Of a stretch of DNA of 64,000 nucleotides, positions 1 to 64,000 are shown in pieces; within the stretch, counting starts at the first letter, position 1, and each line of letters begins with the position of its first letter. The notes beneath the pieces are model-generated. The model did not search any database, was not told where the DNA came from, and worked only from the letters and a program-made list of their open reading frames with translations. A program made the position numbers and the translations under genes. The stretch is from an uncultured Roseburia sp. (lineage in GTDB: Bacteria; Bacillota; Clostridia; Lachnospirales; Lachnospiraceae), in NCBI GenBank assembly GCA_947642555.1, contig CANRSX010000024.1, forward strand, positions 1 to 64,000. Direction: 5' to 3'.

Positions 1-38
1 GGAAAAATTCAAGAATTAATCCCCATATGACCCCATTT

Positions 39-66
39 CCCGTCAGGCGGTATCCCCGTCAGGCGG
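39..66. repeat. Two direct copies of a 12-bp motif
   Basis: CCCGTCAGGCGG occurs at 39-50 and again at 55-66, just upstream of the recombinase gene. Part of the second copy forms the stem of a terminator-like hairpin. It could be a recombinase-related site or the tail of a gene lying to the left. Nothing else is recognisable in bases 1-117. Confidence 0.45.
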
Positions 67-74
67 GATTTTTT
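52..74 (+). terminator. Terminator-like hairpin
   Basis: ATCCCCG pairs with CGGGAT around a short loop and is followed by six T on the plus strand. It probably ends a gene left of the window and insulates the recombinase gene from it. Confidence 0.45.
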
Positions 75-150
75 CTTCTATCCCTGTGCGTACCCGTCCC
101 GATACGGTAAGATACGAATGATCAAATCAACAGACAGGGAGGACTTACAA

Positions 151-849
151 ATGACAAACTTAGTAGAATTGAACGACATCACAGGAATGTTTATCGATGC
201 CAGGCGGATGGTACGTGACTGCCGTGGCACGGTATACGGCTACATGCGCGTGAGCACCATCGCCCAGGACTGTGAGCGGCAGAACGAAGCATTAGAAGCC
301 CTTGGCATTCCAAAAGACCGGATTTTTATGGACAAAAAATCCGGAAAAGATTTCGACCGTCCCGGCTTTCAGGCGCTTCTCGACTGTCTCCGGGAAGGGG
401 ATCTCGTTGTCATAAAGACCCTGGACCGTTTCGGCAGAAGCGTGAAGGAGATTCAGGAACAGCTCTGGCACATCACGAATCAGAAAAAAGTATCCGTCGC
501 ATTTATCGATTCCCCGTTTCTCAATCACTCCGAAAACCTGCCTCCGATGGCATTCATGCTCTCAAATATGATGTACCTGATTTTTTCCTTTTCCGCGGAG
601 ATCGAGCGCCTGCTCATTATCGCGAGAACCGACGAAGGGCGGAAAATCGCGAAGCAGAACGGCGTGCGTTTTGGCCGAAAGCCCCTGCCGGTTCCGGTGG
701 AATTCTGGGAGATGCGGGATGGGATTTTAAATGGGACACTTGCGAAAACAGCAGCCGCCAGAACCCTGGGTGTAGACAGGAAAACTCTGTATAAATGGCT
801 GCGGGAGGCACAGGATAAAGACACCGGCAGCTCTGAAGAACATGCATAA
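151..849 (+). CDS. Serine recombinase (resolvase/invertase family)
   Basis: A 232-residue small serine recombinase that would cut and rejoin DNA at short paired sites through a 5'-phosphoserine link. The N-terminal catalytic domain begins YGYMRVST, where the Ser after Arg-Val is the expected nucleophile. It continues with LDRFGRS and the long helix AEIERLL...RTDEGRK. A C-terminal helix-turn-helix (AARTLGVDRKTLYKWL) binds DNA. The start at 151 was chosen over an upstream ATG at 118 because GGGAGGA sits seven bases before it. Length fits the family. No transposase, integron or phage gene lies beside it, so it looks like an orphan, perhaps an invertase or the remnant of a mobile element. Its target site is unknown. 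Confidence 0.9.
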   Translation: MTNLVELNDITGMFIDARRMVRDCRGTVYGYMRVSTIAQDCERQNEALEALGIPKDRIFMDKKSGKDFDRPGFQALLDCLREGDLVVIKTLDRFGRSVKEIQEQLWHITNQKKVSVAFIDSPFLNHSENLPPMAFMLSNMMYLIFSFSAEIERLLIIARTDEGRKIAKQNGVRFGRKPLPVPVEFWEMRDGILNGTLAKTAAARTLGVDRKTLYKWLREAQDKDTGSSEEHA

Positions 850-879
850 CTCCCCCAAAAATCCGATCGAAACGCCAGG

Positions 880-908
880 TGGACTTTATTTGCTGCACAT
901 GCTATAAT
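880..908 (+). promoter_or_regulatory. Sigma-70 type promoter of the small unknown gene
   Basis: TGGACT (880-885), a 17-base spacer, then a perfect TATAAT (903-908), about 68 bases upstream of the start at 976. The -10 box is strong and the -35 box partial. Confidence 0.6.
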
Positions 909-975
909 GTATGCAGAGAATAGCGGCGGACACCATAAAAACAATGGTCCAAAAAAACAGAAAGTGAGGAATCCT

Positions 976-1167
976 ATGCCGAACGGACTTGAAATTACAA
1001 AAGCAGCAATCGATGACTTCAATGATATTCAGGAATACATGCTGCTTGCAAAAAAAGAAAACGCAGCTGAAACTTACGCAAAATTAAAAAAGAAATATCT
1101 GTCTTTAAAGGCAATCCTCACGGTTGCCGGTGTAAATCTGACCGATATTGACGAAATCAAAGAATAA
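976..1167 (+). CDS. Small unknown protein, 63 residues
   Basis: A short helical, charged protein that I do not recognise. The start at 976 follows GTGAGGA at good spacing, whereas the longer in-frame start at 907 lies inside the promoter's -10 region. The sequence has Lys-rich stretches (AKKENAAETYAKLKKKY) and ends in an acidic tail. There is no signal peptide or membrane segment. It has its own promoter and is followed by a large hairpin, so it is probably transcribed alone. Codon use looks ordinary. No function is proposed. Confidence 0.6.
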   Translation: MPNGLEITKAAIDDFNDIQEYMLLAKKENAAETYAKLKKKYLSLKAILTVAGVNLTDIDEIKE

Positions 1168-1181
1168 AGGTCGTATCATAC

Positions 1182-1234
1182 AAACAGAGTATTTGTCAGT
1201 CATCCATGCAGATGATCTGATAAATACCCTGTTT
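1182..1234. terminator. Large imperfect hairpin after the small gene
   Basis: AAACAG (1182-1187) pairs with CTGTTT (1229-1234). Inside, GTATTTGTCAGTCATC pairs imperfectly with GATGATCTGATAAATAC around CATGCA. There is only a short T run, so it is a weak terminator, shared with the convergent lysA end. An inverted-repeat protein-binding site is the alternative. Confidence 0.45.
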
Positions 1235-1266
1235 TGCAATCAGTATTTCCTTATCCCCTCGGGCGC

Positions 1267-2550
1267 TTAATTCCTCCCCGGCTTCCTCATCCCCTTTAAA
1301 ATATCAAAACAGTCAAATGTCGCGAAATAATCCTCCGGCGTCTCCGCCCTCCGAATCAGCTGCGTCGATCCGTCCTCCTTTAGCAGCACCTCCGCGGATC
1401 TCAATTTACCATTGTAATTATATCCCATCGAAAACCCGTGCGCCCCGGTGTCGTGAATCACCAGCAGATCTCCCATCGCGATCTCCGGCAGCATCCGGTC
1501 CACGGCAAACTTGTCACAGTTTTCACAGAGCGATCCCGTCACATCGTACCTGTGATCGTGCGGCGCATCCTCCTTTCCCATCACCGTGATGTGATGATAG
1601 GCCCCGTAGATCGCCGGACGCATCAGATTGACCGCGCAGGCGTCCACCCCGATATACTCCTTGTGCGTGTGCTTCTCGTGAATTGCCGTCGTCACCAGGC
1701 ATCCGTACGGGCCCAGCATAAAACGTCCCATCTCCGTGTAGATCGCCACGTCGCCAAGCCCCGCCGGCACGAGGATCTCGTCGTACGCCTCCTTCACGCC
1801 CGCGCCGATCACACGGATATCGTTCGGCGTCTGATCCGGGCTGTAGGGAATCCCCACGCCGCCGGAGAGATTGATGAACCGGATGTCGCAGCCGGTCTTC
1901 TCCCGGAGCTCCACCACCAGCTCAAACAGCTGCCTGGCCAGCTTCGGGTAATACTCGTTTGTCACGGTGTTGCTCGCGAGAAACGCATGAATCCCGAATT
2001 TTTTCGCGCCCTTTTCCTTTAACAGCCGAAAGCCCTCGATCATCTGCTCATGTGTAAACCCGTACTTCGCGTCCCCGGGATTATCCATGATGCCGTTGCT
2101 CATCTTAAACACGCCGCCCGGATTGTAGCGGCAGCTGATCGTCTCCGGGATCCTGCCGATCGTCTTCTCCAGAAACTCGATGTGGGTAAAATCATCCAGG
2201 TTGATGATCGCCCCAAGCTCGTCCGCAAACGCAAACTCCTCTGCCGGCGTGTCATTCGAGGAAAACATGATATGCGCCCCGTCAAACCCCTGGGAATCCG
2301 CCAGCATCAGCTCCGTTAAGGAAGCGCAGTCGCATCCGCAGTCATACTCCTTTAAAATGTTTAAAATAAAGGGGTTCGGCGTCGCCTTCACGGCGAAATA
2401 CTCCCGGAACCCCGGGTTCCACGCAAAAGCCTCCTTTACCGCCCGCGCATTTTCGCGGATTCCCGCCTCGTCGTAGAGATGAAACGGCGTCGGATATTTT
2501 TTTACGATCTCCTCCAGCTGTTCTTTACTTACAAATATCTTCTTTTCCAT
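1267..2550 (-). CDS. lysA: Diaminopimelate decarboxylase
   Basis: A PLP-dependent fold-type III decarboxylase of 427 residues that should convert meso-diaminopimelate to lysine and CO2, the last step of lysine synthesis. The PLP lysine lies in EYFAVKATPNP near residue 55. The glycine-rich phosphate-binding stretch is NLSGGVGIPYSP. The late motif HDTGAHGFSMGYNYNG carries the usual substrate and PLP contacts. The start at 2550 follows AGGACAGGAG; the longer frame to 2622 lacks a site. The gene lies 28 bases after azlD and is probably co-transcribed with azlC-azlD. A related decarboxylase acting on another amino acid is possible, since annotation in this family is approximate. Confidence 0.85.
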   Translation of the reverse strand: MEKKIFVSKEQLEEIVKKYPTPFHLYDEAGIRENARAVKEAFAWNPGFREYFAVKATPNPFILNILKEYDCGCDCASLTELMLADSQGFDGAHIMFSSNDTPAEEFAFADELGAIINLDDFTHIEFLEKTIGRIPETISCRYNPGGVFKMSNGIMDNPGDAKYGFTHEQMIEGFRLLKEKGAKKFGIHAFLASNTVTNEYYPKLARQLFELVVELREKTGCDIRFINLSGGVGIPYSPDQTPNDIRVIGAGVKEAYDEILVPAGLGDVAIYTEMGRFMLGPYGCLVTTAIHEKHTHKEYIGVDACAVNLMRPAIYGAYHHITVMGKEDAPHDHRYDVTGSLCENCDKFAVDRMLPEIAMGDLLVIHDTGAHGFSMGYNYNGKLRSAEVLLKEDGSTQLIRRAETPEDYFATFDCFDILKGMRKPGRN

Positions 2551-2578
2551 GATTCTCCTGTCCTTTCTCTGATTTGTG

Positions 2579-2911
2579 TCAAAATACCGCCTGTACCAGC
2601 ACCATGTACAGCACGGTTCCAACGCCGATGCTCAGCATATTGTTGCGTTTCCAGGCGTGAAGCAGCACGACGACCGCTCCCGCGATCAGCTCCGGCAGGC
2701 CGAACGGCGCATGCGTAAATTCCACCGATTTAAAGCAGTAGATCACCAGCATCCCGATCACCGCCGGCGGCAGCACTCTTCCAAGATACCGGATCACGGG
2801 CGGCAGCTCTTTTCCGTTTGGAAAAAATAAAAACGGAATCAGCCTGGTAAAAAAGATGGTCGCTGATACTACAAAAATAATCGCAAGTGTTTTCCCCACG
2901 CTAACCGGCAT
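2579..2911 (-). CDS. azlD: AzlD branched-chain amino acid exporter subunit
   Basis: A 110-residue hydrophobic protein with about four membrane segments, typical of the small AzlD partner of AzlC. Together they form a membrane exporter for branched-chain amino acids and analogues. Recognisable family text includes TRLIPFLFF near residue 20 and LPPAVIGMLVIYC in the middle. The start at 2911 is set by GGAGG just upstream and overlaps the end of azlC by about 10 bases, indicating translational coupling. lysA follows. A link between this exporter and lysine synthesis is suggested only by adjacency. Confidence 0.85.
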   Translation of the reverse strand: MPVSVGKTLAIIFVVSATIFFTRLIPFLFFPNGKELPPVIRYLGRVLPPAVIGMLVIYCFKSVEFTHAPFGLPELIAGAVVVLLHAWKRNNMLSIGVGTVLYMVLVQAVF

Positions 2912-3659
2912 GCTCCTCCACCTCCCGTTCCTTCTTCTCCCCGGACTTTTCGCTCTCAAACATCCGCCGTCCCGCCACCAGAATCGCCATGATACAGACC
3001 ATGGCCGGCAGGATAAACTGCTCCTCCCCGAACAGGATCCGGCAGACCAGCGCGCAGATCAGCCCCGCGGTCGCGCTCCTGCGGTTTGCGCCATCCATCC
3101 ACTGCTCCGTTAAAATGACCAGAAACAGCGCTGTCATGGCAAAATCAATCCCCGTCGCGTCAAACGGGATCAGATGCCCGAGCAGGGCGCCCAGCCCGGA
3201 GCCTAAGATCCAGTAGGAATGATCCAGCACCGCGATCGCGAACAGGAACTGATCCTCAGGCACACCGGGCGGCGTTTTCGTGAGAAAATACAGCGAGTAC
3301 GTCTCGTCCGTCAGCGAAAAAATCAGGTACGCCTTCTTTTTCCCTGTTTTTTCAAACCGCCCGATCAGCGAAAGCCCGTAAAAAATATGGCGGATATTGA
3401 CCATAAACTCCATAAAAATGATCTGGAGAAAGCTGATTCCCGGCACAAAAAAATTCACCGCCAGATACTGCCCGCTGCCCGCGTAGATCACCAGGCTCAT
3501 AAACATCGCCCACAGAACATGATACCCTTTTTCCTGTATCATTACCCCGAAAGCCATCCCGATAAACAGATATCCGGCAAGCACCGGGAGCGTGTGCGGA
3601 AATGCCGCCGCAAAGGCTTTTTTATAAGTTCCCCGTTCCGAATTCAAAACTGACTGCAT
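2901..3659 (-). CDS. azlC: AzlC branched-chain amino acid exporter subunit
   Basis: The large subunit of the AzlCD exporter, about 252 residues with several hydrophobic segments. Family features include AAFPHTLPVLAGYLFIGMAFG at the N-terminus and YAGSGQYLAVNFF. I prefer the start at 3659, which follows GGAAAGAG; a second in-frame ATG at 3680 is possible but has a poor ribosome site. It is the first gene of azlC-azlD-lysA and diverges from the lytic transglycosylase gene across about 85 bases. The C-terminal tail is highly charged (EKSGEKKEREVEEHAG). Confidence 0.85.
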   Translation of the reverse strand: MQSVLNSERGTYKKAFAAAFPHTLPVLAGYLFIGMAFGVMIQEKGYHVLWAMFMSLVIYAGSGQYLAVNFFVPGISFLQIIFMEFMVNIRHIFYGLSLIGRFEKTGKKKAYLIFSLTDETYSLYFLTKTPPGVPEDQFLFAIAVLDHSYWILGSGLGALLGHLIPFDATGIDFAMTALFLVILTEQWMDGANRRSATAGLICALVCRILFGEEQFILPAMVCIMAILVAGRRMFESEKSGEKKEREVEEHAG

Positions 3660-3683
3660 TTTACTCTTTCCTATTTTCATCTC

Positions 3684-3695
3684 TTATGCTATACT
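3684..3695 (+). promoter_or_regulatory. Extended -10 promoter element
   Basis: TGCTATACT (TATACT at 3690-3695) is an extended -10 element about 50 bases upstream of the lytic transglycosylase start. The -35 region is poor, as is usual for extended -10 promoters. Confidence 0.4.
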
Positions 3696-3744
3696 ATCTT
3701 CAGCCATCCTCTGCGGGATGAGCGACACTGATAAGGAGTATTTC

Positions 3745-4878
3745 ATGAATATCACGGTTTTAAGCTACCATGACCAGGCACTGATCGATCAGGTAAACGC
3801 CCAGGCAGCGGCGCGCGCGCAGGCGGAGCGCGAAAAGGCTGCACAGGAAGCAGCGGCAGCCAGCCTCTCCTCCAGCCAGAGCTTTTCCGCCGCGCTGGAC
3901 ACGGCCTCCCAGGGCTATACCGCCGCTTCGCAGTCAGCGTTATCTTCCTGTCCTGCGGATCTTGAGGCAATCTTTCAGGAAGCTTCCTCGCTGTACGGCG
4001 TGTCCTGTGACCTGTTAAAATCCATCGCCAAAGCGGAATCCGGCTTTAACCCGAATGCGGTCAGCCATGCCGGCGCGGTCGGTATCATGCAGCTGATGCC
4101 AGGAACGGCCGCCTCCCTCGGCGTTACCAATTCCTACGACCCGCGTGAAAACATCCTCGGCGGGGCGAAGCTGATGGCGCAGCTCTTAAGCAGATATAAC
4201 GGCAATACTGCCCTTGCACTCGCGGCCTATAACGCCGGCAGCGGCAATGTCGACAAATACGGCGGCATTCCGCCCTTCACGGAGACGCAGAATTACGTCC
4301 GGAAGGTTCTCTCCTACCTGGGCAGCGGAACCGACAGCTTATCATCGCTGACCGGCGCGCTTACCGGTACGGGCAGTACCTCTTCCACCGGCAATGCGAC
4401 GCTTGACCTGATGGTCGCCCTGTTAAAATACGCGCAGAGCGAGCATGAAGCCGCGGAACGCGCAAAAGCAGATGCCGCGCAGCCTGCTCCGGCGCCTGTG
4501 ATCAACGTGACCGTCATCAATCCTCCGGCGGACAGCGGACAGAATCCTGCGCCTGACACGAATCCGGCCGGCACGACCGACGATTCCGGCAGCAATGTGG
4601 ATCCGGCCGATAAAAATGACGGTTCCGGCACAAATGTAGACCCAACCGATAAAAACGACGGCTCCGGCACAACGGTCGATCCAGCCGATAAAAACGACGG
4701 CTCGGATGTCACGGATCCGACGGTAAATCCGGGCAATACGGATAAAAACGATGACTCCGGCGCCGTAATCCCGACCGATGGCTTCGGAAATACCGGCGAT
4801 ATCAGTCCGGCCGACGGCACGGACAATACGGATCCACAGGCCTTCCGCAGTCTCGCCAGCATCGCGTCCGTTTTATAA
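3745..4878 (+). CDS. Lytic transglycosylase (SLT domain) with repetitive tail
   Basis: A 377-residue protein with a soluble lytic transglycosylase domain at about residues 75-190, which cleaves the glycan strands of peptidoglycan. The catalytic Glu is in AKAESGFNP. The further family motifs AVGIMQLMPGTA and ALAAYNAGSGNV are present. The first 60 residues are Ala/Gln/Ser-rich with no signal peptide. After residue 280 the protein becomes a low-complexity tail built on a 13-residue unit (NVDPADKNDGSGT) repeated about three times. AAGGAG precedes the start at 3745. Without a signal peptide, export must use another route, or the enzyme acts after lysis. It is a single-gene unit ended by the hairpin at 4944. 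Confidence 0.85.
   Translation: MNITVLSYHDQALIDQVNAQAAARAQAEREKAAQEAAAASLSSSQSFSAALDTASQGYTAASQSALSSCPADLEAIFQEASSLYGVSCDLLKSIAKAESGFNPNAVSHAGAVGIMQLMPGTAASLGVTNSYDPRENILGGAKLMAQLLSRYNGNTALALAAYNAGSGNVDKYGGIPPFTETQNYVRKVLSYLGSGTDSLSSLTGALTGTGSTSSTGNATLDLMVALLKYAQSEHEAAERAKADAAQPAPAPVINVTVINPPADSGQNPAPDTNPAGTTDDSGSNVDPADKNDGSGTNVDPTDKNDGSGTTVDPADKNDGSDVTDPTVNPGNTDKNDDSGAVIPTDGFGNTGDISPADGTDNTDPQAFRSLASIASVL
4594..4707 (+). repeat. 39-bp in-frame tandem repeat
   Basis: Three units (4594-4632, 4633-4671, 4672-4707 partial) encode NVDPADKNDGSGT-like peptides in the tail of the lytic transglycosylase. The units differ by a few substitutions. Confidence 0.8.
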
Positions 4879-4943
4879 TTCTGCATAATCGGATGTCTCT
4901 GCAGCAGGACCGTACCGATCCGGCCTTACATAGCTTTCTTAAG

Positions 4944-4967
4944 AACCCGCCTCCGCGGGTTTTTTTT
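4944..4967. terminator. Rho-independent terminator
   Basis: AACCCGC, loop CTCC, GCGGGTT, then a T run to 4967. It ends the plus-strand lytic transglycosylase and may also serve the convergent MarR gene. Confidence 0.85.
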
Positions 4968-4988
4968 ATACAATAAACCGCCTTTGTT

Positions 4989-5450
4989 TCACCCTTCTGT
5001 GAGCGTTCCGATCTGCGCCTCTAAGTACGCGTTAAATTCCTCCATAAATCTGCGGACCGTCCCGATCTCTTCCTCCGAATAGCGCGACAAAAACTCCATA
5101 TCCCGCTTCTCCCACAGCTTATGCCGCTTGTCATGCTCCTCAAACAGCAGCCGTCCCTGTTCCGTCAGCCGGAAATAGATCTCCTTGCGGTTTGTCTCCA
5201 GCGTATACTTCTCGATCAGTCCCTTTTCCAGGAGCTTCTTTGTCATCTTGCTGATCGCGCCGCGGGTCATGCCCATATAGCCGGCCACCCTTGTGACATT
5301 CGGCAGTTCAAGTCTTCCGATCGCATCGATACAGTGTGTCTCGGAATATCCGTATTCGTCAAGGCACTGGCTTTCCGTCAGCGCGGACAGCATGTCCTGC
5401 CGCTCCAGCATCAGTGCAAGCGCCTTAAGCAGCAGTTCCTGTTCCTTCAT
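4989..5450 (-). CDS. MarR-family transcriptional regulator
   Basis: A 153-residue winged helix-turn-helix regulator. The recognition region is LPNVTRVAGYMGMTRGAISKMTKKLLEKGLIEKYTLETNRKEIYFRLTEQG, with the DNA-reading helix followed by the wing, as in MarR/SlyA proteins. The helical ends would form the dimer. It lies downstream of, and in the same direction as, the YbjQ-type gene with a 78-base gap, and converges on the transglycosylase gene. Neither neighbour is an obvious target, so the effector and regulon are unknown. The start at 5450 is preceded by GGGGGAGACC. Confidence 0.85.
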   Translation of the reverse strand: MKEQELLLKALALMLERQDMLSALTESQCLDEYGYSETHCIDAIGRLELPNVTRVAGYMGMTRGAISKMTKKLLEKGLIEKYTLETNRKEIYFRLTEQGRLLFEEHDKRHKLWEKRDMEFLSRYSEEEIGTVRRFMEEFNAYLEAQIGTLTEG

Positions 5451-5528
5451 GGTCTCCCCCGTTTCCGCGCCGCATTACCGTGCAGATCTACTTTACCCCA
5501 ATATTGTTTCCCTGTCAACAAAAATTTC

Positions 5529-6152
5529 TCACGCTTTTTCTTTGATCCGCACTGCTGTCCCGTTTACCGATACCACGATTATATTCTGCGTCAGCGTCAT
5601 CAGGTCAAAGTCAATTCCGATCAGTGCATTGGCGCCTGCATGAAGCGCCTTGTTGATTAAATTATCCATCGCCGCTTCCTTTGCCTTTGCGATTTTACCT
5701 TCAAACAGCTCTGAGTTTGTGCCGAGAAAATCACTGATCTGTGCGTTTATTTCACTGAAAAATCCGGTTCCCAGCACCACCTCCCCGCTCATCACATTCA
5801 GGTATTCGATGATCTGATATCCCTCAAACTGATATCCGGTTGTGGTCATAAAAAAATCTTTTCTCTCCTGAAACTCGAGATATTTCTGTTCATTTTCATT
5901 TACTTCTTTCCATTCCTCCTCCAGGCATTCCTGTGCCTGCTGCGTTGTTTTTCCGGAAGCACTCCAGGTCTGAAAATATTCTCTGACCTCATGCAGCTCA
6001 TCCGCGTCAATCTGTTTTGTCCTGGCCAGCTTTTTTAGCCTGAGATGATATTCATTGCACTCGTTGCAAATTATTGCACCGTCATACTGGAATGACAGAC
6101 TCACCCCCGAGAGCATTCCAAGCTTTTTCCCGCAAATACAGCAGTTTGCCAT
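5529..6152 (-). CDS. Zinc-finger plus YbjQ-type domain protein
   Basis: A 207-residue protein with two parts. The N-terminus has a four-cysteine zinc-binding module (CCICGKKLG ... IICNECNEYH), of the type often seen in short Firmicutes regulatory or membrane-associated proteins. The C-terminal 100 residues resemble the YbjQ/UPF0145 family, with GYQIIEYL, GTGFFSEI and the hallmark AGANALIGIDFD. That family has no firmly assigned function. The middle is charged and helical. The start at 6152 follows GAGGAGG; the same frame remains open to 6245 only because it runs into the repeat element upstream. Confidence 0.75.
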   Translation of the reverse strand: MANCCICGKKLGMLSGVSLSFQYDGAIICNECNEYHLRLKKLARTKQIDADELHEVREYFQTWSASGKTTQQAQECLEEEWKEVNENEQKYLEFQERKDFFMTTTGYQFEGYQIIEYLNVMSGEVVLGTGFFSEINAQISDFLGTNSELFEGKIAKAKEAAMDNLINKALHAGANALIGIDFDLMTLTQNIIVVSVNGTAVRIKEKA

Positions 6153-6179
6153 CTTCTTTCCTCCTCTGCTTTCCAATCC

Positions 6180-6298
6180 AAAAGTTCTCATTCCCTGCTC
6201 ATATACAGGCGCTCCGCTCATGTACCGCAGAATGCGCTCATTCATGCGAGCATGATTCGCCCATTTTGCGGCGCATAGCTGAACTTTTAATCAAAATA
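6180..6298. repeat. MITE-like repeat, copy A
   Basis: About 119 bp starting AAAAGTTC and ending GAACTTTT. It shares a 29-base identical block (6236-6264) with copy B at 17533-17561 and aligns with it over about 94 bp to the right end. It contains internal palindromes such as GCGAGC and TGCTCAT motifs. It lies between the sulfatase terminator and the YbjQ-type gene. No transposase is encoded. Confidence 0.7.
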
Positions 6299-6309
6299 GC
6301 ATATAAGTC

Positions 6310-6354
6310 AAAAAAAGTACAGACCAAAACCAAACTTTTGTTCTGTACCTTTTT
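6310..6354 (-). terminator. Terminator of the sulfatase operon
   Basis: On the minus strand, GGTACAGAACAAAAG pairs with a TTTTGGTCTGTACT arm and is followed by a T run. It lies 14 bases after the sulfatase stop codon. Confidence 0.8.
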
Positions 6355-6367
6355 ATATATCGTTATT

Positions 6368-7777
6368 TCACCACGTCTCCTGCACCGTGTAAGGAACCGG
6401 GTAGGAGGTATATGCCAGATCCGGAATCTGAAAATGATCCCCCGTGCGTTTCACCCATTCCTTCAGCTTCGCATTCAGCTCCGCCCTCTTTTCCGCCGCC
6501 AGCGGATGGTGCGCCAGATTCACGAGCTCATAGGGATCCTCGTTCAAGTCAAACATCAGCCAGTCGCTGTTATCCGTGCAGACATATTTATATCCGTCCC
6601 GGGTGACGATTCCACGCCAGGGCTTGTCGATGCTGTGGTCGTGGCGGGTCGGGATCACGGACTGCAGATACGCCTCCTCTGGCACGCTGCCCTTTGGCGT
6701 CCGCTCCGCCGGCAGCCGCTCAAAGGAATAGTCATATCCGCGCATCCACTCCGGCGCATCGATACCGCACAGCCCGAGGGTCGTGGGCGCAATGTCCACA
6801 TGGTTGATCACGCTCTTCGTGCACCCGCAGGCGCGGTTCTGATAGCCCATCGGCACCTCTCCGCCGATGATAAACGGAATCCGGATCGCCTCCTCAAACG
6901 GATTTGTCTTCCGGAACATCCCATGAGAGCCGTGCATATCCCCGTGGTCGCTGAAAAAGAGAATATGCGTATCCAGATCCAGGTCCTCCTCCCGAAGCGC
7001 CGCCCGGATGCGCCCCAGATTATCATCCACATTTTCAATCAGCGCATAATATCCCGCCAGCTCGTGCCGCGCCTTTTTCCTTACCTTCCCGTACGGCGGT
7101 ACATTCGGACGCAGTTCCAGGCGCTGCCCGTTATAATGCGCCATGTACTCCGCAGGGGCCGTATATGGGTCATGGGGCGGCTGTACGCTTAGCACCATAA
7201 AAAACGGCTGGTTTTCTCCCTTTCTCCTCTGCGCTCCGTAGGCACGGATCTTCTGAATCACCATGTCCGTCAGGACATCCGTCTCAAATCCGTTCAGACG
7301 CGTCAGCGGCACTTCCGTCTCCCCGTCATGCCCGTGCACCAGACAGTCAAACTGGCTGTTGTTATTTTCATATCCGATCCAGGTCTGAAAACGCGCCCTT
7401 CTGTCCCTGGCGACGATCTGCGCTTTTGGATCCACATCCGTCCCTCTCCGCGGGAGTTCACCGTCCATATGCCATTTCCCATAATAGAGCGTGTCATATC
7501 CTTCTTCCCGGAACACATCCACAATCGCAGGCATTGACGGATCCAGCGAGTAATCGTGCCCCGGCACCGTGCTCTCATGAACATACCGGCTGGTAAAAAG
7601 ACTCCCCCGGAACGGTGCGCACAGCGGACACCCGCTGACCGCGCACTCAAAATTCACCCCCTGTTCCGCCAGAAGATCCAGATTCGGCGTATTGATGTTC
7701 GGATCCCCGCTGCGTGACATCGCATCCGCTCTCATCTGATCCGCAATAAACCAGATTACATTTTTCCCGTTCTTCAT
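6368..7777 (-). CDS. Sulfatase (Cys-type, formylglycine-dependent)
   Basis: A 469-residue arylsulfatase-fold enzyme expected to hydrolyse sulfate esters, probably on a glycan. The N-terminal metal site is IWFIADQMRADAM. The activation motif is CAPFRGSLFTSRY near residue 82, where the Cys would be oxidised to formylglycine by an anaerobic sulfatase-maturating enzyme; no such gene is in the window. The metal site LFFSDHGDMHGSHGMFRKT lies near residue 270. There is no signal peptide, so it probably acts in the cytoplasm on imported substrate. It is the last gene of the operon with a solute-binding protein and two permeases, six bases after the second permease. Phosphatase or phosphonate-hydrolase members of the fold are a less likely alternative given the CxPxR motif. 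Confidence 0.88.
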   Translation of the reverse strand: MKNGKNVIWFIADQMRADAMSRSGDPNINTPNLDLLAEQGVNFECAVSGCPLCAPFRGSLFTSRYVHESTVPGHDYSLDPSMPAIVDVFREEGYDTLYYGKWHMDGELPRRGTDVDPKAQIVARDRRARFQTWIGYENNNSQFDCLVHGHDGETEVPLTRLNGFETDVLTDMVIQKIRAYGAQRRKGENQPFFMVLSVQPPHDPYTAPAEYMAHYNGQRLELRPNVPPYGKVRKKARHELAGYYALIENVDDNLGRIRAALREEDLDLDTHILFFSDHGDMHGSHGMFRKTNPFEEAIRIPFIIGGEVPMGYQNRACGCTKSVINHVDIAPTTLGLCGIDAPEWMRGYDYSFERLPAERTPKGSVPEEAYLQSVIPTRHDHSIDKPWRGIVTRDGYKYVCTDNSDWLMFDLNEDPYELVNLAHHPLAAEKRAELNAKLKEWVKRTGDHFQIPDLAYTSYPVPYTVQETW

Positions 7778-7783
7778 TCCTTT

Positions 7784-8620
7784 TCACCCTTTCACTCCGG
7801 AAGACGCAAAGCTTGCCTGAATCTGCTCCTGCAGTAACATATAGATCACAATCCCCGGCAGAACCGCAAGCGTCAGCGCCGCAAACATTTTGGTATAATC
7901 ATACGAAAACGCATCCTTAAAAAACGCCAGCGCCAGAGGCAGCGTACGGTTCCCCGGCGAAGCCGTCAGCAGCATGGAGTAGAAATATTCGTTCCAGTTA
8001 CCCAGAAACATCAGGATCCCCGTCGTGGAAAGCCCTGCCTTTGCCAGCGGCAGATTGATCTGCCAGAACGTCCGGAAAAATCCGGCGCCGTCGATCTCCG
8101 CAGCCTCTGTCAGCTCCCCCGGCACCGAGGCGAACGCCGATTTCAGCACAAAGACGGACATCGCCATTCCGGTGGAAATATAGACGAGCACCAGCGCCGT
8201 CTTTGTGTCATACAGATGCAGTCCTGTGACCAGTGAAAAGATCGGCTGCGCCTTCGTATGCCCCGGTACCAGCATGGTAATCGTAAACAGGACATACAGC
8301 AGATTCTTTCCCGGGAAATCATACCGTGCGATCACATATGCGCCCATGGAAAATATGATCAGCGAAATTATCGTCGCAACCGATGCGATCATCAGGGAGT
8401 TGAGCGCATACTGTATCATGTCATAGCTTTCCAGCACTTCTGCATATGCCTGAAAGCTGATGCTCTCCGGCAGCGCAAAGGGCTCATTTAAAATCTGCGC
8501 GTTTGTCTTAAAGGAGGAGATCAGCACCCATATCAGTGGAAAGACAGATATGATTACCACAAATGCCATCACAAGATACATCAGACACATGACCACATAT
8601 TTTCCTGCATTTTTTCTCAC
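7784..8620 (-). CDS. Sugar ABC transporter permease (MalG type)
   Basis: A 278-residue inner-membrane permease with about six membrane segments. The loop that docks on the ATPase subunit is EAAEIDGAGFFRTFWQINLPLAKAGL near residue 195. I place the start at the GTG at 8620, eight bases after GGAGG; an earlier GTG at 8629 would sit on the Shine-Dalgarno itself. It follows the frameshifted partner permease by 12 bases. No ATPase subunit is encoded nearby, as is usual where one shared MsmK-type ATPase serves many importers. The substrate is presumably an oligosaccharide handled by the GH65 enzyme and sulfatase. Confidence 0.85.
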   Translation of the reverse strand: MRKNAGKYVVMCLMYLVMAFVVIISVFPLIWVLISSFKTNAQILNEPFALPESISFQAYAEVLESYDMIQYALNSLMIASVATIISLIIFSMGAYVIARYDFPGKNLLYVLFTITMLVPGHTKAQPIFSLVTGLHLYDTKTALVLVYISTGMAMSVFVLKSAFASVPGELTEAAEIDGAGFFRTFWQINLPLAKAGLSTTGILMFLGNWNEYFYSMLLTASPGNRTLPLALAFFKDAFSYDYTKMFAALTLAVLPGIVIYMLLQEQIQASFASSGVKG

Positions 8621-8632
8621 TCTGTCCACCTC

Positions 8633-9516
8633 CTACCACACCGGCTCATTCATCCGGAACAGCTTATTGATCAAAAGAAGAATCACAATGCCCAGCAGAA
8701 TCATGATCAGCGCCGCCGCATTGGCGAATCCGTAATTCATGTCCGTGATCGCATTCACAAGGATCACGGATATATTCATCGTATCGTCTCCGGGGCGCCG
8801 CCCCGCGTCGTCAGCGCAATCGCCTCATACATGGCGATCCTGGCCGTGACGGATACGATCACGCTCGTCCCGATAGAATTCCGGCACAGCGGGAGATTGA
8901 TTTTTAACGCGACCTGCCATTCCTTTGCCCCATCCATATAGGCAGCCTCATGAAGCTCCTTCGGGATCGCAAGCAGATCGCTTAACACCACGAGCGTTAC
9001 CGTCACCGCATAAAACAGCCACACAAACGTCACCGACCAGAACGCATACGGCGATTCATAAAACCAGTTCACACTGAAATCCGGGATGAATAACCGGATA
9101 AAACTGTTTACGATTCCGAAGCTGTCGTCAAAAATAAATTTGTAGATCAGCGTCCATGCGGCTACAGAAATCACGCTCGGAATCATGTAAACGATTTTTA
9201 CCAGCCGCGCTCCCTTTGGCGCCTTAAAGATGATAAACGCCACCAGCACGCCAAAGCCGACATGAACCACGGCCGCCAAAAGTCCCCATCCGGCCAGATT
9301 GCGCAGTGAAATCCGAAAACTCTGCAATCCGAACAGCCGCCGGAAATTGTCGATGCCGATAAAATCCGGCGCGTTGAATCCGTCCCATTTCGTCAGGCTG
9401 GTAACGAATACCGTGAGGATCGGAACCAGATAGAACATGATAAAAACGGCTGTGATCGGAACCAGAAACACATAGATCCAGATCAGTTTTTTTCTCCCTA
9501 ATTTTTTCCCGCTCAT
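8633..9516 (-). pseudogene. Sugar ABC transporter permease (MalF type), frameshifted
   Basis: Membrane permease partner of the MalG-type gene. The first frame runs from 9516 (after GGGAGG) to a stop at 8776 and ends ALTTRGGAPETIR. The missing C-terminus continues in another frame: from about 8790 the text reads GDDTMNISVILVNAI and ends NKLFRMNEPVW at the TAG at 8633-8635. The whole span is 884 bases, one short of 295 codons, so one missing base near the CCCC run at 8790-8796 explains the break. Without the last two membrane helices the protein should not work. This is either a real inactivating deletion, a phase-variable homopolymer or a sequencing error. The docking loop EAAYMDGAKEWQVALKINLPLC is intact. 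Confidence 0.8.
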
Positions 9517-9550
9517 CCGTACCTCCCATCTGTGATTTTGCGACAACGGT

Positions 9551-10891
9551 TTACTGAACGGAGAGCTGCGCTTTTTCCGTCAGCGCCTGGCAGAATTCCT
9601 CCGGCGTCATGGAACCATCGTAGAGCTTTACCAGAATCTTTCCGAATTCCTCTGCGCTCAGAGAGGATGGCATCACCTGATTGATCTGTATCGCATGGAT
9701 CGTATTCTCGTCGATCGCCTCATTCAGCTGCATGTACACCGCATTTTCCGCTGCCTTTTCTTTGTACTCCTCACTGTATTCCAGATTGGGCGCAAGTCCT
9801 CCCTCGCTTAAGAGCGCGGTCTCCAGCTCCTCCTGCGAATAAAGGAATGCAAGGAACGCCAGCGCCACCTCCCGCTGCTTTTCATCGGTCGATGCCGGAA
9901 TCCACCATGCGGTCGCCTGAAGATTATCAATCACGACATTTCCCGGATAGATATCCGCCACAACCGTCGTCCCGTCAAACCCGTTGCTCCACTTATCGGA
10001 ATTCTCCGGCTGGAATTCTGCCGCAAACCAGGGACCGTTCGGGATCAGCGCCGTCTTTTTGCTGAGGAAATAGTTCATCGCGTCCGGTCCTGCTGCACTG
10101 ATCGCATTGTCTGCGCCGTTCTTCTGCGCCAGATCCTGCAGCTCCTTTGCCGCGTTGATGAAAACCGGTGTGTTGTAGTCGACGATCTTTTCCTGAAATC
10201 CCTGCTTTAAGACCTCCTCACCGCCCGGCTGGTTGACAATCATCGCCGTATACATCAGCTGGGAAAAGAATGCCGGCCCGCCGGTGGCCAGCGATACTTT
10301 ATTCTCCCCCAGATCCTCCGACAGCTCCGCAAACGTCATCTCCTTTACCGGCTTTGACGGCTGGTACATTGTAGTATTATAAAACAGGCCCACCGGTTTG
10401 GCAATCGCTAACGGCATTGCCACCACTTCCCCGTCCACCGTCGCATATTCCAGCGAATCCTCAATCAGGACATTTTTCACCTCCGAATGTTCCTCAAGCC
10501 ACGGTCCCAGATCATAATAGAGCTTATTCGGAATCACATATTCACGGAGCCAGTTCGGATCTCCTCCCTCTACCAGCGCCGGAAGCATATCCTGCTGGGC
10601 GAGCTGTTTCATTTTGTCATTGTATGATTCCTGCGGGATCTGCTCGATCTCAATGCGGTAGACACCCGCGTACTTCTCGTTAAAGCGCTCCACCTGCGGC
10701 TCAAACAGGATGGCACCCGTGTTCTCTCCGGCCTTATAGGTCGGCAGCTTCATCACGATTTCCTCCGCAGCGGCCTCATGTTCCGTCGCTCCCGCCGCAG
10801 CTCCCGTATCGCTCTGCTTTTTTTCCGTCCCGCACCCCGCCAGGGATACGGCTGTCGTCACCGCCATCATAACAGAAATAAACTGTTTCAT
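9551..10891 (-). CDS. Sugar-binding lipoprotein of ABC importer
   Basis: An extracellular solute-binding protein of about 446 residues. The N-terminus is a lipoprotein signal: MKQFISVMMAVTTAV followed by the lipobox LAGC, after which the mature Cys would be lipidated and anchored outside the membrane. The mature part has the features of family 1 sugar-binding proteins, such as NPxxFNEKY-like openings, NGPWFAAEF and the late PASTDEKQREVALAFLAFLYS. It is the first gene of the importer operon, directly downstream of the operator-bearing promoter at 10999-11027. An alternative ATG four codons earlier (10903) has too little room for a ribosome site. Confidence 0.88.
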   Translation of the reverse strand: MKQFISVMMAVTTAVSLAGCGTEKKQSDTGAAAGATEHEAAAEEIVMKLPTYKAGENTGAILFEPQVERFNEKYAGVYRIEIEQIPQESYNDKMKQLAQQDMLPALVEGGDPNWLREYVIPNKLYYDLGPWLEEHSEVKNVLIEDSLEYATVDGEVVAMPLAIAKPVGLFYNTTMYQPSKPVKEMTFAELSEDLGENKVSLATGGPAFFSQLMYTAMIVNQPGGEEVLKQGFQEKIVDYNTPVFINAAKELQDLAQKNGADNAISAAGPDAMNYFLSKKTALIPNGPWFAAEFQPENSDKWSNGFDGTTVVADIYPGNVVIDNLQATAWWIPASTDEKQREVALAFLAFLYSQEELETALLSEGGLAPNLEYSEEYKEKAAENAVYMQLNEAIDENTIHAIQINQVMPSSLSAEEFGKILVKLYDGSMTPEEFCQALTEKAQLSVQ

Positions 10892-10977
10892 GCTTCGTCT
10901 CATCTTCCTTTTCTATGCCGGAATCATTCTCTCACCGCTTCCGGCATATCCTCCTTCCTGAATCTTCTTTCTTGTTT

Positions 10978-10991
10978 CGAAAACGTTTTGG
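10978..10991. promoter_or_regulatory. LacI-type operator, downstream site
   Basis: CGAAAACGTTTTGG, a near-perfect palindrome centred on CG, matching the two other operators in the locus. It sits about 10 bases downstream of the -10 box of the importer promoter, near the expected transcription start. Confidence 0.75.
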
Positions 10992-10998
10992 TAATCTG

Positions 10999-11027
10999 AT
11001 TGTAATCCAAAACGTTTTCGGTGTCAA
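10999..11027 (-). promoter_or_regulatory. Promoter of the importer-sulfatase operon
   Basis: On the minus strand: TTGACA (11022-11027), a 17-base spacer, TACAAT (10999-11004). The -35 box is a perfect consensus and overlaps the stop codon of the GH65 gene (11024-11026). An operator fills most of the spacer. Confidence 0.8.
11007..11021. promoter_or_regulatory. LacI-type operator, spacer site
   Basis: CCAAAACGTTTTCGG between the -35 and -10 boxes. A bound repressor here would exclude RNA polymerase. It is identical over 15 bases to the operator at 13412-13426. Confidence 0.8.
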
Positions 11028-13387
11028 GCAACAAAAACACAGTTCCCATCGATTTCGTCATATCTGACACAAATCCGATCCGTTATCTGGTACTTCTTAC
11101 CAAAAATCTCAATTTCCACTTCCGCCGTCTTCGTTTCGTTCCGGATCGTAAGTTCCCGGTGATCCATTCCGATCCACATACGCTGGCCGTGCCATGTAAT
11201 CGGGAACGAAAGACTCTCCCAGCAGTCAGGCAGCGACGGACAGATCCGCAGCGCTCCGTTTAACATCCGCACGCCCCCGAACCCGAAGACAGCGCCCTGC
11301 CAGATTCCGGCAAGCGAAGCCGCATGGATCCCGGCGTCGGAGGATTTCATATTCTCCCCGGCATCGATTCTGACCGCCCTCTGAAACAGTTTATATGCCA
11401 GCTCCCTGTCTCCCATATCGCACGCAAGAATCACATGCGTGGAGAGGGACAGCGACGAATCGTGAAGGGTTTTCGGCTCATAATAATTCCAGTTTGCCCG
11501 TTTCACCTCCGGCAGAAAACGATCCTCCAGCAGGAAAAACAGCGCCATAATGTCAGCCTGTTTTGACACCTGCAATTTATTAACCTGCTCCAGATTATAA
11601 TCCCGAAACAGCGTTCCGACCTCTTCCGCTTCTTTGTATTTTTTCAGATCGGGCACCGGATAGGTCAGGTAGGACGCATCCTGCGGAATGACCAGATCCG
11701 CTCCGGGCTGCGGCAGAAACATGCGCGGCCTGCGCTGCTTCCACTGGCCGTACGCCTCCTCCAGCTGCAGCTTTTCATTCAGCTCCCTGAATTTTTCCGG
11801 GAACTCCTCTTTTATCCGCTCATAATATTCCATGGCGATCCCGATGTTCCAGTACGCCATATAATTCGTGAACGCATTATCGTTTACATGCTCCTTGTAT
11901 TCATCCGGTCCCACCACATCATTGATATGATATCTCTGGTCCTCCCCGCTCCATTCCAGCCGCGAGCTCCAGAACACCGCGGTATCGAGCAGGATCTCAT
12001 AGCCATACCGGTACATAAAATCCTGATCGCCGGTCACCATGTAGTACTGCCACACGCCATACGCCACGTCTGCCGTGATGTGCTGCTCGATAAACCCGGA
12101 CCAGATCTTTGTCGGAAGCCCTGTCACAATGTCGGCATCCCCCCACACCGGCGTGACCTCCCCGTCGTCAATCCACGCGGATTCCCAGGGAAACTGCGCT
12201 CCTTTATAATGATTTTCCCGCGCCTTCCTTCTCGCTCCCGGAAGTGAGAGATAGCGGTATTCCTCCAGCGAACGCGCTGCCGCAGGATCCGTAAAGGTAA
12301 AATACGGAAGCGCAAAAATATCCGTATCCCAGAATGTATGTCCCTTGTACCCTTCTCCGCTCAGCCCCTTTGCTCCTATATTCATCCGGTTGTCATGAGC
12401 CGGCGTCATCACGTACAGATGATACTGTGCAAAGCGGACTGCCAGCTGATCCAGCGGGTTCTCAGAACGGATCACCACCGGCGTTTTACTCCACACACGG
12501 CTCTCCCAGGCATCCGCGCTCTCCTTTGCCAGCCGGTCATAGCCCTTCGCCTCACTGCATTTCAGCGCCTCCAGCCCGATCTTCTGCAATGTTTCCGAAT
12601 CCTTTCCTTCCTTCCCGCGGTCTCTCGAGGTATAAACATTGCTGATCTTTTCGATCACAAAAGATCCTCCCGCCGGAATCCTTAATGCGTATTCACAGGC
12701 CAGCTGTCTTCTGCTCATCACGATCCTCTGTTTCGCCGCTGATGGCTGTCCGTCGATATAAGAGTTGCAGACGGATGTAGTGACAAATTCTATGGCGGAC
12801 TCTGTCGTCACGGTGCACATCTGCATATACCGGTTTTCATAAAAGCGTTTCGTCCTCTCCGAAAAATGCTGTACCCCGCTGTTTGTCACACTGCCGTCAA
12901 TCCCGGTGGAATAAAAAAGCTCCGCGTCATGTCCGATCGGCGTAATCGTGATTTTCTGCGCAGCGGTGTGCTGATCTTTCAGAGAGACAATCCTCTGAAA
13001 CCTCATCTGATACCGTTCCCCGCACGGCGATATCCATTCCGCGGTTCTGGTAAGCTCCCCTGTGTAAAGATTCAGCTGCCGGTAATACTGCTCCACCGTC
13101 CCTTTCTCCAGCGAAAAAATCTCCCCGTTCAGTTTTATCTGAAAACCGGTCACATCCGGGGCATTCGGGAGCTCCGTCACCTCATGTTCGTCAAATTTAT
13201 TAAACGTGCCCGCAACAAAAAAATTTCTCGTTTCCCCGGGATATGTCTCCTCCGTCGCACTCCTGATACACATGTATCCGTTCCCCAGGCACAGAATGGA
13301 TTCATATTTTCCCAGGTAACGGCTGTCAAACCTCTTTTCCCCTATGATCCACTGATCCGCCTTTGAATAATCTATGGTTGTCGTCAT
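11024..13387 (-). CDS. Glycoside hydrolase family 65 disaccharide phosphorylase
   Basis: A 787-residue GH65 enzyme, which phosphorolyses an alpha-glucoside (maltose, trehalose, kojibiose or nigerose type) to beta-glucose 1-phosphate. The general acid Glu is in VVGPDEYKEHVNDNAFTNYMAY near residue 480. The phosphate-binding region is represented by VSKQADIMALFFLLEDRF near residue 600. The N-terminal beta-sandwich, helical linker, (alpha/alpha)6 barrel and small C-terminal beta domain fit the full family length. There is no signal peptide, so it is cytoplasmic. The start at 13387 follows AAGGAAAGAG. Its own operator-controlled promoter lies at 13431-13459. The exact disaccharide cannot be told from sequence alone. 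Confidence 0.88.
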   Translation of the reverse strand: MTTTIDYSKADQWIIGEKRFDSRYLGKYESILCLGNGYMCIRSATEETYPGETRNFFVAGTFNKFDEHEVTELPNAPDVTGFQIKLNGEIFSLEKGTVEQYYRQLNLYTGELTRTAEWISPCGERYQMRFQRIVSLKDQHTAAQKITITPIGHDAELFYSTGIDGSVTNSGVQHFSERTKRFYENRYMQMCTVTTESAIEFVTTSVCNSYIDGQPSAAKQRIVMSRRQLACEYALRIPAGGSFVIEKISNVYTSRDRGKEGKDSETLQKIGLEALKCSEAKGYDRLAKESADAWESRVWSKTPVVIRSENPLDQLAVRFAQYHLYVMTPAHDNRMNIGAKGLSGEGYKGHTFWDTDIFALPYFTFTDPAAARSLEEYRYLSLPGARRKARENHYKGAQFPWESAWIDDGEVTPVWGDADIVTGLPTKIWSGFIEQHITADVAYGVWQYYMVTGDQDFMYRYGYEILLDTAVFWSSRLEWSGEDQRYHINDVVGPDEYKEHVNDNAFTNYMAYWNIGIAMEYYERIKEEFPEKFRELNEKLQLEEAYGQWKQRRPRMFLPQPGADLVIPQDASYLTYPVPDLKKYKEAEEVGTLFRDYNLEQVNKLQVSKQADIMALFFLLEDRFLPEVKRANWNYYEPKTLHDSSLSLSTHVILACDMGDRELAYKLFQRAVRIDAGENMKSSDAGIHAASLAGIWQGAVFGFGGVRMLNGALRICPSLPDCWESLSFPITWHGQRMWIGMDHRELTIRNETKTAEVEIEIFGKKYQITDRICVRYDEIDGNCVFVA

Positions 13388-13411
13388 CTTTTCTCTTTCC
13401 TTTTTTGTTAT

Positions 13412-13426
13412 CCAAAACGTTTTCGG
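13412..13426. promoter_or_regulatory. LacI-type operator of the GH65 promoter
   Basis: CCAAAACGTTTTCGG placed four bases downstream of the -10 box, across the likely transcription start. The placement fits repression by the adjacent LacI-family protein. Confidence 0.8.
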
Positions 13427-13430
13427 TATG

Positions 13431-13459
13431 ATCATAACAGGAATAACAACGTTTGTCTA
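13431..13459 (-). promoter_or_regulatory. Promoter of the GH65 gene
   Basis: Minus strand TAGACA (13454-13459), 17-base spacer, TATGAT (13431-13436). Confidence 0.75.
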
Positions 13460-13461
13460 TG

Positions 13462-13504
13462 AAAAAAAGCACCAGAATTCACATCTGAATTCTGGTGCTT
13501 TTTT
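13462..13504. terminator. Strong symmetric terminator after the LacI gene
   Basis: A perfect 18-bp stem (AAAAAAGCACCAGAATTC with its complement) around ACATCT, with A and T runs at both ends. It ends the LacI transcript just before the GH65 promoter. Confidence 0.9.
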
Positions 13505-13525
13505 CGTTTTGCCGTTTCCGTAAGC

Positions 13526-14566
13526 TTAATCTGCCTTTTCACGCGGAGCCTGTCTTACCGCTGCCGTCGTCCCCCGCAGCATCAGCTCAAAGGGCAGCAC
13601 AATTTCCTTTTTCACCTTTTCTTTGTTTATCATCTGTAAGACGGCCCTGCCGCACGCTTTCCCGATCTCTGTCGGAGACTGCCGTACTGTCGTGAGCCCT
13701 TTATAAATGTACGGCGCGATCGGGATGTCGTCAAAGCCCGTCACCGAAAGATCCTCCGGAACCCTCAGGCCCAGCTCCTCCGCGGCGCGTATCGCTCCGA
13801 TTGCCATCCGGTCGCTCGCACAGACCAGCGCCGTGATTTCCGGATTCCTGGTCAGCAGCCTCTGAACCGCAAAAAATGCGATTTCCTCATTAAAATCACA
13901 ATATACCGTATACTCCGGATCCGGTGTGATTCCCGCATGACGAAGCGCCTGCTCATACCCCCTGCCGCGGTCCAGGCTGACATCGACATCCCGCCTGCCG
14001 TTTACCAGCGCAACCTTTTTGTGCCCCAGACCGATTACATATTCCGTCATCTCCTTTGACGCGAGCACGTTATCGATCTCAATCCTGCATTTATTCGTTC
14101 CGCGCACTCTCATATCGATCATGGCACACGGAATATCGCTCGAGAGGATCTCCTGATAATACGAATCGTCGACCCGCAGACCGGTAACGACCACGCCGCT
14201 TAAATTTTTCTTTTTACACAGCTGCTGAAAGCTCAGCTTCTCCTGCTTTGCCCGGCTGGTGACCAGGAGCATAAATTCACAGCCCTGGTCGCCGCACTGC
14301 TGAAACAGCCCGTATATGTAACCGTATAAAAACCCGTTTTCATCATCCGGCGTCATCTCGGACGTTAAGAGAGCAATCGTTGTATCGGCCTTCCCGCCCA
14401 GCGAGCGCGCGTTGATATCCGGCGCATAATCCAGCCGCTCCACTGCCTCAAGTATTTTCTTCTTGGTCGCTTCACTCACATCCGTATATCCGTTCAGCGC
14501 CCGCGATACCGTTGTAATCGATACCCCGACCTCTTTTGCCACATCCCTGATCGTTATTCTGCCCAT
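13526..14566 (-). CDS. LacI-family transcriptional regulator
   Basis: A 346-residue sugar-responsive regulator, probably a repressor. The N-terminal helix-turn-helix is ITIRDVAKEVGVSITTVSRALNGY, followed by the hinge helix RLDYAPDINARSLGG. A periplasmic-binding-protein-like sensor domain fills residues 60-340, with ASDRMAIGAIRAAEELGLRVPEDLSVTGFDD as the usual late signature. The start at 14566 is chosen because GGTGGAAAA precedes it and the helix-turn-helix begins at residue 4; the frame is open up to 14629. It should bind the three CCAAAACGTTTTCGG-type sites at 10978-11021 and 13412-13426 and release them when a sugar or sugar phosphate binds. Confidence 0.9.
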   Translation of the reverse strand: MGRITIRDVAKEVGVSITTVSRALNGYTDVSEATKKKILEAVERLDYAPDINARSLGGKADTTIALLTSEMTPDDENGFLYGYIYGLFQQCGDQGCEFMLLVTSRAKQEKLSFQQLCKKKNLSGVVVTGLRVDDSYYQEILSSDIPCAMIDMRVRGTNKCRIEIDNVLASKEMTEYVIGLGHKKVALVNGRRDVDVSLDRGRGYEQALRHAGITPDPEYTVYCDFNEEIAFFAVQRLLTRNPEITALVCASDRMAIGAIRAAEELGLRVPEDLSVTGFDDIPIAPYIYKGLTTVRQSPTEIGKACGRAVLQMINKEKVKKEIVLPFELMLRGTTAAVRQAPREKAD

Positions 14567-14679
14567 TTTTCCACCGCAACAGCTATGATTCGCTGCAGCC
14601 TTTCCTTCTGTTGTCTCCACTACAAGCATACTCCGAATTGCCCGGGTTGTAAATATCGAAAAAGAACCAGCGTCATCCG

Positions 14680-15594
14680 CTACCCTTTTTCCTGCTGATA
14701 TGGAAGCCTCACCTCAACCCAGAAGACCTCCCCCTCCAGCCCCGCCTGCACCTCCCCGCCCATCTGTTCGGCGAGGGCCTTTACGATGGAGAGCCCCAGC
14801 CCTGTATTCTTCTGGCTGCGGGAGGTGTCCGTCGTGTAAAAACGGTCAAAAACCCGCTCCACGTCCCGGGGCTCAATGCTCATCGTGCGGTTGGAAACCC
14901 GCAGGACGGCCCGGTTTTCTTCTTTTTCCAAAGAAAAGCAGTAATCCCCGCAGCCGTGTACCAGCGCATTTTTCACAAGATTTTCCACGATCCGCGAGGA
15001 GGCCTCCCGGTCCCCGGTGATCAGGCAGGGCTCCTTCGGAAGACGGATCTCTGGCTCGCAGCCTTTTTTTACAAAATCATCATAAAACATGGAGACCGTC
15101 TCCGCAAGCAGATTCGCCGCATTGATGCGCTCTTTTTTCAGAGGCAGCTCCTTTGCCTGCAGACGTGCGTACAAAAACAGCTGGTCCAGCAGGGCGTTTA
15201 GGGCGTCGAGCCGCTGTGCGACGATCTCCGCATATTCCCGCCGCTTTTCTTCCGTCACCGCGGGATCCCCCATCAGCTGCACGTATCCCTTCGCCGAGGT
15301 CAGGGGCGTGCGGATGTCATGGGAGATGCTGGTGATGCTCTCCCGGTAGCTGCGGGCCTCCCGCCGGAGCGCCTCCTCCCGTTCCCGCCCTGCCGCCAGC
15401 AGCCGGTTTAACACGGACACAAGCACACTTAAGTCTCCCTCTGCGGACACGCTGTCCAAAAGGATCCGGGAATCTGTCTCCTCCTTCATCCGCAGCTCCT
15501 TTATGATATGCCGGATCCGCCTCCGGTAACGCCACAGGAGGGCGGACATCACGCCCGCCCACAGAACTGCCAGTGTCAGAATCGCTACAAGCAT
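14680..15594 (-). CDS. Sensor histidine kinase with a single membrane anchor
   Basis: A 304-residue kinase with one N-terminal membrane segment (LVAILTLAVLWAGVMSALLW) and almost no extracellular part. It probably senses within the membrane or through the ABC transporter, as in BceS-like and lantibiotic-sensing kinases. The phosphoacceptor His is in SITSISHDIRTPLTS near residue 93. The ATP-binding domain has the N-box ENLVKNALVHG and the G-box NTGLGLSIVKALAEQMGG. It is the last gene of the set response regulator, ABC ATPase, ABC permease, kinase. AGGAGG lies six bases before the start. Its likely partner is the response regulator at 17651-18514, although three features separate them. Confidence 0.9.
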   Translation of the reverse strand: MLVAILTLAVLWAGVMSALLWRYRRRIRHIIKELRMKEETDSRILLDSVSAEGDLSVLVSVLNRLLAAGREREEALRREARSYRESITSISHDIRTPLTSAKGYVQLMGDPAVTEEKRREYAEIVAQRLDALNALLDQLFLYARLQAKELPLKKERINAANLLAETVSMFYDDFVKKGCEPEIRLPKEPCLITGDREASSRIVENLVKNALVHGCGDYCFSLEKEENRAVLRVSNRTMSIEPRDVERVFDRFYTTDTSRSQKNTGLGLSIVKALAEQMGGEVQAGLEGEVFWVEVRLPYQQEKG

Positions 15595-15628
15595 AGTTTT
15601 CCTCCTGCCGTATCTTCTGATACCGTCT

Positions 15629-16462
15629 CTATCTCACATCCGTCCGGTTAAAATGCCACATGCCGGCCGCCATCGCCGCAGACAGCCACACCAGCGAAAT
15701 CACCACATTTTTCGCGATATCACCGCCGGTCAGCCCCTCCACCGGCAGCGTCATACTTCGGTTTACGATCCAGTATTCCGACGGGGTAAAAGGGAGATCT
15801 CTGCATAAAAGATCCACCCCCGCCAGAAACAGGACCGGCAGCGCCGAGACCGCAATCCCCAGCGAAATCGCCGCCGCAAGGTTCCGGCAGACCTCACTGA
15901 TCAGCACAAAAATCGCGGTCAGGGCTGCGAGCAGAAGGATCTGCTGCCCGATATAAATGCCGAGCGTTCCCGGCCATCCCTCCTCAAACGTGTCCTTCCC
16001 GGCAAACACGTATGCGGACAGCAGCATTGACACCACGCCGATTGCCACCAGCAGCACCTCCGCAAACAGGGTCATGAGAAATTTTGCGAGAAAAATCTGA
16101 TTTCTCGACTTTCCCTTCCCGACGATATTTTTCTGCATCCCGCTTCCATATTCGCCCACCACAAAGATGGACGCAAACACTGCCAGCATCACCGGCAGAA
16201 AATCCCCGGCAAACAGCTGTCCCGTCATCTCCAGCATCCCCATTTCCTCCAGGATGGAACCGCCGTCCGCCGCTGCCTCTTCCCCGTCAACCGTGACGGT
16301 GATGCCGCCTGTGCCGTTTTCCAGCTCTCCCGACCGGACCGCATCCACGAGAGAAAGCATCACATAGAGCAGGATGCAGGTCGCCGCCATCACCAGGGCG
16401 CAGACATAAAATCCCTTATTTTTCCGCAGCTTATATCCCTCTGCACACAGTAAACCCGACAT
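15629..16462 (-). CDS. ABC-2 type transporter permease
   Basis: A 277-residue membrane protein with about six segments: one near the N-terminus, a long extracytoplasmic loop (residues 45-80), then a cluster at 85-270. It matches the ABC-2 permeases of lantibiotic-immunity or bacitracin-type exporters, which confer self-protection or antibiotic resistance. It starts one base after the ATPase stop codon and is translationally coupled to it. The substrate is unknown; the linked two-component system suggests a cell-envelope-active peptide. Confidence 0.85.
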   Translation of the reverse strand: MSGLLCAEGYKLRKNKGFYVCALVMAATCILLYVMLSLVDAVRSGELENGTGGITVTVDGEEAAADGGSILEEMGMLEMTGQLFAGDFLPVMLAVFASIFVVGEYGSGMQKNIVGKGKSRNQIFLAKFLMTLFAEVLLVAIGVVSMLLSAYVFAGKDTFEEGWPGTLGIYIGQQILLLAALTAIFVLISEVCRNLAAAISLGIAVSALPVLFLAGVDLLCRDLPFTPSEYWIVNRSMTLPVEGLTGGDIAKNVVISLVWLSAAMAAGMWHFNRTDVR

Positions 16463-16463
16463 A

Positions 16464-17384
16464 TCATTCCCCTTTCCGGAGCAACCCTTGTTCCATCAGC
16501 TCCATAAAATATCCCTCCAGGTCCTGCCCGGCCAGATAGCTCTCCTTTATCGCGACTCCATGCTCCGTCAGGACACGGTTGATCTCCGCCGTCTCCGAAA
16601 GGCGCTCAAAGACGCGGATGACACCGGGTTCCGGCACGTCAAAGCTCTGGATGTGCAGCGCCTCCTCCAGCACAGTTACCGCCCGCTCCACGTTGTCCGT
16701 GACCAGCTTCTGGCATCTGCGGCTGCGCTCCGCCATGGTTCTAGCGTCGGATTCCTCCACCAGCGCCCCCTCACGGATGATCCCGTAGCGCGTCGCCACT
16801 TTTGCGAGCTCCCCTAAGATATGGCTGGAGATCAGGATCGTGATCCCTTTTTCCCGGTTCAGCTCCTGAATAAGATCCCGCACCTCCCGGATTCCCGAGG
16901 GGTCCAGGCCGTTGATCGGCTCATCGAGGATCAGAAAATCCGGGTCGCGGAGCAGCGCCATCGCGATGCCGAGCCGCTGTTTCATCCCCATGGAATAATG
17001 CTTTACCTTTTTTCCTCCGGCTTCCTTTAATCCCGTCAGCGTTAAAAGCTCTTCGATTCTTCCGCGATCCGGGATCCCCAGGCTTTTCTTTAGGACCGTC
17101 AGGTTTTCCTTTGCCGTCATGCCCGGATATGCGCCGGGGCTCTCGATCAGCGTCCCGATCCGCATCCGCTGCCGCAGAAGATCCTCCGAGCCAAAGAGCC
17201 GCAGGCTCCCGGCACTCGGCCTCGCGAGCCCCGCCGCCATACGCATGAACGTGGTTTTCCCGGCTCCGTTTTTTCCGATAAAGCCGTAGATGTCCCCTTT
17301 TCGCACCTGCATACTGACATGATCCACGACGGCGGTTCTGCCGTATATTTTTGTCAGTCCCTCTGTCTCCAGTACATACTCCAT
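16464..17384 (-). CDS. ABC transporter ATP-binding protein
   Basis: A 306-residue ATPase. Walker A is GKNGAGKTTFMRM near residue 37, the signature is HYSMGMKQRLGIAMAL near residue 132, and Walker B is DFLILDEPINGLDPSG. The C-terminal 80 residues form the extra domain seen in exporters of the BcrA/lantibiotic-immunity (LanF) type. It pairs with the ABC-2 permease that follows. The start at 17384 has AAGGAGCATAACAG upstream. The repeat element at 17425 lies only about 40 bases before the gene and may influence its promoter. Confidence 0.9.
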   Translation of the reverse strand: MEYVLETEGLTKIYGRTAVVDHVSMQVRKGDIYGFIGKNGAGKTTFMRMAAGLARPSAGSLRLFGSEDLLRQRMRIGTLIESPGAYPGMTAKENLTVLKKSLGIPDRGRIEELLTLTGLKEAGGKKVKHYSMGMKQRLGIAMALLRDPDFLILDEPINGLDPSGIREVRDLIQELNREKGITILISSHILGELAKVATRYGIIREGALVEESDARTMAERSRRCQKLVTDNVERAVTVLEEALHIQSFDVPEPGVIRVFERLSETAEINRVLTEHGVAIKESYLAGQDLEGYFMELMEQGLLRKGE

Positions 17385-17424
17385 CTGTTATGCTCCTTTC
17401 CAGTTTTTTCTTCGGTCTTTAATG

Positions 17425-17585
17425 AAAAGTTCAGCCCGCGCCATTCGCAAAACCGCGCCGATGGCGCTTTCCGTTGCTTCGCAACTGATTTTTGCTCATA
17501 TATGAGCGCTCCGCTCATACTCTGCAACATGTGCTCATTCATGCGAGCATGATTCGCCCATCCCGCAGAGTATGGCTGAACTTTT
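17425..17585. repeat. MITE-like repeat, copy B
   Basis: A 161-bp element with perfect 12-bp terminal inverted repeats, AAAAGTTCAGCC and GGCTGAACTTTT. The right part matches copy A at 6180-6298, including the identical block at 17533-17561. The left part has additional small palindromes (TTGCTTCGCAA, CTCATATATGAG). It sits between the response regulator and the ABC ATPase. No clear target-site duplication is visible. Confidence 0.75.
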
Positions 17586-17650
17586 GTAGTAAAAAGGATA
17601 GCAGACGGATCTTTGAAAACATTAGGAAAAGTTTAAAGAAAGTATAAAGA

Positions 17651-18514
17651 TTATGGCTTCATCTTAAAACCGATTCCCCACACGGTCTGAATGTAAGACT
17701 CTCCCGGCCGCAGTTTTGCCAGCTTCTGCCGGAGGTTGCTGATATGCACGTTTACCGCGTTATCCTCCCCGAAAAATTCCTCGTTCCACACGGATTCATA
17801 GATATTGCTCTTCGTAAATACTTTTCCGGGATGCTCCATCAGAAGCTGTAAAATCAGATATTCCCGGCGGGTCAGCGACAGCTCATCGTTTCCTGCAAAC
17901 GCAGTAAAGTCAGAGGGATACAGGGTGATGTCCCGGAAGCACAGGGCATCCGGCGGCAGCTTACCGTCCCTGCCGCCCGCAGCCGCCTGCCCGGCCCCCC
18001 GGTCTCCCGCTCCGCCGGATGTTCCCGCCTCCCGACCGGTCCCCTGGCCTCCTGCTGCGCCGGATATTCCCGCCTCCCGGCCGGCCCCCTGGCCTCCCGC
18101 TCCGCCGGATACTCCCGCTTCACCGCCGGCACCCTGTCCGCCCCGGCGCCGCAGCACCGCCGTAAGCCGCGCCAGAAGCTCCCCGTTGTCAAAAGGCTTC
18201 GTCAGATAATCGTCCGCTCCCGCCCGCAGCAGGTCGATCTTTACATTCACATTATCCTTCGCCGACGCCACGATCACCGCCGTGCCCGGCGCCTCCTCCC
18301 GGATCCGCGGGAGCACCTCCTCCCCGGGAAGACCCGGCAGCATCAGATCCAGGATCACGGCCTCCGGCGGGTCGTTTTTTACATAAAGCAAAGCCTCGGT
18401 CCCCGAAAAGGCCTGGGCCGTCCGGTAGCCGTGCAGGGTCAGAAGCTCTGTCAGCATGCGGCTGATATCCCCGTCATCCTCCGCGATCAGAATATATCCC
18501 TGTGTCTCTTCCAT
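17651..18514 (-). CDS. OmpR-type response regulator with repetitive linker
   Basis: A 287-residue DNA-binding response regulator. The receiver domain (residues 7-120) has the acidic pair ILIAEDDGD, the phosphoacceptor Asp in AVILDLMLPG and the Lys in LTKPFDNGE. The winged-helix domain (about 195-285) has LTRREYLILQLLMEHPG and AVNVHISNLRQKLAKL. Between them lies an unusual linker of about 60 residues made of 15-residue Gly/Ala/Glu-rich units (GGQGAGREAGISGAA type). Normal linkers in this family are short. The gene starts 9 bases after the AAA+ ATPase of the large cluster, so it may be transcribed from it, yet functionally it fits the downstream ABC transporter and kinase. Confidence 0.88.
   Translation of the reverse strand: MEETQGYILIAEDDGDISRMLTELLTLHGYRTAQAFSGTEALLYVKNDPPEAVILDLMLPGLPGEEVLPRIREEAPGTAVIVASAKDNVNVKIDLLRAGADDYLTKPFDNGELLARLTAVLRRRGGQGAGGEAGVSGGAGGQGAGREAGISGAAGGQGTGREAGTSGGAGDRGAGQAAAGGRDGKLPPDALCFRDITLYPSDFTAFAGNDELSLTRREYLILQLLMEHPGKVFTKSNIYESVWNEEFFGEDNAVNVHISNLRQKLAKLRPGESYIQTVWGIGFKMKP
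17980..18142 (-). repeat. 45-bp in-frame repeats in the response regulator
   Basis: Three good units and one degraded unit of 45 bp encode 15-residue Gly/Ala-rich peptides. They lie exactly between the receiver and DNA-binding domains. Confidence 0.8.
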
Positions 18515-18523
18515 GCCGTCACC

Positions 18524-20347
18524 TCATCCTTCCACCGAATACGAAAACATCCCGTCCTCCCGTTCTGGCGCTCCCAGTATCCGGATCGTGCTGCCTGCCT
18601 CCGGCATTCCGTCCGTCAGCACCTCCGCCAGCGGATTGATCAGCTCCGATTCCACGAGATTGCCGATCCCGCGCCCGCCGTTTGAGAGATCGCGTTTGAC
18701 CCGCGCCAGCAGAAACTGCAGAAAAGCGTCCTCGATGACCAGGCTCATCCCTTTTTCCCGCCTGAAATTTTCCGCCACCGCCGCGAGCTTTAACCGCAGG
18801 ATCTCCTCCGCCGCCTCCTCGCGGATAAAATCAAACACGATCACATTGTCGCCGATCCGGTTTAAAAGCTCCGGGCGCTGGATCGTAAAGGTAAAATAAT
18901 TCCGGATCGCATCCAGGAGCACGCGCCGGATCTCCTCGTATTCCATCTCCGGCGTGATGGTCTGGAAGCGTCTTCCCGTCTGCGCATCCTGGCCGACGAT
19001 GCCGAGATTGCTGGTAAAAATAATGAGCGCCTCGGAAAAATACATGGTTTCCCCGGAGGAGTCCGTGATCCGGCCGTCCTCCAGGATCTGAAGGAATTTG
19101 TCCAGAATCGACGGGTGCGCCTTGTCGATCTCGTCGAAAAGCAGCACGCAGAAGGGCTTCCTGCGAACCGCATTTGTCAGCTGGCCGCCGTCGCTGTACC
19201 CGACATAGCCCGGAGGGGCCCCCAGAAGCTTCTGATCCGAGTGGGGCTGCTGGTACTCGCTCATGTCAAACCGCGTGACAAAGCTCTCGTCCCCGAAGAC
19301 AAACTCCGCGATGGTTTTGGCCAGCTCCGTCTTGCCGGTTCCCGTCGGCCCGGCGAGAAAGAGCACGCCCCTGGGACGGCTTCCCGAGCCCCCCTGTATC
19401 CCGGACATGCCCAGGCACGCCCGGCTTAAGATCCCGGCAGCCTTCTGTACCGCTGCCTCCTGGCCCCTGATGCGCCCGGACAGGTACTCCCGGATTCCCC
19501 TGACCTTTTCCCTTCCCAGCTTCTCCCACTGGCTCTCCGTCTCCCCGTACCGGAACATGCGGATCGCATCGCGGATCCGGTCCACCGTGTAACCCTTTTT
19601 CTGACAGAGGGAAAAAACGCCAAACAGATCCACAAGTGTCATGCCATCTGTCAGGGAGACGAATTCCTCCGCCGCCTGCCTGCGCTCCTTATGGCTCAGC
19701 CTGTCCGCGCCGGCCAGCCGGTCAAACCGGGCGTCCACCACCGCACTCCGCACCTCTTTTTCAGGCCGGGGAATCGTGAGGGTCCTCACATAGGGATTGT
19801 TAAAATAAAACCAGGCCGGAAGATCGTTGACCTTTTCCGTGATAAAAAACAGCAGGTTCGTCAGCGGCCGTTTCTCCTTCATGCTGATGGCCTGGGTCGG
19901 CGTCCTGGATGCCAGAAGCAGCCTGGTAAAGTACTCCGTCTCCTCCCCGGAAAGATTGTCCGGCATCGTGGCGATGGTGCCGGCGAGGTCGATGATCACC
20001 GCGGTGGGTCTGGCGGCGTCCGCCATCACGTTCCGGATCGCCTCCGTCGCGCATCCGATGGATGTTGAGGATTTCTCATCCGTGCCCGCCGCGCGGAAAA
20101 AAGCGGGGGTCATCTCCATTGCGAAGGGATTGTAAAATCCGTCGATCCGGTTATAGAAAATGACCGGGTCATACCCCTCGCCCGTCAGGTAGCGATGAAG
20201 GTACAGCGAGAGGCTCACGGGCTCGCAGGACCCGTCATCCTCATAGATCCAGAGCTGAAGATCGTGGATATTTCCCTCTACGATAAATGTCGTATTAATA
20301 TCCTGATAGACCGCCAGATCCTTCTGCCATTTTTCCGCCTGTATCAT
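18524..20347 (-). CDS. ClpB-like AAA+ ATPase
   Basis: A 607-residue protein. Residues 1-300 look like a degenerate AAA-type domain: an acidic Walker B-like strand (TAVIIDLAGTIA) and a sensor-like strand (LLFFITEK) are visible, but no Walker A. Residues 300-600 are an active ClpA/ClpB second-ring domain: Walker A GPTGTGKTELAK near 333, pore loop GYVGY near 381, Walker B VLLFDEIDKAH near 404, sensor IIFTSNLG, arginine finger in RPELLNRIGDN, and the ClpB-type small C-terminal domain. This suggests ATP-driven threading or disassembly of a protein partner. It overlaps the FHA gene by four bases and is the last of the thirteen cluster genes. It lacks the ClpB N-domain and coiled-coil arm, so it is not ClpB itself. 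Confidence 0.85.
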   Translation of the reverse strand: MIQAEKWQKDLAVYQDINTTFIVEGNIHDLQLWIYEDDGSCEPVSLSLYLHRYLTGEGYDPVIFYNRIDGFYNPFAMEMTPAFFRAAGTDEKSSTSIGCATEAIRNVMADAARPTAVIIDLAGTIATMPDNLSGEETEYFTRLLLASRTPTQAISMKEKRPLTNLLFFITEKVNDLPAWFYFNNPYVRTLTIPRPEKEVRSAVVDARFDRLAGADRLSHKERRQAAEEFVSLTDGMTLVDLFGVFSLCQKKGYTVDRIRDAIRMFRYGETESQWEKLGREKVRGIREYLSGRIRGQEAAVQKAAGILSRACLGMSGIQGGSGSRPRGVLFLAGPTGTGKTELAKTIAEFVFGDESFVTRFDMSEYQQPHSDQKLLGAPPGYVGYSDGGQLTNAVRRKPFCVLLFDEIDKAHPSILDKFLQILEDGRITDSSGETMYFSEALIIFTSNLGIVGQDAQTGRRFQTITPEMEYEEIRRVLLDAIRNYFTFTIQRPELLNRIGDNVIVFDFIREEAAEEILRLKLAAVAENFRREKGMSLVIEDAFLQFLLARVKRDLSNGGRGIGNLVESELINPLAEVLTDGMPEAGSTIRILGAPEREDGMFSYSVEG

Positions 20348-20994
20348 GTCTCATCCTCCTTTCCCGCCACCAGCCGCAGCGGCAGGTCACAGAGCGTGAT
20401 CACCGCCCCTTCCTTTGCCAGGACAGGCTCGCGCTTTTCCAGCCGTTTTCCGTCCACGAGGGTGCCATAGGTGCTGATATCCTCCAGGATCACCCCGAGA
20501 GATCTCCGCGGTGTGATCCGCACGTGCTGCCTGCTGACGGAAGGGTATCCGGCCAGAAGCTTCCCGCCCTCCGCGGTCCGGCCCACGACGCCGCCCTCCG
20601 CCGGGATCGGAATCTGATCCCCGTTCTCAAACTGCAGGGCAAACCGGGATGCAGATCCCGGGACTCCCGGATTCCCGGCCTGACCCGACCGGCCATCTGA
20701 CGCCCGGCCAGCCATCTGACGCCCGGCCAGCCATCCGCCGCCCGGGATTCCCGGTTCCCCGGCCCCTTCCTGGCCCGGTCGGCCATCTGACGCCCGGTCG
20801 GCTCCCGCCTCTCCATTCCCGGCCCGGTCGGCCCCCGCCTCATCCGCCGTCCGCTGCACGATATACGGATCGTCCTCGCGGTAGGTTCGGAACTCCATAA
20901 GATTCCTGCCGCAGGACGGACAGTTATCCGGGAATCCCATTCTCCGCTCAAATACAATCTTTTCCCCGCAGGCACATATCTTACAAAACGCCAT
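20344..20994 (-). CDS. Zinc-ribbon and FHA domain protein
   Basis: A 216-residue adaptor. The first 30 residues hold a zinc ribbon (CKICAC ... CPSC). A linker of about 80 residues is rich in Gly, Ala and Arg with repeated GRASDGR and GxPG words. The C-terminal 90 residues are a forkhead-associated domain, which binds phosphothreonine peptides: VVGRT, SVSRQHVRI and STYGTLVDGKRL are visible. The usual Asn of the SxNGT motif is Tyr here, so peptide affinity may be altered. With a Ser/Thr kinase two genes upstream, this protein is the natural reader of its phosphorylation. It overlaps the AAA+ gene by four bases. Confidence 0.85.
   Translation of the reverse strand: MAFCKICACGEKIVFERRMGFPDNCPSCGRNLMEFRTYREDDPYIVQRTADEAGADRAGNGEAGADRASDGRPGQEGAGEPGIPGGGWLAGRQMAGRASDGRSGQAGNPGVPGSASRFALQFENGDQIPIPAEGGVVGRTAEGGKLLAGYPSVSRQHVRITPRRSLGVILEDISTYGTLVDGKRLEKREPVLAKEGAVITLCDLPLRLVAGKEDET
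20680..20850 (-). repeat. Degenerate repeats in the FHA protein linker
   Basis: The words CATCTGACGCCCGG and close variants recur at irregular spacing and encode GRASDGR/GRQMAGR peptides between the zinc ribbon and the FHA domain. Confidence 0.65.
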
Positions 20995-21055
20995 GACTCT
21001 CTCCTCCTGTTACGCCCACTCTGTCCACAGGCATCCCACTCCTGTCCCAGGCGTC

Positions 21056-22216
21056 CTACTCCTGCCCCATCGCGCGTTCCTTCTGTTTTCCTCTCCGCGC
21101 GCGCCGCTGCGAACCAGATTTCTTCTGCTCCAAAATCTGCCGGCTGCTGCACATCGTCTCCACCCGCGCAGGCTCTAGATATACGCGCTTTAAGATCACG
21201 CCGCGCTCCGCCGCCCGCTCCTCGAGCGTCGCGTAAAGCGAGCATACGTGATTTGCGCTGTATTCTAACCGCCGCTTCTGATCCAGCGAACCGTCCGTCG
21301 TCTCCGCCACCGGTTCAAACATGATGCCGCTGCCGTCATTTCCCACAAACACATCGCAGTCCGGATGTCCGTCCACGGCGAACAGTGTCCCGTCCACGTG
21401 ATCCAGCGCCGCCTCGTCCTTCACATGACAGCCGAGCTCCTCCATCAGATCGCCGATGACCTCCATGATATATTCCTCCTGCCTGCGCGTAAACAGAAGC
21501 TCCCGGAGCCGTTTCGTCTCCTCCTCCACCCGGTAAAACACAGTCTCCGCCGGGACCACTCCCGTCATCCCGCACAGCACGGCATACTCCTGACAGACCG
21601 CCGCCTGCCGCTCCCTCTCCTCTGGCGTCATCCGCGTGCCGCTCTGGAGAAAGCCGGTCACGCGCATTTTTGCGAAGCGGACCTTATCCTCGATGTCCAT
21701 CGTCTCATCGGCGAGCAGCTCCCGCAGCTTCTCCGTCAGGCGTGCTCTCTCCCGCTCGTCCTGCTCCGTTATGACGGCGCGCCCGTTTACCTTTTCCACC
21801 CAGGCGCTTAACTCCTGATGCAGCCTTCCTGTTCCCGGTGCAGCGGACAGGAGGGCGGAGAGATCCTCCGCTCCGGTCTGCCCTTCCTGCCGCAGTTCTC
21901 CCGGTTCCCCGCCGGTCTGCTGTTCCTGCCGCAGTCCTCCGAATTCCGTTTCCACGGTCTGCCCGGCTTTTTTCGCCTGCATCAGCGCTTCCGCGGATAC
22001 CATCCCCGCGCCGCGGTAACCGCTGACGCCGGTATCGTCGTCTGTTGCCGTCACATGAATGTCCACGCCGCCGTAAAACGCCATGCCGCCGCTTTTACTC
22101 TCCTGAAGCTGCTCCTTTAGCCGCTGCATTCCCGCCGCAAGCTCCCGCCGGACCTGCTGCCGGATCTGCTCCTTTCGCATCGCCTCAAGCTCCGCCGCCG
22201 TATAATAGCTGCTCAC
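21056..22216 (-). CDS. Unknown coiled-coil protein of the cluster
   Basis: A 386-residue protein I do not recognise. The start is a GTG at 22216, preceded by GGGGGTG and four bases after the kinase stop. Residues 1-45 are a charged helix (EAMRKEQIRQQVRRELAAGMQRLKEQL). A short Gly-rich segment with GELRQEGQTG-type repeats follows near 90-120. Residues 130-290 are helical and highly charged. A more ordered part near 290-340 contains LDHVDGTLFAVDGHPDCDVFVGNDGSGIMFEPV, which looks like a compact alpha/beta domain. The tail is strongly basic (QRRARRGKQKERAMGQE). No membrane segment. Position between kinase and FHA genes makes it a candidate phosphorylation substrate or scaffold (inference). Confidence 0.7.
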   Translation of the reverse strand: MSSYYTAAELEAMRKEQIRQQVRRELAAGMQRLKEQLQESKSGGMAFYGGVDIHVTATDDDTGVSGYRGAGMVSAEALMQAKKAGQTVETEFGGLRQEQQTGGEPGELRQEGQTGAEDLSALLSAAPGTGRLHQELSAWVEKVNGRAVITEQDERERARLTEKLRELLADETMDIEDKVRFAKMRVTGFLQSGTRMTPEERERQAAVCQEYAVLCGMTGVVPAETVFYRVEEETKRLRELLFTRRQEEYIMEVIGDLMEELGCHVKDEAALDHVDGTLFAVDGHPDCDVFVGNDGSGIMFEPVAETTDGSLDQKRRLEYSANHVCSLYATLEERAAERGVILKRVYLEPARVETMCSSRQILEQKKSGSQRRARRGKQKERAMGQE

Positions 22217-22220
22217 CGGA

Positions 22221-23804
22221 TCACCCCCATCCCTTCCTGATCTGCCTCATTTCCTCCCCGTATCCCAGACGATTCATCCAGGCCAGAAACCGTTCCTCCG
22301 CCAGCAGCCCGGCAATCTCCTCCGTCGTGTGACGGGAAAGCACCGGCACCAGGGAATCCAGCGTCTCCACCGTCTCCCCGAACACCCTGACCGACTGTTT
22401 TCCCTGCAATGCGAAACAGATCGTGCATATGGCGGTCATATCCTCGCAGCCGTTTCGCTGTATCATCTGTTCGAGACGGTCGACCAGCCCCCGTTCATAC
22501 CCCTTTTCCCTCAGATACCAAACGAGGAGCCCCGTCGCGAGAAACCGCCTCGCCCCCTCATCCGTCCCGCTCTCCAGCCGCTCCACATAATCGGCCAGCG
22601 AGGCGTAACGCGTCCCGGCGTAGCAGATTTCATCCCCGTCGTCGTCAATCCATGTCAGAAGCTGAAAGACCGCTGCGTCCGCGTCCTGATACCTGGCCAG
22701 CCTGCGGACATCCTCCGTCAGCTTTTGGTCAAACTGACGCACAAACGCTGGCAGCTCCTGTCGTTTTACGATCCGCGCCGCCTGGTCCCAGTGGCTCTTT
22801 ACCGCCTGCGCCAGCTCGTGCAGCGTGCGGACGGTCAGCATCTGGCCGTCGAATTTTCCGAAGATAAACGGCCTGTTTTGCGGCTCCTTTTTTCTCCCCG
22901 CATACAGATTCCGGTTCACGGGACGCTGAAATTCGCCCTCGCACCAGCGCTTTACCTCCGGATAGCCCCAGCGCGCGTCCTCCTCTTCCTGTAACAGGCC
23001 CGTGACCAGCGTCCGGAATCTTCCCCCGATCTGTGACGGCAGCTCGATTCCGTTTTCCCACGCCCGCGCAATCGCCTCCACGGACATCCCCTCAAACAGG
23101 GAAAAACCGAGGAGCATCCGGCAGACCACCAGGCCGAACGAACCGTAATCATAAGCCGGCGACAGCGAGGCGCTCCACAAAATCGCCTTCACCGGCGGCG
23201 CATATTCCGGCGTCCCGCGGATCGAATCCACCAGCTTCCCGTCCGCGCCCGCATACCCGCTGATCCCGCAGTCCCCGATCACCACCCTGCCGTGATCGTC
23301 CGCGAAAAACAGGTTATCCGGCTTGATATCGCAGTGTACGATACCGTTTTTATGCAGCTCGTGCAGACCTTCGTTGACGGACGGAACGACCACGTTCTGG
23401 ATCTGCGTCCCGGGAAGCGCTCCCGCCTGCCCGAGCGTCCCCTCGGGATAATAGTCGTAGATTTCATAATAATGTCCGGCGTACTCCCCGCACGAAGCCA
23501 CCCGCGCAATGTTTTTGTGATTTACGCTTGTAAGAAAGTTCTGCATCCGCGGGGAGGGGCGCCAGCCGTCGCGGTAAAGCTTCACCACATAGGATTTCCC
23601 CCATCGCTTTGCGAGATAGACCCTGGACTGTTTTCCCGATTCCTGAAGGGGCGAATGGATCACATAGCTGTCCCCGACCGACTCGCCGGACACAAGGCGC
23701 ACCGTTCCCCCGCCGTTTTTCTCCCCGCCCGGGGGGATTGTCTCATCCGCATTGATCCGGCCGCCCCGCGGCACGGGCGGCCTCGTCTCATCCGCATTGA
23801 TCAT
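22221..23804 (-). CDS. Serine/threonine protein kinase
   Basis: A 527-residue eukaryotic-like kinase. The catalytic loop is HCDIKPDNLFF near residue 155, the metal-binding motif is DCG in IGDCGISG near 176, the activation segment ends GTPEYAPP, and the ATP-contacting Lys is in SYVVKLYRDG. The glycine-rich loop is degenerate (ESGKQSRVYLAK). The first 35 residues contain two copies of INADETxPP, each with a Thr suited to phosphorylation and FHA binding. The C-terminal 280 residues are helical and unassigned; no membrane segment or PASTA domain is present, so the kinase is cytoplasmic. The start at 23804 follows AAGGAGG and overlaps the radical-SAM gene by four bases. Confidence 0.88.
   Translation of the reverse strand: MINADETRPPVPRGGRINADETIPPGGEKNGGGTVRLVSGESVGDSYVIHSPLQESGKQSRVYLAKRWGKSYVVKLYRDGWRPSPRMQNFLTSVNHKNIARVASCGEYAGHYYEIYDYYPEGTLGQAGALPGTQIQNVVVPSVNEGLHELHKNGIVHCDIKPDNLFFADDHGRVVIGDCGISGYAGADGKLVDSIRGTPEYAPPVKAILWSASLSPAYDYGSFGLVVCRMLLGFSLFEGMSVEAIARAWENGIELPSQIGGRFRTLVTGLLQEEEDARWGYPEVKRWCEGEFQRPVNRNLYAGRKKEPQNRPFIFGKFDGQMLTVRTLHELAQAVKSHWDQAARIVKRQELPAFVRQFDQKLTEDVRRLARYQDADAAVFQLLTWIDDDGDEICYAGTRYASLADYVERLESGTDEGARRFLATGLLVWYLREKGYERGLVDRLEQMIQRNGCEDMTAICTICFALQGKQSVRVFGETVETLDSLVPVLSRHTTEEIAGLLAEERFLAWMNRLGYGEEMRQIRKGWG
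23741..23802 (-). repeat. 17-bp direct repeat encoding INADET twice
   Basis: TCTCATCCGCATTGATC occurs at 23741-23757 and 23786-23802, 45 bases apart and in frame, at the 5' end of the kinase gene. Confidence 0.85.
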
Positions 23805-24442
23805 TCGCTTCCTCCTTTTCCCGGAATCCCGAAGGTCAGCACCCGCTCCGGGAGTATCACGTTCTGCACCAGACGCCGCGCCTGCTCCATCCCGCGGTAC
23901 CGCTCCTGATACCGGAATACATGGCACTGCTGATTTGCGGATCCACGCAGTCCCACCCCGTCGTTTTCCTCCTCGAGATAAGGGCCGTCCACCAGCGCGG
24001 CGCAGCAGGCGATCGCCCGGTCGACACAGGGATTTTTCATCGCCCGCAGCTCGCGGTACGTATATCCGGTGTACACCAGGATATCGTCGCTGATCAAAAG
24101 CAGCCCTTCCAGAAGCCCCGCCAGCGCCTCCGGGCGCAAAAAAGGCTCCCCGCCCGAAATCGTAAATCCGTCCGGCTGCCTGCCTCCCGAAGCCTTCGGC
24201 TGACCGCCCTCATCCCGGGCCGGCTGCCTGCCTCCCGAAACCTCCAGCATCCGGTCCACCGCCGCGAGAATCTCTCCCGGCGTCATCTCCCGGGCCGGGT
24301 CCGTCCGCCACAGCTCCGGGCTGATGCATCCCGGACAGCGCCTGGGACAGCCCATGGTCCAGATCCCGACCCGCCTTCCCGGCCCAAGCGCAGTGACCGG
24401 ATAATAGATTCTCGCAATGTCAAGCGTCCTGCGCTCTTTCAT
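23801..24442 (-). CDS. Radical SAM activase-like protein
   Basis: A 213-residue radical SAM protein resembling the small activases of anaerobic ribonucleotide reductase and other glycyl-radical enzymes. The cluster ligands are C32, C36 and C39 in CPRRCPGC, and the SAM-binding GGEP motif is present. A short repetitive insert (SGGRQP twice) lies just before GGEP. No nrdD or other glycyl-radical enzyme is encoded in the window, so the usual NrdG name is not safe. Embedded between a zinc-binding protein and the kinase, it may modify a component of this cluster. It overlaps the kinase by four bases. Confidence 0.8.
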   Translation of the reverse strand: MKERRTLDIARIYYPVTALGPGRRVGIWTMGCPRRCPGCISPELWRTDPAREMTPGEILAAVDRMLEVSGGRQPARDEGGQPKASGGRQPDGFTISGGEPFLRPEALAGLLEGLLLISDDILVYTGYTYRELRAMKNPCVDRAIACCAALVDGPYLEEENDGVGLRGSANQQCHVFRYQERYRGMEQARRLVQNVILPERVLTFGIPGKGGSE

Positions 24443-24457
24443 CCTGCCGCCCTTCTC

Positions 24458-25507
24458 TCACATTCTGTTTCTTTCTGAAAAATGCATGGCACACACCAGC
24501 CTGCCCTCCGGCACATGCCTTCCGCAAAACAGACAGCTGTGCTCCGCCTTCCGCTGCCGGATCCGGCGTCCCGCCTGCCAGCGGTTCATCGCGGTCACAA
24601 GCTCCTCCGGCGTGATGCAGCAGCTCCCGCCGCCCGAAAGGCTCCGGATGCACGCGGCAGGAGCGGGAAGCGGCCGGCAGAGCTCCTCCTCCCCCGGAGG
24701 GCGCAGACCCGTCACGATCCTTCCCGAAAGGAGCGACAGCGCATCCTTAGGAGTGGAGGAGACCAGATTGCCCGTCCCCCAGCAGTACGGGACGTCGGTA
24801 AGCCCCTCCTCATACGCGCTGACGTTCAGCCACGCATGCGTGCCGACCGGTTCTTTCCGCAGCGCGTCATATGCGCGCATCGCGCTTCTCTGCTCCCAGA
24901 TCAGGAAAAATTCCTCCCCGTGAAAAAGCGACGCCCCGCCGAGCCGTTTCTTCTGGATCACCCAGCCGTAATCCGGCTGTCTCACGCGAAGCAGCGCGGG
25001 CAGAAATTTTGTGTTCACCGCATAGACAAGCTCCAGAAGCCCGTCCGTCTCCACCCAGAGCAGATCCTTTATGGCCTCCACGCCGCCGTACACCGCGGCC
25101 AGGTGCACACAGGAGGACGCGATATCCCGCATCGCCTGCACACAGGGTATCACCTCGTTCTTTTTCAGGACGGAAACGGATTCCGGAAACGGTTCTGGCG
25201 CGCAAAGACACCCTCTGCTCCTCTCCCGCTCGCCCAGGATCCGCTCACACAGCCGCTGCACCTCCGGCAGCAGCCGCGACGCCGCAAGGGGCTCCCCGTA
25301 CAGCCGGTTTAAAAGCGTCTCGCCCTCTCTGCGCAGCGAACCGCCGATCTCATGGTAAAATACGCAGTCCTCCAGACAGGAGCGAAGCTTCTCCACATCC
25401 TCGTCGTCGTCCAGCGCGCGCTGATACATCTGTGCCAGCATATCCTCCCTGCCGGTTGTCTCCCGGCTTAACAGATCTAAGAATTGGAGCACCTCTCTGC
25501 TTTTCAT
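24458..25507 (-). CDS. Unknown protein with C-terminal zinc-finger-like end
   Basis: A 349-residue protein that I cannot place in a family. The first 130 residues are helical with many Glu and Arg. Residues 140-260 form a probable alpha/beta domain (LLELVYAVNTKFLPALLRV, GEEFFLIWEQRSAMRAYDAL). The C-terminus has CLFCGRHVPEGRLVCAMHF, two Cys-rich pairs that could bind zinc. There is no membrane segment. It overlaps the preceding gene by four bases (ATGA) and lies 15 bases before the radical-SAM gene. It could be a substrate or partner of that enzyme, which is inference from adjacency only. Confidence 0.7.
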   Translation of the reverse strand: MKSREVLQFLDLLSRETTGREDMLAQMYQRALDDDEDVEKLRSCLEDCVFYHEIGGSLRREGETLLNRLYGEPLAASRLLPEVQRLCERILGERERSRGCLCAPEPFPESVSVLKKNEVIPCVQAMRDIASSCVHLAAVYGGVEAIKDLLWVETDGLLELVYAVNTKFLPALLRVRQPDYGWVIQKKRLGGASLFHGEEFFLIWEQRSAMRAYDALRKEPVGTHAWLNVSAYEEGLTDVPYCWGTGNLVSSTPKDALSLLSGRIVTGLRPPGEEELCRPLPAPAACIRSLSGGGSCCITPEELVTAMNRWQAGRRIRQRKAEHSCLFCGRHVPEGRLVCAMHFSERNRM

Positions 25508-26079
25508 GCAATCTCCTCCTCCGCAAGCACTTCCGCAAGCGCCTGGCAGCGCGGATCGCCGGGTGCGAACGCAAGCGCCCTGCTGATATGACGCACCGCG
25601 GCGACGCGGGCCGCATTGCCGCGGTCTCCCCGAAGCGCGGCAAGCGCCAGCAGATACTCCTTTTCCGCCGAGTCCGGCAGCGCGGCAAGCGCCCCGTTCA
25701 CCTTCCCCGGATCCACAGCGCTCTCATATCCCTCCGCGGTAAGCGACAGCGACACAACCGCCCGCATCAGACGCTCCGAAAATCCGGCATCCGGCTGCAG
25801 CGCATCCGCTCCGGTGACTCCCGGCTCTCCCTGCTCTGCCAGGCAGGCGGCTCCCGGCTCTCCCGACTCTGCCAGGCAGACGGCTCCCGGCTCCCCCTGC
25901 TCTGCCAGGCAGGCGGCTCCCGGCTCTCCCGGCTCTGCCAGGCAGACGGCCCCGCCTGCGACTCCCGTACAGCCCGCAGCCCGCTCCCGCAGAATTTCAC
26001 GCTCCTCCTCTGTGCCCGCAGCATCCGCCGCCAGCTCATAGCACTCCCTTAGCAGGAGCAGTCTCCTGTCTTCTGACAT
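25504..26079 (-). CDS. Helical TPR-like protein with GEPG repeats
   Basis: About 191 residues. The N-terminal 40 and C-terminal 95 residues are helical; the C-terminal text (AALPDSAEKEYLLALAALRGDRGNAARVAAVRHISRALAFAPGDPRCQALAEVL) resembles a tetratricopeptide-type helical pair array. Between them are four 11-residue units of the form ACLAEQGEPGA, each with one Cys. The start at 26079 follows AGGGGTGAG; an upstream GTG at 26088 is possible and would overlap the membrane-protein stop. No function is known. The protein may act as a scaffold. Confidence 0.7.
   Translation of the reverse strand: MSEDRRLLLLRECYELAADAAGTEEEREILRERAAGCTGVAGGAVCLAEPGEPGAACLAEQGEPGAVCLAESGEPGAACLAEQGEPGVTGADALQPDAGFSERLMRAVVSLSLTAEGYESAVDPGKVNGALAALPDSAEKEYLLALAALRGDRGNAARVAAVRHISRALAFAPGDPRCQALAEVLAEEEIA
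25818..25949 (-). repeat. Four 33-bp tandem repeats
   Basis: Units at 25818-25850, 25851-25883, 25884-25916 and 25917-25949, differing by a few bases, encode the 11-residue CLAE-GEPG peptides of the TPR-like protein. Confidence 0.9.
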
Positions 26080-26084
26080 CCCGC

Positions 26085-26423
26085 TCACCCCTGATCCTGT
26101 AATATCCCAGCCAGCGACGCCGTCAGAAGCTCCTTCTGTTTCCGAATCTCCTCCTCCGCGGCGCGCGCCGGCACATACAGGCAGTAACCGGTTAAGGAAG
26201 CCGCCATGATCACCGCGAGACCGGGAAGCAGCGACAGAAAGCAGATGACGATCCCTGCAAGGACGAGCACGGCCGTAACCGCCATCTTTTTTTTCATGGA
26301 ATCCGCAGCCGCCTTAAGCGTCCTGTCTCCCAGATCCGTGACCGCCTGCGCAAGCTCGTTATACAGCATCTGCCTCTGCTGCTCACATGCCGTAAGCTGC
26401 TGCTTTTCCTCTTTCAGTGTCAT
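26085..26423 (-). CDS. Small membrane-hairpin protein
   Basis: A 112-residue protein with a helical N-terminus (residues 1-45), two adjacent membrane segments (AVTAVLVLAGIVICFLSLL and AVIMAASLTGYCLYV) and a helical C-terminus. The topology would put both ends in the cytoplasm. It begins inside the stop codon of the FtsK-type gene (TGATG), so it is translationally coupled to it. It is the only clear membrane protein of the thirteen cluster genes and may anchor the FtsK-type motor to the membrane. The start at 26423 is preferred over 26426 because it leaves room after GGAGG. Confidence 0.75.
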   Translation of the reverse strand: MTLKEEKQQLTACEQQRQMLYNELAQAVTDLGDRTLKAAADSMKKKMAVTAVLVLAGIVICFLSLLPGLAVIMAASLTGYCLYVPARAAEEEIRKQKELLTASLAGILQDQG

Positions 26424-29400
26424 CATCCCTCCAGTCCCCCTTCCTCTGTCATCTCGCGGTAAACCTCCGCATAGCGTTCCAGCCATTCCCGCGCCGGGAT
26501 ATCAAACGGGCGGAAATGCGTATTTTTCGCGTCTGCCCCGATATCCATATAGACGGCGGTCTTTCCATATCCCGCATCCCCGGCGCTGCCGCCCACCAGA
26601 AATTCCATCTCTTTTTCGTCCAGCCGGTAAGCGATCCGCTTGTCGAACAGCGTGTCGTACCGGTCGCCGAGCATTGTCTGAATGCCGGCGGTGCTCTCGC
26701 TCCACACGATACTGTTCACGCCGTACTTCGGCCCGAAGCTTAAGATCTTCTGCAGCTGCTCCTGCGGCGTCTGGCTGCCGTTTCCGTCGTCATAGAGGCT
26801 TCCTCTCTGAAGACGCTTTGCGCGGCCGATCCCGAAAAACAGGAAGAAAATCCGCTCCGTATCCGGCAGACGCCCCTCTGCGCGCGCCAGCACGGTCTCA
26901 TACAGGCTCTCGATCAGCTCCTCGGTATCGCCCGGTTTTGCCAGGCGCACCTGCTGCGGAAACAGCCCCTCTAAGTCGTCAAAACCGGCGTCGCTGTCAC
27001 CGGGCTCCCCGGCATAGTAATCCGCGATATAAAGCAGGGCGTTTTGCGGATTCGCCGACGCGCACAGCTCCTCGTAGAGCAGGCTCATCGACGCGAGCAG
27101 GCTTAATGCCAGCGCCATCTCCTCGTCTCTTATGACCATCAGAAGATTGTCCCGGTTCCTCCTCTGAAATTCCGGCACAAAGCTGCTCTTTTTGCCGAAC
27201 CCCAGCCCCAGCAGAAGCCCGCGGCCGTCCTTCTTTCTGCCAATCGGCGCAAGGCTGTCCGCTCCGTCTAAGATCAGGCGGTTAAAGCAGTTTTTCATAT
27301 TTCCTTCGGCATTTGTAAGAAGAATCCTTGTCTGCATCTCCTCATAGAGCTCCGCCACGGAAGGATCGGTAAAGTACGCGTCCAGCGCGTTTAGCAATCC
27401 GGCTCTCTCCTCCTCCCGGATGTAGCTGATCTGGAAGAAATGATTCGCGGACTCCGCGCCTCCTCCTCCGTTGTAGATCGCAGACCCGGCCGGCTGGTTC
27501 TGTAAGCTGCGGACACCGGAATTGCCGGCGCTTAGGATCGAAGCCGCGCCGTCCTCCGAGCCGCGCACCGCGATCCTCACCGCCATCTGGCCAAAATACG
27601 CCTCCAGCCCGGAGCAGTTGCGGAAATCCTGACACGCCAGAATCACGTGGATCCCCATCGCCCTGCCCTGTGTGACCAGCTTGCCTATGCAGGAGAGGCA
27701 CTGCGCACTGATCGAATCCGCCTCCTCCCGGCTGCGGAACAGCTCCTGGATCTCGTCGAAAATCAGAAGCAGCTTCGGCACCTTCGGCACATCGGGCAGC
27801 TGCATGTAATCGTTGATCTCCGACACATTGTAGCGCGTAAAATATTTTGAGCGCTCCTCGAGCTCGGCACACAGCTCTTTTAACACCACAAGGCCGAATT
27901 CCCGCTCGCTGTGGATCGCCACCACCCGAAGCGACGGCAGGCGGTATCTGGTATACGGCGCAAATTCCACGCCTTCCTTAAAGTCGAGCAGGTACATCTG
28001 GAGCTCATCGGGAGAGTAGCTGATGAGGGCGCTTAAAATCAGCGTGTGCAGCAGCGTGGATTTTCCCGCGCCGGTCGGCCCCGCAATCAGCACATGATGC
28101 TCCGTGCTGCCGCCCCCTCTGCCCAGCACCAGGCGCACCACGGTGTCCGCGCCACGGATGCCGATCGGGATCGCGATCTCGTCGTGATTTCCGGTAAACC
28201 ACTGATTGCTGTCGTAAATGTCCTCCCGGAACATCCCCTGAAAATGCTCCACCTTCAGCTGTGCCCGGTCGACCGCATTGCTGATCTGCGAAAAAATCTG
28301 ATCCTGATACGGCCACACGTCGCTCATGTCGTCCAGCTGCAAAAACAGGTTCTCCATCCCCGGCCCGACGAGCATCAGCCGGTCCCCGGACGCCTTTGTC
28401 ACGACCATACTCCTCCCGATCTCATCTGCGAGCGCAGGATTTTTCTGCCGCAATTCTTCCAGTCCGTTCTCGTTGGCGCAGATCAGGACGCACACGCCTA
28501 AGGACGCGCTGTTCCGCACGATCGCCTGCAGGTCCGAGAGCGCCGAAGCGCTGAAGCCTGTCGGGAAATCCGTGATCGCGAGCGCGCGCACCACTTCTTT
28601 TTTCAGACGGCTCTCCCGGTCCGTACCGTAGGACTGGGTCAGATTTTCCAGCCGCTGGCGCAGCGCGGCGACCGCTTCCTCGATATCGCGCTCCTTACTC
28701 CAGATTTTCGTGTCGATGATCCGCGCCGAATTCGGCCCCTCCGCAAGCTTCGGGATCATGGAAAAGCTCGCACCCAGCTCTAAGGGGTCGATCATCGTCG
28801 CCTCCAGCTTTCCAGCGGGGAAGGATAAAAACAGCTTCAGCAGAAGCGGCTGGAGCTGCTTCTGAACGTCGCCTCTGTCCGCGGGCGCATAGCGCATCAG
28901 CAGGGAAATGCCGTCCGTGAGCCGCTGTGTATACGGCAGCCTCACCACATAAGAGCCGTTCTGCTTTTCGCCCGCCTCCGCGGCCTGCTGCTCCACCGCC
29001 TGTACCACCGCTGCCATATCCGGGTCATTCACGGGAATCGCCAGTCCGATCTCGCCGAACACAATCTCATCCGGCACCTCCGACGGGCACTCGTAGCCCG
29101 CCGCGCGAAACCGCAGGGATCTGCCTGTCTGGCAGAAGCCCCGGATCACCTTTTGCTCAAAGCCTGCTGCGAGATCACGGTTCCCCTCCTCGCAGATCCT
29201 CCGGCTTTTCTCCTGAAACGCGCGTTCGGACGCCGTATCCCGTTCGATCTGTTCCTTTCTGACACGGTCGAGCTTCTCATTGCGCGTTCTCTCGGCCTCC
29301 GCCTTCCGGCACTCCTGCAGCCGGCCAAGCGCAGCCAAAACCGCATTGCTCGCGCCGTAGCCGTTAAAATGCAGCTCCCTCACACGCTCCATTTCCAGAT

Positions 29401-30052
29401 CCGCCTGTCCTCTGGCCGCCATCGTGCCCTTCGCCGGGATGGCGTTCACAAATGCTTCGGCCGCTTTTACCATCGCGTCCATCCGCCCTTTTCTTTCCCA
29501 CTCCTTCGCGTCGTTGTTTATGTGCTCCTGATAAGTCTCGAGCTGCTCCTGCTCACATTCCAGCTTCGCGATCTTCACATCGCTCTCGTAAATCTGCTGG
29601 CTGTTCACCCGCGCGCTCTGCCATTCCTGCCGCGCCTCCTTAAGGCGCTGTCCGAACAGGCCGGTGCAGTCCCGAAGCTCCCGAAGCGCCGCGACCGCCT
29701 TTTCATGTCCCGCCGGCAGCTTTTGCCACGCACCAAAGCTCCTGCCGCCTGCCGCCCTGCTTTCCGGCGCCTCCTGCGCGCTGCCGCCTGCCGCCCTGCC
29801 TTCCGGCGCCTCCTGCGCGCTGCCGCCTGCTGTCTCATCCGGGGCAAAGGCAAGGATAAGCCCGTCCGCAGTGTCCCGTTCCACAATTACGTCAATTGTG
29901 GTTCCGATTTCAGTCTGCCTCTGTGACGCGCCCCCGGAGATCACACCGATTTTTCCTTCCCGAAGCTCCACGACCACATGACCCTGATACACATTGATGA
30001 TACGGCCGTTTACACGTGTTCCCGCCTGATACTGTACTGCATTTTGTTCCAT
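26423..30052 (-). CDS. FtsK/SpoIIIE-type multi-domain ATPase
   Basis: A 1209-residue protein. Residues 10-70 resemble an S1-like beta-barrel (VNGRIINVYQGHVVVELREGKIGVI). A repeat linker and a long charged coiled coil (about 120-300) follow. Residues 340-600 look like a first, degenerate FtsK-like domain. The active FtsK domain has Walker A GPTGAGKST near 660 and Walker B LLLIFDEIQE near 762, with LLDFKEGVEFAPY and ILACQDFRN. A third degenerate domain follows to the C-terminus. Several P-loop domains in one chain recall EssC of type VII secretion, but the transmembrane and FHA parts of EssC are absent. The start at 30052 follows GAGGAGA. A polymer-moving motor is expected; the cargo (protein or DNA) is unknown. 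Confidence 0.85.
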   Translation of the reverse strand: MEQNAVQYQAGTRVNGRIINVYQGHVVVELREGKIGVISGGASQRQTEIGTTIDVIVERDTADGLILAFAPDETAGGSAQEAPEGRAAGGSAQEAPESRAAGGRSFGAWQKLPAGHEKAVAALRELRDCTGLFGQRLKEARQEWQSARVNSQQIYESDVKIAKLECEQEQLETYQEHINNDAKEWERKGRMDAMVKAAEAFVNAIPAKGTMAARGQADLEMERVRELHFNGYGASNAVLAALGRLQECRKAEAERTRNEKLDRVRKEQIERDTASERAFQEKSRRICEEGNRDLAAGFEQKVIRGFCQTGRSLRFRAAGYECPSEVPDEIVFGEIGLAIPVNDPDMAAVVQAVEQQAAEAGEKQNGSYVVRLPYTQRLTDGISLLMRYAPADRGDVQKQLQPLLLKLFLSFPAGKLEATMIDPLELGASFSMIPKLAEGPNSARIIDTKIWSKERDIEEAVAALRQRLENLTQSYGTDRESRLKKEVVRALAITDFPTGFSASALSDLQAIVRNSASLGVCVLICANENGLEELRQKNPALADEIGRSMVVTKASGDRLMLVGPGMENLFLQLDDMSDVWPYQDQIFSQISNAVDRAQLKVEHFQGMFREDIYDSNQWFTGNHDEIAIPIGIRGADTVVRLVLGRGGGSTEHHVLIAGPTGAGKSTLLHTLILSALISYSPDELQMYLLDFKEGVEFAPYTRYRLPSLRVVAIHSEREFGLVVLKELCAELEERSKYFTRYNVSEINDYMQLPDVPKVPKLLLIFDEIQELFRSREEADSISAQCLSCIGKLVTQGRAMGIHVILACQDFRNCSGLEAYFGQMAVRIAVRGSEDGAASILSAGNSGVRSLQNQPAGSAIYNGGGGAESANHFFQISYIREEERAGLLNALDAYFTDPSVAELYEEMQTRILLTNAEGNMKNCFNRLILDGADSLAPIGRKKDGRGLLLGLGFGKKSSFVPEFQRRNRDNLLMVIRDEEMALALSLLASMSLLYEELCASANPQNALLYIADYYAGEPGDSDAGFDDLEGLFPQQVRLAKPGDTEELIESLYETVLARAEGRLPDTERIFFLFFGIGRAKRLQRGSLYDDGNGSQTPQEQLQKILSFGPKYGVNSIVWSESTAGIQTMLGDRYDTLFDKRIAYRLDEKEMEFLVGGSAGDAGYGKTAVYMDIGADAKNTHFRPFDIPAREWLERYAEVYREMTEEGGLEG
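29748..29825 (-). repeat. Two 39-bp tandem repeats in the FtsK-type gene
   Basis: Two 39-bp units encode AGGSAQEAPEGRA and AGGSAQEAPESRA between the S1-like barrel and the coiled coil. Confidence 0.85.
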
Positions 30053-30087
30053 AACATCTTCTCCTCTGTCTTGTTCCGGCCCTTTCG

Positions 30088-30119
30088 CTGTGCTGCCCTG
30101 CCGCTGTGCTGCTCTGCCG
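30088..30119. repeat. 16-bp direct repeat in the gap before the FtsK-type gene
   Basis: CTGTGCTGCCCTGCCG and CTGTGCTGCTCTGCCG lie in tandem in the 88-base gap between the small protein and the FtsK-type gene. No promoter is recognisable there. Confidence 0.6.
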
Positions 30120-30140
30120 CCCTGCACCGGCATTCACGCT

Positions 30141-30422
30141 TCATCCGATCACATCCTCCGGCAGCTCATCCGCCTGCGGAATCTCCCCCTCGCAGGCAGT
30201 GATCTCGTCAAAGCACTCGCGGATCATGAACAGCGCTGCCAGCGGCTCGTCCAGATCACGCTTCAGCGGCTGTCCGACCGGGCCGACCGCGGTCTTCCGC
30301 TCCAGCGCGTTTCTCATCAGAAACATCACAGCCGGACCGCCCTCAATCTTCCCGGTCCCGTCCTCCCAGTCATAACGGATCGTCTCCGTCTCGCCCATAA
30401 TCACACCCGTCACCTGAAACAT
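30141..30422 (-). CDS. Small acidic protein of unknown function
   Basis: A 93-residue acidic protein with no membrane segment and no recognisable domain. The text suggests beta strands at the start (MFQVTGVIMGETETIRYDW) and a helical second half (PLAALFMIRECFDEITACEGE), ending in an acidic tail. AGGAGG precedes the start by five bases. It lies 12 bases after the metallopeptidase-like gene, before the FtsK-type motor. Its position beside a putative toxin or protease would suit an immunity protein or chaperone, but the sequence itself gives no proof. Confidence 0.6.
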   Translation of the reverse strand: MFQVTGVIMGETETIRYDWEDGTGKIEGGPAVMFLMRNALERKTAVGPVGQPLKRDLDEPLAALFMIRECFDEITACEGEIPQADELPEDVIG

Positions 30423-30434
30423 ACCCGCCTCCTG

Positions 30435-32372
30435 TCACAATTCCGATAAAATTCCGAAAATAAAATCCTGATACTCGGTATCCCGGGCCAGGTTGTAGCT
30501 CCCGCAGTACAAGGACTCCAGTCCCATGCTGAACAGCTCATAGCCCTTTCCGCCGTAGTCCTTTCCCATGTAAGCGCTGACGAACTGATCCACCCGCGTC
30601 CGTTCGAAAAGGCCATAGCCAAAGCCCAGCCACCGCTTCTTCTCACCCGCGGTCCTCCGCTCGTAAAACTGTTTCTCCAGCGTCAGGATCTCCGGAATCA
30701 GCGATTCAAACCGGTGGCCCATCTCGTGAAACGCGCACCGCTGCGCATCCGCTCCCTCTCCGCTGATCGCGATCTTATCCCGCTTTGCTCCGCCCTTAAA
30801 ATATCCGCGCCGCCGGTGCCTGGCCACGATCGGCTTCTCACTGCTTTTCTCTATCCACTCCGTGGGCAGATATTCCCGCACCGAATTGATCGCTTTGATC
30901 GGGCCCGAGGCGCCAAACGAGTTCTCGTTGTGGTAACGCTGCACAATGGACGGGTCTGTCGGCCCCAGCCTGCGGCGTTCCGCGAGGACCGCCCTCATAA
31001 TATTACGCCTGTCGTAGTTTTCGTGATAAAGATTTTCCTGCAGCATCAGAAGCTGCCTGCGCACCTCGATGCGCTCCTGCTCCTCCGGCGTCTTCGCCTC
31101 CCGAAATTCCGCCGCCAGAGAGCGCTGCGCCTCGTGGATCCGGTCCCAGTCCGCATTCCGCCGCCCGATCAGCGCGTCGCAGCGCTCCCGTACCGCTGCG
31201 CCCGCCTGCCGGATCTCATGCTCAGTGACCGTGCCGTTTCTTATGCCTTCCCTCACCTGTTCCCTGCGCGCCCTCTCCGCCAGAAACCGCTTCTGCTCCC
31301 GGCGCTGCTCCTCTGTCAGAAGCAGCTGCCCCATCTCCATCTGCTCCGGTGGGAGATCCGTCTGCTGCGGGGCCTTTTTGCCGGAGGAAAGCGCCGCCCC
31401 GAGTCTTACGGCACGTTCGGCCAGCTCCTTATAATCAGGCTCAGGATAGTCATAAAACCCATAGGTTCCGTCGCGGATCTCGCCCTCCAGCCGCTCGGTC
31501 AGCCCCATGCGAAGCTCCGACATGACAAACTCCATCGCCTCCCCGTCCGCGACGCCCAGGTCACGCAGATTGTCCCGGTAAACCTCAAGAATATTGTCTA
31601 TGTAGCGCAGCCCCATCTCCTTCCTCTCATGGGGCGAGAGCTTTAACACTTTGGGCGGATCCTCATCCGGCGCAGCCGGGTCCAAAGGGAATGCACCGCT
31701 TCCCACAGTACCGTAAGCGCCGCTCCCGACCGCTCCCGGCTCTCCCGAAAGGCCGGCTGCGCCTGGCATGACGGCCCTCTCTTCCCCCGAAAGGCCGGCC
31801 TCATCCGGCTTCGCCAGCCCTCCGAAGAATCTGCCTCCCGCCCAGGGATCTTCCGCAGTTCCCTCTTCCAGCGCCACGGCATACTCCGCCGACGCGCGGA
31901 TCCCCATGCTTTTTAACAGCGCGATACGGATATTCTCCGCCTCGTTGAGCCGTCCCGCAATCGCACGCCCGGCCGTCCGCTGATCTGCCCCGAACGGGCC
32001 TGCCGCGAGCGTTCCAAGCTTTTTCAGATTGGCCTGCTCCGCGTCGCGGTAGCGGCGGATTTCCTCTGCCTGCGCCTGTTTTTCCGCGCGCACCTGCGTC
32101 ACGGCCTCATCTGCCCTGGCGAGGGCCCGCTCGCTCGCCGCGAGCTGCTGCTCCGCCACCGCCAGCAGCGCCCTCGCCTGTGTGACGTCCCCTGCCGGAC
32201 GCCCGGCCTCATCCGTCTGCTGCGCTGCGGCCAGCCGGTTTCGCGCCGCGGCCACGCGCTCTCCCGCCGCCGTGACTCTCGCCTGACAGGCAGAAAGGTT
32301 CTGATCCGCCTCACGGCCCTGTTCGATCAGCGCCTCCGCTTTTTTTCCGATTTCACTAAAACTGCGTGCCAT
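30435..32372 (-). CDS. Coiled-coil protein with C-terminal HExxH metallopeptidase-like domain
   Basis: A 645-residue protein. Residues 1-170 are an Ala/Arg/Glu-rich coiled coil. Residues 175-235 are a Gly/Ala-rich linker with GLSGEPGA-type repeats. Residues 240-440 are helical and charged. The C-terminal 200 residues contain AFHEMGHRFE near residue 548, the HExxH zinc signature, with downstream acidic candidates in YELFSMGLESLY for a third ligand. This domain layout, helical N-terminus with an enzymatic C-terminus, is what large type VII-like or phage-borne effectors look like. There is no signal peptide. It sits between an acidic helical protein and a small protein, upstream of the FtsK-type motor. 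Protease activity is inferred from the motif only. Confidence 0.75.
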   Translation of the reverse strand: MARSFSEIGKKAEALIEQGREADQNLSACQARVTAAGERVAAARNRLAAAQQTDEAGRPAGDVTQARALLAVAEQQLAASERALARADEAVTQVRAEKQAQAEEIRRYRDAEQANLKKLGTLAAGPFGADQRTAGRAIAGRLNEAENIRIALLKSMGIRASAEYAVALEEGTAEDPWAGGRFFGGLAKPDEAGLSGEERAVMPGAAGLSGEPGAVGSGAYGTVGSGAFPLDPAAPDEDPPKVLKLSPHERKEMGLRYIDNILEVYRDNLRDLGVADGEAMEFVMSELRMGLTERLEGEIRDGTYGFYDYPEPDYKELAERAVRLGAALSSGKKAPQQTDLPPEQMEMGQLLLTEEQRREQKRFLAERARREQVREGIRNGTVTEHEIRQAGAAVRERCDALIGRRNADWDRIHEAQRSLAAEFREAKTPEEQERIEVRRQLLMLQENLYHENYDRRNIMRAVLAERRRLGPTDPSIVQRYHNENSFGASGPIKAINSVREYLPTEWIEKSSEKPIVARHRRRGYFKGGAKRDKIAISGEGADAQRCAFHEMGHRFESLIPEILTLEKQFYERRTAGEKKRWLGFGYGLFERTRVDQFVSAYMGKDYGGKGYELFSMGLESLYCGSYNLARDTEYQDFIFGILSEL

Positions 32373-32384
32373 ACCATCCCCTCA

Positions 32385-32873
32385 TCAGAAGAGCCCGTCC
32401 AGGTTCTGCCTGAGCGCTTTGATCTGATCCTGTACATCGTCCACGGTTCCCTCCGCATCCGCAATGATTCCCTCATACTCTCCGGCGCTTCCCTCAAGCT
32501 GTCTGCTGCCCGCATCCGCGGCTTCCCGCCCGATCTCCGAGATCCCGCCCGCCTGCTCGAGGCTCGCGATCCCGCCGCGGACATTCTCAAGCTCCGCACC
32601 CATCTCATCGCTGATGTGCTCTCCCTGCTCTCCGATCTCATCCCCGGACTGCTCCACATCCCCGGAAAACGCGGCGTCAAAGCTCCCCCGGTAGGAATCC
32701 CCGGTATCCCGGATCGTCTCGATATCCTCCGAATCCTGCAGGTCAATGCTGTCTAACACGGCGTTGATCTGATCCGCCTGCTCCGTCATCTCAGAACCTA
32801 TGTCAGTAGTTTCTTTTCCTTCCCGCTGCAGTTCTCCAACGCCCTCAATGCCTTTTCCACGAAAGCTTCCCAT
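32385..32873 (-). CDS. Acidic helical protein, possibly WXG100/ESAT-6-like
   Basis: A 162-residue, strongly acidic, almost entirely helical protein without Trp or Cys. It resembles small type VII secretion substrates and their partners in size and heptad character, but it has no WxG motif, so the family assignment is not secure. Text such as SEMTEQADQINAVLDSIDL and GTVDDVQDQIKALRQNLDGLF would form long amphipathic helices separated by Gly-containing turns. It starts three bases after the HerA-like gene and precedes the metallopeptidase-like gene by 12 bases. The reading frame starts after AAAGGGGTAAGAG. Confidence 0.7.
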   Translation of the reverse strand: MGSFRGKGIEGVGELQREGKETTDIGSEMTEQADQINAVLDSIDLQDSEDIETIRDTGDSYRGSFDAAFSGDVEQSGDEIGEQGEHISDEMGAELENVRGGIASLEQAGGISEIGREAADAGSRQLEGSAGEYEGIIADAEGTVDDVQDQIKALRQNLDGLF

Positions 32874-32876
32874 CTC

Positions 32877-35800
32877 TTACCCCTTTCTTTTCTCCGGTGT
32901 GTCGACGATTCCCGCCGCCCCGTAACGCCTGATGTAGAGCTCCAGCTCCCCGTTTAAGTCCTGCGACAGCCCGCGAAGCTCCTCCGCCCCCTGTCCGAGG
33001 GCAATAAATTCCGCCGGCAGCCCGGCCGTCCCGGGTCCTGCGCTTCTGCCGGCTGTCTCCTCCTCTCCCGCCCCTGTATCCGGCTCGCAGAATGCGTTCT
33101 GCACCAGCCCGTAAAGCCCCAGCGCAAGATCGCACATGCCTGACTGTAACACCGTGATTTTGATCAGGGAGAGCTCCGATGCGCCGGCACGCATCCAGCG
33201 GCCGCATTTTAACCGCTCCAGCGCAAAGGCCCACTCCCCCGCGGTCCGGATAATTTCCGCCGCCTCCCTGTGCTTTTCCTTTTCCGCAATCGTCAGCTCA
33301 TAGCCGGACTCCAGCAGCTCCAGCTGGTCGTACCGGCGCAGCTTTTCCTCCTCCGGCAGCAAGGTCCTGCCCAGCTCCGCATTCGCCAGGTACCGCTTTA
33401 ACTTCTCTATCGTTTCCCGCTGGGCCGCCACCGTCTGATACCAGTAGGCACAGGGCTTCTGACGCTTCTCCAGATCGCGGAGCATCTGCCGGTATTTTAA
33501 CCCGATGATGCGGATGCTGTTCTGATTCTCCTCCTGATAAGCCGGATTGTCCGCGAGCATCATCCGCAGCGCCGCGTCGTCCTTCGATGTCGTCATCCGC
33601 TCCTTTTCCTCCGGCGGGCTGATTTCTCCGCACCACTCCGCGATCCGCATCTGAAACGGGCGCATCAGCTTCTCATAAAAAATCAGCGCCTCACCGACGT
33701 CAAATGTCGCCATCTGCTCCAGCTGCAGCGGGCTTGCCGCCATCGTGCTCCCCAGCAGGGAACGGTCATCCGCCGAGGTGATCCGAAGCCCGAGCTTTAA
33801 CCCGGTATTTTTCAGCACCTCCTGCGCCATCACAGTCGGCAGCTGGTCGGCGATGACGATTCCTTCCTTTAACGCCCGCACCTCCGCCAGCATTTTCACG
33901 ACAAACGCAGTCGCCGCGCGCTTCGGATCCGCCTCCGCGCCGGTCTGCTCCTCCGACTCCGGCCCGATCAGATTGTGCGCCTCCTCGATAAAAATCACGT
34001 GGCGGATCTCCCCGTCAAAACGCGGGGACGCCTTTAACGTCTCGCGGATCAGCGAGCAGAGCATCAGCGTGAGGAAATTCGCCGGCCCGGTTCCCATGGA
34101 TTCCAGTTCGATCACTGCCGGGACCTCAAGCCATTTCTCCGGGGCGAAGGTGGACTCCGGCACGTCGAAGACGTCCCCCATCTCGCGCCGCATCAGGCTG
34201 CCGATCCTCACCTTTAACGCGGACTCCATGTTTCCCCGAATCTCCTCGCTGTAGCGGGTGGTCTTTAGCTCCTGCTCCAGCCGCCGGTAGAGCATGGACA
34301 TGGTCGGAAGCCGCCGCTTCTTCCCGTCCGCCTCCTTTTCCGTCCCGGTGTACACGTGCTCCGGAATCCAGCCCAGCTCCCGGTATACCGCCTCGATCGC
34401 CGTATCCAGAAGGAAGGGCATGGGCGGCTCTAAGGGAAAGGCTCCCTCAAACACCTGGCAGAGCCGTCTGATATGCTCCGCCACCAGCGTACCCTCTGGC
34501 ATCTCAAACGGGTTGATATGTAACGGAAAGCTCATATCCGCGTTCGGCGAAAACAGATACATCTCCCCCATCGCCGGGTCGTTTGCCAGCGCGCGGTATT
34601 CCTGCTTTGCCGGCTCGAGCACCAGAAACGGGATCCGGTGCTCCTTCCACAGCGAGGAGGTGATGTGATGCATTGTGTTCGTCTTCCCGGAACCCGGGAC
34701 GCCGGCGACAAAGGCGTGCTTTGGCAGAAGCTTTAACGGAAAACAGACGTCGTAGCCGTTTGGATCCTTTCCCAGAAACAGAGCTCCCTCGCGCGAAACC
34801 GGCGGCGGAGCCGTCTCCTTCGGCAGCTGGATCACCTCTCCGTCGTAGAGGGCCGGGAAGCGGAAGAAGGGCGCCGTCTCCTCCAGGGAAAACAGCGTCG
34901 GCAGGTAGTTAAGCCGCATTCCGGCCGTCTCCTCCCGGCAGACGATCATCCCCGGACGGCCCGGCCGCGCCACCATGCGCTCCCGCGGATTTTCGTATTC
35001 CCCTGCCGGCTCCTCCAGAAAACTCATCGCATGAAACGGCGCGTAAAACGTCGCAACCGTGTACTTTCCTTTTTTCAGGCCCTCGGAACCCGCTGCGTCG
35101 AGTATGGACGCCGCATCCTCCCGGTTTCCTGCAAATACCATGATATTGGTGATAAAATGCGGGGAGGAATCGTACGTTTCGAGCAGATCCTCATAGCTGT
35201 CGAGCACGTCCTTTCCCTCGTAGTCTCTCCGCGCCCCGAAGCCCCTCTCCTCCTGCCGCTTCCGCAGGATGCCCATAGGCTTTTGCAGCGCTTCGCGCAG
35301 CGCCTGGCTTCGTTCCACCGGGTAGAGATCCACGCGGTAAAGCGCCGTCTGGTTTAGCGCTTCCATCATTTTACACATGTGGTAAAGTCGTCCGTCCTCA
35401 TTCATCTCCCATTCCCGCAGCAGATAGTAATCCCCTCCGTCGTCGGACGGGAGAAGGGTCTCTGTTTTCGTCAGGAACGCACACGTGGAAAATTCAGAAG
35501 GCCCCGCCGCTGCCGGCGTCCCGCGTCCGGGAAACGGCGTCTGCCGCATTCTCTCAAACCGGTAAAATTCGGAGAGCGGGGATGCCTGCATCAGCGCGGG
35601 AACATTGCTAAGCGCCTCCTCCTTCCCGCGGATCAGAAGATAGATCGAAAGCCGTCGCCCCGGCATGTCCTTCGCCGGGGCTTCCGGCATGTCCTTCGCC
35701 GGATCGCGCGGCGCCCGGTAGAGGTAAAACAGGTGGTACGACAGCCCCGAGACAATCCCCTTGCGGTTGATCTGCCGCAGAAAGGCGGTGTGTTTTTCGA

Positions 35801-35891
35801 GCACTCCGTCCACGCCGCTCTCCGCTAAGGACGCGTACTGATTTAAGGTCAGATCCGGCAGCTGCCGCAGACAGTACCATAATTCAGACAT
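32877..35891 (-). CDS. HerA-like ATPase (DUF87 type)
   Basis: A 1004-residue protein of the HerA/FtsK superfamily. Residues 1-370 form a large N-terminal region without a recognised fold, including a tandem AKDMP repeat. The ATPase core begins VCFPLKLLPKHAFVAGVPGSGKTN, with Walker A near residue 400, then VLEPAKQEYRAL, and Walker B HVIFIEEAHNL near 634. The sensor-like region ADQLPTVMAQEVLKNTGLKL follows at about 690. The final 230 residues are helical. HerA proteins pump DNA or act in conflict systems, but none of the usual NurA, Sir2 or nuclease partners is here. It is the first cluster gene, 30 bases after nfo, preceded by GGAGAATC. Confidence 0.82.
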   Translation of the reverse strand: MSELWYCLRQLPDLTLNQYASLAESGVDGVLEKHTAFLRQINRKGIVSGLSYHLFYLYRAPRDPAKDMPEAPAKDMPGRRLSIYLLIRGKEEALSNVPALMQASPLSEFYRFERMRQTPFPGRGTPAAAGPSEFSTCAFLTKTETLLPSDDGGDYYLLREWEMNEDGRLYHMCKMMEALNQTALYRVDLYPVERSQALREALQKPMGILRKRQEERGFGARRDYEGKDVLDSYEDLLETYDSSPHFITNIMVFAGNREDAASILDAAGSEGLKKGKYTVATFYAPFHAMSFLEEPAGEYENPRERMVARPGRPGMIVCREETAGMRLNYLPTLFSLEETAPFFRFPALYDGEVIQLPKETAPPPVSREGALFLGKDPNGYDVCFPLKLLPKHAFVAGVPGSGKTNTMHHITSSLWKEHRIPFLVLEPAKQEYRALANDPAMGEMYLFSPNADMSFPLHINPFEMPEGTLVAEHIRRLCQVFEGAFPLEPPMPFLLDTAIEAVYRELGWIPEHVYTGTEKEADGKKRRLPTMSMLYRRLEQELKTTRYSEEIRGNMESALKVRIGSLMRREMGDVFDVPESTFAPEKWLEVPAVIELESMGTGPANFLTLMLCSLIRETLKASPRFDGEIRHVIFIEEAHNLIGPESEEQTGAEADPKRAATAFVVKMLAEVRALKEGIVIADQLPTVMAQEVLKNTGLKLGLRITSADDRSLLGSTMAASPLQLEQMATFDVGEALIFYEKLMRPFQMRIAEWCGEISPPEEKERMTTSKDDAALRMMLADNPAYQEENQNSIRIIGLKYRQMLRDLEKRQKPCAYWYQTVAAQRETIEKLKRYLANAELGRTLLPEEEKLRRYDQLELLESGYELTIAEKEKHREAAEIIRTAGEWAFALERLKCGRWMRAGASELSLIKITVLQSGMCDLALGLYGLVQNAFCEPDTGAGEEETAGRSAGPGTAGLPAEFIALGQGAEELRGLSQDLNGELELYIRRYGAAGIVDTPEKRKG
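35661..35702 (-). repeat. 18-bp repeat pair in the HerA-like gene
   Basis: CGGCATGTCCTTCGCCGG at 35661-35678 and 35685-35702, in frame, encoding AKDMPEAP and AKDMPG. Confidence 0.8.
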
Positions 35892-35921
35892 GTTGTGATT
35901 CTCCTATTCCTCCGCTTATCC

Positions 35922-36752
35922 TCACGCTTCGCTCCACCTGCGCACCAGCGCGATCTCCCGCTTATATCCCTCGTCGTCGTTCGGCGTCTCCAAGATAAAC
36001 GGCAGCCCGGCGAGCAGCGGGTGCGTCGCCACGCGCCTCATCGCCTCCGCGCCGATTTTTCCCTCGCCGATCCTGGCGTGGCGGTCCTTGTGCGCGCCGC
36101 ACTCATTCATACTGTCGTTAAAATGCACTGCCTTAAGGCGCGACAGGCCGATCACCCGGTCAAATTCCTCTAACACCTCATCCAGATGATGTACGATGTC
36201 ATAGCCGCCGTCCCAGACATGGCAGGTGTCAAAGCAGACCCCGAGCTTTTCCGACAGCTTAACCCGGTCGATGATCTCCCGCAGCTCCTCAAAGCTGCGC
36301 CCGACCTCACTGCCCTTGCCCGCCATGGTCTCCAGCAGGACCGTCGTCGTCTGCTTCTGGATCAGCACCTCGTTTAACACCTCCGCGATCCGGCGGATCC
36401 CCTCTTCCGGCCCCTGCCCCACATGGGAGCCCGGGTGAAAATTATAATACTGCCCCGGTGTGTACTCCATCCGCACAAGATCCTCCGTGATCACATTTTT
36501 TGAAAACGAGGCCACCTCCGGCTTTGCCGCGCACAGGTTCATCGTGTAGGGCGCGTGGGCCACCAGCGTGCCGAAGGATTCCCGCTTCGTCAGCGCAAGA
36601 AGCGCCAGAACGTCCGCCGGGTCGATGTCCTTCGCCTTTCCACCCCGGGGATTTCTCGTGAAAAACGCAAAGGTGTTTGCGCCGAGCTCCAGCGCCGCCT
36701 TTCCCATGGCCTCATATCCCTTTGAGACCGACAAATGATTTCCGATATACAT
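35922..36752 (-). CDS. nfo: Endonuclease IV (AP endonuclease)
   Basis: A 276-residue deoxyribonuclease IV, which cuts DNA 5' to abasic sites in base-excision repair using three metal ions in a TIM barrel. Hallmarks are IGNHLSVSKG at the start, LVAHAPYTMN, YYNFHPGSHVG, VLLETMAGKG, VCFDTCHVWDGGYD, LKAVHFNDSM and the late FILETPN. All the His, Glu and Asp ligands appear present. It lies 24 bases after fbp and 30 before the HerA-like gene on the same strand, with no terminator between, so the large cluster may be reached by read-through from it. Confidence 0.93.
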   Translation of the reverse strand: MYIGNHLSVSKGYEAMGKAALELGANTFAFFTRNPRGGKAKDIDPADVLALLALTKRESFGTLVAHAPYTMNLCAAKPEVASFSKNVITEDLVRMEYTPGQYYNFHPGSHVGQGPEEGIRRIAEVLNEVLIQKQTTTVLLETMAGKGSEVGRSFEELREIIDRVKLSEKLGVCFDTCHVWDGGYDIVHHLDEVLEEFDRVIGLSRLKAVHFNDSMNECGAHKDRHARIGEGKIGAEAMRRVATHPLLAGLPFILETPNDDEGYKREIALVRRWSEA

Positions 36753-36776
36753 CTTCTTTCCTCTTTCCCGCGGTCG

Positions 36777-38771
36777 TCACAGCTTCGTCGTCATCCACTC
36801 CGCGTCGATTTTTTCCACGAGCACGCCGTCCCGGTACGCGCGCAGCAGCGCCTCTAACTCCCGGATCGAGAGGGAGAGCTCCCGGCCGATGTCCGTGTCC
36901 GCCACGGTTTTCCGCCGTACCGTGTGTTCTACAAGCGTCGTGTGCGATACGATATCGCTTCCCTCGCGCACCGCCTTTTCCACGGACTCAAAGGGCTCGT
37001 GGGCGGCGAGCAGCAGTCCGTAGGAATTGTAGATCAGCGTGTAACCGGCGATTCCTGTCTTCGTATAATAGGCCCGCGAAAATCCGCCGTCGATGATTAA
37101 AAGCTTGCCGTTGCACTTGACCGGCGATTCGCCGCGCTTCGCCTCCACCGGAATATGCCCGTTGATGATGTGGGCCTCCGCCTCATCCAGCCCGAATTCC
37201 GCGAGGATGTGGTTTACGACCTCTTCCTCCTCCAAAAGCCGGTAATACGGATTCTTCGGCTCCTGGTGCGTCGTCTTGTCCGCCACAAAATACCGCTCAA
37301 AGGTGGTCATCTTCGCTTTTCCAAAGACCGGCGAATTCTGATTCTCCCAGATAAACCAGAGGATGTCCTGCCCCTTGCGCTTCTCCTCCGGGTCGATTGC
37401 ATAATAGCCCTTTCTCGCGTAATTTTCCAGCACGTCGTAAAGCGCCTTGCCCGCGTATTCTTTTCCGTAAATATTGACGCGGGTGAAGCTCCCGTCCTCG
37501 TTTAACGGCACGCAGCCGTGGTAGAGCAGGTTGCCGTTGTGCACCTTATAGAGGCTTCCCTTGGTAAATAAAAACCGCACGTGCTTCTGCAGCTTTTCGC
37601 AGTTTAAAAACGCCTGGGTCAGACGCTCCATCACGTCCGCCTCCTCGGAGGAGAGCGCGTAGGGATCCGCCCAGTCGATGGTCGGGAAATTCACATCCTT
37701 GATCGGATACTCTTTTCCCTCCACCGTAACCGTCCCTTTTTCCACATCGATTTTATCGAGCAGCAGGCGGCTGTCCATGTCAAACTCCGGGTGTCGTTTT
37801 ATGAGCTGTCCCTCCAGCTTAAACTGGATCACCGTGATGGCCTTGTGCATCTTCTCGTCTAACATCGCGTCCCGCACGTCATACTCGTCCTCCCGGTAGT
37901 CCAGCTTAAAGCAGGAGCAGGCGTCCTTCTCATACCGGCTCATGGCAAGCCTGGCCAGAGGCACCAGATTGATGCCGTAGCCGTCCTCTAACAGATTTAA
38001 ATTGCCGTACTTCGCGGAAATCCGTAAGACGTTGCAGATACACGCCTGGCTTCCCGCCGCCGCGCCCATCCAGTACACGTCGTGATTCCCCCACTGGATG
38101 TCCACGGAATGGTGGCTGATTAACGTGTCCATCACGAGATTCGGGTAGGGCCCCCGGTCAAAAATATCCCCGACCACATGCAGGTGATCCACCACCAGCC
38201 GCCGGATCAGATTGGAAAACGCCACCACCAGCTCCCCGGCCCGGCCCGTATGAATCACGGAATTTATAATCTCATTGTAATACGCCTCCTGATCCGATAC
38301 ATCCGGCCGGCCTGTTAAAAGCTCCTCGATCACGTAGGCAAAATCCTTTGGCAGCGCCTTGCGCACCTTTGATCTCGTGTACTTGGAGGACGCGCTCTTG
38401 CACACGCGGATCAGCCGGTAGAGCGTCACCTTGTACCAGTCCTCCACGTTGTCCTCGGTCTTTAACACCTGCTCCATCCGCTGCTCCGGATAATAAATGA
38501 GCGCCGCGACCGCCTTTTTCTCCCCCGCGCTGATCTCATTGCCGAATTCCTGCTCGATCTTCCGCCGGATCGCGCCGGAACCGTTTTTGATGATGTGCTG
38601 GAACTGGTCGTACTCCCCGTGAATGTCTGTGATAAAATGCTCCGTCCCCTTCGGCAGACTTAAAATCGCCTGTAAATTGACAATCTCCGTGGCCGCTGCC
38701 GCAACCGTCGGATACTGGTTGGACAGGCTTTTTAAATACCTTAAATCTGTTGTCTCCGCTTCTCTCCCCAT
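36777..38771 (-). CDS. fbp: Fructose-1,6-bisphosphatase, class III
   Basis: A 664-residue gluconeogenic phosphatase of the Firmicutes class III type, hydrolysing fructose 1,6-bisphosphate to fructose 6-phosphate. It belongs to the metallophosphoesterase superfamily: HFITDIHGEYDQFQH near residue 60, GDIFDRGPYPN near 195, WGNHDVYWMGAA and the late NGHIPVEAKRGESP carry the metal ligands. Full family length. The start follows GGGAGGTAATCT. It is probably the first gene of a unit with nfo. The upstream 90 bases contain a possible GTTAAAAT-type -10 region, not assigned firmly. Confidence 0.93.
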   Translation of the reverse strand: MGREAETTDLRYLKSLSNQYPTVAAAATEIVNLQAILSLPKGTEHFITDIHGEYDQFQHIIKNGSGAIRRKIEQEFGNEISAGEKKAVAALIYYPEQRMEQVLKTEDNVEDWYKVTLYRLIRVCKSASSKYTRSKVRKALPKDFAYVIEELLTGRPDVSDQEAYYNEIINSVIHTGRAGELVVAFSNLIRRLVVDHLHVVGDIFDRGPYPNLVMDTLISHHSVDIQWGNHDVYWMGAAAGSQACICNVLRISAKYGNLNLLEDGYGINLVPLARLAMSRYEKDACSCFKLDYREDEYDVRDAMLDEKMHKAITVIQFKLEGQLIKRHPEFDMDSRLLLDKIDVEKGTVTVEGKEYPIKDVNFPTIDWADPYALSSEEADVMERLTQAFLNCEKLQKHVRFLFTKGSLYKVHNGNLLYHGCVPLNEDGSFTRVNIYGKEYAGKALYDVLENYARKGYYAIDPEEKRKGQDILWFIWENQNSPVFGKAKMTTFERYFVADKTTHQEPKNPYYRLLEEEEVVNHILAEFGLDEAEAHIINGHIPVEAKRGESPVKCNGKLLIIDGGFSRAYYTKTGIAGYTLIYNSYGLLLAAHEPFESVEKAVREGSDIVSHTTLVEHTVRRKTVADTDIGRELSLSIRELEALLRAYRDGVLVEKIDAEWMTTKL

Positions 38772-38864
38772 AGATTACCTCCCATGAAATTTCCCTGAGA
38801 TAAATTTTAACACACATTGGAGCGGATGACCAGCACGACTAAGGAAGATTTGGGAAACAATGAC

Positions 38865-38893
38865 AAAAAAAGAATCCTGCAAAGCAGGATTCT
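38865..38893 (-). terminator. Terminator of the DUF1703-type ATPase gene
   Basis: AGAATCCTGC, loop TTT, GCAGGATTCT and then a T run when read on the minus strand. It follows the ATPase gene by seven bases and separates it from fbp. Confidence 0.9.
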
Positions 38894-38899
38894 CTCCGA

Positions 38900-40519
38900 T
38901 CATAGCAGCTCTTCTACTTTACACCGATGCTTCTTTTTCTCTCTGTCATATCCAATACCGACAAGAAGGATCCGCTGCGGTTTTCTGACCCCCTGCATCC
39001 GTTTTTCCGTAAAGCGAAGCGCATAATTTTTTTCTTTTATCTGAGCAATGGCTTCCTCCGGCGAATGATCCACTTTCAGTTCCAGGATAATCCCGTCCTC
39101 CGCCGGCAGAAGCTCGGGATAAAAGATAAAATCCGCAAATCCCTTTCCAGCCTTCTCCTCCCGCTCCACCCGGTAAAAATCTCTTGCCGTCAGATACGCC
39201 AGATTGACGACCGCACTCAGCTCTGTCTCATGGTTATACGAGAGAATCGGCGTTTCCGTATCATGTGTCAGTTCCAGGATCTGTTCCATCGTTTCTGTGT
39301 CTCCTGCAAGCGTTGCGCGCAGCATGTCTTCTGATTTCTTTGCCAGACGGTATACATATCCCAGTGACGCTTCCCGTTTTATCATATCGGCAAACTGATC
39401 CATCAGTTCTTTGTTCGGAATGGAAACCATACCATTTTCATAACTTAAGAAGCCATATACAACCATTGCAGATAAAATTTCTTCTTTTGTCCTCAGTTCC
39501 TGAGAAGTCGCTGCATATTCGCGAACCCCTGTCCGTACGCTGCTTCCGGATATCATCAGCGCCAGATCATCCCTGACAGCATCCACATTATTTCGGACAT
39601 AATAAAAAATCTCGTCGTATGGCCCCGAGCCGGTCCAGTAATTCCCCAGATTGTTGTTTGACAGGGACATTACGACGGAACGCGGATTATACAATCTCTC
39701 TCCGGATTTTGTGTGATACCCGTCATACCATATTTTTAAACCTTCTCTCGTTACCTGCGCCGGTTTTGTATTCTGTTTCTGATAACGCTCAAACAGCATA
39801 TCCACTTCTTTTTCCGTGAATCCGAAATATTCTGAAAACCGTTCTTCGGAGGCCATGGTAAACTCACTGAACATATTTAATTCTGAACCGCTTGAGTACT
39901 TGACGATGGGGAGAATACCCGTCATGTAGGCAAGCAGCACATAGGGTTTGTCCTTCAGCAGATCCCGCAAAAAACCCAGAAACTCCCTTTTATCTTTTTC
40001 CGTTATAAAACCCTGGTGAAATATAAAATCCCATTCATCCAGGACAAAAATGAAACGCGCTGTCTCATCTGCGGCATAAAGCTCAAGAAGCGTATCCGCT
40101 GCACTTTCTGTTTCCGTGAGATCCGCCTTTGGATATTCTTTTCTCAGGTCTCTGACCAGCCTTTTTTCAATCCGTGCGATATACTGCTCATATGAGGTGC
40201 ATCTGCCTCCCAGCTCATGAAACGAGATATGGATCACCGGAAACTGATTCCGGTATTTCTCATAGTCCTCTGCACCTGCGATCTGAAGCGGGTCAAAAAT
40301 ATCCCGGGCATCATATGCTTTTGAAAAAAAGGCAGCGATCATATTTGCCATTACCGTTTTGCCAAAACGTCTTGGCCTTGTAATACAAATATGGTTATTT
40401 CCACTCTGTACAAGTGGAAACAATTCATCCAGCAGTCTCGTTTTATCCACAAAATATGGTTTCCCGGTCTCACTTTTATATAATGTATATGCTGTCCTGT
40501 TATTTAAATAAACGCCCAT
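38900..40519 (-). CDS. AAA-ATPase-like / DUF1703 (PD-(D/E)XK) protein
   Basis: A 539-residue protein of a family common and multicopy in Clostridia and Bacteroides. The N-terminal ATPase has a divergent P-loop, CITRPRRFGKTVMANMIAAFF near residue 50, and FIFVLDEWDFIFHQ as Walker B. The C-terminal part (about 400-520) has the nuclease-fold motif FADFIFYPELLPAEDGIILELKVDHS, with the D...ExK pattern of PD-(D/E)XK enzymes. The biological role is not established; mobile-element or defence links have been suggested for relatives. It follows the nitroreductase by 45 bases and ends at a strong terminator. Confidence 0.85.
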   Translation of the reverse strand: MGVYLNNRTAYTLYKSETGKPYFVDKTRLLDELFPLVQSGNNHICITRPRRFGKTVMANMIAAFFSKAYDARDIFDPLQIAGAEDYEKYRNQFPVIHISFHELGGRCTSYEQYIARIEKRLVRDLRKEYPKADLTETESAADTLLELYAADETARFIFVLDEWDFIFHQGFITEKDKREFLGFLRDLLKDKPYVLLAYMTGILPIVKYSSGSELNMFSEFTMASEERFSEYFGFTEKEVDMLFERYQKQNTKPAQVTREGLKIWYDGYHTKSGERLYNPRSVVMSLSNNNLGNYWTGSGPYDEIFYYVRNNVDAVRDDLALMISGSSVRTGVREYAATSQELRTKEEILSAMVVYGFLSYENGMVSIPNKELMDQFADMIKREASLGYVYRLAKKSEDMLRATLAGDTETMEQILELTHDTETPILSYNHETELSAVVNLAYLTARDFYRVEREEKAGKGFADFIFYPELLPAEDGIILELKVDHSPEEAIAQIKEKNYALRFTEKRMQGVRKPQRILLVGIGYDREKKKHRCKVEELL

Positions 40520-40564
40520 ATGTGGTTATCCCCCTCATACGCGAATTCCGTCCATCGCAGTGTA

Positions 40565-41086
40565 CTATTTCATATAATACACATACGAATCCTTCCGGGG
40601 CTTCGCGGCGGGTTCCGGTCCGTCCGCATATCCTAAAATACAGTGGCCGATCCCCTCGTAATCGCCCGTAATCCCCAGGGATGCTAAAATATCCTTCCCC
40701 TCCGGCGTCTCAAACTCTTCCTTCGCGCGGTGGATCCAGCAGCTGGCAATCCCCAGCTCATGCGCCGCAAGCATCAGATTGCCCATCACAAGGCTGCCGT
40801 CATAAAGATACGTGCCGCGGCTCTTGTCCGCGAGCACCACCAGCACCACCGGGGCGCCGTAGAACGGGTCGCTGTCCGTCCCCATCACCTTCGCGTTCAT
40901 GGCGGACAGGCGGTCCCGCATCTTACGGTTCGTCACCGCCAGGATAATCGGGGACTGCATTCCCATCCCCGTCGCCGCATAGGTTCCGGCCTCTAAAATC
41001 TGATCTAAAATCTCCTGCGGAATCATGTCCGGTTTGTACTTACGCACGCTTCTTCTTGTTCTGATGTTCTCCAGTACTGCATTCAT
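40565..41086 (-). CDS. Nitroreductase-family FMN oxidoreductase
   Basis: A 173-residue flavoprotein that would use NAD(P)H to reduce nitro compounds, quinones or flavin. Visible features are the FMN-phosphate-binding start RTRRSVRKY, the TYAATGMGMQSP segment after helix 2, YGAPVVLVVLADKS and the late GHCILGYADG. Length fits the short, dimeric subgroup. AAAGGAAAAACACA precedes the start. The broken AraC gene lies immediately upstream on the same strand, so the original regulator of this gene may have been lost. Physiological substrate unknown. Confidence 0.88.
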   Translation of the reverse strand: MNAVLENIRTRRSVRKYKPDMIPQEILDQILEAGTYAATGMGMQSPIILAVTNRKMRDRLSAMNAKVMGTDSDPFYGAPVVLVVLADKSRGTYLYDGSLVMGNLMLAAHELGIASCWIHRAKEEFETPEGKDILASLGITGDYEGIGHCILGYADGPEPAAKPRKDSYVYYMK

Positions 41087-41099
41087 TGTGTTTTTCCTT

Positions 41100-41235
41100 T
41101 CATTCTTCAGATTTGAAGTCCGTCACCCTGTTTCTCCTGCGATATTCCGCAGGGCTGATTTCGTTTTTCTCTTTAAACATTTTACCAAAGTAACTCTGCG
41201 ATGAAAAGCACAGATATTCCGCAATGGATATAGAA
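41100..41235 (-). pseudogene. AraC-family regulator, 3' remnant
   Basis: Only the last 40 or so residues of an AraC-type DNA-binding domain remain: ISIAEYLCFSSQSYFGKMFKEKNEISPAEYRRRN, which is the second helix-turn-helix. Upstream of about 41235 the homology stops at an inverted repeat, and no sensor domain or start with a ribosome site is present. The reading frame is open upstream for a few codons by chance. The rest of the gene was presumably removed by a rearrangement at that repeat. Confidence 0.75.
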
Positions 41236-41275
41236 TGACGCAAAATCATCCTATGCTTCTGATGATTTTGCGCCA
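41236..41275. repeat. Inverted repeat at the AraC truncation point
   Basis: TGACGCAAAATCATC (41236-41250) and GATGATTTTGCGCCA (41261-41275) pair over 15 bases with one mismatch around a 10-base loop. It marks the exact end of AraC homology and may be a mobile-element scar or a terminator lacking a T run. Confidence 0.65.
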
Positions 41276-41302
41276 TCTTCATTCACCACTTTCCACTTAT
41301 GA

Positions 41303-41563
41303 TCACCACGCGCTTTGCGACATATTCTGTCCGTCATATCCGGTCACTTTACCATCCTCAAACGTAACCTCAATCCTGCGCTCCATTGTTCCGCCCCTCA
41401 ATACGCCCTTAAATTCTGAATTCGTCCAAATAAGAATTTCTTCGCCATTCTTCGCCTTTTGTCCATTAGGCTGTCCAAGAAGCGAAATTACTTCCTGCTT
41501 CGGCATTCCCATTTTTAATTGAGAATATCCACTAATTAATTTGTTTGCTTTAAAAAATCCCAT
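41303..41563 (-). CDS. Small BamE/SmpA-like protein
   Basis: An 86-residue protein. The middle, SQLKMGMPKQEVISLLGQPNGQK, is the typical start of the BamE/SmpA-like fold (a helix pair followed by strands), and RRIEVTFEDGKVTGYDG ends it. In Firmicutes such small proteins are usually standalone and of unknown role, often with a lipoprotein signal. This one has none, so it is probably cytoplasmic. The start at 41563 is preceded by AGGGAGGTG. It lies between the AraC remnant and murE on the same strand. Confidence 0.65.
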   Translation of the reverse strand: MGFFKANKLISGYSQLKMGMPKQEVISLLGQPNGQKAKNGEEILIWTNSEFKGVLRGGTMERRIEVTFEDGKVTGYDGQNMSQSAW

Positions 41564-41677
41564 TCAAAAGCACCTCCCTATTCATGATTTTATCATATCA
41601 TATGATAGATACTGAGTCAAAAATTTTTTTCCTCATGAAACCTTTAAATTCCAGATACTCCATTTGGAAAAACTCCC

Positions 41678-43192
41678 TCAGCACTTCCGAATCTCTATCA
41701 GCGGCGATCTCCCCCGCTTCCCCTCGCGCAGCTCGTCGAGTACCTCCGCGACGGCCTCCCGCTCGTCGTAGTGATATTTCACACCCCTGATCTCCTGATA
41801 ATTCTCATGCCCTTTTCCCAGCAGCACGATCATATCGCCCGGCTGTGCGTTCGTGATGCAGTAGGCGATGGCTTCCTTCCGGTCCAGAATCTCGATATAG
41901 CTCCCGTGGCTGCGCGCAAGCCCGGTTTTAATGTCATTGTTGATATCCCGGATCTCCTCGCTCCGCGGATTGTCGCAGGTGAGCACGCACAGATCCGCCA
42001 GCTCCCCCGTGACCTCTCCCATGTCATACCGGCGCAGCTTCGACCGGTCGCCCCCGCCGCCGTAGATGCAGATCAGGCGTTTCGGGTGGTACTCCAGCAG
42101 CGTCGTGAGCACGCTTCTAGTGCTGACCTCGTTGTGGGCGTAATCCACAATCAGATAATATTCCTTTGAGACCGGCAGCATTTCGACGCGCCCCTTCACC
42201 TGCACTTTGTAAAGCCCTTCTAAGATCGCCTCCTCCGGGATCCCGGCGAGATGGCACACCAGCATGGTCACCAGAGAATTATACACGTTAAACCTGCCTG
42301 GAATGTGAACCTTTGCAGCGCAGTTCATACAGCCGTTCACCGTAAAATGCATCCCGAGACGCCCGTCCTCATTGATAAAGCCGATGTCTGAGGCAGAAAG
42401 ATCCGCCTCCCTCTCCGCCGAAAATGTTTTCATCTCACAGGTGTGCCCGGCCGTGACCGCCTCCCAGTGCTCATCATCCACATTGATGATCCCGGTCTTA
42501 CACTGCCGGAATAAAAGACTTTTGCACTCCAGGTATTCTTCAAATGTCGCGTGTTCCGCCGGCCCGATATGATCCGGGGACAGATTCGTAAACACGCCGT
42601 AATCAAAACAGATCCCCGCGGTCCGGTCCATCTTTAACCCCTGGGAAGAGACCTCCATCACCGCGTACTCACAGCCCGCCTCCACCATAGCGGCAAAAAA
42701 ACGGTGAATCTCGTAGGATTCCGGCGTCGTATTTTTTGACGGAAGCTGCTCGTCTCCGATCAGCACGCCGATCGTCCCGATCAGGCCGACTTTTTTGCCC
42801 GCCAGCTCCAGCACGCTTTTGATCATGTAGGTGGTCGTGGTCTTGCCCTTCGTCCCGGTCAGACCGATGGTGACCAGCTTCCTGGCCGGATAATCAAACA
42901 GCGCCGCAGACATCAGCGCAAGCGCCCGCCTCGTGGATTCCACCTTTAAAACCGTAATCTCCTCCGGAATCCGGGCCGCTTCCTCCGAACGCTCTAAGAC
43001 AATCACGGAGGCGCCCTTTTCCACCGCGTCAGGGATGTAGGCATGGCCGTCCGTCACGGCCCCCACCATGCAGACAAATACCGTATCCCTCGCGATTTTG
43101 CGCGAATCGTACACGATATCCCGTACGACAGCCTCCATGCTGCCCTGTAAGCATTCATATTCCAGTTCCTGACAAATCTGACTTAACTTCAT
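41678..43192 (-). CDS. murE: MurE, UDP-MurNAc-tripeptide ligase (meso-DAP type)
   Basis: A 504-residue Mur ligase adding meso-diaminopimelate to UDP-MurNAc-L-Ala-D-Glu in peptidoglycan precursor synthesis. The ATP loop is GLTGTKGKTTTTYM near residue 113. The motif DNPRSEEI near 405 is the meso-DAP-specific DNPR signature, distinguishing it from lysine-adding enzymes. The final domain contains GDMIVLLGKGHENYQE. It overlaps dapF by four bases, so the enzyme that makes its substrate is translated just before it. GGAGGGAACG precedes the start. Confidence 0.93.
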   Translation of the reverse strand: MKLSQICQELEYECLQGSMEAVVRDIVYDSRKIARDTVFVCMVGAVTDGHAYIPDAVEKGASVIVLERSEEAARIPEEITVLKVESTRRALALMSAALFDYPARKLVTIGLTGTKGKTTTTYMIKSVLELAGKKVGLIGTIGVLIGDEQLPSKNTTPESYEIHRFFAAMVEAGCEYAVMEVSSQGLKMDRTAGICFDYGVFTNLSPDHIGPAEHATFEEYLECKSLLFRQCKTGIINVDDEHWEAVTAGHTCEMKTFSAEREADLSASDIGFINEDGRLGMHFTVNGCMNCAAKVHIPGRFNVYNSLVTMLVCHLAGIPEEAILEGLYKVQVKGRVEMLPVSKEYYLIVDYAHNEVSTRSVLTTLLEYHPKRLICIYGGGGDRSKLRRYDMGEVTGELADLCVLTCDNPRSEEIRDINNDIKTGLARSHGSYIEILDRKEAIAYCITNAQPGDMIVLLGKGHENYQEIRGVKYHYDEREAVAEVLDELREGKRGRSPLIEIRKC

Positions 43193-44046
43193 CGTTCCCT
43201 CCGAAAATCCGGCACCTCGATCTCCGCCTCAAACACCGTGTGGGACGGCCCTGTCATAAACAGGTGGTTCGTCTCCTCATCCCATTCGATCAGAAGCGGC
43301 CCGCCGATCTGCTCCACGGTCACGCTCCGGCCGCATCTTGCTGTCAGCACGCCTGCGACGACAGCCGTCGCGCAGCCGGTTCCGCAGCCGATGGTCTCCC
43401 CGGTTCCGCGCTCCCACTCCCGGATCTTCAACCGGTCGCGCGCGACAAATTCCACAAACGTCACATTCGTCTTATTCGGAAACAGCTCTGTCCGATGCTC
43501 GATCGCCCTGCCGTAGCCCTCCACGTCAAGCTCCGCCACGGAATCCACAAACATCGCGCAGTGCGGATTGCCCCAGGAGACTGCCGTGATCGCGAATTCC
43601 CGGTCCAGCACCGTCACCGGCTGTTCGATAAACTCCGGCAGATCCGTGTTCACCGGGATCATCTTCGTCGATAAACGCGGTTCCCCGATATCCGCGCGGA
43701 TATTCGATACCCGCCCGTCCGTCACAGTCAGCGTCAGATGCTGCATCCCGCCGAGCGTCTCGATCACCAGCTCTTTTTTATCCGTCAGACGGTGGTCATA
43801 GACATATTTTCCCACGGAGCGGAGCGCATTCCCGCACATCTCCCCCTCCGTGCCGTCGGGGTTAAACATCCGCATCCGGAAATCGCCCTTCTCTGACGGG
43901 CAGATGAGCACAATGCCGTCCGAGCCCACCGCAAAATGCCGGTCGCTCAAAAACCGGGCCAGCTCTGGCAGATTCTTAAGCTCCTGATGAATGGCGTCGA
44001 GATAGACGTAATCGTTCCCGAACGCCTGCATTTTTGTAAACCGCAT
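43189..44046 (-). CDS. dapF: Diaminopimelate epimerase
   Basis: A 285-residue cofactor-independent epimerase interconverting LL- and meso-diaminopimelate. The two catalytic cysteines are in GEMCGNALRSVGKY near residue 74 and TIGCGTGCATAVV near residue 220. AFGNDYVYLDA at the start and WGNPHCAMFVD in the middle are also family text. The start at 44046 is set by AAGGAGG; a longer frame extends into the upstream gene's end without a ribosome site. It supplies meso-DAP for MurE, with which it overlaps, and for lysA at the left of the window. Confidence 0.93.
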   Translation of the reverse strand: MRFTKMQAFGNDYVYLDAIHQELKNLPELARFLSDRHFAVGSDGIVLICPSEKGDFRMRMFNPDGTEGEMCGNALRSVGKYVYDHRLTDKKELVIETLGGMQHLTLTVTDGRVSNIRADIGEPRLSTKMIPVNTDLPEFIEQPVTVLDREFAITAVSWGNPHCAMFVDSVAELDVEGYGRAIEHRTELFPNKTNVTFVEFVARDRLKIREWERGTGETIGCGTGCATAVVAGVLTARCGRSVTVEQIGGPLLIEWDEETNHLFMTGPSHTVFEAEIEVPDFRRER

Positions 44047-44086
44047 CCCTGCCTCCTTCAACTCTTTTGTGCATAAATGCCCCATA

Positions 44087-45268
44087 CTATTGTAACGCCC
44101 GCTTAAGGTCCGCGATGATATCATCCGCGTTCTCAATCCCCACCGACATCCGAAGAAAACTGTCCGTGATCCCAAGCGCTTCCTTGACCGCCTTCGGCGT
44201 ATCCTCGTGTGTCTGCGTCGTCGGGTAGGTGATCAGCGTCTCCGTCCCGCCGAGGCTCTCCGCAAACATAATCATATCCACATTCTGTAAAATGTTCTTC
44301 GCCGTCTCAAAACAGTCCACCGTAAAGGAAATCATCCCGCCGAATCCGGTCGTCTGCCGCATCGTCACGTCATAATCCCTGTGATCCTCGAATCCGACAT
44401 AGTAGACCTTCTTCACCTTCGGATGGCTGCGCAGCCACGCGGCGACCTTCTTTGCATTTTCATTGTGCCGGTCCATGCGGACAGGGAGGGTCTTGATCCC
44501 GCGCAGGATCAGCCAGCTGTCAAACGGCGCGAGCTGGCTCCCGTGTGATTTGATGTGCACCTGAATCTTATCCGCGATCGCCTGATTGTCCCGCACCACC
44601 ACGATGCCGGAAATCGTGTCATTGTGTCCGCCCAGATATTTTGTGGAGCTGTGCGTCACGATATCCGCGCCAAGCGTAAGCGGCTTCTGGAAATACGGCG
44701 TTAAAAACGTGTTGTCTACAACCGTAAGCGCATTGATTTCCCGCGCGATCGACGCGATGGCGCTGATATCCGCCACCTTCATCAGCGGGTTCGTCGGCGT
44801 CTCCACAAACAGCATCTTTGTCTCCGGCCGGATCGCAGCCCGCACCGCATCCAGATCCGACATATCGACATACGTATGCGTGATCCCGTATTTTCCGAAC
44901 ACATCCCCGACGATCCGGAAGGTGCCGCCGTAAATATCATCGGATAAAATGATATGGTCCCCGGGATCCAGCAGGGAAAATACTGCCATATTCGCAGCCT
45001 GGCCGCTCGAAAAAGCAAAGCCTCTGATTCCGCCCTCCAGAATCGCCATGGTGCGTTCCAGCTCCTGCCTGGTCGGATTGTCCAGTCTGCTGTAGGCATA
45101 TCCGGTCGACTGGCCAAGCCCCGGATGCCGGAAGGTCGCCGACTGGAAAATCGGCATGCTCACCGCACCGGTCAAAGGCTCTGTCCCCAGCGCGCCGTGC
45201 ACCGCCTTCGATTCAAAATGCAGCCCCTCTTTGGTATCAAAATCCGTGTAATTGCTGAAATTTTTCAT
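44087..45268 (-). CDS. Cys/Met metabolism PLP enzyme (cystathionine synthase/lyase family)
   Basis: A PLP enzyme of about 393 residues in the transsulfuration family, covering cystathionine gamma-synthase, gamma-lyase and methionine gamma-lyase. The PLP lysine is in THSSTKYLGGHNDTISG near residue 205. YSRLDNPTRQELE and FAFSSGQAANMAVFSL bind the cofactor phosphate. The late TLITYPTTQTHED is where synthases and lyases differ, but I cannot settle the activity by eye. I use the start at 45268 (AAGGA upstream); 45283 after GAGGGCGGA is equally possible. It diverges from an AraC-type regulator. Confidence 0.85.
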   Translation of the reverse strand: MKNFSNYTDFDTKEGLHFESKAVHGALGTEPLTGAVSMPIFQSATFRHPGLGQSTGYAYSRLDNPTRQELERTMAILEGGIRGFAFSSGQAANMAVFSLLDPGDHIILSDDIYGGTFRIVGDVFGKYGITHTYVDMSDLDAVRAAIRPETKMLFVETPTNPLMKVADISAIASIAREINALTVVDNTFLTPYFQKPLTLGADIVTHSSTKYLGGHNDTISGIVVVRDNQAIADKIQVHIKSHGSQLAPFDSWLILRGIKTLPVRMDRHNENAKKVAAWLRSHPKVKKVYYVGFEDHRDYDVTMRQTTGFGGMISFTVDCFETAKNILQNVDMIMFAESLGGTETLITYPTTQTHEDTPKAVKEALGITDSFLRMSVGIENADDIIADLKRALQ

Positions 45269-45314
45269 ATTTTCCTTCTCCATTCCGCCCTCGGACAGGC
45301 ATTTCTTACCATTG

Positions 45315-45320
45315 ATTATA
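45315..45320 (-). promoter_or_regulatory. -10 element of the transsulfuration gene
   Basis: TATAAT on the minus strand inside TGTGTATAATC, about 46 bases before the start. The matching -35 box is weak (TATACC at 45338-45343), which fits a promoter needing an activator such as the divergent AraC protein. Confidence 0.45.
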
Positions 45321-45363
45321 CACAACACTTTTTAAAAGGTATAGTCGCTTTGTGCTTTTTATA

Positions 45364-45392
45364 TTGCAAATTGTGCTCAGATTCACTATACT
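45364..45392 (+). promoter_or_regulatory. Promoter of the AraC-type regulator
   Basis: TTGCAA (45364-45369), 17-base spacer, TATACT (45387-45392), about 64 bases upstream of the start. Confidence 0.65.
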
Positions 45393-45455
45393 AAACCCAA
45401 ACGCTGTCACGCTTCGCCGCTTTACATGCCGCGGCACGGACAAAAAGGAGCGCTT

Positions 45456-46313
45456 ATGCCAGAATACAAAAAAATCGGATACCTGACCACGGATTTTAAA
45501 ATATTTCATCTGAAAGACACGGCCCGCAGGGAATTTCACTACCACTACCACGATTTTCACAAGATCCTGATTCTTCTGGGCGGCGACGTCACCTACTGTA
45601 TCGAGGGGCACACCTACGAGCTGGCGCCGGATGATATCGTGCTGGTCGGCGCCGGCGAGGTACATAAACCCGTCATCCGTTCCGACACGCCCTACGAACG
45701 GATCATCATCTATGTTTCCCCGGATTTCCTGGAAGAATACAGCAGTCCGGACACAGATCTTTCCCTGTGCTTAAAACAGACCTTCACGGCCGCAGGAGAC
45801 GCGCGCTCCCATGTGCTCCGGCTGCACGCCCCGCGCGGCGGAAAACCGGGCGCGGCGATCCGCGCGCTCGACGCGTCGCTTAAGGATCATGATTTCGCCT
45901 CCGAGCTGCATCAGCGGCTCCTCTTCCTTGAATTCATGATCCAGTTAAACCGCGCGACCCTGCATGACCACATCGAATTTCTCGGCGACACGGCGTCAAA
46001 CGAAAAGGTTCTCGCGATTCTCTCCTATCTGAACCGGCATCTCACCGAAGATATTACAATTGACGATCTGTCCGCCCGCTTTTATATCAGCAGATACTAC
46101 CTGATGCATACCTTCCGGGAGCAGACCGGATACACGATCGGCAGCTACCTCTTAACCAAGCGCCTGTTCCTGGCAAAAGAGCTGATCGCGGACGGCCGTC
46201 CGATCACGGACGTCTGCTATGCCTGCGGGTTTAAAAATTATTCCACCTTTTCGCGCGCATACAAAAAAAGCTTCGGCGAATCCCCCCGGGAATTCCGCCA
46301 AAGCCTTCCGTAA
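45456..46313 (+). CDS. AraC-family transcriptional regulator with cupin sensor
   Basis: A 285-residue regulator. The N-terminal cupin domain (residues 10-110) has FHYHYHDFHKILILLGG and ELAPDDIVLVGAGEVHKP, as in sugar- or metabolite-sensing AraC proteins. The C-terminal domain (about 185-285) has two helix-turn-helix units: IDDLSARFYISRYYLMHTFREQTGYTIGSYL and ITDVCYACGFKNYSTFSRAYKKSFGESPREFR. The start at 45456 follows AAGGAG. It is divergent from the transsulfuration enzyme, which is the likeliest target, although the ligand is not apparent. Confidence 0.87.
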   Translation: MPEYKKIGYLTTDFKIFHLKDTARREFHYHYHDFHKILILLGGDVTYCIEGHTYELAPDDIVLVGAGEVHKPVIRSDTPYERIIIYVSPDFLEEYSSPDTDLSLCLKQTFTAAGDARSHVLRLHAPRGGKPGAAIRALDASLKDHDFASELHQRLLFLEFMIQLNRATLHDHIEFLGDTASNEKVLAILSYLNRHLTEDITIDDLSARFYISRYYLMHTFREQTGYTIGSYLLTKRLFLAKELIADGRPITDVCYACGFKNYSTFSRAYKKSFGESPREFRQSLP

Positions 46314-46351
46314 GCTTTTTTCCGCCTGATCCGCGGCAGGCTCTTCTGTAT

Positions 46352-48004
46352 TTACAGCTCCGTCAGCGCGTTCATCAGCGCCGGGATGAGCTGTTTTTTC
46401 CGTGAGACAATACCCGGAAGCCAGACCCCCTCCGCCGGCACATCCTCCCGCCGGAATGCCTCCGCGAGCAGCCGCCCGGCATCCTTTCCGGCATGGATCA
46501 CGCAGGAGCTCTCCTCGAGGATATCCGTCAGCATCATATAGACCATATCCAGCTTCTTCTCACCGAGCACCTGCATGAGCTGCGGCTGCAGCTGGCCGGC
46601 AAGCTGATCTAACTCCTCGCGGCTCATGGCGCTCACCTGCGCCACGCCGAAATCGCAGTTATCCGCATGGAACACCTTAAAATCCTGGTAAAAAATCTCC
46701 TCCGGCGTCTTATTTCCAAAATCGCTCCCCGCGCGGAACATATTTTTCGCATGCTCCTCGATCTCCACCTCCGCGATCTGTGCGAGCTGCTCCGCCGCGG
46801 CCACATCGAGCGGCGTGCAGGTGGGCGACCGGAACATTAACGTATCGGAAAGGATGGCGGAAAGCAAAAGCCCCGCGATCTGCTTCGGGATCTCCACCGC
46901 TTTCTCCTGATACATCTGCCAGATGATCGTGGAGGTACAGCCCAGCGGCTGGTTGCGGAAATAGACCGGCGATACCGTCTCTAAGGTTCCCAGCCTGTGA
47001 TGGTCGATAATCTCCAGAATCTCCGCCTCCCCGATGCCCTCCACCGCCTGCGAGCGCTCGTTGTGATCCACGAGAATGACCTGTTTTTTCTGCATGCTCA
47101 TCAAGTTCCGGCGCGACACCATGCCCACATATCTGCCGTTCTCGTCGAGCACCGGGAAATCGCGGTGGCGCACCTTTGTCATCATATCCTTCACATCGTT
47201 GACATAATCGTCGATCGCAAAGGTGATCAGCCCGTCCTTTGTCATATACTGGCGGATCGGCATACTCTGATTGATGCACCGCGCCACGGAAAACGTGTCA
47301 AACGGCGTCGTGATGATCACGCATCCCCGCTGCCCGGCGAGCTTTCGCACCTCCCCGTCCACCTCGTAGCCGCCGCTGATGATGATACAGCCGGCGTCCG
47401 AACGGATCGCGGACAGCTGCGCATCCACACGGTCCCCCACAATGACCACATCGTCCTTTCCGACGTCCTCCTCCACATATTCCAGGCCGGACGCCGCCAC
47501 CACGACCTTTCCCTGTACACGGCCATGTTCATTTCCCGCGTATACCTCGCCCTTGATCGTCTCCGCGATCGCCTTAAAGGAAGTATTTGACTTCGCCAGC
47601 GCGCGCTTGTCAAACTCATCCATACAGGAGGTGGCGATATCCTTCGTCACGATGATCCCTTTGATCTTGCCCGAAGTCCCGGTCACCGGCAGGGTCACGA
47701 CCTCCATCTCCTTCATCCGCTCCCAGGCGGCCTTTAAGGAAATCCGGCTGTTTACCCCGGCGGTCTTGCGGATCGTGATATCCTTTAACTGCGCGCCCGC
47801 ATACGTGACCAGCTCCGGCTCATCCACGCCGAAATAATCCAGCACATACCGCGTCTCCCCATTGATATTTCCCGCGCGCTTCGCAAGATATGTATTCTTC
47901 TCCGTACGATTCTTCAGATATGCATAGGAAATCGCGGCACAGACGGAATCCGTATCCGGGTTCCGGTGTCCGACCACCCACACCTTTTTTGCCTCAGCGG
48001 CCAT
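46352..48004 (-). CDS. Manganese-dependent inorganic pyrophosphatase with CBS and DRTGG domains
   Basis: A 550-residue family II pyrophosphatase, hydrolysing PPi to phosphate. The catalytic DHH domain starts VVGHRNPDTDSVCAA. The regulatory insert follows at about 70-300: a first CBS half, a DRTGG domain (VVIVGDRVDAQLSAIRSDAGCIIISGG) and a second CBS half (YMTKDGLITFAIDDYVNDVKDMM). The catalytic part resumes with VILVDHNERSQ, EIIDHHRLG and the DHHA2 domain, whose SRKKQLIPAL binds substrate. In studied relatives the CBS pair binds adenine nucleotides, AMP/ADP inhibiting and diadenosine polyphosphates activating. Single-gene unit. Confidence 0.92.
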   Translation of the reverse strand: MAAEAKKVWVVGHRNPDTDSVCAAISYAYLKNRTEKNTYLAKRAGNINGETRYVLDYFGVDEPELVTYAGAQLKDITIRKTAGVNSRISLKAAWERMKEMEVVTLPVTGTSGKIKGIIVTKDIATSCMDEFDKRALAKSNTSFKAIAETIKGEVYAGNEHGRVQGKVVVAASGLEYVEEDVGKDDVVIVGDRVDAQLSAIRSDAGCIIISGGYEVDGEVRKLAGQRGCVIITTPFDTFSVARCINQSMPIRQYMTKDGLITFAIDDYVNDVKDMMTKVRHRDFPVLDENGRYVGMVSRRNLMSMQKKQVILVDHNERSQAVEGIGEAEILEIIDHHRLGTLETVSPVYFRNQPLGCTSTIIWQMYQEKAVEIPKQIAGLLLSAILSDTLMFRSPTCTPLDVAAAEQLAQIAEVEIEEHAKNMFRAGSDFGNKTPEEIFYQDFKVFHADNCDFGVAQVSAMSREELDQLAGQLQPQLMQVLGEKKLDMVYMMLTDILEESSCVIHAGKDAGRLLAEAFRREDVPAEGVWLPGIVSRKKQLIPALMNALTEL

Positions 48005-48058
48005 AACATTCCTCCCACTGCCCCGATACGCCGGCGCGTTGTTTCGTCAAACGTCTTT

Positions 48059-49096
48059 CTAGATTTGGATCACGCCGACAGAACAGAGCAGCACCACAAT
48101 CAGGATGATAAAATTCAGAATCGTAAACACGGAAAGGCTCTTCACATACCCCTTTACCGATCCGACTCCCTGCTCTAACTCGTCCATCTTCCCGATCTTT
48201 TCATCAAATTCACCGAACAGATCCTGAATATTGCGGTAGCACTTCACATTTTCGGAATGCACCTTCTCGGAGAGCTCTGCCTTGATCGTCGTAAGCTGCG
48301 CGGTGGTACTCTCAAGAAGTTCCCGCACCTCCTTAATCTGCGCATCGCTCTGCCGCCTGCCCGCAGCCGCCTGCTCCTCTAAAAACATCCGGTTCGCAGC
48401 GATCTGCTCCTCGCTTAACTTTTGGCTCGCCGCCATCTGTTCCTCGCTTAACTTCCTGCTCACCTCAAACTGTTCCTCGTTTAAGCTTCTGCCCGCGGCA
48501 AACGCCTCCTCGCTGGTCTGCTTAATCTGCGCGACCTGCCCGGAAATGCTGCGCTCGATCTCCGACATTTTGGACGTGACATGGCCGGAAAGCGCATCGA
48601 CCGCCCTTGTAAACTCCGACACGATCCGGTCCGCTTCCTCCTGGCGCTCCGTCAGAATAGTCTCTAACTCCTGCGCCTTGTCCTCCCGCTCGTTTACGAT
48701 AGACTGAAGCTCCTGCGCCTTGGTCTCCTTTGCCTCAATCAGCTCCTGAAGCTGCTTTGCCTTCTCCCTGAACTCATCAATCTGACTTAATAAGAAATCT
48801 GCATTTTCCACTTCTTCTGGTATCCTTTCCCATTCCTTTGTATCGTCAGGCGCTTTGGATCCCTCCGCACGCTCTGCTTCCTGCTCTGGCTTTTCCGGTA
48901 TCTGCTCTGAATGCGCGGCCGGCTCTTCCGATTCCTCCGGCATCTGCTCCCGACACCCCGCCGGACGCCTCTCTTCCTCCGCCGGTTCTCTGCGGCCCGG
49001 CTCCGCGGCTCTTCGTATCTTCTCCCTGCCATCCTTTCTGCCAGGGTCTCCTCCTGTGTGAATCAGCGCCCGTATCCGCTGAAACAGGTTTGCCAT
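48059..49096 (-). CDS. Tail-anchored coiled-coil protein
   Basis: A 345-residue protein with three parts. Residues 1-90 are a charged, disordered-looking segment rich in Glu, Arg and Pro. Residues 90-315 are a long coiled coil. Within it an 11-residue unit (VSRKLSEEQMA type) repeats about four times near 200-245, as in hendecad coiled coils. The last 20 residues (FTILNFIILIVVLLCSVGV) are a single C-terminal membrane anchor. The bulk should lie in the cytoplasm tethered to the membrane, similar in layout to methyl-accepting-chemotaxis-like or division-associated scaffolds. I do not recognise a family. GGGAGGAAGC precedes the start at 49096. Confidence 0.7.
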   Translation of the reverse strand: MANLFQRIRALIHTGGDPGRKDGREKIRRAAEPGRREPAEEERRPAGCREQMPEESEEPAAHSEQIPEKPEQEAERAEGSKAPDDTKEWERIPEEVENADFLLSQIDEFREKAKQLQELIEAKETKAQELQSIVNEREDKAQELETILTERQEEADRIVSEFTRAVDALSGHVTSKMSEIERSISGQVAQIKQTSEEAFAAGRSLNEEQFEVSRKLSEEQMAASQKLSEEQIAANRMFLEEQAAAGRRQSDAQIKEVRELLESTTAQLTTIKAELSEKVHSENVKCYRNIQDLFGEFDEKIGKMDELEQGVGSVKGYVKSLSVFTILNFIILIVVLLCSVGVIQI

Positions 49097-49188
49097 AAAC
49101 GCTTCCTCCCTTGTGTGTCTTCCGGGAAAACACATCTAAGGGTATTCTATCATTATCATTTTTCTTTGTAAAGAGAAATCAGACAGCG

Positions 49189-49243
49189 AAAAGAAGCTGC
49201 CGCCTCACGATTTTAAGTTCGTGAAAGCGACAGCCTCTTTTTT
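49189..49243 (-). terminator. Terminator of the pyruvate:ferredoxin oxidoreductase gene
   Basis: Long imperfect hairpin (GAGGCTGTCGCTTTCACGA against TCGTGAGGCGGCAGCTTC), ending in a T-rich tail on the minus strand, 45 bases after the stop codon. Confidence 0.85.
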
Positions 49244-49288
49244 ATTGCCTGTTACTCATCCCGCATGTACCAGACATGCGGTCCGAAA

Positions 49289-52200
49289 TTATTTGTACAG
49301 CTCAACCAGACGGAGCAGGTGCTCGTAACGCTCCTTCGCTGCATCCTCGGACTCCTTGAAGAGTCTCTCAGCGCGATCCGGGAACGCCCTGGTCAGACGG
49401 CTGTAACGCGTCTCGTTGTTCAGGAAGTCCTGATACGTTCCGTCACCCGGCTTGGAGGTCAGGGTAAACGGATTCTTGCCTTCCGCCTTAAGGGCCGGGT
49501 TGAAGGAGAAGAGGTTCCAGTAGCCAGCGGCAACTGCTTTCTTCATCTCATCCTGGCAGTGGTTCATACCGCCCTTGACGCCGTGCAGCTCGCAGGGAGC
49601 GTAGCCGATGATTAAGGACGGGCCGTTGTAAGCCTCAGCCTCGGCAAGGATCTTCACAGCATGCGCCATATTTGCGCCGAGCGCGATCTGTGCCACATAG
49701 ACATAACCATAGCTCATCGCGATCTCCGCAAGGCTCTTCTTGCCGATATCCTTACCTGCCGCAGCAAACTGGCAGACCTCACCGATGTTGGAAGCCTTGG
49801 AAGCCTGGCCGCCGGTGTTGGAGTACATCTCGGTATCGAATACCATGACGTTGACATTCTCGCCGGAAGCGAGCACATGGTCTAATCCGCCGAAGCCGAT
49901 ATCATATGCCCAGCCGTCACCGCCGAAGATCCAGATGGACTTCTTCGCCAGGTAATCCTTCTTGTCAAGCGCTGCCTTCGCATCCGGGCATCCGGCTGCC
50001 GCAGCCTTCTCTAACTCTGCAACCAGCGCATCGGTCGCAGCGGAATTGTTCTTCGTGTCGTTCTTCGTCTCCATGAACTTCTCGAATGCAGCCTTTAACT
50101 CAGCCGGAGCCTTGTCAGAGGTCGCGCACTTCTCTGCGCTTGCAATCGCCTGCTCACGAAGCACTCTCTGTCCGATCTCCATACCGAGACCATGCTCTGC
50201 GTTATCCTCGAATAAGGAATTCGCCCATGCCGGTCCCTTCTGGGAATCCTTGTTCACCGTGTACGGTGACGTCGCTGCCGGACCGCCCCAGATCGAGGAA
50301 CATCCGGTCGCGTTGCTGATGTACATATGCTCGCCGAACAGCTGTGTGATCAGACGTGCGTAAGAGGTCTCGGCACATCCTGCACAGGAACCGGAGAACT
50401 CAAGCAGCGGCTGATTGAACTGGGAGCCTTTTACCGTGTTGTCCGCCGGCATGCCGGGCTTCTTGCCGACATTTGCCACCAGGTAATCGAATACCGGCTG
50501 CTCTGCCGCCTGGGACTCCTGCGGTACCATGGAGATCGCGCCAACCGGGCAGACCGTGACACACTCGCCGCATCCCATACAGTCTAACGGAGATACACTC
50601 ATAGTGTACTTGTACTCGGTAGCCTTCGGCTTGGTATCCGCGAGCTTGATCTGCTCCGGAGCTGCCTTCGCCTCATCCTCGCTTAACATGAACGGACGGA
50701 TGGTGGCATGCGAACATACAAATGCACACTGGTTACACTGGATACACTTCTGCGCATCCCACTCCGGAACGGTGACAGCGGTGCCGCGCTTCTCGTAAGC
50801 AGCCGCGCCCTGCTCGAACTGTCCGTCCGGATTACCAATAAACGCCGATACCGGAAGGCTGTCGCCGTCCATCAGAGCGATCGGGTTCATGATCTCTTTT
50901 ACCATCTTTACGGTAGCCGGACGGCCCTTAAGCTCCGCCGGAGCCGGATCCGCTGCCGGATTCGACCAGGAAGCCGGAACCTCTACCTTATGTACCGCGT
51001 CAACGCCGGCGTCGATTGCCTTGTAGTTCATCTCCACAATGGCGTCGCCCTTCTTGCCGTAGGACTTCTTCGCAGCCTGCTTCATGAAGTCAACCGCCTC
51101 GTCGATCGGCATCACGTTCGCTAATTTGAAGAAAGCGGACTGAAGGATCGTGTTGGTGCGCTTGCCCATACCGATCTCGATGGCCTTGTCGATCGCGTTG
51201 ATCGTGTATAACTGAATGTTGTTGTCCGCGATATACTTTTTCGCCGCAGCGTTCAGATGATGCTCTAACTCCTCGTCGGACCACTGGCAGTTGATCATAA
51301 AGACTCCGCCCGGCTTGACATCCTGCACCATCTTAAAGCCCTTGGTCACATAGGACGGATTGTGGCACGCCACGAAATCTGCCTGATTGATGTAGTACGG
51401 GCTCTTGATCGGCTTGTCACCGAATCTTAAGTGGGAAATCGTCACACCGCCGGTCTTCTTGGAATCATACTGGAAGTATGCCTGGATATACTTGTCGGTG
51501 TGGTCGCCGATGATCTTGGTGGAGTTCTTGTTGGCGCCTACCGTACCGTCTCCGCCGAGTCCCCAGAACTTGCACTCTACCGTACCTGCCGCCGAGGTAA
51601 TCGGAGCCGGCTTTACTTCCGGTAAGCTTAAGTTCGTGACATCGTCCACGATACCGATCGTAAATCTCTTCTTCGGAGCGTCGTTCTCGAGCTCTTTGTA
51701 TACCGCAAAAACGGATGACGGCGGCGTATCCTTGGATCCTAAGCCGTAGCGTCCGCCGGTCAGCACGATCGAGTCAAGACCAGCCTCGCGCAGCGTGGCG
51801 GCAACGTCTAAGTATAACGGATCACCGAGAGATCCCGGCTCCTTGGTCCTGTCTAAGACAGCAACCTTCTTCGCGGTCTTCGGGAGAGCCTTTAAGAAGG
51901 ACTCCGCTACCCACGGACGGTACAGACGAACCTTTAAGAGACCGACCTTCTCGCCCTTTGCCACCAGGTAGTCGATCACTTCCTCGATCACGTCGTTGAT
52001 GGAACCCATCGCAACGATCACGCGGTCAGCGTCCTCTGCCCCGTAGTAGTTGAACAGATCGTAGTTCGTGCCAAGCTTCTCATTGATCTTGCCCATGTAC
52101 TTCTCAACAATCGCCGGCAGCTCATTGTAAACGGTGTTGCAGGCCTCACGATGCTGGAAGAACACGTCCCCGTTCTCGTGGGAGCCGCGCATTGCCGGAT

Positions 52201-52834
52201 GCTCCGGATTGAGCGCATGATCGCGGAACGCCTTCACCGCGTCCATATTGCACATTTCCTTCAGATCCGCAAAATCCCACTTCTCGATCTTCTGGATCTC
52301 GTGGGAGGTACGGAATCCGTCAAAGAAGTTGATAAACGGAACTCTTCCCTCGATGGTCGCAAGGTGAGCAACCGGGCTTAAGTCCATAACCTCCTGCGGA
52401 TTGGTCTCGCACATCATCGCGAAACCGGTCTGGCGGCAGGCATACACGTCGCTGTGGTCACCGAAAATGTTTAAGGACTGCGTCGCAACGGTACGCGCCG
52501 ATACGTCGAACACACACGGAAGCATCTCGCCCGCGATCTTGTACATATTCGGGATCATAAGCAGAAGACCCTGGGACGCCGTAAAGGTGGTCGTTAACGC
52601 ACCGGCGGCGAGAGAACCGTGCACGGCGCCTGCTGCGCCCGCCTCGGACTCCATCTCCACAACCTTCACCTGATTGCCGAAAATATTCTCCTGACCTGCA
52701 GCGGACCACTGGTCGACAGAATCTGCCATCGGGCTGGATGGTGTGATTGGGTAAATCGCAGCGACATCTGTAAACGCATATGCTACATGAGCCGCAGCTG
52801 TGTTACCGTCCATTGACTGTTTTGCTCTGGACAT
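49289..52834 (-). CDS. nifJ: Pyruvate:ferredoxin (flavodoxin) oxidoreductase
   Basis: A 1181-residue single-chain enzyme that converts pyruvate and CoA to acetyl-CoA and CO2 and reduces ferredoxin, central to anaerobic energy metabolism. Domain I begins AAAHVAYAFTDVAAIYPITPSSPMA. The two ferredoxin-type clusters are CIQCNQCAFVC and CMGCGECVTVC near residues 690-760. A third proximal cluster uses Cys residues such as GSCAGCAET. The thiamine diphosphate site is GDGWAYDIGFGG and NTGGQASK near residue 985. Full length, start preceded by AAGGAGGAAGAATGA and its own strong promoter. Likely among the most highly expressed genes here. Confidence 0.96.
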   Translation of the reverse strand: MSRAKQSMDGNTAAAHVAYAFTDVAAIYPITPSSPMADSVDQWSAAGQENIFGNQVKVVEMESEAGAAGAVHGSLAAGALTTTFTASQGLLLMIPNMYKIAGEMLPCVFDVSARTVATQSLNIFGDHSDVYACRQTGFAMMCETNPQEVMDLSPVAHLATIEGRVPFINFFDGFRTSHEIQKIEKWDFADLKEMCNMDAVKAFRDHALNPEHPAMRGSHENGDVFFQHREACNTVYNELPAIVEKYMGKINEKLGTNYDLFNYYGAEDADRVIVAMGSINDVIEEVIDYLVAKGEKVGLLKVRLYRPWVAESFLKALPKTAKKVAVLDRTKEPGSLGDPLYLDVAATLREAGLDSIVLTGGRYGLGSKDTPPSSVFAVYKELENDAPKKRFTIGIVDDVTNLSLPEVKPAPITSAAGTVECKFWGLGGDGTVGANKNSTKIIGDHTDKYIQAYFQYDSKKTGGVTISHLRFGDKPIKSPYYINQADFVACHNPSYVTKGFKMVQDVKPGGVFMINCQWSDEELEHHLNAAAKKYIADNNIQLYTINAIDKAIEIGMGKRTNTILQSAFFKLANVMPIDEAVDFMKQAAKKSYGKKGDAIVEMNYKAIDAGVDAVHKVEVPASWSNPAADPAPAELKGRPATVKMVKEIMNPIALMDGDSLPVSAFIGNPDGQFEQGAAAYEKRGTAVTVPEWDAQKCIQCNQCAFVCSHATIRPFMLSEDEAKAAPEQIKLADTKPKATEYKYTMSVSPLDCMGCGECVTVCPVGAISMVPQESQAAEQPVFDYLVANVGKKPGMPADNTVKGSQFNQPLLEFSGSCAGCAETSYARLITQLFGEHMYISNATGCSSIWGGPAATSPYTVNKDSQKGPAWANSLFEDNAEHGLGMEIGQRVLREQAIASAEKCATSDKAPAELKAAFEKFMETKNDTKNNSAATDALVAELEKAAAAGCPDAKAALDKKDYLAKKSIWIFGGDGWAYDIGFGGLDHVLASGENVNVMVFDTEMYSNTGGQASKASNIGEVCQFAAAGKDIGKKSLAEIAMSYGYVYVAQIALGANMAHAVKILAEAEAYNGPSLIIGYAPCELHGVKGGMNHCQDEMKKAVAAGYWNLFSFNPALKAEGKNPFTLTSKPGDGTYQDFLNNETRYSRLTRAFPDRAERLFKESEDAAKERYEHLLRLVELYK

Positions 52835-52886
52835 TCATTCTTCCTCCTTCATCTTTATAGAGTATGTCTCTACGGACTTACTTATG

Positions 52887-52915
52887 ATTCTAGCATTTTA
52901 TTTGTCGATTGTAAA
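52887..52915 (-). promoter_or_regulatory. Promoter of nifJ
   Basis: Minus strand TTTACA (52910-52915), 17-base spacer, TAGAAT (52887-52892), about 50 bases upstream of the nifJ start. Confidence 0.75.
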
Positions 52916-53032
52916 GGTTTCCTGCTGTATGATTTTCGGAACATTTATGAGCTGAACATTTATGATGCGCAAATTTCCCCGGATCCGTTTTCATCCGACG
53001 GAAGATATGGTAAAATAGCGGCAGTAGAAAAT

Positions 53033-53533
53033 GTGATGTCCCCGGCGCCCCATTTCCGGCACGGAATTGTAAGCGGCAACATCCATTTTGCCATCAAAAC
53101 CGGTCTGAAAGGCAGCGGCTGTCTGGTATTTATGGGCAATCTGGATTTTTTGTACCACCCGGACGTCAATGACGATTACCTTTGCCCGGATATCATGGTC
53201 ATCTGTGACCGCAGCCACTTAAGGGGCGGGACTTACAGCGGAGTGCCCCGTTTTATCGCGGAGACCTTAAGCCCCTCCTCCGCGCACCGGGACCGGTCGG
53301 AGAAAATGAAGATCTATGAGCAGGCTGGCGTGGAGGAATACTGGATCGTATCCCCCCGGGGCTCCCTTGAAATTTATTATCTGAAAGACGGAGCGTATGT
53401 GCTGGAACAAAGCTTTCTGCTCCAGGATGTAAAAGACGAGGACGATTATAACGCAGAGGAAGAGCTGTCCTTACGCGCGTTTCCTCATATTAAAATGACC
53501 CTCGGCGAGATCTTCGAGGGCGTAAATGAATAA
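53033..53533 (+). CDS. Uma2-family (DUF820) putative endonuclease, start uncertain
   Basis: A protein of a PD-(D/E)XK nuclease-fold family that is multicopy in some bacteria and of unclear function. Family text includes MSPAPHFRHGIVSGNI, CPDIMVICDRSHL, FIAETLSPSSAHRDRSEKM and YEQAGVEEYWIVSPRG; the Asp and Glu-x-Lys-like active-site positions are partly visible (D...ETLSPSS). The only start found is a GTG at 53033, but the reading frame is open further upstream and encodes RYGKIAAVENVMSPAP-like text that homologues have before this point. No in-frame ATG exists there. Either a rare start is used or the 5' end is decayed. Confidence 0.65.
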   Translation: MMSPAPHFRHGIVSGNIHFAIKTGLKGSGCLVFMGNLDFLYHPDVNDDYLCPDIMVICDRSHLRGGTYSGVPRFIAETLSPSSAHRDRSEKMKIYEQAGVEEYWIVSPRGSLEIYYLKDGAYVLEQSFLLQDVKDEDDYNAEEELSLRAFPHIKMTLGEIFEGVNE

Positions 53534-53558
53534 ACCTGCGCAGAAACGGAGGGAAACC

Positions 53559-54083
53559 ATGATTTACAGCGAAAAAGACGGGATACGGATCCGCGACCTT
53601 ATGCAGGAGGACGCGCAGATTTTTACGGACGGCGAAAATGCCCAGGGCTGGAATACGTCCATCGATAAATTTCTGCTCCGGCTGCGGGATCAGGCGAACG
53701 GGACCGCCGTGGCGCTGGCCGCGGAGTACCTGGGCCGGCCCGCCGGTTATATCAACGTCTACCCAGATCCCGCAACCGGCGCCTTCGCGGGCACCGGCTG
53801 GCCGGAGATCGTCGATTTCGGCGTGCTGGAACGATACCGCAGGCATGGCGTCGGCAGCCGGCTGATGGATGTCGCCGAGGAGATCGCCGCCGGATACGCC
53901 GACACGGTCTGGCTGGGCGTCGGCCTGCACAGCGGCTACGGCAGCGCCCAGCGGATGTACGTAAAACGCGGCTATGTCCCCGACGGCTCCGGCGTCTGGT
54001 TTCGCGACCAGATCTGTCCGCCCTACACGGACTGCTGCAATGACGACGACCTGGTGCTGTATGTTTCGAAGAGGCTGCGGTAA
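53559..54083 (+). CDS. GNAT-family N-acetyltransferase
   Basis: A 174-residue GNAT acetyltransferase, transferring acetyl from acetyl-CoA to an amine. The CoA-binding region is VLERYRRHGVGSRLMDVAEEIAAG near residue 95, of the R/QxxGxG/A type, preceded by YINVYPD and followed by GLHSGYGSAQRMYVKRGYVPDG, which is the usual end of the fold. The substrate (small molecule or protein N-terminus) is unknown. The start at 53559 follows GGAGGGAAACC; an in-frame ATG at 53526 overlaps the stop of the Uma2 gene and would add 11 residues. Probably co-transcribed with it. Confidence 0.85.
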   Translation: MIYSEKDGIRIRDLMQEDAQIFTDGENAQGWNTSIDKFLLRLRDQANGTAVALAAEYLGRPAGYINVYPDPATGAFAGTGWPEIVDFGVLERYRRHGVGSRLMDVAEEIAAGYADTVWLGVGLHSGYGSAQRMYVKRGYVPDGSGVWFRDQICPPYTDCCNDDDLVLYVSKRLR

Positions 54084-54109
54084 TGCCGTTGTAAAAGGAG
54101 ATCTTCCAA

Positions 54110-55816
54110 ATGAAACTGCCCCGAAAAAATTCCCTGATTTTCCGGTTATTTACCGGCGTTCTGGCCTTTATGATCCCTGTCAGCAGTCTTCTGTTCGCAT
54201 ATGCGCTCTATTCGCGGCATGCGGTCCTGAAGCAGGCATATTCTAATTACACAGACTATGCCGGGCTGATCAGCGGGCAGATCGATCACCAGCTGTCCGA
54301 CCTGGAATCGTACCTCACCGGCATTCATTATGTCGATGACAATATCGCCCACATGCGCAGGACGACGGATCCGAATGCCCGTTACCTGGACGCCTGCACG
54401 GTCAACAGCCTGACGGAAAGCTATCTGCGCATCCACACGGCTCCCATGCTCTTTTTTATTACCTGCGAGGGGCTGCGCATTCCTGCCGTCTCCACCTTCA
54501 CGACCGGCCAGTCCTCCATCGAAATGTCTGCGCTGATCCGGCAGCTGCGCGACGGAGAGCACGATTATTCCTCTATGGAATTTATTCCCGTACAGCTCGG
54601 TGATGCCTGGTATCTGCTGGAATATTTTGAGAAGGACGGCGTTTCACTTGGCATCATCATTGATCTTACATCCATGATTACACTGTCTGATTTTCAGGAT
54701 TCCGCCATAACCGCCGTCTATTTCCGCGATCTGTCCGGACAGCCTTTGACAAATGTATCCGCTCAGACTCCGACTGACAACACCGGAGGGGCGCAGGGTG
54801 ACTCCGGAACCGTTGGCAGAAAGCAGGCCATGGTCATCCATGCTCCCTTATCCATGGCGCCGGTTGAGCTGACCATCGAAATTCCCAGCGATCAGGTGAC
54901 CGGAAAGCTCGCCCTGCTGTTTCCCTTTGCTCTCCTGCTGCTGGCCGCCTCCGTTGCCAGCCTGTTCGCCTATTTATTCTACATCCGACGGCAGATTGCA
55001 GGCCCTCTGCATCACCTGGAGGATACTATCCGCCGGATTGAGAAAAACGGGCTGGAGCACAGGGTGGAATTTTCCGGCGCTACGGATGAAATCGCCGGGG
55101 TTTACTGTACCTTTAACTCTTTTGTCGAGCATATTTCCCGGCTGAAGATGCAGACCTATGAGGAAAAGCTCTCAAGACAGCAGACAGAGCTGCAGTATTT
55201 AAGGCTCCAGCTGCGCCCGCATTTTTTCCTGAATTCGCTCAAGAGCATCTTTGCGCTGGCCCAGCGCGGTGATTTCGTCCTGATTCAGGACTATGTCCTG
55301 TGTCTCTCCAGCCACTACCGGTTCCTGCTCTATGACACCAGTGATCTGATCCCGCTGCAGGACGAGCTGAAGCACACACAGAATTATGTCCAGCTGCAGC
55401 GGATCGGCTATAATCTTCCCATCGAATGCCAGGTCAGCATCAGCTGCGCCCCTGATCTCGTCCTGGTGCCGACGCTGGTATTGCAGACATTTGTAGAAAA
55501 TTCCATCAAATACGCCGTGATTCCGGGACAGACATTAAAGATCACTCTGAGCGCACAGTTGAACCGTTCCGATGATATTTTCGGACTCAATTTCACGATT
55601 CAGGACAACGGCCCGGGCTTTTCCGAAGACATCCTCACAGAAATGCAGGAGGATGAGTCCGGATTTTTTGAACAGCACAAGGGCTTCGGCAATCTGAAAC
55701 GCCGCCTGGCCCTGATCTATACGGAGGAAACCTTTATTTATATGTACAATCACCCGGACGGCGGCGCTGTCGTAGATATCTTGCTGCCCTGTCTGGCAAA
55801 GGAGGAACAGGGATGA
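54110..55816 (+). CDS. YesM-type sensor histidine kinase
   Basis: A 568-residue membrane kinase. The first membrane segment is FRLFTGVLAFMIPVSSLLFAYAL, an extracellular sensor fills about residues 40-260, and the second segment is LALLFPFALLLLAASVASLFAYLFYI. A HAMP domain follows, then the His_kinase domain with QLRPHFFLNSLKSIFAL, where the His after Pro is phosphorylated. The ATP-binding domain has VENSIKYAV and DNGPGFSED. Kinases of this type usually sense sugars through the extracellular domain or a binding protein. It overlaps the response regulator by four bases. AAGGAG precedes the start. Confidence 0.9.
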   Translation: MKLPRKNSLIFRLFTGVLAFMIPVSSLLFAYALYSRHAVLKQAYSNYTDYAGLISGQIDHQLSDLESYLTGIHYVDDNIAHMRRTTDPNARYLDACTVNSLTESYLRIHTAPMLFFITCEGLRIPAVSTFTTGQSSIEMSALIRQLRDGEHDYSSMEFIPVQLGDAWYLLEYFEKDGVSLGIIIDLTSMITLSDFQDSAITAVYFRDLSGQPLTNVSAQTPTDNTGGAQGDSGTVGRKQAMVIHAPLSMAPVELTIEIPSDQVTGKLALLFPFALLLLAASVASLFAYLFYIRRQIAGPLHHLEDTIRRIEKNGLEHRVEFSGATDEIAGVYCTFNSFVEHISRLKMQTYEEKLSRQQTELQYLRLQLRPHFFLNSLKSIFALAQRGDFVLIQDYVLCLSSHYRFLLYDTSDLIPLQDELKHTQNYVQLQRIGYNLPIECQVSISCAPDLVLVPTLVLQTFVENSIKYAVIPGQTLKITLSAQLNRSDDIFGLNFTIQDNGPGFSEDILTEMQEDESGFFEQHKGFGNLKRRLALIYTEETFIYMYNHPDGGAVVDILLPCLAKEEQG

Positions 55817-57408
55817 ACATACTGATTGTCGACGACCAGAAACAGGTGGTGCAGGGAATCCTCTCCGGCATTCCCTGGAGGGAAATATCCGAAATCCGCG
55901 ATGTCTTTTCCGCCTGTACAGCCAGAGAGGCCCGGCACATTTTTGTCAACCATACCATTGACCTGATCATCAGCGATATCGAAATGCCCGGCGAAAACGG
56001 CATTGAACTGGTACACTGGGTGCGGGATCATTTTCCCGAGACACTCTGTATCTTTCTGACCGCTCACGCCAACTTTGACTACGCGCAGAATGCGATCCGC
56101 TTAAACTGCGTGGACTATATCCTTCAGCCCGTCCGGTATGACGTGTTGCGGGCCGCCATCGAAAAGGCGGTGCTGCTTCTGGTCGAACGGCAGAAGGAGC
56201 AGGAGCTGATGAATCACAATATTTTCTGGAATACCCACAGAGATGAGCTGGAGCTTCAGATCTGGCTGGAATTTCTTCAGGGCGACACGGCGTCCGCCGA
56301 CATTACGGGTTTTCTTGACAAAGCCTCCCGCCTGAACCTGTCCATTCCGGTGCAGTCACCCTATGTCCTTCTGCTCATCGGACAGACCCTCTCCGGCAGC
56401 ACACTGGACGAGCTGGCGGACGGGCAGTCCCTGCAGACACTAAAACAGCTGGCGCAGGATTTCTTTGCTCCCGTGCAGGGCTATCAGTGCCTCATCGAAC
56501 GGGAGGAACAGCAGTTTCTGTATCTTTTCAGTACCGATACGACAGAGGATACCATTCAGACGATTGTGCAGACTTTTGTAGATATGTGTCAGAATCAATA
56601 CGACATTCATCCCGCCGTATATTTCGGCTATGCCGGCGGTCCGGGCCGACTGCCCGGCCTGTATCAGAAACTCCTGGCCAGGAAGGCACAGAATATTGCC
56701 GCCTACCCCGGCTTATTCAGCTGCGTGGAGCCGCCGGAAGCCGCCTGCGGCGCCATGCCCTCCACGCAGAACTGGAGCGATTACTTCGTCCGTCAGATAA
56801 CGGATCCCATCCGCAATTCCATACAGTCCTGCATTGAGCGCAGCACCGCCGCCGGGACGATGAACAGCATGACACTGCTGACACTCCAGCAGTACTTCAT
56901 CCTGTCCTTCCACACCTCCCTTAAGATGCGCTCCGTCCGCTTTCGCACTGTGATGGAACAGGAGGGTGTGTTTGAGGCATTTGCTGTCTCCACCCGATCC
57001 GTAGAGGACTTTTATCATTTTATCGATACGATTTTTCAGATCAACCGGACACTCTCAAAGGAGGAACAGACGGATCCGGCCAGCCTCATCGAAACCGCCC
57101 AGGACTACATCGCCAGGCATATCGCCTCCGGTGAGCTCTCACGGCAGAGCATCGCGGCGGATATCCACGTGAGCGAGAGCTATCTCTCCCATCTGTTCCA
57201 AAAGCAGACCGGCCTTTCCCTGACCGACTATATCGTCAGCCAGCGGATGAAGCTGGGCCGGTCGCTGATCTTAGAAACCACCATGCCGATCAGCCTGGTG
57301 GCAGCAAAGACCGGATACAATTCCGCCTCCTATTTCATCCGGGCATTCCGGAAGGAATACGGCATGACGCCGTCAGAATACCGGAAGCGGGAAAAGGAAC
57401 GCGGATAA
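55813..57408 (+). CDS. YesN-type response regulator with AraC DNA-binding domain
   Basis: A 531-residue regulator. The receiver domain begins MNILIVDDQKQ, with the phosphoacceptor in LIISDIEMPGENGIELV near residue 55. A large middle region (130-420) is typical of YesN proteins and of unknown fold. The C-terminal AraC domain has IAADIHVSESYLSHLFQKQTGLSLTDY and VAAKTGYNSASYFIRAFRKEYGMTPSEYRK. It is the partner of the kinase at 54110 and probably activates the convergent operon at 57413-64000, which encodes a sugar importer and two carbohydrate-active enzymes. Confidence 0.9.
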   Translation: MNILIVDDQKQVVQGILSGIPWREISEIRDVFSACTAREARHIFVNHTIDLIISDIEMPGENGIELVHWVRDHFPETLCIFLTAHANFDYAQNAIRLNCVDYILQPVRYDVLRAAIEKAVLLLVERQKEQELMNHNIFWNTHRDELELQIWLEFLQGDTASADITGFLDKASRLNLSIPVQSPYVLLLIGQTLSGSTLDELADGQSLQTLKQLAQDFFAPVQGYQCLIEREEQQFLYLFSTDTTEDTIQTIVQTFVDMCQNQYDIHPAVYFGYAGGPGRLPGLYQKLLARKAQNIAAYPGLFSCVEPPEAACGAMPSTQNWSDYFVRQITDPIRNSIQSCIERSTAAGTMNSMTLLTLQQYFILSFHTSLKMRSVRFRTVMEQEGVFEAFAVSTRSVEDFYHFIDTIFQINRTLSKEEQTDPASLIETAQDYIARHIASGELSRQSIAADIHVSESYLSHLFQKQTGLSLTDYIVSQRMKLGRSLILETTMPISLVAAKTGYNSASYFIRAFRKEYGMTPSEYRKREKERG

Positions 57409-57426
57409 CGCTTCACAATATCCGCG
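57400..57426. terminator. Stem-loop spanning two convergent stop codons
   Basis: CGCGGATA (57400-57407) and TATCCGCG (57419-57426) pair perfectly around an 11-base loop that holds the end of the response regulator and of the esterase. No T run follows on either side, so termination is unproven. Confidence 0.55.
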
Positions 57427-59041
57427 GCAGGTTTCCGTTCTGCTCCGCATAGTCGGCGATCAGCAGATCCGTCCCTTCCCGCAGACCTTCATGCGCCGTG
57501 ATCTCATCCCCCAGCTCGATCCAGCCGTAGCTCTCATCACTTCTGGGCCACCGGGGCAGACCTGCTCCGTTCGGGTCGCCGGTTCTGATAAAGTTCGCCC
57601 AGTAAGAGCACATCTGATCCGCAAGCTTAAAATCATATGCCCTCCACGGCCTTGCCGGCGGATTGTCCTCCCTTAAGGATGCGAACATATACCACAGCTC
57701 CGAGGAATGCCATGCCAGAAGGAAATCCCGGTCCCGCTCTGTGCCCGCATCCTCCGGTCTTGTAGGCGGGACATGGGAAAAGAGGTAGGAATATGTGCGC
57801 GCCTCTGGGTTCTTTTTCGCCCTGTACGCGCCAAAGTACCGGGATTTGTACATGCCGAGCATACCGCAGAGCCCCTTTGCCGCCAGATACCGCGCCGTCG
57901 GGTCCGCCGTCTCATCCGTCACCGGCACCAGTTTTTCAAATGCATGCTTCTCATACAGCTCATCCCCCAGAAGCCCCCTGGCCGCCCGGTAAAATTCCTC
58001 TTTTGTCATCCTGCCGCTGCCCCCCAGGAAAAAGCCTTTGCGCATCGCCAGCTCTCCCCAGTTGACGCCGGAGAGATAATCACAATGGCCGGCATACCGG
58101 TCAATCGCCTCCTCCTCCCTCTCACAGGCCACATAATCCCCGTCAAAAACCATGCTTCCGGGAATCATAACCGCGTCCGGATCGTTAAAATCAAACCTGG
58201 GAAGCTTCGTGTAAAAAATCTCCGCGTCCATGGCACGCAGTTCCTCCACCGTGCAGTCCGGATTCACGCCGATGGCCTCAAAGTAACGTCTCGCACGCCG
58301 CTCTTCATCTTCAATTGCCGTATAATGTGCATTCCAATTCAGACTGCTCTGGTTGATCACCCGCTTAATCCGGCCGCGCTGATAGGGCGAGGATGCCAGT
58401 GCTCCGCTTTTTGCCGTGCCGCCGGACTGTCCTCCCACTGTGATATTGTCCGGGTCGCCGCCAAAGGCCGCGATATTTTCACTGACCCAGTCAAGGGCTT
58501 TCACCTCGTCCATCAGTCCGTAATTGCCGCTTTTGCCGCCCTGCTCTTCAGAGAGCTGGCTGCAGCAGAGGTATCCGAAGATATTCAGGCGCTGGCCCAC
58601 TGTCACCACGACGATCCCACGCCTGGCCAGCTCACTGTTGTCAAACTCCGTCTCGAAGGAGTAGCCCGTATTCAGTCCGCCTCCGTGGAACCACATGAAG
58701 ACCGGACGCTTCTCCCCGGCAGAGGCCGCCCCTGTCGTCACATTCAGATACAGGCAGTCCTCATCATTCTTCGGATGTCCCATGTAATAAAAATCCGTCG
58801 CCCAGGGTTCAAAGGAAGGTCCTGTTCCCATGTCCTGCCGCGCCATCGCAGGATAGGTGTCACAGGCGCGCACTCCCTCCCAGCAGTCCGGATCCGCCGG
58901 CGGCCGCCACCGCAGCTCTCCCAGGGGCGGCGCAGCGTAGGGAATCCCCTTAAAATACGTGATCCCCTCATATTCCTTTCGGTCTGAAGTCACGCCGCTG
59001 ACTTTTCCGTATTTCGTCTCCACAATCCCGATTGATTTCAC
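57413..59041 (-). CDS. Carboxylesterase type B
   Basis: A 542-residue alpha/beta-hydrolase of the carboxylesterase/para-nitrobenzyl esterase type. The nucleophile is in ITVGGQSGGTAKS near residue 205, the oxyanion region is WFHGGGLNTGYS, and LRWRPPADPDCWEG and DEDCLYLNV are usual family text. No signal peptide, so it is probably cytoplasmic. It starts with a GTG that overlaps the stop of the GH5 gene by four bases, preceded by GAGG. In this operon it may remove acetyl or feruloyl groups from imported plant oligosaccharides (inference from neighbours). Confidence 0.88.
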   Translation of the reverse strand: MKSIGIVETKYGKVSGVTSDRKEYEGITYFKGIPYAAPPLGELRWRPPADPDCWEGVRACDTYPAMARQDMGTGPSFEPWATDFYYMGHPKNDEDCLYLNVTTGAASAGEKRPVFMWFHGGGLNTGYSFETEFDNSELARRGIVVVTVGQRLNIFGYLCCSQLSEEQGGKSGNYGLMDEVKALDWVSENIAAFGGDPDNITVGGQSGGTAKSGALASSPYQRGRIKRVINQSSLNWNAHYTAIEDEERRARRYFEAIGVNPDCTVEELRAMDAEIFYTKLPRFDFNDPDAVMIPGSMVFDGDYVACEREEEAIDRYAGHCDYLSGVNWGELAMRKGFFLGGSGRMTKEEFYRAARGLLGDELYEKHAFEKLVPVTDETADPTARYLAAKGLCGMLGMYKSRYFGAYRAKKNPEARTYSYLFSHVPPTRPEDAGTERDRDFLLAWHSSELWYMFASLREDNPPARPWRAYDFKLADQMCSYWANFIRTGDPNGAGLPRWPRSDESYGWIELGDEITAHEGLREGTDLLIADYAEQNGNLPRIL

Positions 59042-60777
59042 TCCGATACCTCATCTTTCCCAAAATCCAGTGAACAGATCAGAACCCTTCCGCTCTCTGC
59101 CTTCACCGTAACCGTATACGCCTCTCCCCGGGGCAGCGTCACCGTATCCAGGCTGCAGGCCGCACCGGTCTGATCCGCCGTGACCTCGACGGCGGCCCCC
59201 TCACCGCTCTGGCGGCTGATATAGCTGAGCGTCAGCCGCGTCGCCTCCAGCGGATAGAGCTTCAGCTGCACCGGACAGTCCCCGTCCACATCATAAATCG
59301 TATAGTTCGCATGCTCTCCCGCGGAAAGCTCCAGCCACAGATTCTCACAGGGCCTTGTCGCCGCAAAGGGTGTCTCAAACAGCCCCGGCACCGATCCCCC
59401 CGGCTTCACCACCAGCTTTGTGTGGTCTTCCGAGCGGTAATTAAAGGGGTTGCTGTAGGGCCAGCCCGCCGTGTAGGTGTCATCGTCCTTAAACCGGCTG
59501 TCATAGTGAATGCCCAGAACATGGATCCCCGGCTGGCGGAGCATATACCGGTGAAGCTCTGGCCTGGTCTGTGCACAGTGTTCAAATTTACAGTTTTCCA
59601 GCAGCTCATCAAAGATCTTCTGGCTCTCCGCATAAGAGGGTCTCGGTCCCTTTCCTTTGATATAGGCAATGATCTCATCCCAGCGATCCGGCATCGGATA
59701 GGTATAGGGAGCCGTACCACCGTGATCCTCGGTATCCATCGCCTTCCAGCTGAAATAATTGTAACCGATTCCAAGGTCCGACAGAAGATCCAGTATAAAG
59801 CTCACCTCCTGCTCCACACCGCTGCCCTCGCCATACCACACGGGAACATTCAGCCGCAGGGAGACCTCCAGCCATTTGGAAACGGTTTTTAACTCCGGTT
59901 TGATATTGTGCTCGTGGAACACCATCACCCAGTTATGGCACTCCGGGTCCACGGTCTCGTCAAAGCCCACCGTATCGTGGGCAAAGGACGAACTCTGTAA
60001 AAAGATGATATGCTTACGGTCCAGTTTCCGGATCCGGGCGATGGTCTCGTCGTAAAACCTCCTCAGCTCCGGCCGCAGATAATGGCTCCATTCCAGTGCG
60101 ATCGGCTCGTTGAGCAACTCATAGCCCGCGACAATCCATCTGTCCCGGTAACGCCTGGCCAGCTCCTCCCACAGCACGATGGTGCGCTCCCAGGATTCCG
60201 GCTCCACGAACAGCCGCGGCATATTGTCAATGCCATTATCACAGCTGACCGATGACTGCCCGCCCACTGCCGCGTGCAGATCGAGAATCACGTACAGCCG
60301 GTACTGCTCGCACCAGTCAATCAGCTGATCCAGCATCGCAAGACTGTCCTCATTGAACTGATATCCCGGCTCCTCATATAAGAGCCCTGCCGCATCCAGT
60401 GGCAGACGCACGGAATTATATCCCAGCTCTGCCATCTCCTTAAGGTCCCTCTCCCCCATCATGCCGCGGTACCAGGCCGGCCAGAACCCCTTCACGTACT
60501 CTGTGCCGCAGAGCTCCCGGATGGCATCATTCATGGTTCTTCCCCGGTCAAACCGGATGTTATAGGCCACCGAACCGTCCAGCGGCGTCATGCCAAAGCC
60601 GCCTCCGATCCCGCTCTGGAGATAGCCCTCCGGCACCATCCATCCCCCGGCGGCCCAGCCCTTAAGGATCACGGTCTCACCCTCCTCATTCCGGATCCGT
60701 CTGCCGTCCGTGTGCAGATAACCCCGGACCATGGAATTTCCCCGGGCTCCATACGGTAATGTATGTTCGTTTGTCAT
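59038..60777 (-). CDS. Glycoside hydrolase family 5-like enzyme
   Basis: A 579-residue retaining glycoside hydrolase with a TIM barrel in the first 430 residues. LYVILDLHAAVGGQ, YELLNEPIALEW (acid/base Glu after Asn) and VPVWYGEGSGVEQEV (nucleophile Glu) are the expected catalytic elements. The final 130 residues form a beta-rich domain that I cannot name. No signal peptide is present, so it likely acts on imported oligosaccharides. Substrates in the family range over cellulose, mannan, xylan and glucans; sequence alone does not decide. It follows the LplC-type permease by 13 bases, with AGGAGG before the start. Confidence 0.83.
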   Translation of the reverse strand: MTNEHTLPYGARGNSMVRGYLHTDGRRIRNEEGETVILKGWAAGGWMVPEGYLQSGIGGGFGMTPLDGSVAYNIRFDRGRTMNDAIRELCGTEYVKGFWPAWYRGMMGERDLKEMAELGYNSVRLPLDAAGLLYEEPGYQFNEDSLAMLDQLIDWCEQYRLYVILDLHAAVGGQSSVSCDNGIDNMPRLFVEPESWERTIVLWEELARRYRDRWIVAGYELLNEPIALEWSHYLRPELRRFYDETIARIRKLDRKHIIFLQSSSFAHDTVGFDETVDPECHNWVMVFHEHNIKPELKTVSKWLEVSLRLNVPVWYGEGSGVEQEVSFILDLLSDLGIGYNYFSWKAMDTEDHGGTAPYTYPMPDRWDEIIAYIKGKGPRPSYAESQKIFDELLENCKFEHCAQTRPELHRYMLRQPGIHVLGIHYDSRFKDDDTYTAGWPYSNPFNYRSEDHTKLVVKPGGSVPGLFETPFAATRPCENLWLELSAGEHANYTIYDVDGDCPVQLKLYPLEATRLTLSYISRQSGEGAAVEVTADQTGAACSLDTVTLPRGEAYTVTVKAESGRVLICSLDFGKDEVSE

Positions 60778-60790
60778 AATCTGTATCCTC

Positions 60791-61672
60791 CTATTCTTTC
60801 ACCGCGCCGATCGTAATCCCTTTCACAAAATATTTCTGGAAGAAGGGATAGATCACCAGTACGGGCAGGATCGCGATGACCGCGATCGCCATACGGATTG
60901 TCGTCATCGGGATCTGCATGGATTCCGATGTGACACCCGCCTGCTGCAGGTATGAGACATTGTCCACCATCAGGCGCAGCACCTGCTGAATGCTGTGAAA
61001 CTTCGACCCTGTCATATAGTACAGACCATTCTGCCAGTCATTCCAGTAGGCCAGCCCGGTCAGCAGTCCCACCGTTGCCGTAATGGGCAGCGACAGGGGC
61101 AGAACAATCTTAATATATGTCATAAACTTCGTACATCCGTCAATTGTCGCCGATTCAATCAGGGCCGGCGGGATGCTGGTGCGAAAATAATTCCGCACGA
61201 GAATCAGGTTAAAGGCATTCATCAGCAGCCCCGGAAAAATCAGCGCGATCAGCGTATCTTTTACATGAAAAATCTGTGTATACACATAATAGGTCGGCAC
61301 CAGCCCGCCGTTAAAAAGCATGGCAAATACCACGAGCAGCATCATCGGCTTTACCAAAAACACCTTATCCTGCGCCAGCACATAGGCAAACATATTGGTG
61401 ATCACAAGACTTAAGGCAGTACCCGAAATCGTGACAAATATCGTCACCCCGTACGCCCGCAGCACCACCGCCGCATTTTCAAAAATATAACGGTAAGCCT
61501 CCAGGCTGATCCCCCGCGGAAATACGGAATATCCCTTTGCAATAATCTCCGTCTCCTCCGAGAAAGAAGACGAGATCATGATGATAAACGGAATCAGTGT
61601 CATCAGACAGATAAAAATCATCACTGCATGGGACAACGCCTGAAATCTTTTTTCCTGTTTTGACTGAATCAT
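60791..61672 (-). CDS. ABC sugar importer permease (LplC type)
   Basis: A 293-residue permease with about six membrane segments. The docking loop is ESATIDGCTKFMTYIKIVLPLSLPITATV. The N-terminal segment AVMIFICLMTLIPFIIMISSSFS and the ending FFQKYFVKGITIGAVKE are characteristic of the LplC/YtcP subgroup used with large solute-binding proteins and no dedicated ATPase gene. It follows the LplB-type partner by 15 bases. GGGAGAGACG precedes the start. Confidence 0.9.
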   Translation of the reverse strand: MIQSKQEKRFQALSHAVMIFICLMTLIPFIIMISSSFSEETEIIAKGYSVFPRGISLEAYRYIFENAAVVLRAYGVTIFVTISGTALSLVITNMFAYVLAQDKVFLVKPMMLLVVFAMLFNGGLVPTYYVYTQIFHVKDTLIALIFPGLLMNAFNLILVRNYFRTSIPPALIESATIDGCTKFMTYIKIVLPLSLPITATVGLLTGLAYWNDWQNGLYYMTGSKFHSIQQVLRLMVDNVSYLQQAGVTSESMQIPMTTIRMAIAVIAILPVLVIYPFFQKYFVKGITIGAVKE

Positions 61673-61687
61673 AACGTCTCTCCCTTC

Positions 61688-62611
61688 CTAATACAATGCA
61701 TTTTCTGCGCTGAATTTGCGGATCACCGCATTTGCCGTGATGACCGTCAGAAAGCCTACCACTGACTGGAAGAATCCGGCCGCTGCGCTCATCCCCAGAT
61801 TGCCCAGCTCCATCAGGCCGCGGAACACATAGGTATCCAGCGTCTGCGTGGTGGAGATCAGCGCGCCCTGGTTTAGCGTAACCTGATAGAACAGTCCGAA
61901 ATCCGACCGGAAGATAGAGCCAAGCCCCAGGATCGTCATGGTAATCACGGTGGGCTTTAACAGCGGCAGCGTGATGTGGCGGATCTGCTGCCACCTGGTA
62001 GCCCCGTCCAGGCTGGCGGCCTCATAATAATCCTGGCTGATACCCACAATACTGGACAGATATACGATACTGGAAAACCCGATACCCTTCCAAATATTCA
62101 CCAGCACCAGGATGACCGGCCAGTACCGCGCTTCCGCATACCAGCGCACCGGTTCTCCCCCGCATAGCGTGATCACCCGGTTCACCAGTCCCGCATCCGC
62201 ATTGAGCAGCGCATACACCAGGTAGCTGATCACCACATACGAGATCAGGTGCGGCAGCAGCACAAGCGTCTGATATACACGGGAGGCGTATTTCTGCCGG
62301 ATGCTGTTCAGAAAAATTGCCGCAGTGATTCCGGTCACCGGTCCCACCACCAGGAATACCAGATTGTAGCCGATGGTATTCCGAAACATGAGAAACGCTT
62401 CCTGTGTCGAAAACAGGAACTTAAAGTTCGAAAACCCTACGAAATCGCCGCCAAACATGCCCTTCCGGAAATTCACATTCTGAAATGCCATCCCAAGACC
62501 AAACATCGGCAGATAATTATTGATGATCAGGTAAGCCAGCCCGGGCAGAGCCATCAGATAGAACGGAATATTCTCCTTCCAACGCAGCTTCCTTTTCTTC
62601 TTTCCTGTCAT
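61688..62611 (-). CDS. ABC sugar importer permease (LplB type)
   Basis: A 307-residue permease, partner of the LplC-type gene. It begins with a basic stretch followed by IPFYLMALPGLAYLIINNYLPMFGLGMAFQNVNF, the hallmark start of the LplB/YtcP type. The docking loop is YYEAASLDGATRWQQIRHITLPLLKPTVITM. About six membrane segments. The frame ends SAENALY. GGAGG precedes the start. It lies 56 bases after the solute-binding protein gene. No ATPase subunit is in the window. Confidence 0.9.
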   Translation of the reverse strand: MTGKKKRKLRWKENIPFYLMALPGLAYLIINNYLPMFGLGMAFQNVNFRKGMFGGDFVGFSNFKFLFSTQEAFLMFRNTIGYNLVFLVVGPVTGITAAIFLNSIRQKYASRVYQTLVLLPHLISYVVISYLVYALLNADAGLVNRVITLCGGEPVRWYAEARYWPVILVLVNIWKGIGFSSIVYLSSIVGISQDYYEAASLDGATRWQQIRHITLPLLKPTVITMTILGLGSIFRSDFGLFYQVTLNQGALISTTQTLDTYVFRGLMELGNLGMSAAAGFFQSVVGFLTVITANAVIRKFSAENALY

Positions 62612-62667
62612 TTCTGCAACCTCCCTGTATCAGGAGGAGCCGCCATGCTCCTCCTGTGGCATGATCC

Positions 62668-64000
62668 TTATTTATTTTCAGCAACCCAGGCATCCAGCTG
62701 TGCCTGCGCTTCTTCTACAATCGTATCCAAACCATTTGCCTTCAGTTCCTGCATAAATTTATCATATTCCGTGGAGGGATCTAACTGTCCGCTCAGCAGG
62801 CCGACGGCATATTTGTTCACAATATTCGTGCATGCCGCCACCTCATTTTGGATCGGAGACTGGTCCAGGATAAAGCCCATGTACGGGGATGCCACCGTCA
62901 TCTCGTCGTGGAACTTCTGATACAGCTCCCATTTCCCTTCGGTCTCATTTGCCCCGGTATAGCACAGATAGCAGTTCGGGATATTGTCCTTGATATAATT
63001 GTAATAGGTGACATTTCCCATATGCTGGCCTTCCACGAAATCAACGATACCATTTTCCGCATCCACGATCTGATAATGCTCCCCCTCAATCCCCCACTCC
63101 AGGAGATTGGCGAGATCCGCGTTGATATAGAGCTCATTTAACACCATCAGGGCCTGCTCCGGATATTCACAGTAATCCGTCACGCACCAGGTCCATGCAT
63201 TGTTTGTCGTGACAACGCATTTTTCCGTCTGTGGCGCCCATATCACCATCTCATACCCGGTTCCCGCACGGAGCTCATCCGCTGCCACCGGCCCGTTTAT
63301 AGTATGCATGATCGCACATTTTCCCGCTTTTACCAGCTCTGTGGGAGTCGATACCTCGTCGTAACCGATCAGTCCTTCCTGTGCCCACTGCCATGCCTTG
63401 TCACAGGCATATTTATAACCTTCCGCACTGAATGCGTCCGTCACCGTCTGATTATTCAGCGGATCCCAGACCCTCACCAGTGAGAAATCTCCAACCGTAT
63501 CCGGATACTGACCCGTCAGCATGTCACCGGAGACCAAAATTGCAGGCTCTGTTCCTCCGCCCATCATCGGCGTCAGCTCCGGATGGGCTTCCTTAATTTT
63601 GCGCATCATATCCGCGAAGTCATCCCAGGTAACCACATCCTCGATCTTCACGCCCGCGTCCTCCAGCACATCCTTACGGATTCCCCAGGCATCGCCGCCG
63701 GTACCGCCCAGGTTCATAAACGGAAGGCCATAGCGGTGTCCGTAATTGTACGACACGGCCGCACGGTCCCCCAGAACCTCCAGGGCATCCTGATAATATG
63801 CTTCGTAATCCTCAATCGGCATCATATAATTCTGTGACACATACTGCCCGTACAGGGAAAATCCCTGGAAGATGTCCAGCGTATCGCCGGAGGCCAGCAT
63901 CATATTCATCTTGTTTGCGTAATCCGCCGGCGTCACCGCGATCAGATGCAGGGTTACGTTAAACTTTTCCTCCGTGATCTCACTCATTTTTTCCGCGATC
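62668..64000 (-). CDS. Extracellular sugar-binding protein, 5' end off the window
   Basis: The C-terminal 444 or so residues of a large solute-binding protein of the LplA/family 1 type. The frame is open to the right edge, so the lipoprotein signal and start are outside. Visible features are EEKFNVTLHLIAVTPADYANKMNMMLASGDTLDIFQG near the edge, GLPFMNLGGTGGDAWGIRKDVLEDAGV, and the late ASPYMGFILDQSPIQNEVAACTNIVNKYAVGLLSGQLDP, which is typical of the large binding proteins linked to LplB/LplC. First visible gene of the operon that the YesM/YesN pair probably controls. Confidence 0.88.
   Translation of the reverse strand, partial: IAEKMSEITEEKFNVTLHLIAVTPADYANKMNMMLASGDTLDIFQGFSLYGQYVSQNYMMPIEDYEAYYQDALEVLGDRAAVSYNYGHRYGLPFMNLGGTGGDAWGIRKDVLEDAGVKIEDVVTWDDFADMMRKIKEAHPELTPMMGGGTEPAILVSGDMLTGQYPDTVGDFSLVRVWDPLNNQTVTDAFSAEGYKYACDKAWQWAQEGLIGYDEVSTPTELVKAGKCAIMHTINGPVAADELRAGTGYEMVIWAPQTEKCVVTTNNAWTWCVTDYCEYPEQALMVLNELYINADLANLLEWGIEGEHYQIVDAENGIVDFVEGQHMGNVTYYNYIKDNIPNCYLCYTGANETEGKWELYQKFHDEMTVASPYMGFILDQSPIQNEVAACTNIVNKYAVGLLSGQLDPSTEYDKFMQELKANGLDTIVEEAQAQLDAWVAENK

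Follow-up and report, generated by a model that had tools for sequence, protein, structure and literature searches.

A 13-gene cluster of an uncultured Roseburia sp. joins a predicted polymorphic toxin block to a recurring phospho-signalling module

Gene content and organization

The window, a stretch of 64,000 nucleotides from an uncultured Roseburia sp. (contig CANRSX010000024.1), contains thirteen consecutive minus-strand genes at 18524-35891, as an earlier note on this DNA had claimed; all 13 ORFs are present there, and all coordinates below are on the minus strand. The gene order is hera-162-toxin-small-ftsk-TM-194-349-rSAM-kin-386-fha-clp, and the tight spacing described in the note holds with one exception, a gap of 61 bases between the FHA gene and the 386-aa gene. 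All 13 proteins were scanned with Pfam and for hydropathy, nine with NCBIfam and ten with PADLOC, and the Pfam matches agree with the HerA, FtsK, kinase, FHA, radical SAM and ClpB-like identities proposed earlier. By-eye comparison with orthologues suggests that the starts of the kinase (MINADET in the orthologues) and of the membrane protein should probably move inwards, to ~23804 and ~26423, respectively, and that of FtsK perhaps to ~30052. The cluster consists of two separable blocks, a toxin block (block 1) and a phospho-signalling module (block 2).

The G+C content of the cluster is 61.3% vs 53.6 and 54.3% in the window flanks. This difference was rejected as evidence of foreign origin, since at third codon positions the cluster has the same G+C as nfo and fbp next to it (both genes identified by eye). 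All seven relatives fetched retain the fbp-nfo pair, and tblastn found none of the cluster proteins beyond nfo in them (~8 kb covered in six, 1.8 kb in one), which supports a lineage-specific insertion beside fbp-nfo.

The toxin block

The gene for the "HExxH protein" of the earlier note, which recognized neither the two blocks nor a toxin, is predicted to encode a polymorphic toxin (645 aa, 30435-32372) with a constant N-terminus and a variable C-terminus. The helical N-terminal domain (residues 1-175, 31848-32372), presumably used for trafficking, is constant across the cluster genomes, with one match per genome in each of the six; it is 44-58% identical to four orthologues, vs 23-25% for the last 200 aa, and matches no Pfam family above cut-off. 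The C-terminal domain (30438-31100) is a predicted metallopeptidase with the HExxH motif (HEMGH) at residue 549, and shares 44.7% identity (E 4e-33) with the C-terminal part of a head morphogenesis protein from a Bacillus phage (annotated as SPP1 gp7 family). One orthologous C-terminus is a PF15644 papain-fold glutamine deamidase (8.9e-15) and three have metallopeptidase-like matches, all under the Pfam cut-off; four different C-termini occur among the five readable copies, the sixth copy being cut by a contig end.

Directly behind the toxin, a small gene is present and changing in all five readable copies, its products being 16-26% identical between genomes except for one pair (L132 and L133, 88%). 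The 93-aa product in the window (30141-30422) is presumed to be the cognate immunity protein because of this position and polymorphism; its single plasmid match was weak (E 0.06). A conserved helical protein of 162 aa (32385-32873), 51-64% identical in five genomes, is a possible toxin partner. None of its Pfam matches reaches the cut-off (WXG100 has E 0.25), and WXG100 matches occur in two of six orthologues, at E up to 10; WXG100 or LXG homology was sought for this protein and for the toxin N-terminal domain and was not found.

Block 1 also includes two motors. The HerA-family ATPase (1004 aa, 32877-35891; Walker A at residue 397; DUF87 E 2.6e-6) has orthologues in the cluster genomes that are 66-73% identical, and other HerA matches are partial and less than 40% identical. 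The FtsK ATPase (1236 aa, 26423-30133; FtsK_SpoIIIE E 1.3e-26) has one conserved Walker A, in the middle domain only (residue 685). It matches TIGR03928 (EssC) at 2.3e-26 vs 0.0073 for FtsK PRK10263, with a TIGR03928 score of 91.8 bits vs a whole-protein cut-off of 778 bits. The best PDB profile matches are 4nh0 (deposited as FtsK/SpoIIIE and presumably an EccC), YukB (1e-23) and EccC5 (1.5e-19), with the DNA translocase FtsK reaching only 2.8e-5, and by these profiles the motor is EccC/EssC-like, nearer to EccC, EssC and YukB than to the DNA translocase FtsK. No segment above the hydropathy threshold was found in the window FtsK or its L130, L131 and L133 orthologues, in line with the absence of an EssC membrane domain reported earlier.

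The only clear membrane component of the cluster is the membrane hairpin of the note, a small protein of 133 aa as annotated (26085-26423 from the orthologue-matched start; the ORF opens at 26486). It has two helices by eye, is alone among the 13 proteins in exceeding the hydropathy threshold, and its hydrophobic hairpin recurs in three orthologues. In the other cluster genomes, the threshold was touched, at 1.61, by the L131 Clp and L133 radical SAM proteins. Two further conserved proteins are one of 194 aa (25504-26088), 34-43% identical to four orthologues, and one of 349 aa (24458-25507) with a C-terminal C-x2-C...C-x2-H zinc-finger-like motif seen in the alignment of orthologues and no significant Pfam or PDB relative.

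The phospho-signalling module

The module opens with an NrdG/activase-like radical SAM protein (23801-24442; CPRRCPGC; Fer4_12 4.6e-20 and Radical_SAM 2.4e-6 in Pfam), whose C-x3-C-x2-C is found in 47 of 48 family members; one pattern for a glycyl-radical motif, a possible target, matched none of the 13 proteins. The Ser/Thr kinase follows (22221-23804 from the orthologue-matched start, the ORF opening at 23927; Pkinase 5.6e-23), and its N-terminal tail (23715-23804) carries two INADET-PP threonine repeats, the predicted FHA docking sites. The 48 family kinases were selected by HxDxKPxN, so that its presence in 48 of 48 is circular and was not used; D-x-G lies behind the catalytic motif in 45. 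The 386-aa coiled-coil protein (21056-22216) belongs to the MSGP family, with phmmer matches at 11 loci beyond the cluster genomes and a profile match to MSGPa at 98.5% probability (MSGPb directly only 1.9%). The last two genes encode a zinc-ribbon (by eye) and FHA phosphothreonine-binding protein (20344-20994; FHA 6.7e-11, with related FHA proteins) and a ClpB-like AAA+ ATPase (18524-20347; AAA_2 6.8e-48 and ClpB_D2-small) with a dead first AAA domain. Of 71 Clp ORFs from related loci, the 66 of 560-720 aa uniformly have a Walker A in the second domain and none within residues 1-280. Pfam matched PP2C in none of the 13 window proteins.

Conservation and recurrence

Orthologous clusters were found through an alignment-based Clp search over 84,980 species genomes, with at least five further genomes carrying the cluster among the matches listed. 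The full 13-gene order is the same in L130, L131 and L133; L132 has the same order through fha, its clp lying on a different contig (L045), and G1085 has both cluster ends on separate contigs. Within the limits of their contigs, the five other genomes thus keep the order, and the genes are neither scattered in them nor all part of one named module. Across the four order-keeping genomes 12 of 13 genes are homologous, and the order is unbroken in genomes labelled as different families. Because orthologue gene order is conserved, a chance arrangement is excluded. A quick tree, with long-branch warnings, groups the Clp proteins of all six cluster genomes in a single clade (SH-aLRT 100).

The cluster seems to be rare, since no second copy was found with FtsK in samples of 295 order and 398 phylum genomes or with HerA in a sample of 60 relatives, and, in a sample of 391 class genomes, the other 390 were without a match to the 349-aa protein. 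Scanning the species genomes with FtsK as a single protein, by patterns that lay mostly on unconserved stretches, confirmed no relative. HerA neighbourhoods in relatives (L022-L029) and on two plasmids (L033 and L034) proved to be other systems, and a search for phage-borne copies gave four distant Clp relatives only and confirmed no HerA relative.

Block 2 recurs more widely. The Clp search gave at least 451 relatives, of which the best 80 neighbourhoods, close relatives included (e.g. seven Undibacterium), were examined; nine without a Clp ORF in the ORF picker were left out, so that module counts cover 71 loci and are low estimates, the picker dropping genes under longer opposite-strand ORFs (e.g. 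FHA in L046). The radical SAM, kinase, coiled-coil, FHA and ClpB-like genes recur together in Bacillota, Pseudomonadota and beyond, often with PP2C and with other effectors adjoining. Flanks of over 6 kb were available on either side at 34 loci; in these, MSGP was counted in 29, kinase in 27, radical SAM in 26, FHA in 17 and PP2C in 15, and Clp stood without any other module gene in three. In nearly all loci examined the toxin block is absent from the module's side; a different, second FtsK-family motor adjoins the module in L048, and DUF4011 / MTES_1575-type helicase genes (two members scanned) lie within 9 kb of it in 13 of 71 loci.

Threonine tails track the FHA gene: of the 29 kinases encoded in FHA loci, 26 have at least two tail motifs, vs none of the 19 from FHA-less loci, in a count with patterns picked after viewing the sequences and with FHA presence largely following taxonomy (Bacillota vs mostly Betaproteobacteria). 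This count takes all 48 kinases, with L046 added by hand to the FHA group; an initial count left out three. Because such tails are nearly confined to loci with an FHA gene, they suggest a docking step in which the FHA protein would bind the tandem threonine motifs.

Comparison with described systems

Passages of PMC11217815 on type VII secretion, including T7SSc-j, describe several subtypes with a kinase, a phosphatase and a separate FHA protein, and polymorphic toxin substrates. The cluster likewise has an EccC/EssC-family motor, a kinase, a separate FHA protein and a polymorphic toxin. It differs in that its motor has no membrane helix and one conserved Walker A, in that none of the 13 proteins gave a WXG100 or YukD-like match, and in its added HerA, ClpB-like, radical SAM and coiled-coil proteins.

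The earlier note regarded the cluster as distinct from described systems, which stands with a qualification for the FtsK motor: it belongs with the channel-less three-domain EssC-like ATPases noted before, as "mobile T7SS" in part of PMC3482391 and as Type III-A CoCoNuT extensions in part of PMC11090510. The cluster has in common with these systems three ATPase domains with the middle alone active and no membrane helices, and small helical neighbours, a coiled coil fused to an effector domain and a small protein behind. A relative in Caballeronia (L031) aligns over residues 430-919; the 162-aa, 349-aa and toxin N-terminal proteins gave no alignment with those of L031, and, unlike those systems, the window cluster has no vWA, CARF, McrBC or WXG100 match. 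A kinase-based switch joined to diverse conflict modules is also described for TerY-P triads (in part of PMC11090510); the window cluster differs in having no vWA match and no PP2C and in adding Clp and radical SAM. From the vWA-PP2C-kinase triad of Type III-A CoCoNuT/TerY-P with its McrBC-type genes, the kinase alone was matched among the 13 proteins. The constant N-terminus, swapped C-terminus and changing small gene behind are those of polymorphic toxin systems (sections of PMC3482391), from which the cluster is set apart by an N-terminal domain that no Pfam family matches above cut-off and by its unusual motor and signalling genes.

For defence systems, PADLOC gave a HerA match and partial mad6, mad8 and mad3 matches among the ten proteins scanned. 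The MAD6 kinase equivalog of MADS scored 48.3 bits vs a 460-bit cut-off, and alongside HerA there was no NurA or SIR2 match in Pfam or PADLOC of the kind found in HerA-NurA or HerA-based defence.

The threonine-phosphorylation pathway of type VI secretion consists of a kinase, PP2C and Fha, and the cluster likewise brings together a kinase, an FHA protein and a Clp-type ATPase. Unlike in type VI secretion, families of the sheath, tube, VgrG and baseplate were all unmatched (Pfam for 13 proteins, NCBIfam for nine), and the Clp has a dead first domain. The family scans gave no sheath, needle or NurA family, in agreement with the absences stated earlier.

Proposed mechanism and alternatives

We propose a two-block conflict system with phospho-gated toxin delivery, related to the channel-less "mobile type VII" motors, a reading we hold to be evenly balanced. 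Block 1 (toxin, immunity protein, 162-aa helical partner, EccC/EssC-like cytosolic motor, HerA-family motor and two-helix membrane protein) would make and move the toxin, and block 2 would be a reusable phospho-switch. The kinase may phosphorylate the threonine repeats of its own tail, and possibly block-1 targets, on which the zinc-ribbon FHA protein would dock; the coiled-coil protein may serve as scaffold, the ClpB-like ATPase may remodel the complex, and the radical SAM protein may modify or redox-sense a component. On a trigger, the motors would move toxin and partner out, either through the membrane hairpin protein or at it, with the producer protected by the immunity protein.

The note had offered a phospho-regulated translocation or conflict system. 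Conflict is supported because the toxin C-termini are swapped and the gene behind changes, and phospho-signalling because the kinase/FHA/PP2C module recurs and threonine tails are present. Neither a channel nor a WXG100 or LXG family turned up among the 13 proteins, and the FtsK motor has no membrane helix; both count against delivery, and translocation stays an inference. The lack of a PP2C match in the window cluster and the three well-flanked module loci with Clp alone also weigh against the overall reading.

The absence of a channel family and of a membrane helix in the motor would fit the main rival, which we consider less likely: that the toxin acts inside its producer, in abortive infection or against invaders, with the phospho-module and Clp freeing it from the immunity protein or partner. 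This explanation also draws on the helicases near the module, which resemble nucleic-acid defence, and on a similar EssC-like motor block tied to CoCoNuT restriction systems (in part of PMC11090510). It sits poorly with the conserved small membrane protein and the EccC/EssC-like motor, and with a C-terminal domain, PF15644, of the type seen in polymorphic toxins. Such domains are usually deployed between cells.

That the blocks are two unrelated adjacent operons, a toxin cassette beside a module for general stress signalling, appears improbable. The many modules without a toxin block would be expected of it, and the species-wide search, keyed on Clp, was blind to toxin blocks lacking the module; the unbroken order in differently labelled families, the monophyletic Clp clade, the other FtsK-family motor beside the module in L048 and the lack of a solitary toxin block in the sampled FtsK, HerA and 349-aa searches all argue against it. 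A DNA-handling machine, in which HerA and FtsK pump DNA, the metallopeptidase processes and the remainder regulates, could call on the DNA motors within both families and the PADLOC HerA and mad8 matches, but is likewise improbable given the EccC/EssC/YukB affinity of FtsK, the absence from the 13 proteins of any match to a nuclease, a relaxase or NurA, and the replacement of the supposed peptidase by a papain-fold deamidase in another genome.

Returning to phospho-gated delivery, we tentatively suggest, at somewhat less than even confidence, a new class of weapon in which two FtsK/HerA-superfamily motors export a toxin without a described channel. It would be gated by a widespread unnamed phospho-switch (threonine-tailed kinase, FHA, MSGP coiled coil, dead-D1 Clp, NrdG-like radical SAM and often PP2C) that serves several bacterial phyla as a plug-in controller for different effectors. 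If this is right, a toxin-delivery machine would be added to those known in Bacillota, and the channel-less EssC-like motors would gain a toxin and presumed immunity cargo for testing. It would also expose a phospho-switch module present in dozens of the best 80 of at least 451 Clp loci, with a testable step, the docking of the neighbouring FHA protein on the tandem threonine repeats of the kinase tail.

Results

Thirteen minus-strand genes lie at 18524-35891, as an earlier note on this DNA had claimed, and the domains that it named were confirmed by Pfam (13 proteins) and NCBIfam (9 proteins). A hydropathy scan of the 13 cluster proteins gave a clear membrane segment in the 133-aa protein alone. 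PADLOC, applied to 10 of the 13, returned partial matches: the kinase to MAD6 and PD-T4-6, the motors to MAD8, HerA and SspH, and the Clp-like protein to PDC-M37B. Tandem minisatellites are dense at 17991-35712, which holds 11 of the 13 tandem-repeat entries for the 64-kb window (some entries cover the same array), and are mostly intragenic (response regulator, FHA, 194-aa protein, FtsK, HerA); these proteins are longer than their orthologues in other genomes.

A profile built on the second half of the Clp-like protein, a query blind to toxin blocks without the module described below, was searched against 84,980 species genomes and matched at least 591 stretches, at least 451 of them confirmed relatives, of which the best 80 were examined. 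By label, the genomes of the top five relatives (66-71% identity) are one Ruminococcus, one Eisenbergiella, one Erysipelotrichaceae and two Oscillospiraceae, and each has a HerA orthologue (5/5). Gene order, to whose conservation the earlier note had looked, is identical in the extended regions of five other genomes as far as contigs reach: it is whole in L130, L131 and L133; in L132 it runs intact through the FHA gene, with the Clp gene on a different contig (L045); and G1085 shows the two ends of the cluster, each on its own contig. The six genomes form one clade in a quick Clp tree (SH-aLRT 100). The L132 FtsK (~5690-9397) reads as two overlapping frames, either an assembly error or a real break. 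Beyond the cluster, the neighbours seen by eye in the window are not those of L130 or of the two Oscillospiraceae copies, which also differ from L130; both Oscillospiraceae genomes have a transporter and regulator pair nearby; L131 offers little flanking sequence for comparison. The window cluster is directly behind an fbp-nfo pair that is retained in 7/7 regions fetched from the window's own genus, and no cluster gene was seen in these regions. Upstream of fbp (38900-40519) is an AAA-ATPase-like protein whose C-terminus may be of nuclease type (by eye).

Judged from sequence, a general peptidase is not what the HExxH gene encodes. Among five readable copies of the protein, identity between genomes is 44-91% over the first 175 residues and only 21-30% over the last 200, except for one pair at 80%; the small gene behind it is 16-26% identical, except for 88% in that same pair. 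Apart from that small gene, the other twelve genes remain homologous between cluster copies (the membrane protein, at 25-46% identity, being the least conserved). A polymorphic toxin with a putative immunity gene shows such a pattern. The toxin N-terminal domain has one match in each of the six cluster genomes. The C-termini are of different kinds. That of L130 matches a glutamine deamidase (PF15644, 8.9e-15, above cut-off); those of L131, L132 and L133 resemble SprT-like or DUF6782-like metallopeptidases, with every match under its cut-off; and the window's shares 44.7% identity with the C-terminal part of a Bacillus phage head morphogenesis protein recorded under the SPP1 gp7 family.

The window FtsK scores best against the EssC and EccC models (2.3e-26 and 2.9e-24) and poorly against the DNA translocase FtsK model (0.0073; all NCBIfam). 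In the PDB the first match of its profile is 4nh0 (deposited as FtsK/SpoIIIE), which we take to be an EccC; YukB and EccC5 come next, and DNA translocase FtsK reaches 2.8e-5. Three FtsK orthologues have a single Walker A, in the middle domain; a second match in the window protein, at residue 1185, is absent from all three. Residues 392 to 1225 align with the FtsK in L020 and residues 430-919 with a Caballeronia protein, whose locus by annotation also has WXG100, CARF, vWA, PP2C and kinase genes. By sequence, the HerA orthologues resemble solved HerA only weakly (0.0033). Further FtsK- and HerA-family proteins were noted: in L020 (G096:C70, 2345-8814) a 1436-aa FtsK-family protein adjoins E1/ThiF-like and JAB-like proteins (by eye); in L022 (G045:C21, 1953-19718) a HerA-family ATPase lies in a long operon with GTPase-like and vWA-like proteins (by eye), a HerA-centred cluster other than the window's; and the window's own genome (L002, G000:C48 29278-32412) encodes another FtsK-family protein, a 1134-aa open frame distantly like the cluster FtsK.

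The radical SAM, kinase, coiled-coil (MSGP), FHA and Clp-like genes, often with PP2C, recur as a module. Partners were scored within 9 kb on the same strand in the 71 of the best 80 loci that gave a Clp ORF, and the counts are underestimates, since genes were lost in ORF picking: radical SAM 51, MSGP 49, kinase 45, FHA 35, PP2C 28 and a helicase family 13. In the 34 loci with more than 6 kb each side these were 26, 29, 27, 17, 15 and 6, and Clp was without any partner in three. By label, most loci belong to Bacillota or Pseudomonadota; Chloroflexi and Abditibacteriota are represented by one MAG each. Among members of 560-720 aa, 66/66 lack a Walker A in the first Clp domain; 47/48 radical SAM proteins retain the cysteines. 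MSGP comprises two sequence groups, MSGPa and MSGPb, joined at 95.2% profile probability; the window protein matches MSGPa (98.5%) and, directly, not MSGPb (1.9%). A tblastn search of plasmids with the Clp N-terminal domain gave 19 records, six of which were examined: on an Aristaeella plasmid a DUF4011 gene precedes an unbroken row of kinase, coiled-coil, FHA, radical SAM, Clp and PP2C genes, two Rhizobium, one Moellerella and one Acinetobacter plasmid have Clp then radical SAM, and a Geminocystis plasmid has these two more widely separated. A compact form of the module, MSGP-Clp-radical SAM-kinase, is present in seven Undibacterium genomes (L076, L092, L098, L101, L107, L111, L113), where the kinase has an N-terminal zinc ribbon; in L107 no radical SAM gene was detected.

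At L048 (2893-18541), a kinase, MSGP, FHA, Clp and PP2C module, from which radical SAM was not recovered, adjoins a different FtsK-family motor (1092 aa) that matches the window motor in the middle domain only (4.2e-18). After the module come small hydrophobic proteins (by eye), then the motor and two paralogous proteins; the locus may be another motor-coupled system, distinct from that of the window.

Kinase tails in most FHA loci bear tandem threonine motifs, T-x-hydrophobic-N/M; in the 13-gene clade the form is a two-copy xET-PP. The T-x-hydrophobic-N/M pattern is concentrated in the tails, with 76 copies in 4,123 residues versus 16 in 28,358 elsewhere (shuffled tails: mean 6.1, maximum 13, 200 rounds). 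Two or more tail motifs of either form are found in 26/29 kinases with an FHA gene in the locus versus 0/19 without, but the patterns were picked after the tails had been seen and the groups differ taxonomically, so this possible clue to mechanism is a lead. The exceptions are L068 and L117 (Pseudomonadota), with another tandem threonine form (by eye), and L074, whose kinase begins at the edge of a contig. Tandem threonines of a different form were likewise seen (by eye) in L119, a member of the no-FHA group. A zinc ribbon occurs in the kinase's own N-terminal part in 17/19 of the no-FHA group versus 0/29 of the FHA group.

Discussion

Neither the 13-gene cluster nor the Clp/radical-SAM/kinase/FHA/coiled-coil module was found described in the titles, abstract starts or selected passages of the open-licence papers listed by full-text searches. 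Channel-less motors of this class have been noted before, as mobile forms of type VII secretion (PMC3482391) and as EssC-like extensions of CoCoNuTs (PMC11090510). T7SS variants often include kinases, phosphatases and FHA proteins; unlike the window cluster, those in the passages concerned have membrane-bound motors and WXG100 proteins (PMC11217815).

We propose that the kinase tail and the FHA protein would form a phospho-dependent complex, within which the Clp ATPase and coiled-coil protein may act, and that this complex would control the motors handling the toxin. Although no channel was found in the cluster, which counts against export, we favour putative export of the toxin over its release within the cell on account of the class of motor, the presence of a membrane protein and the kind of toxin.
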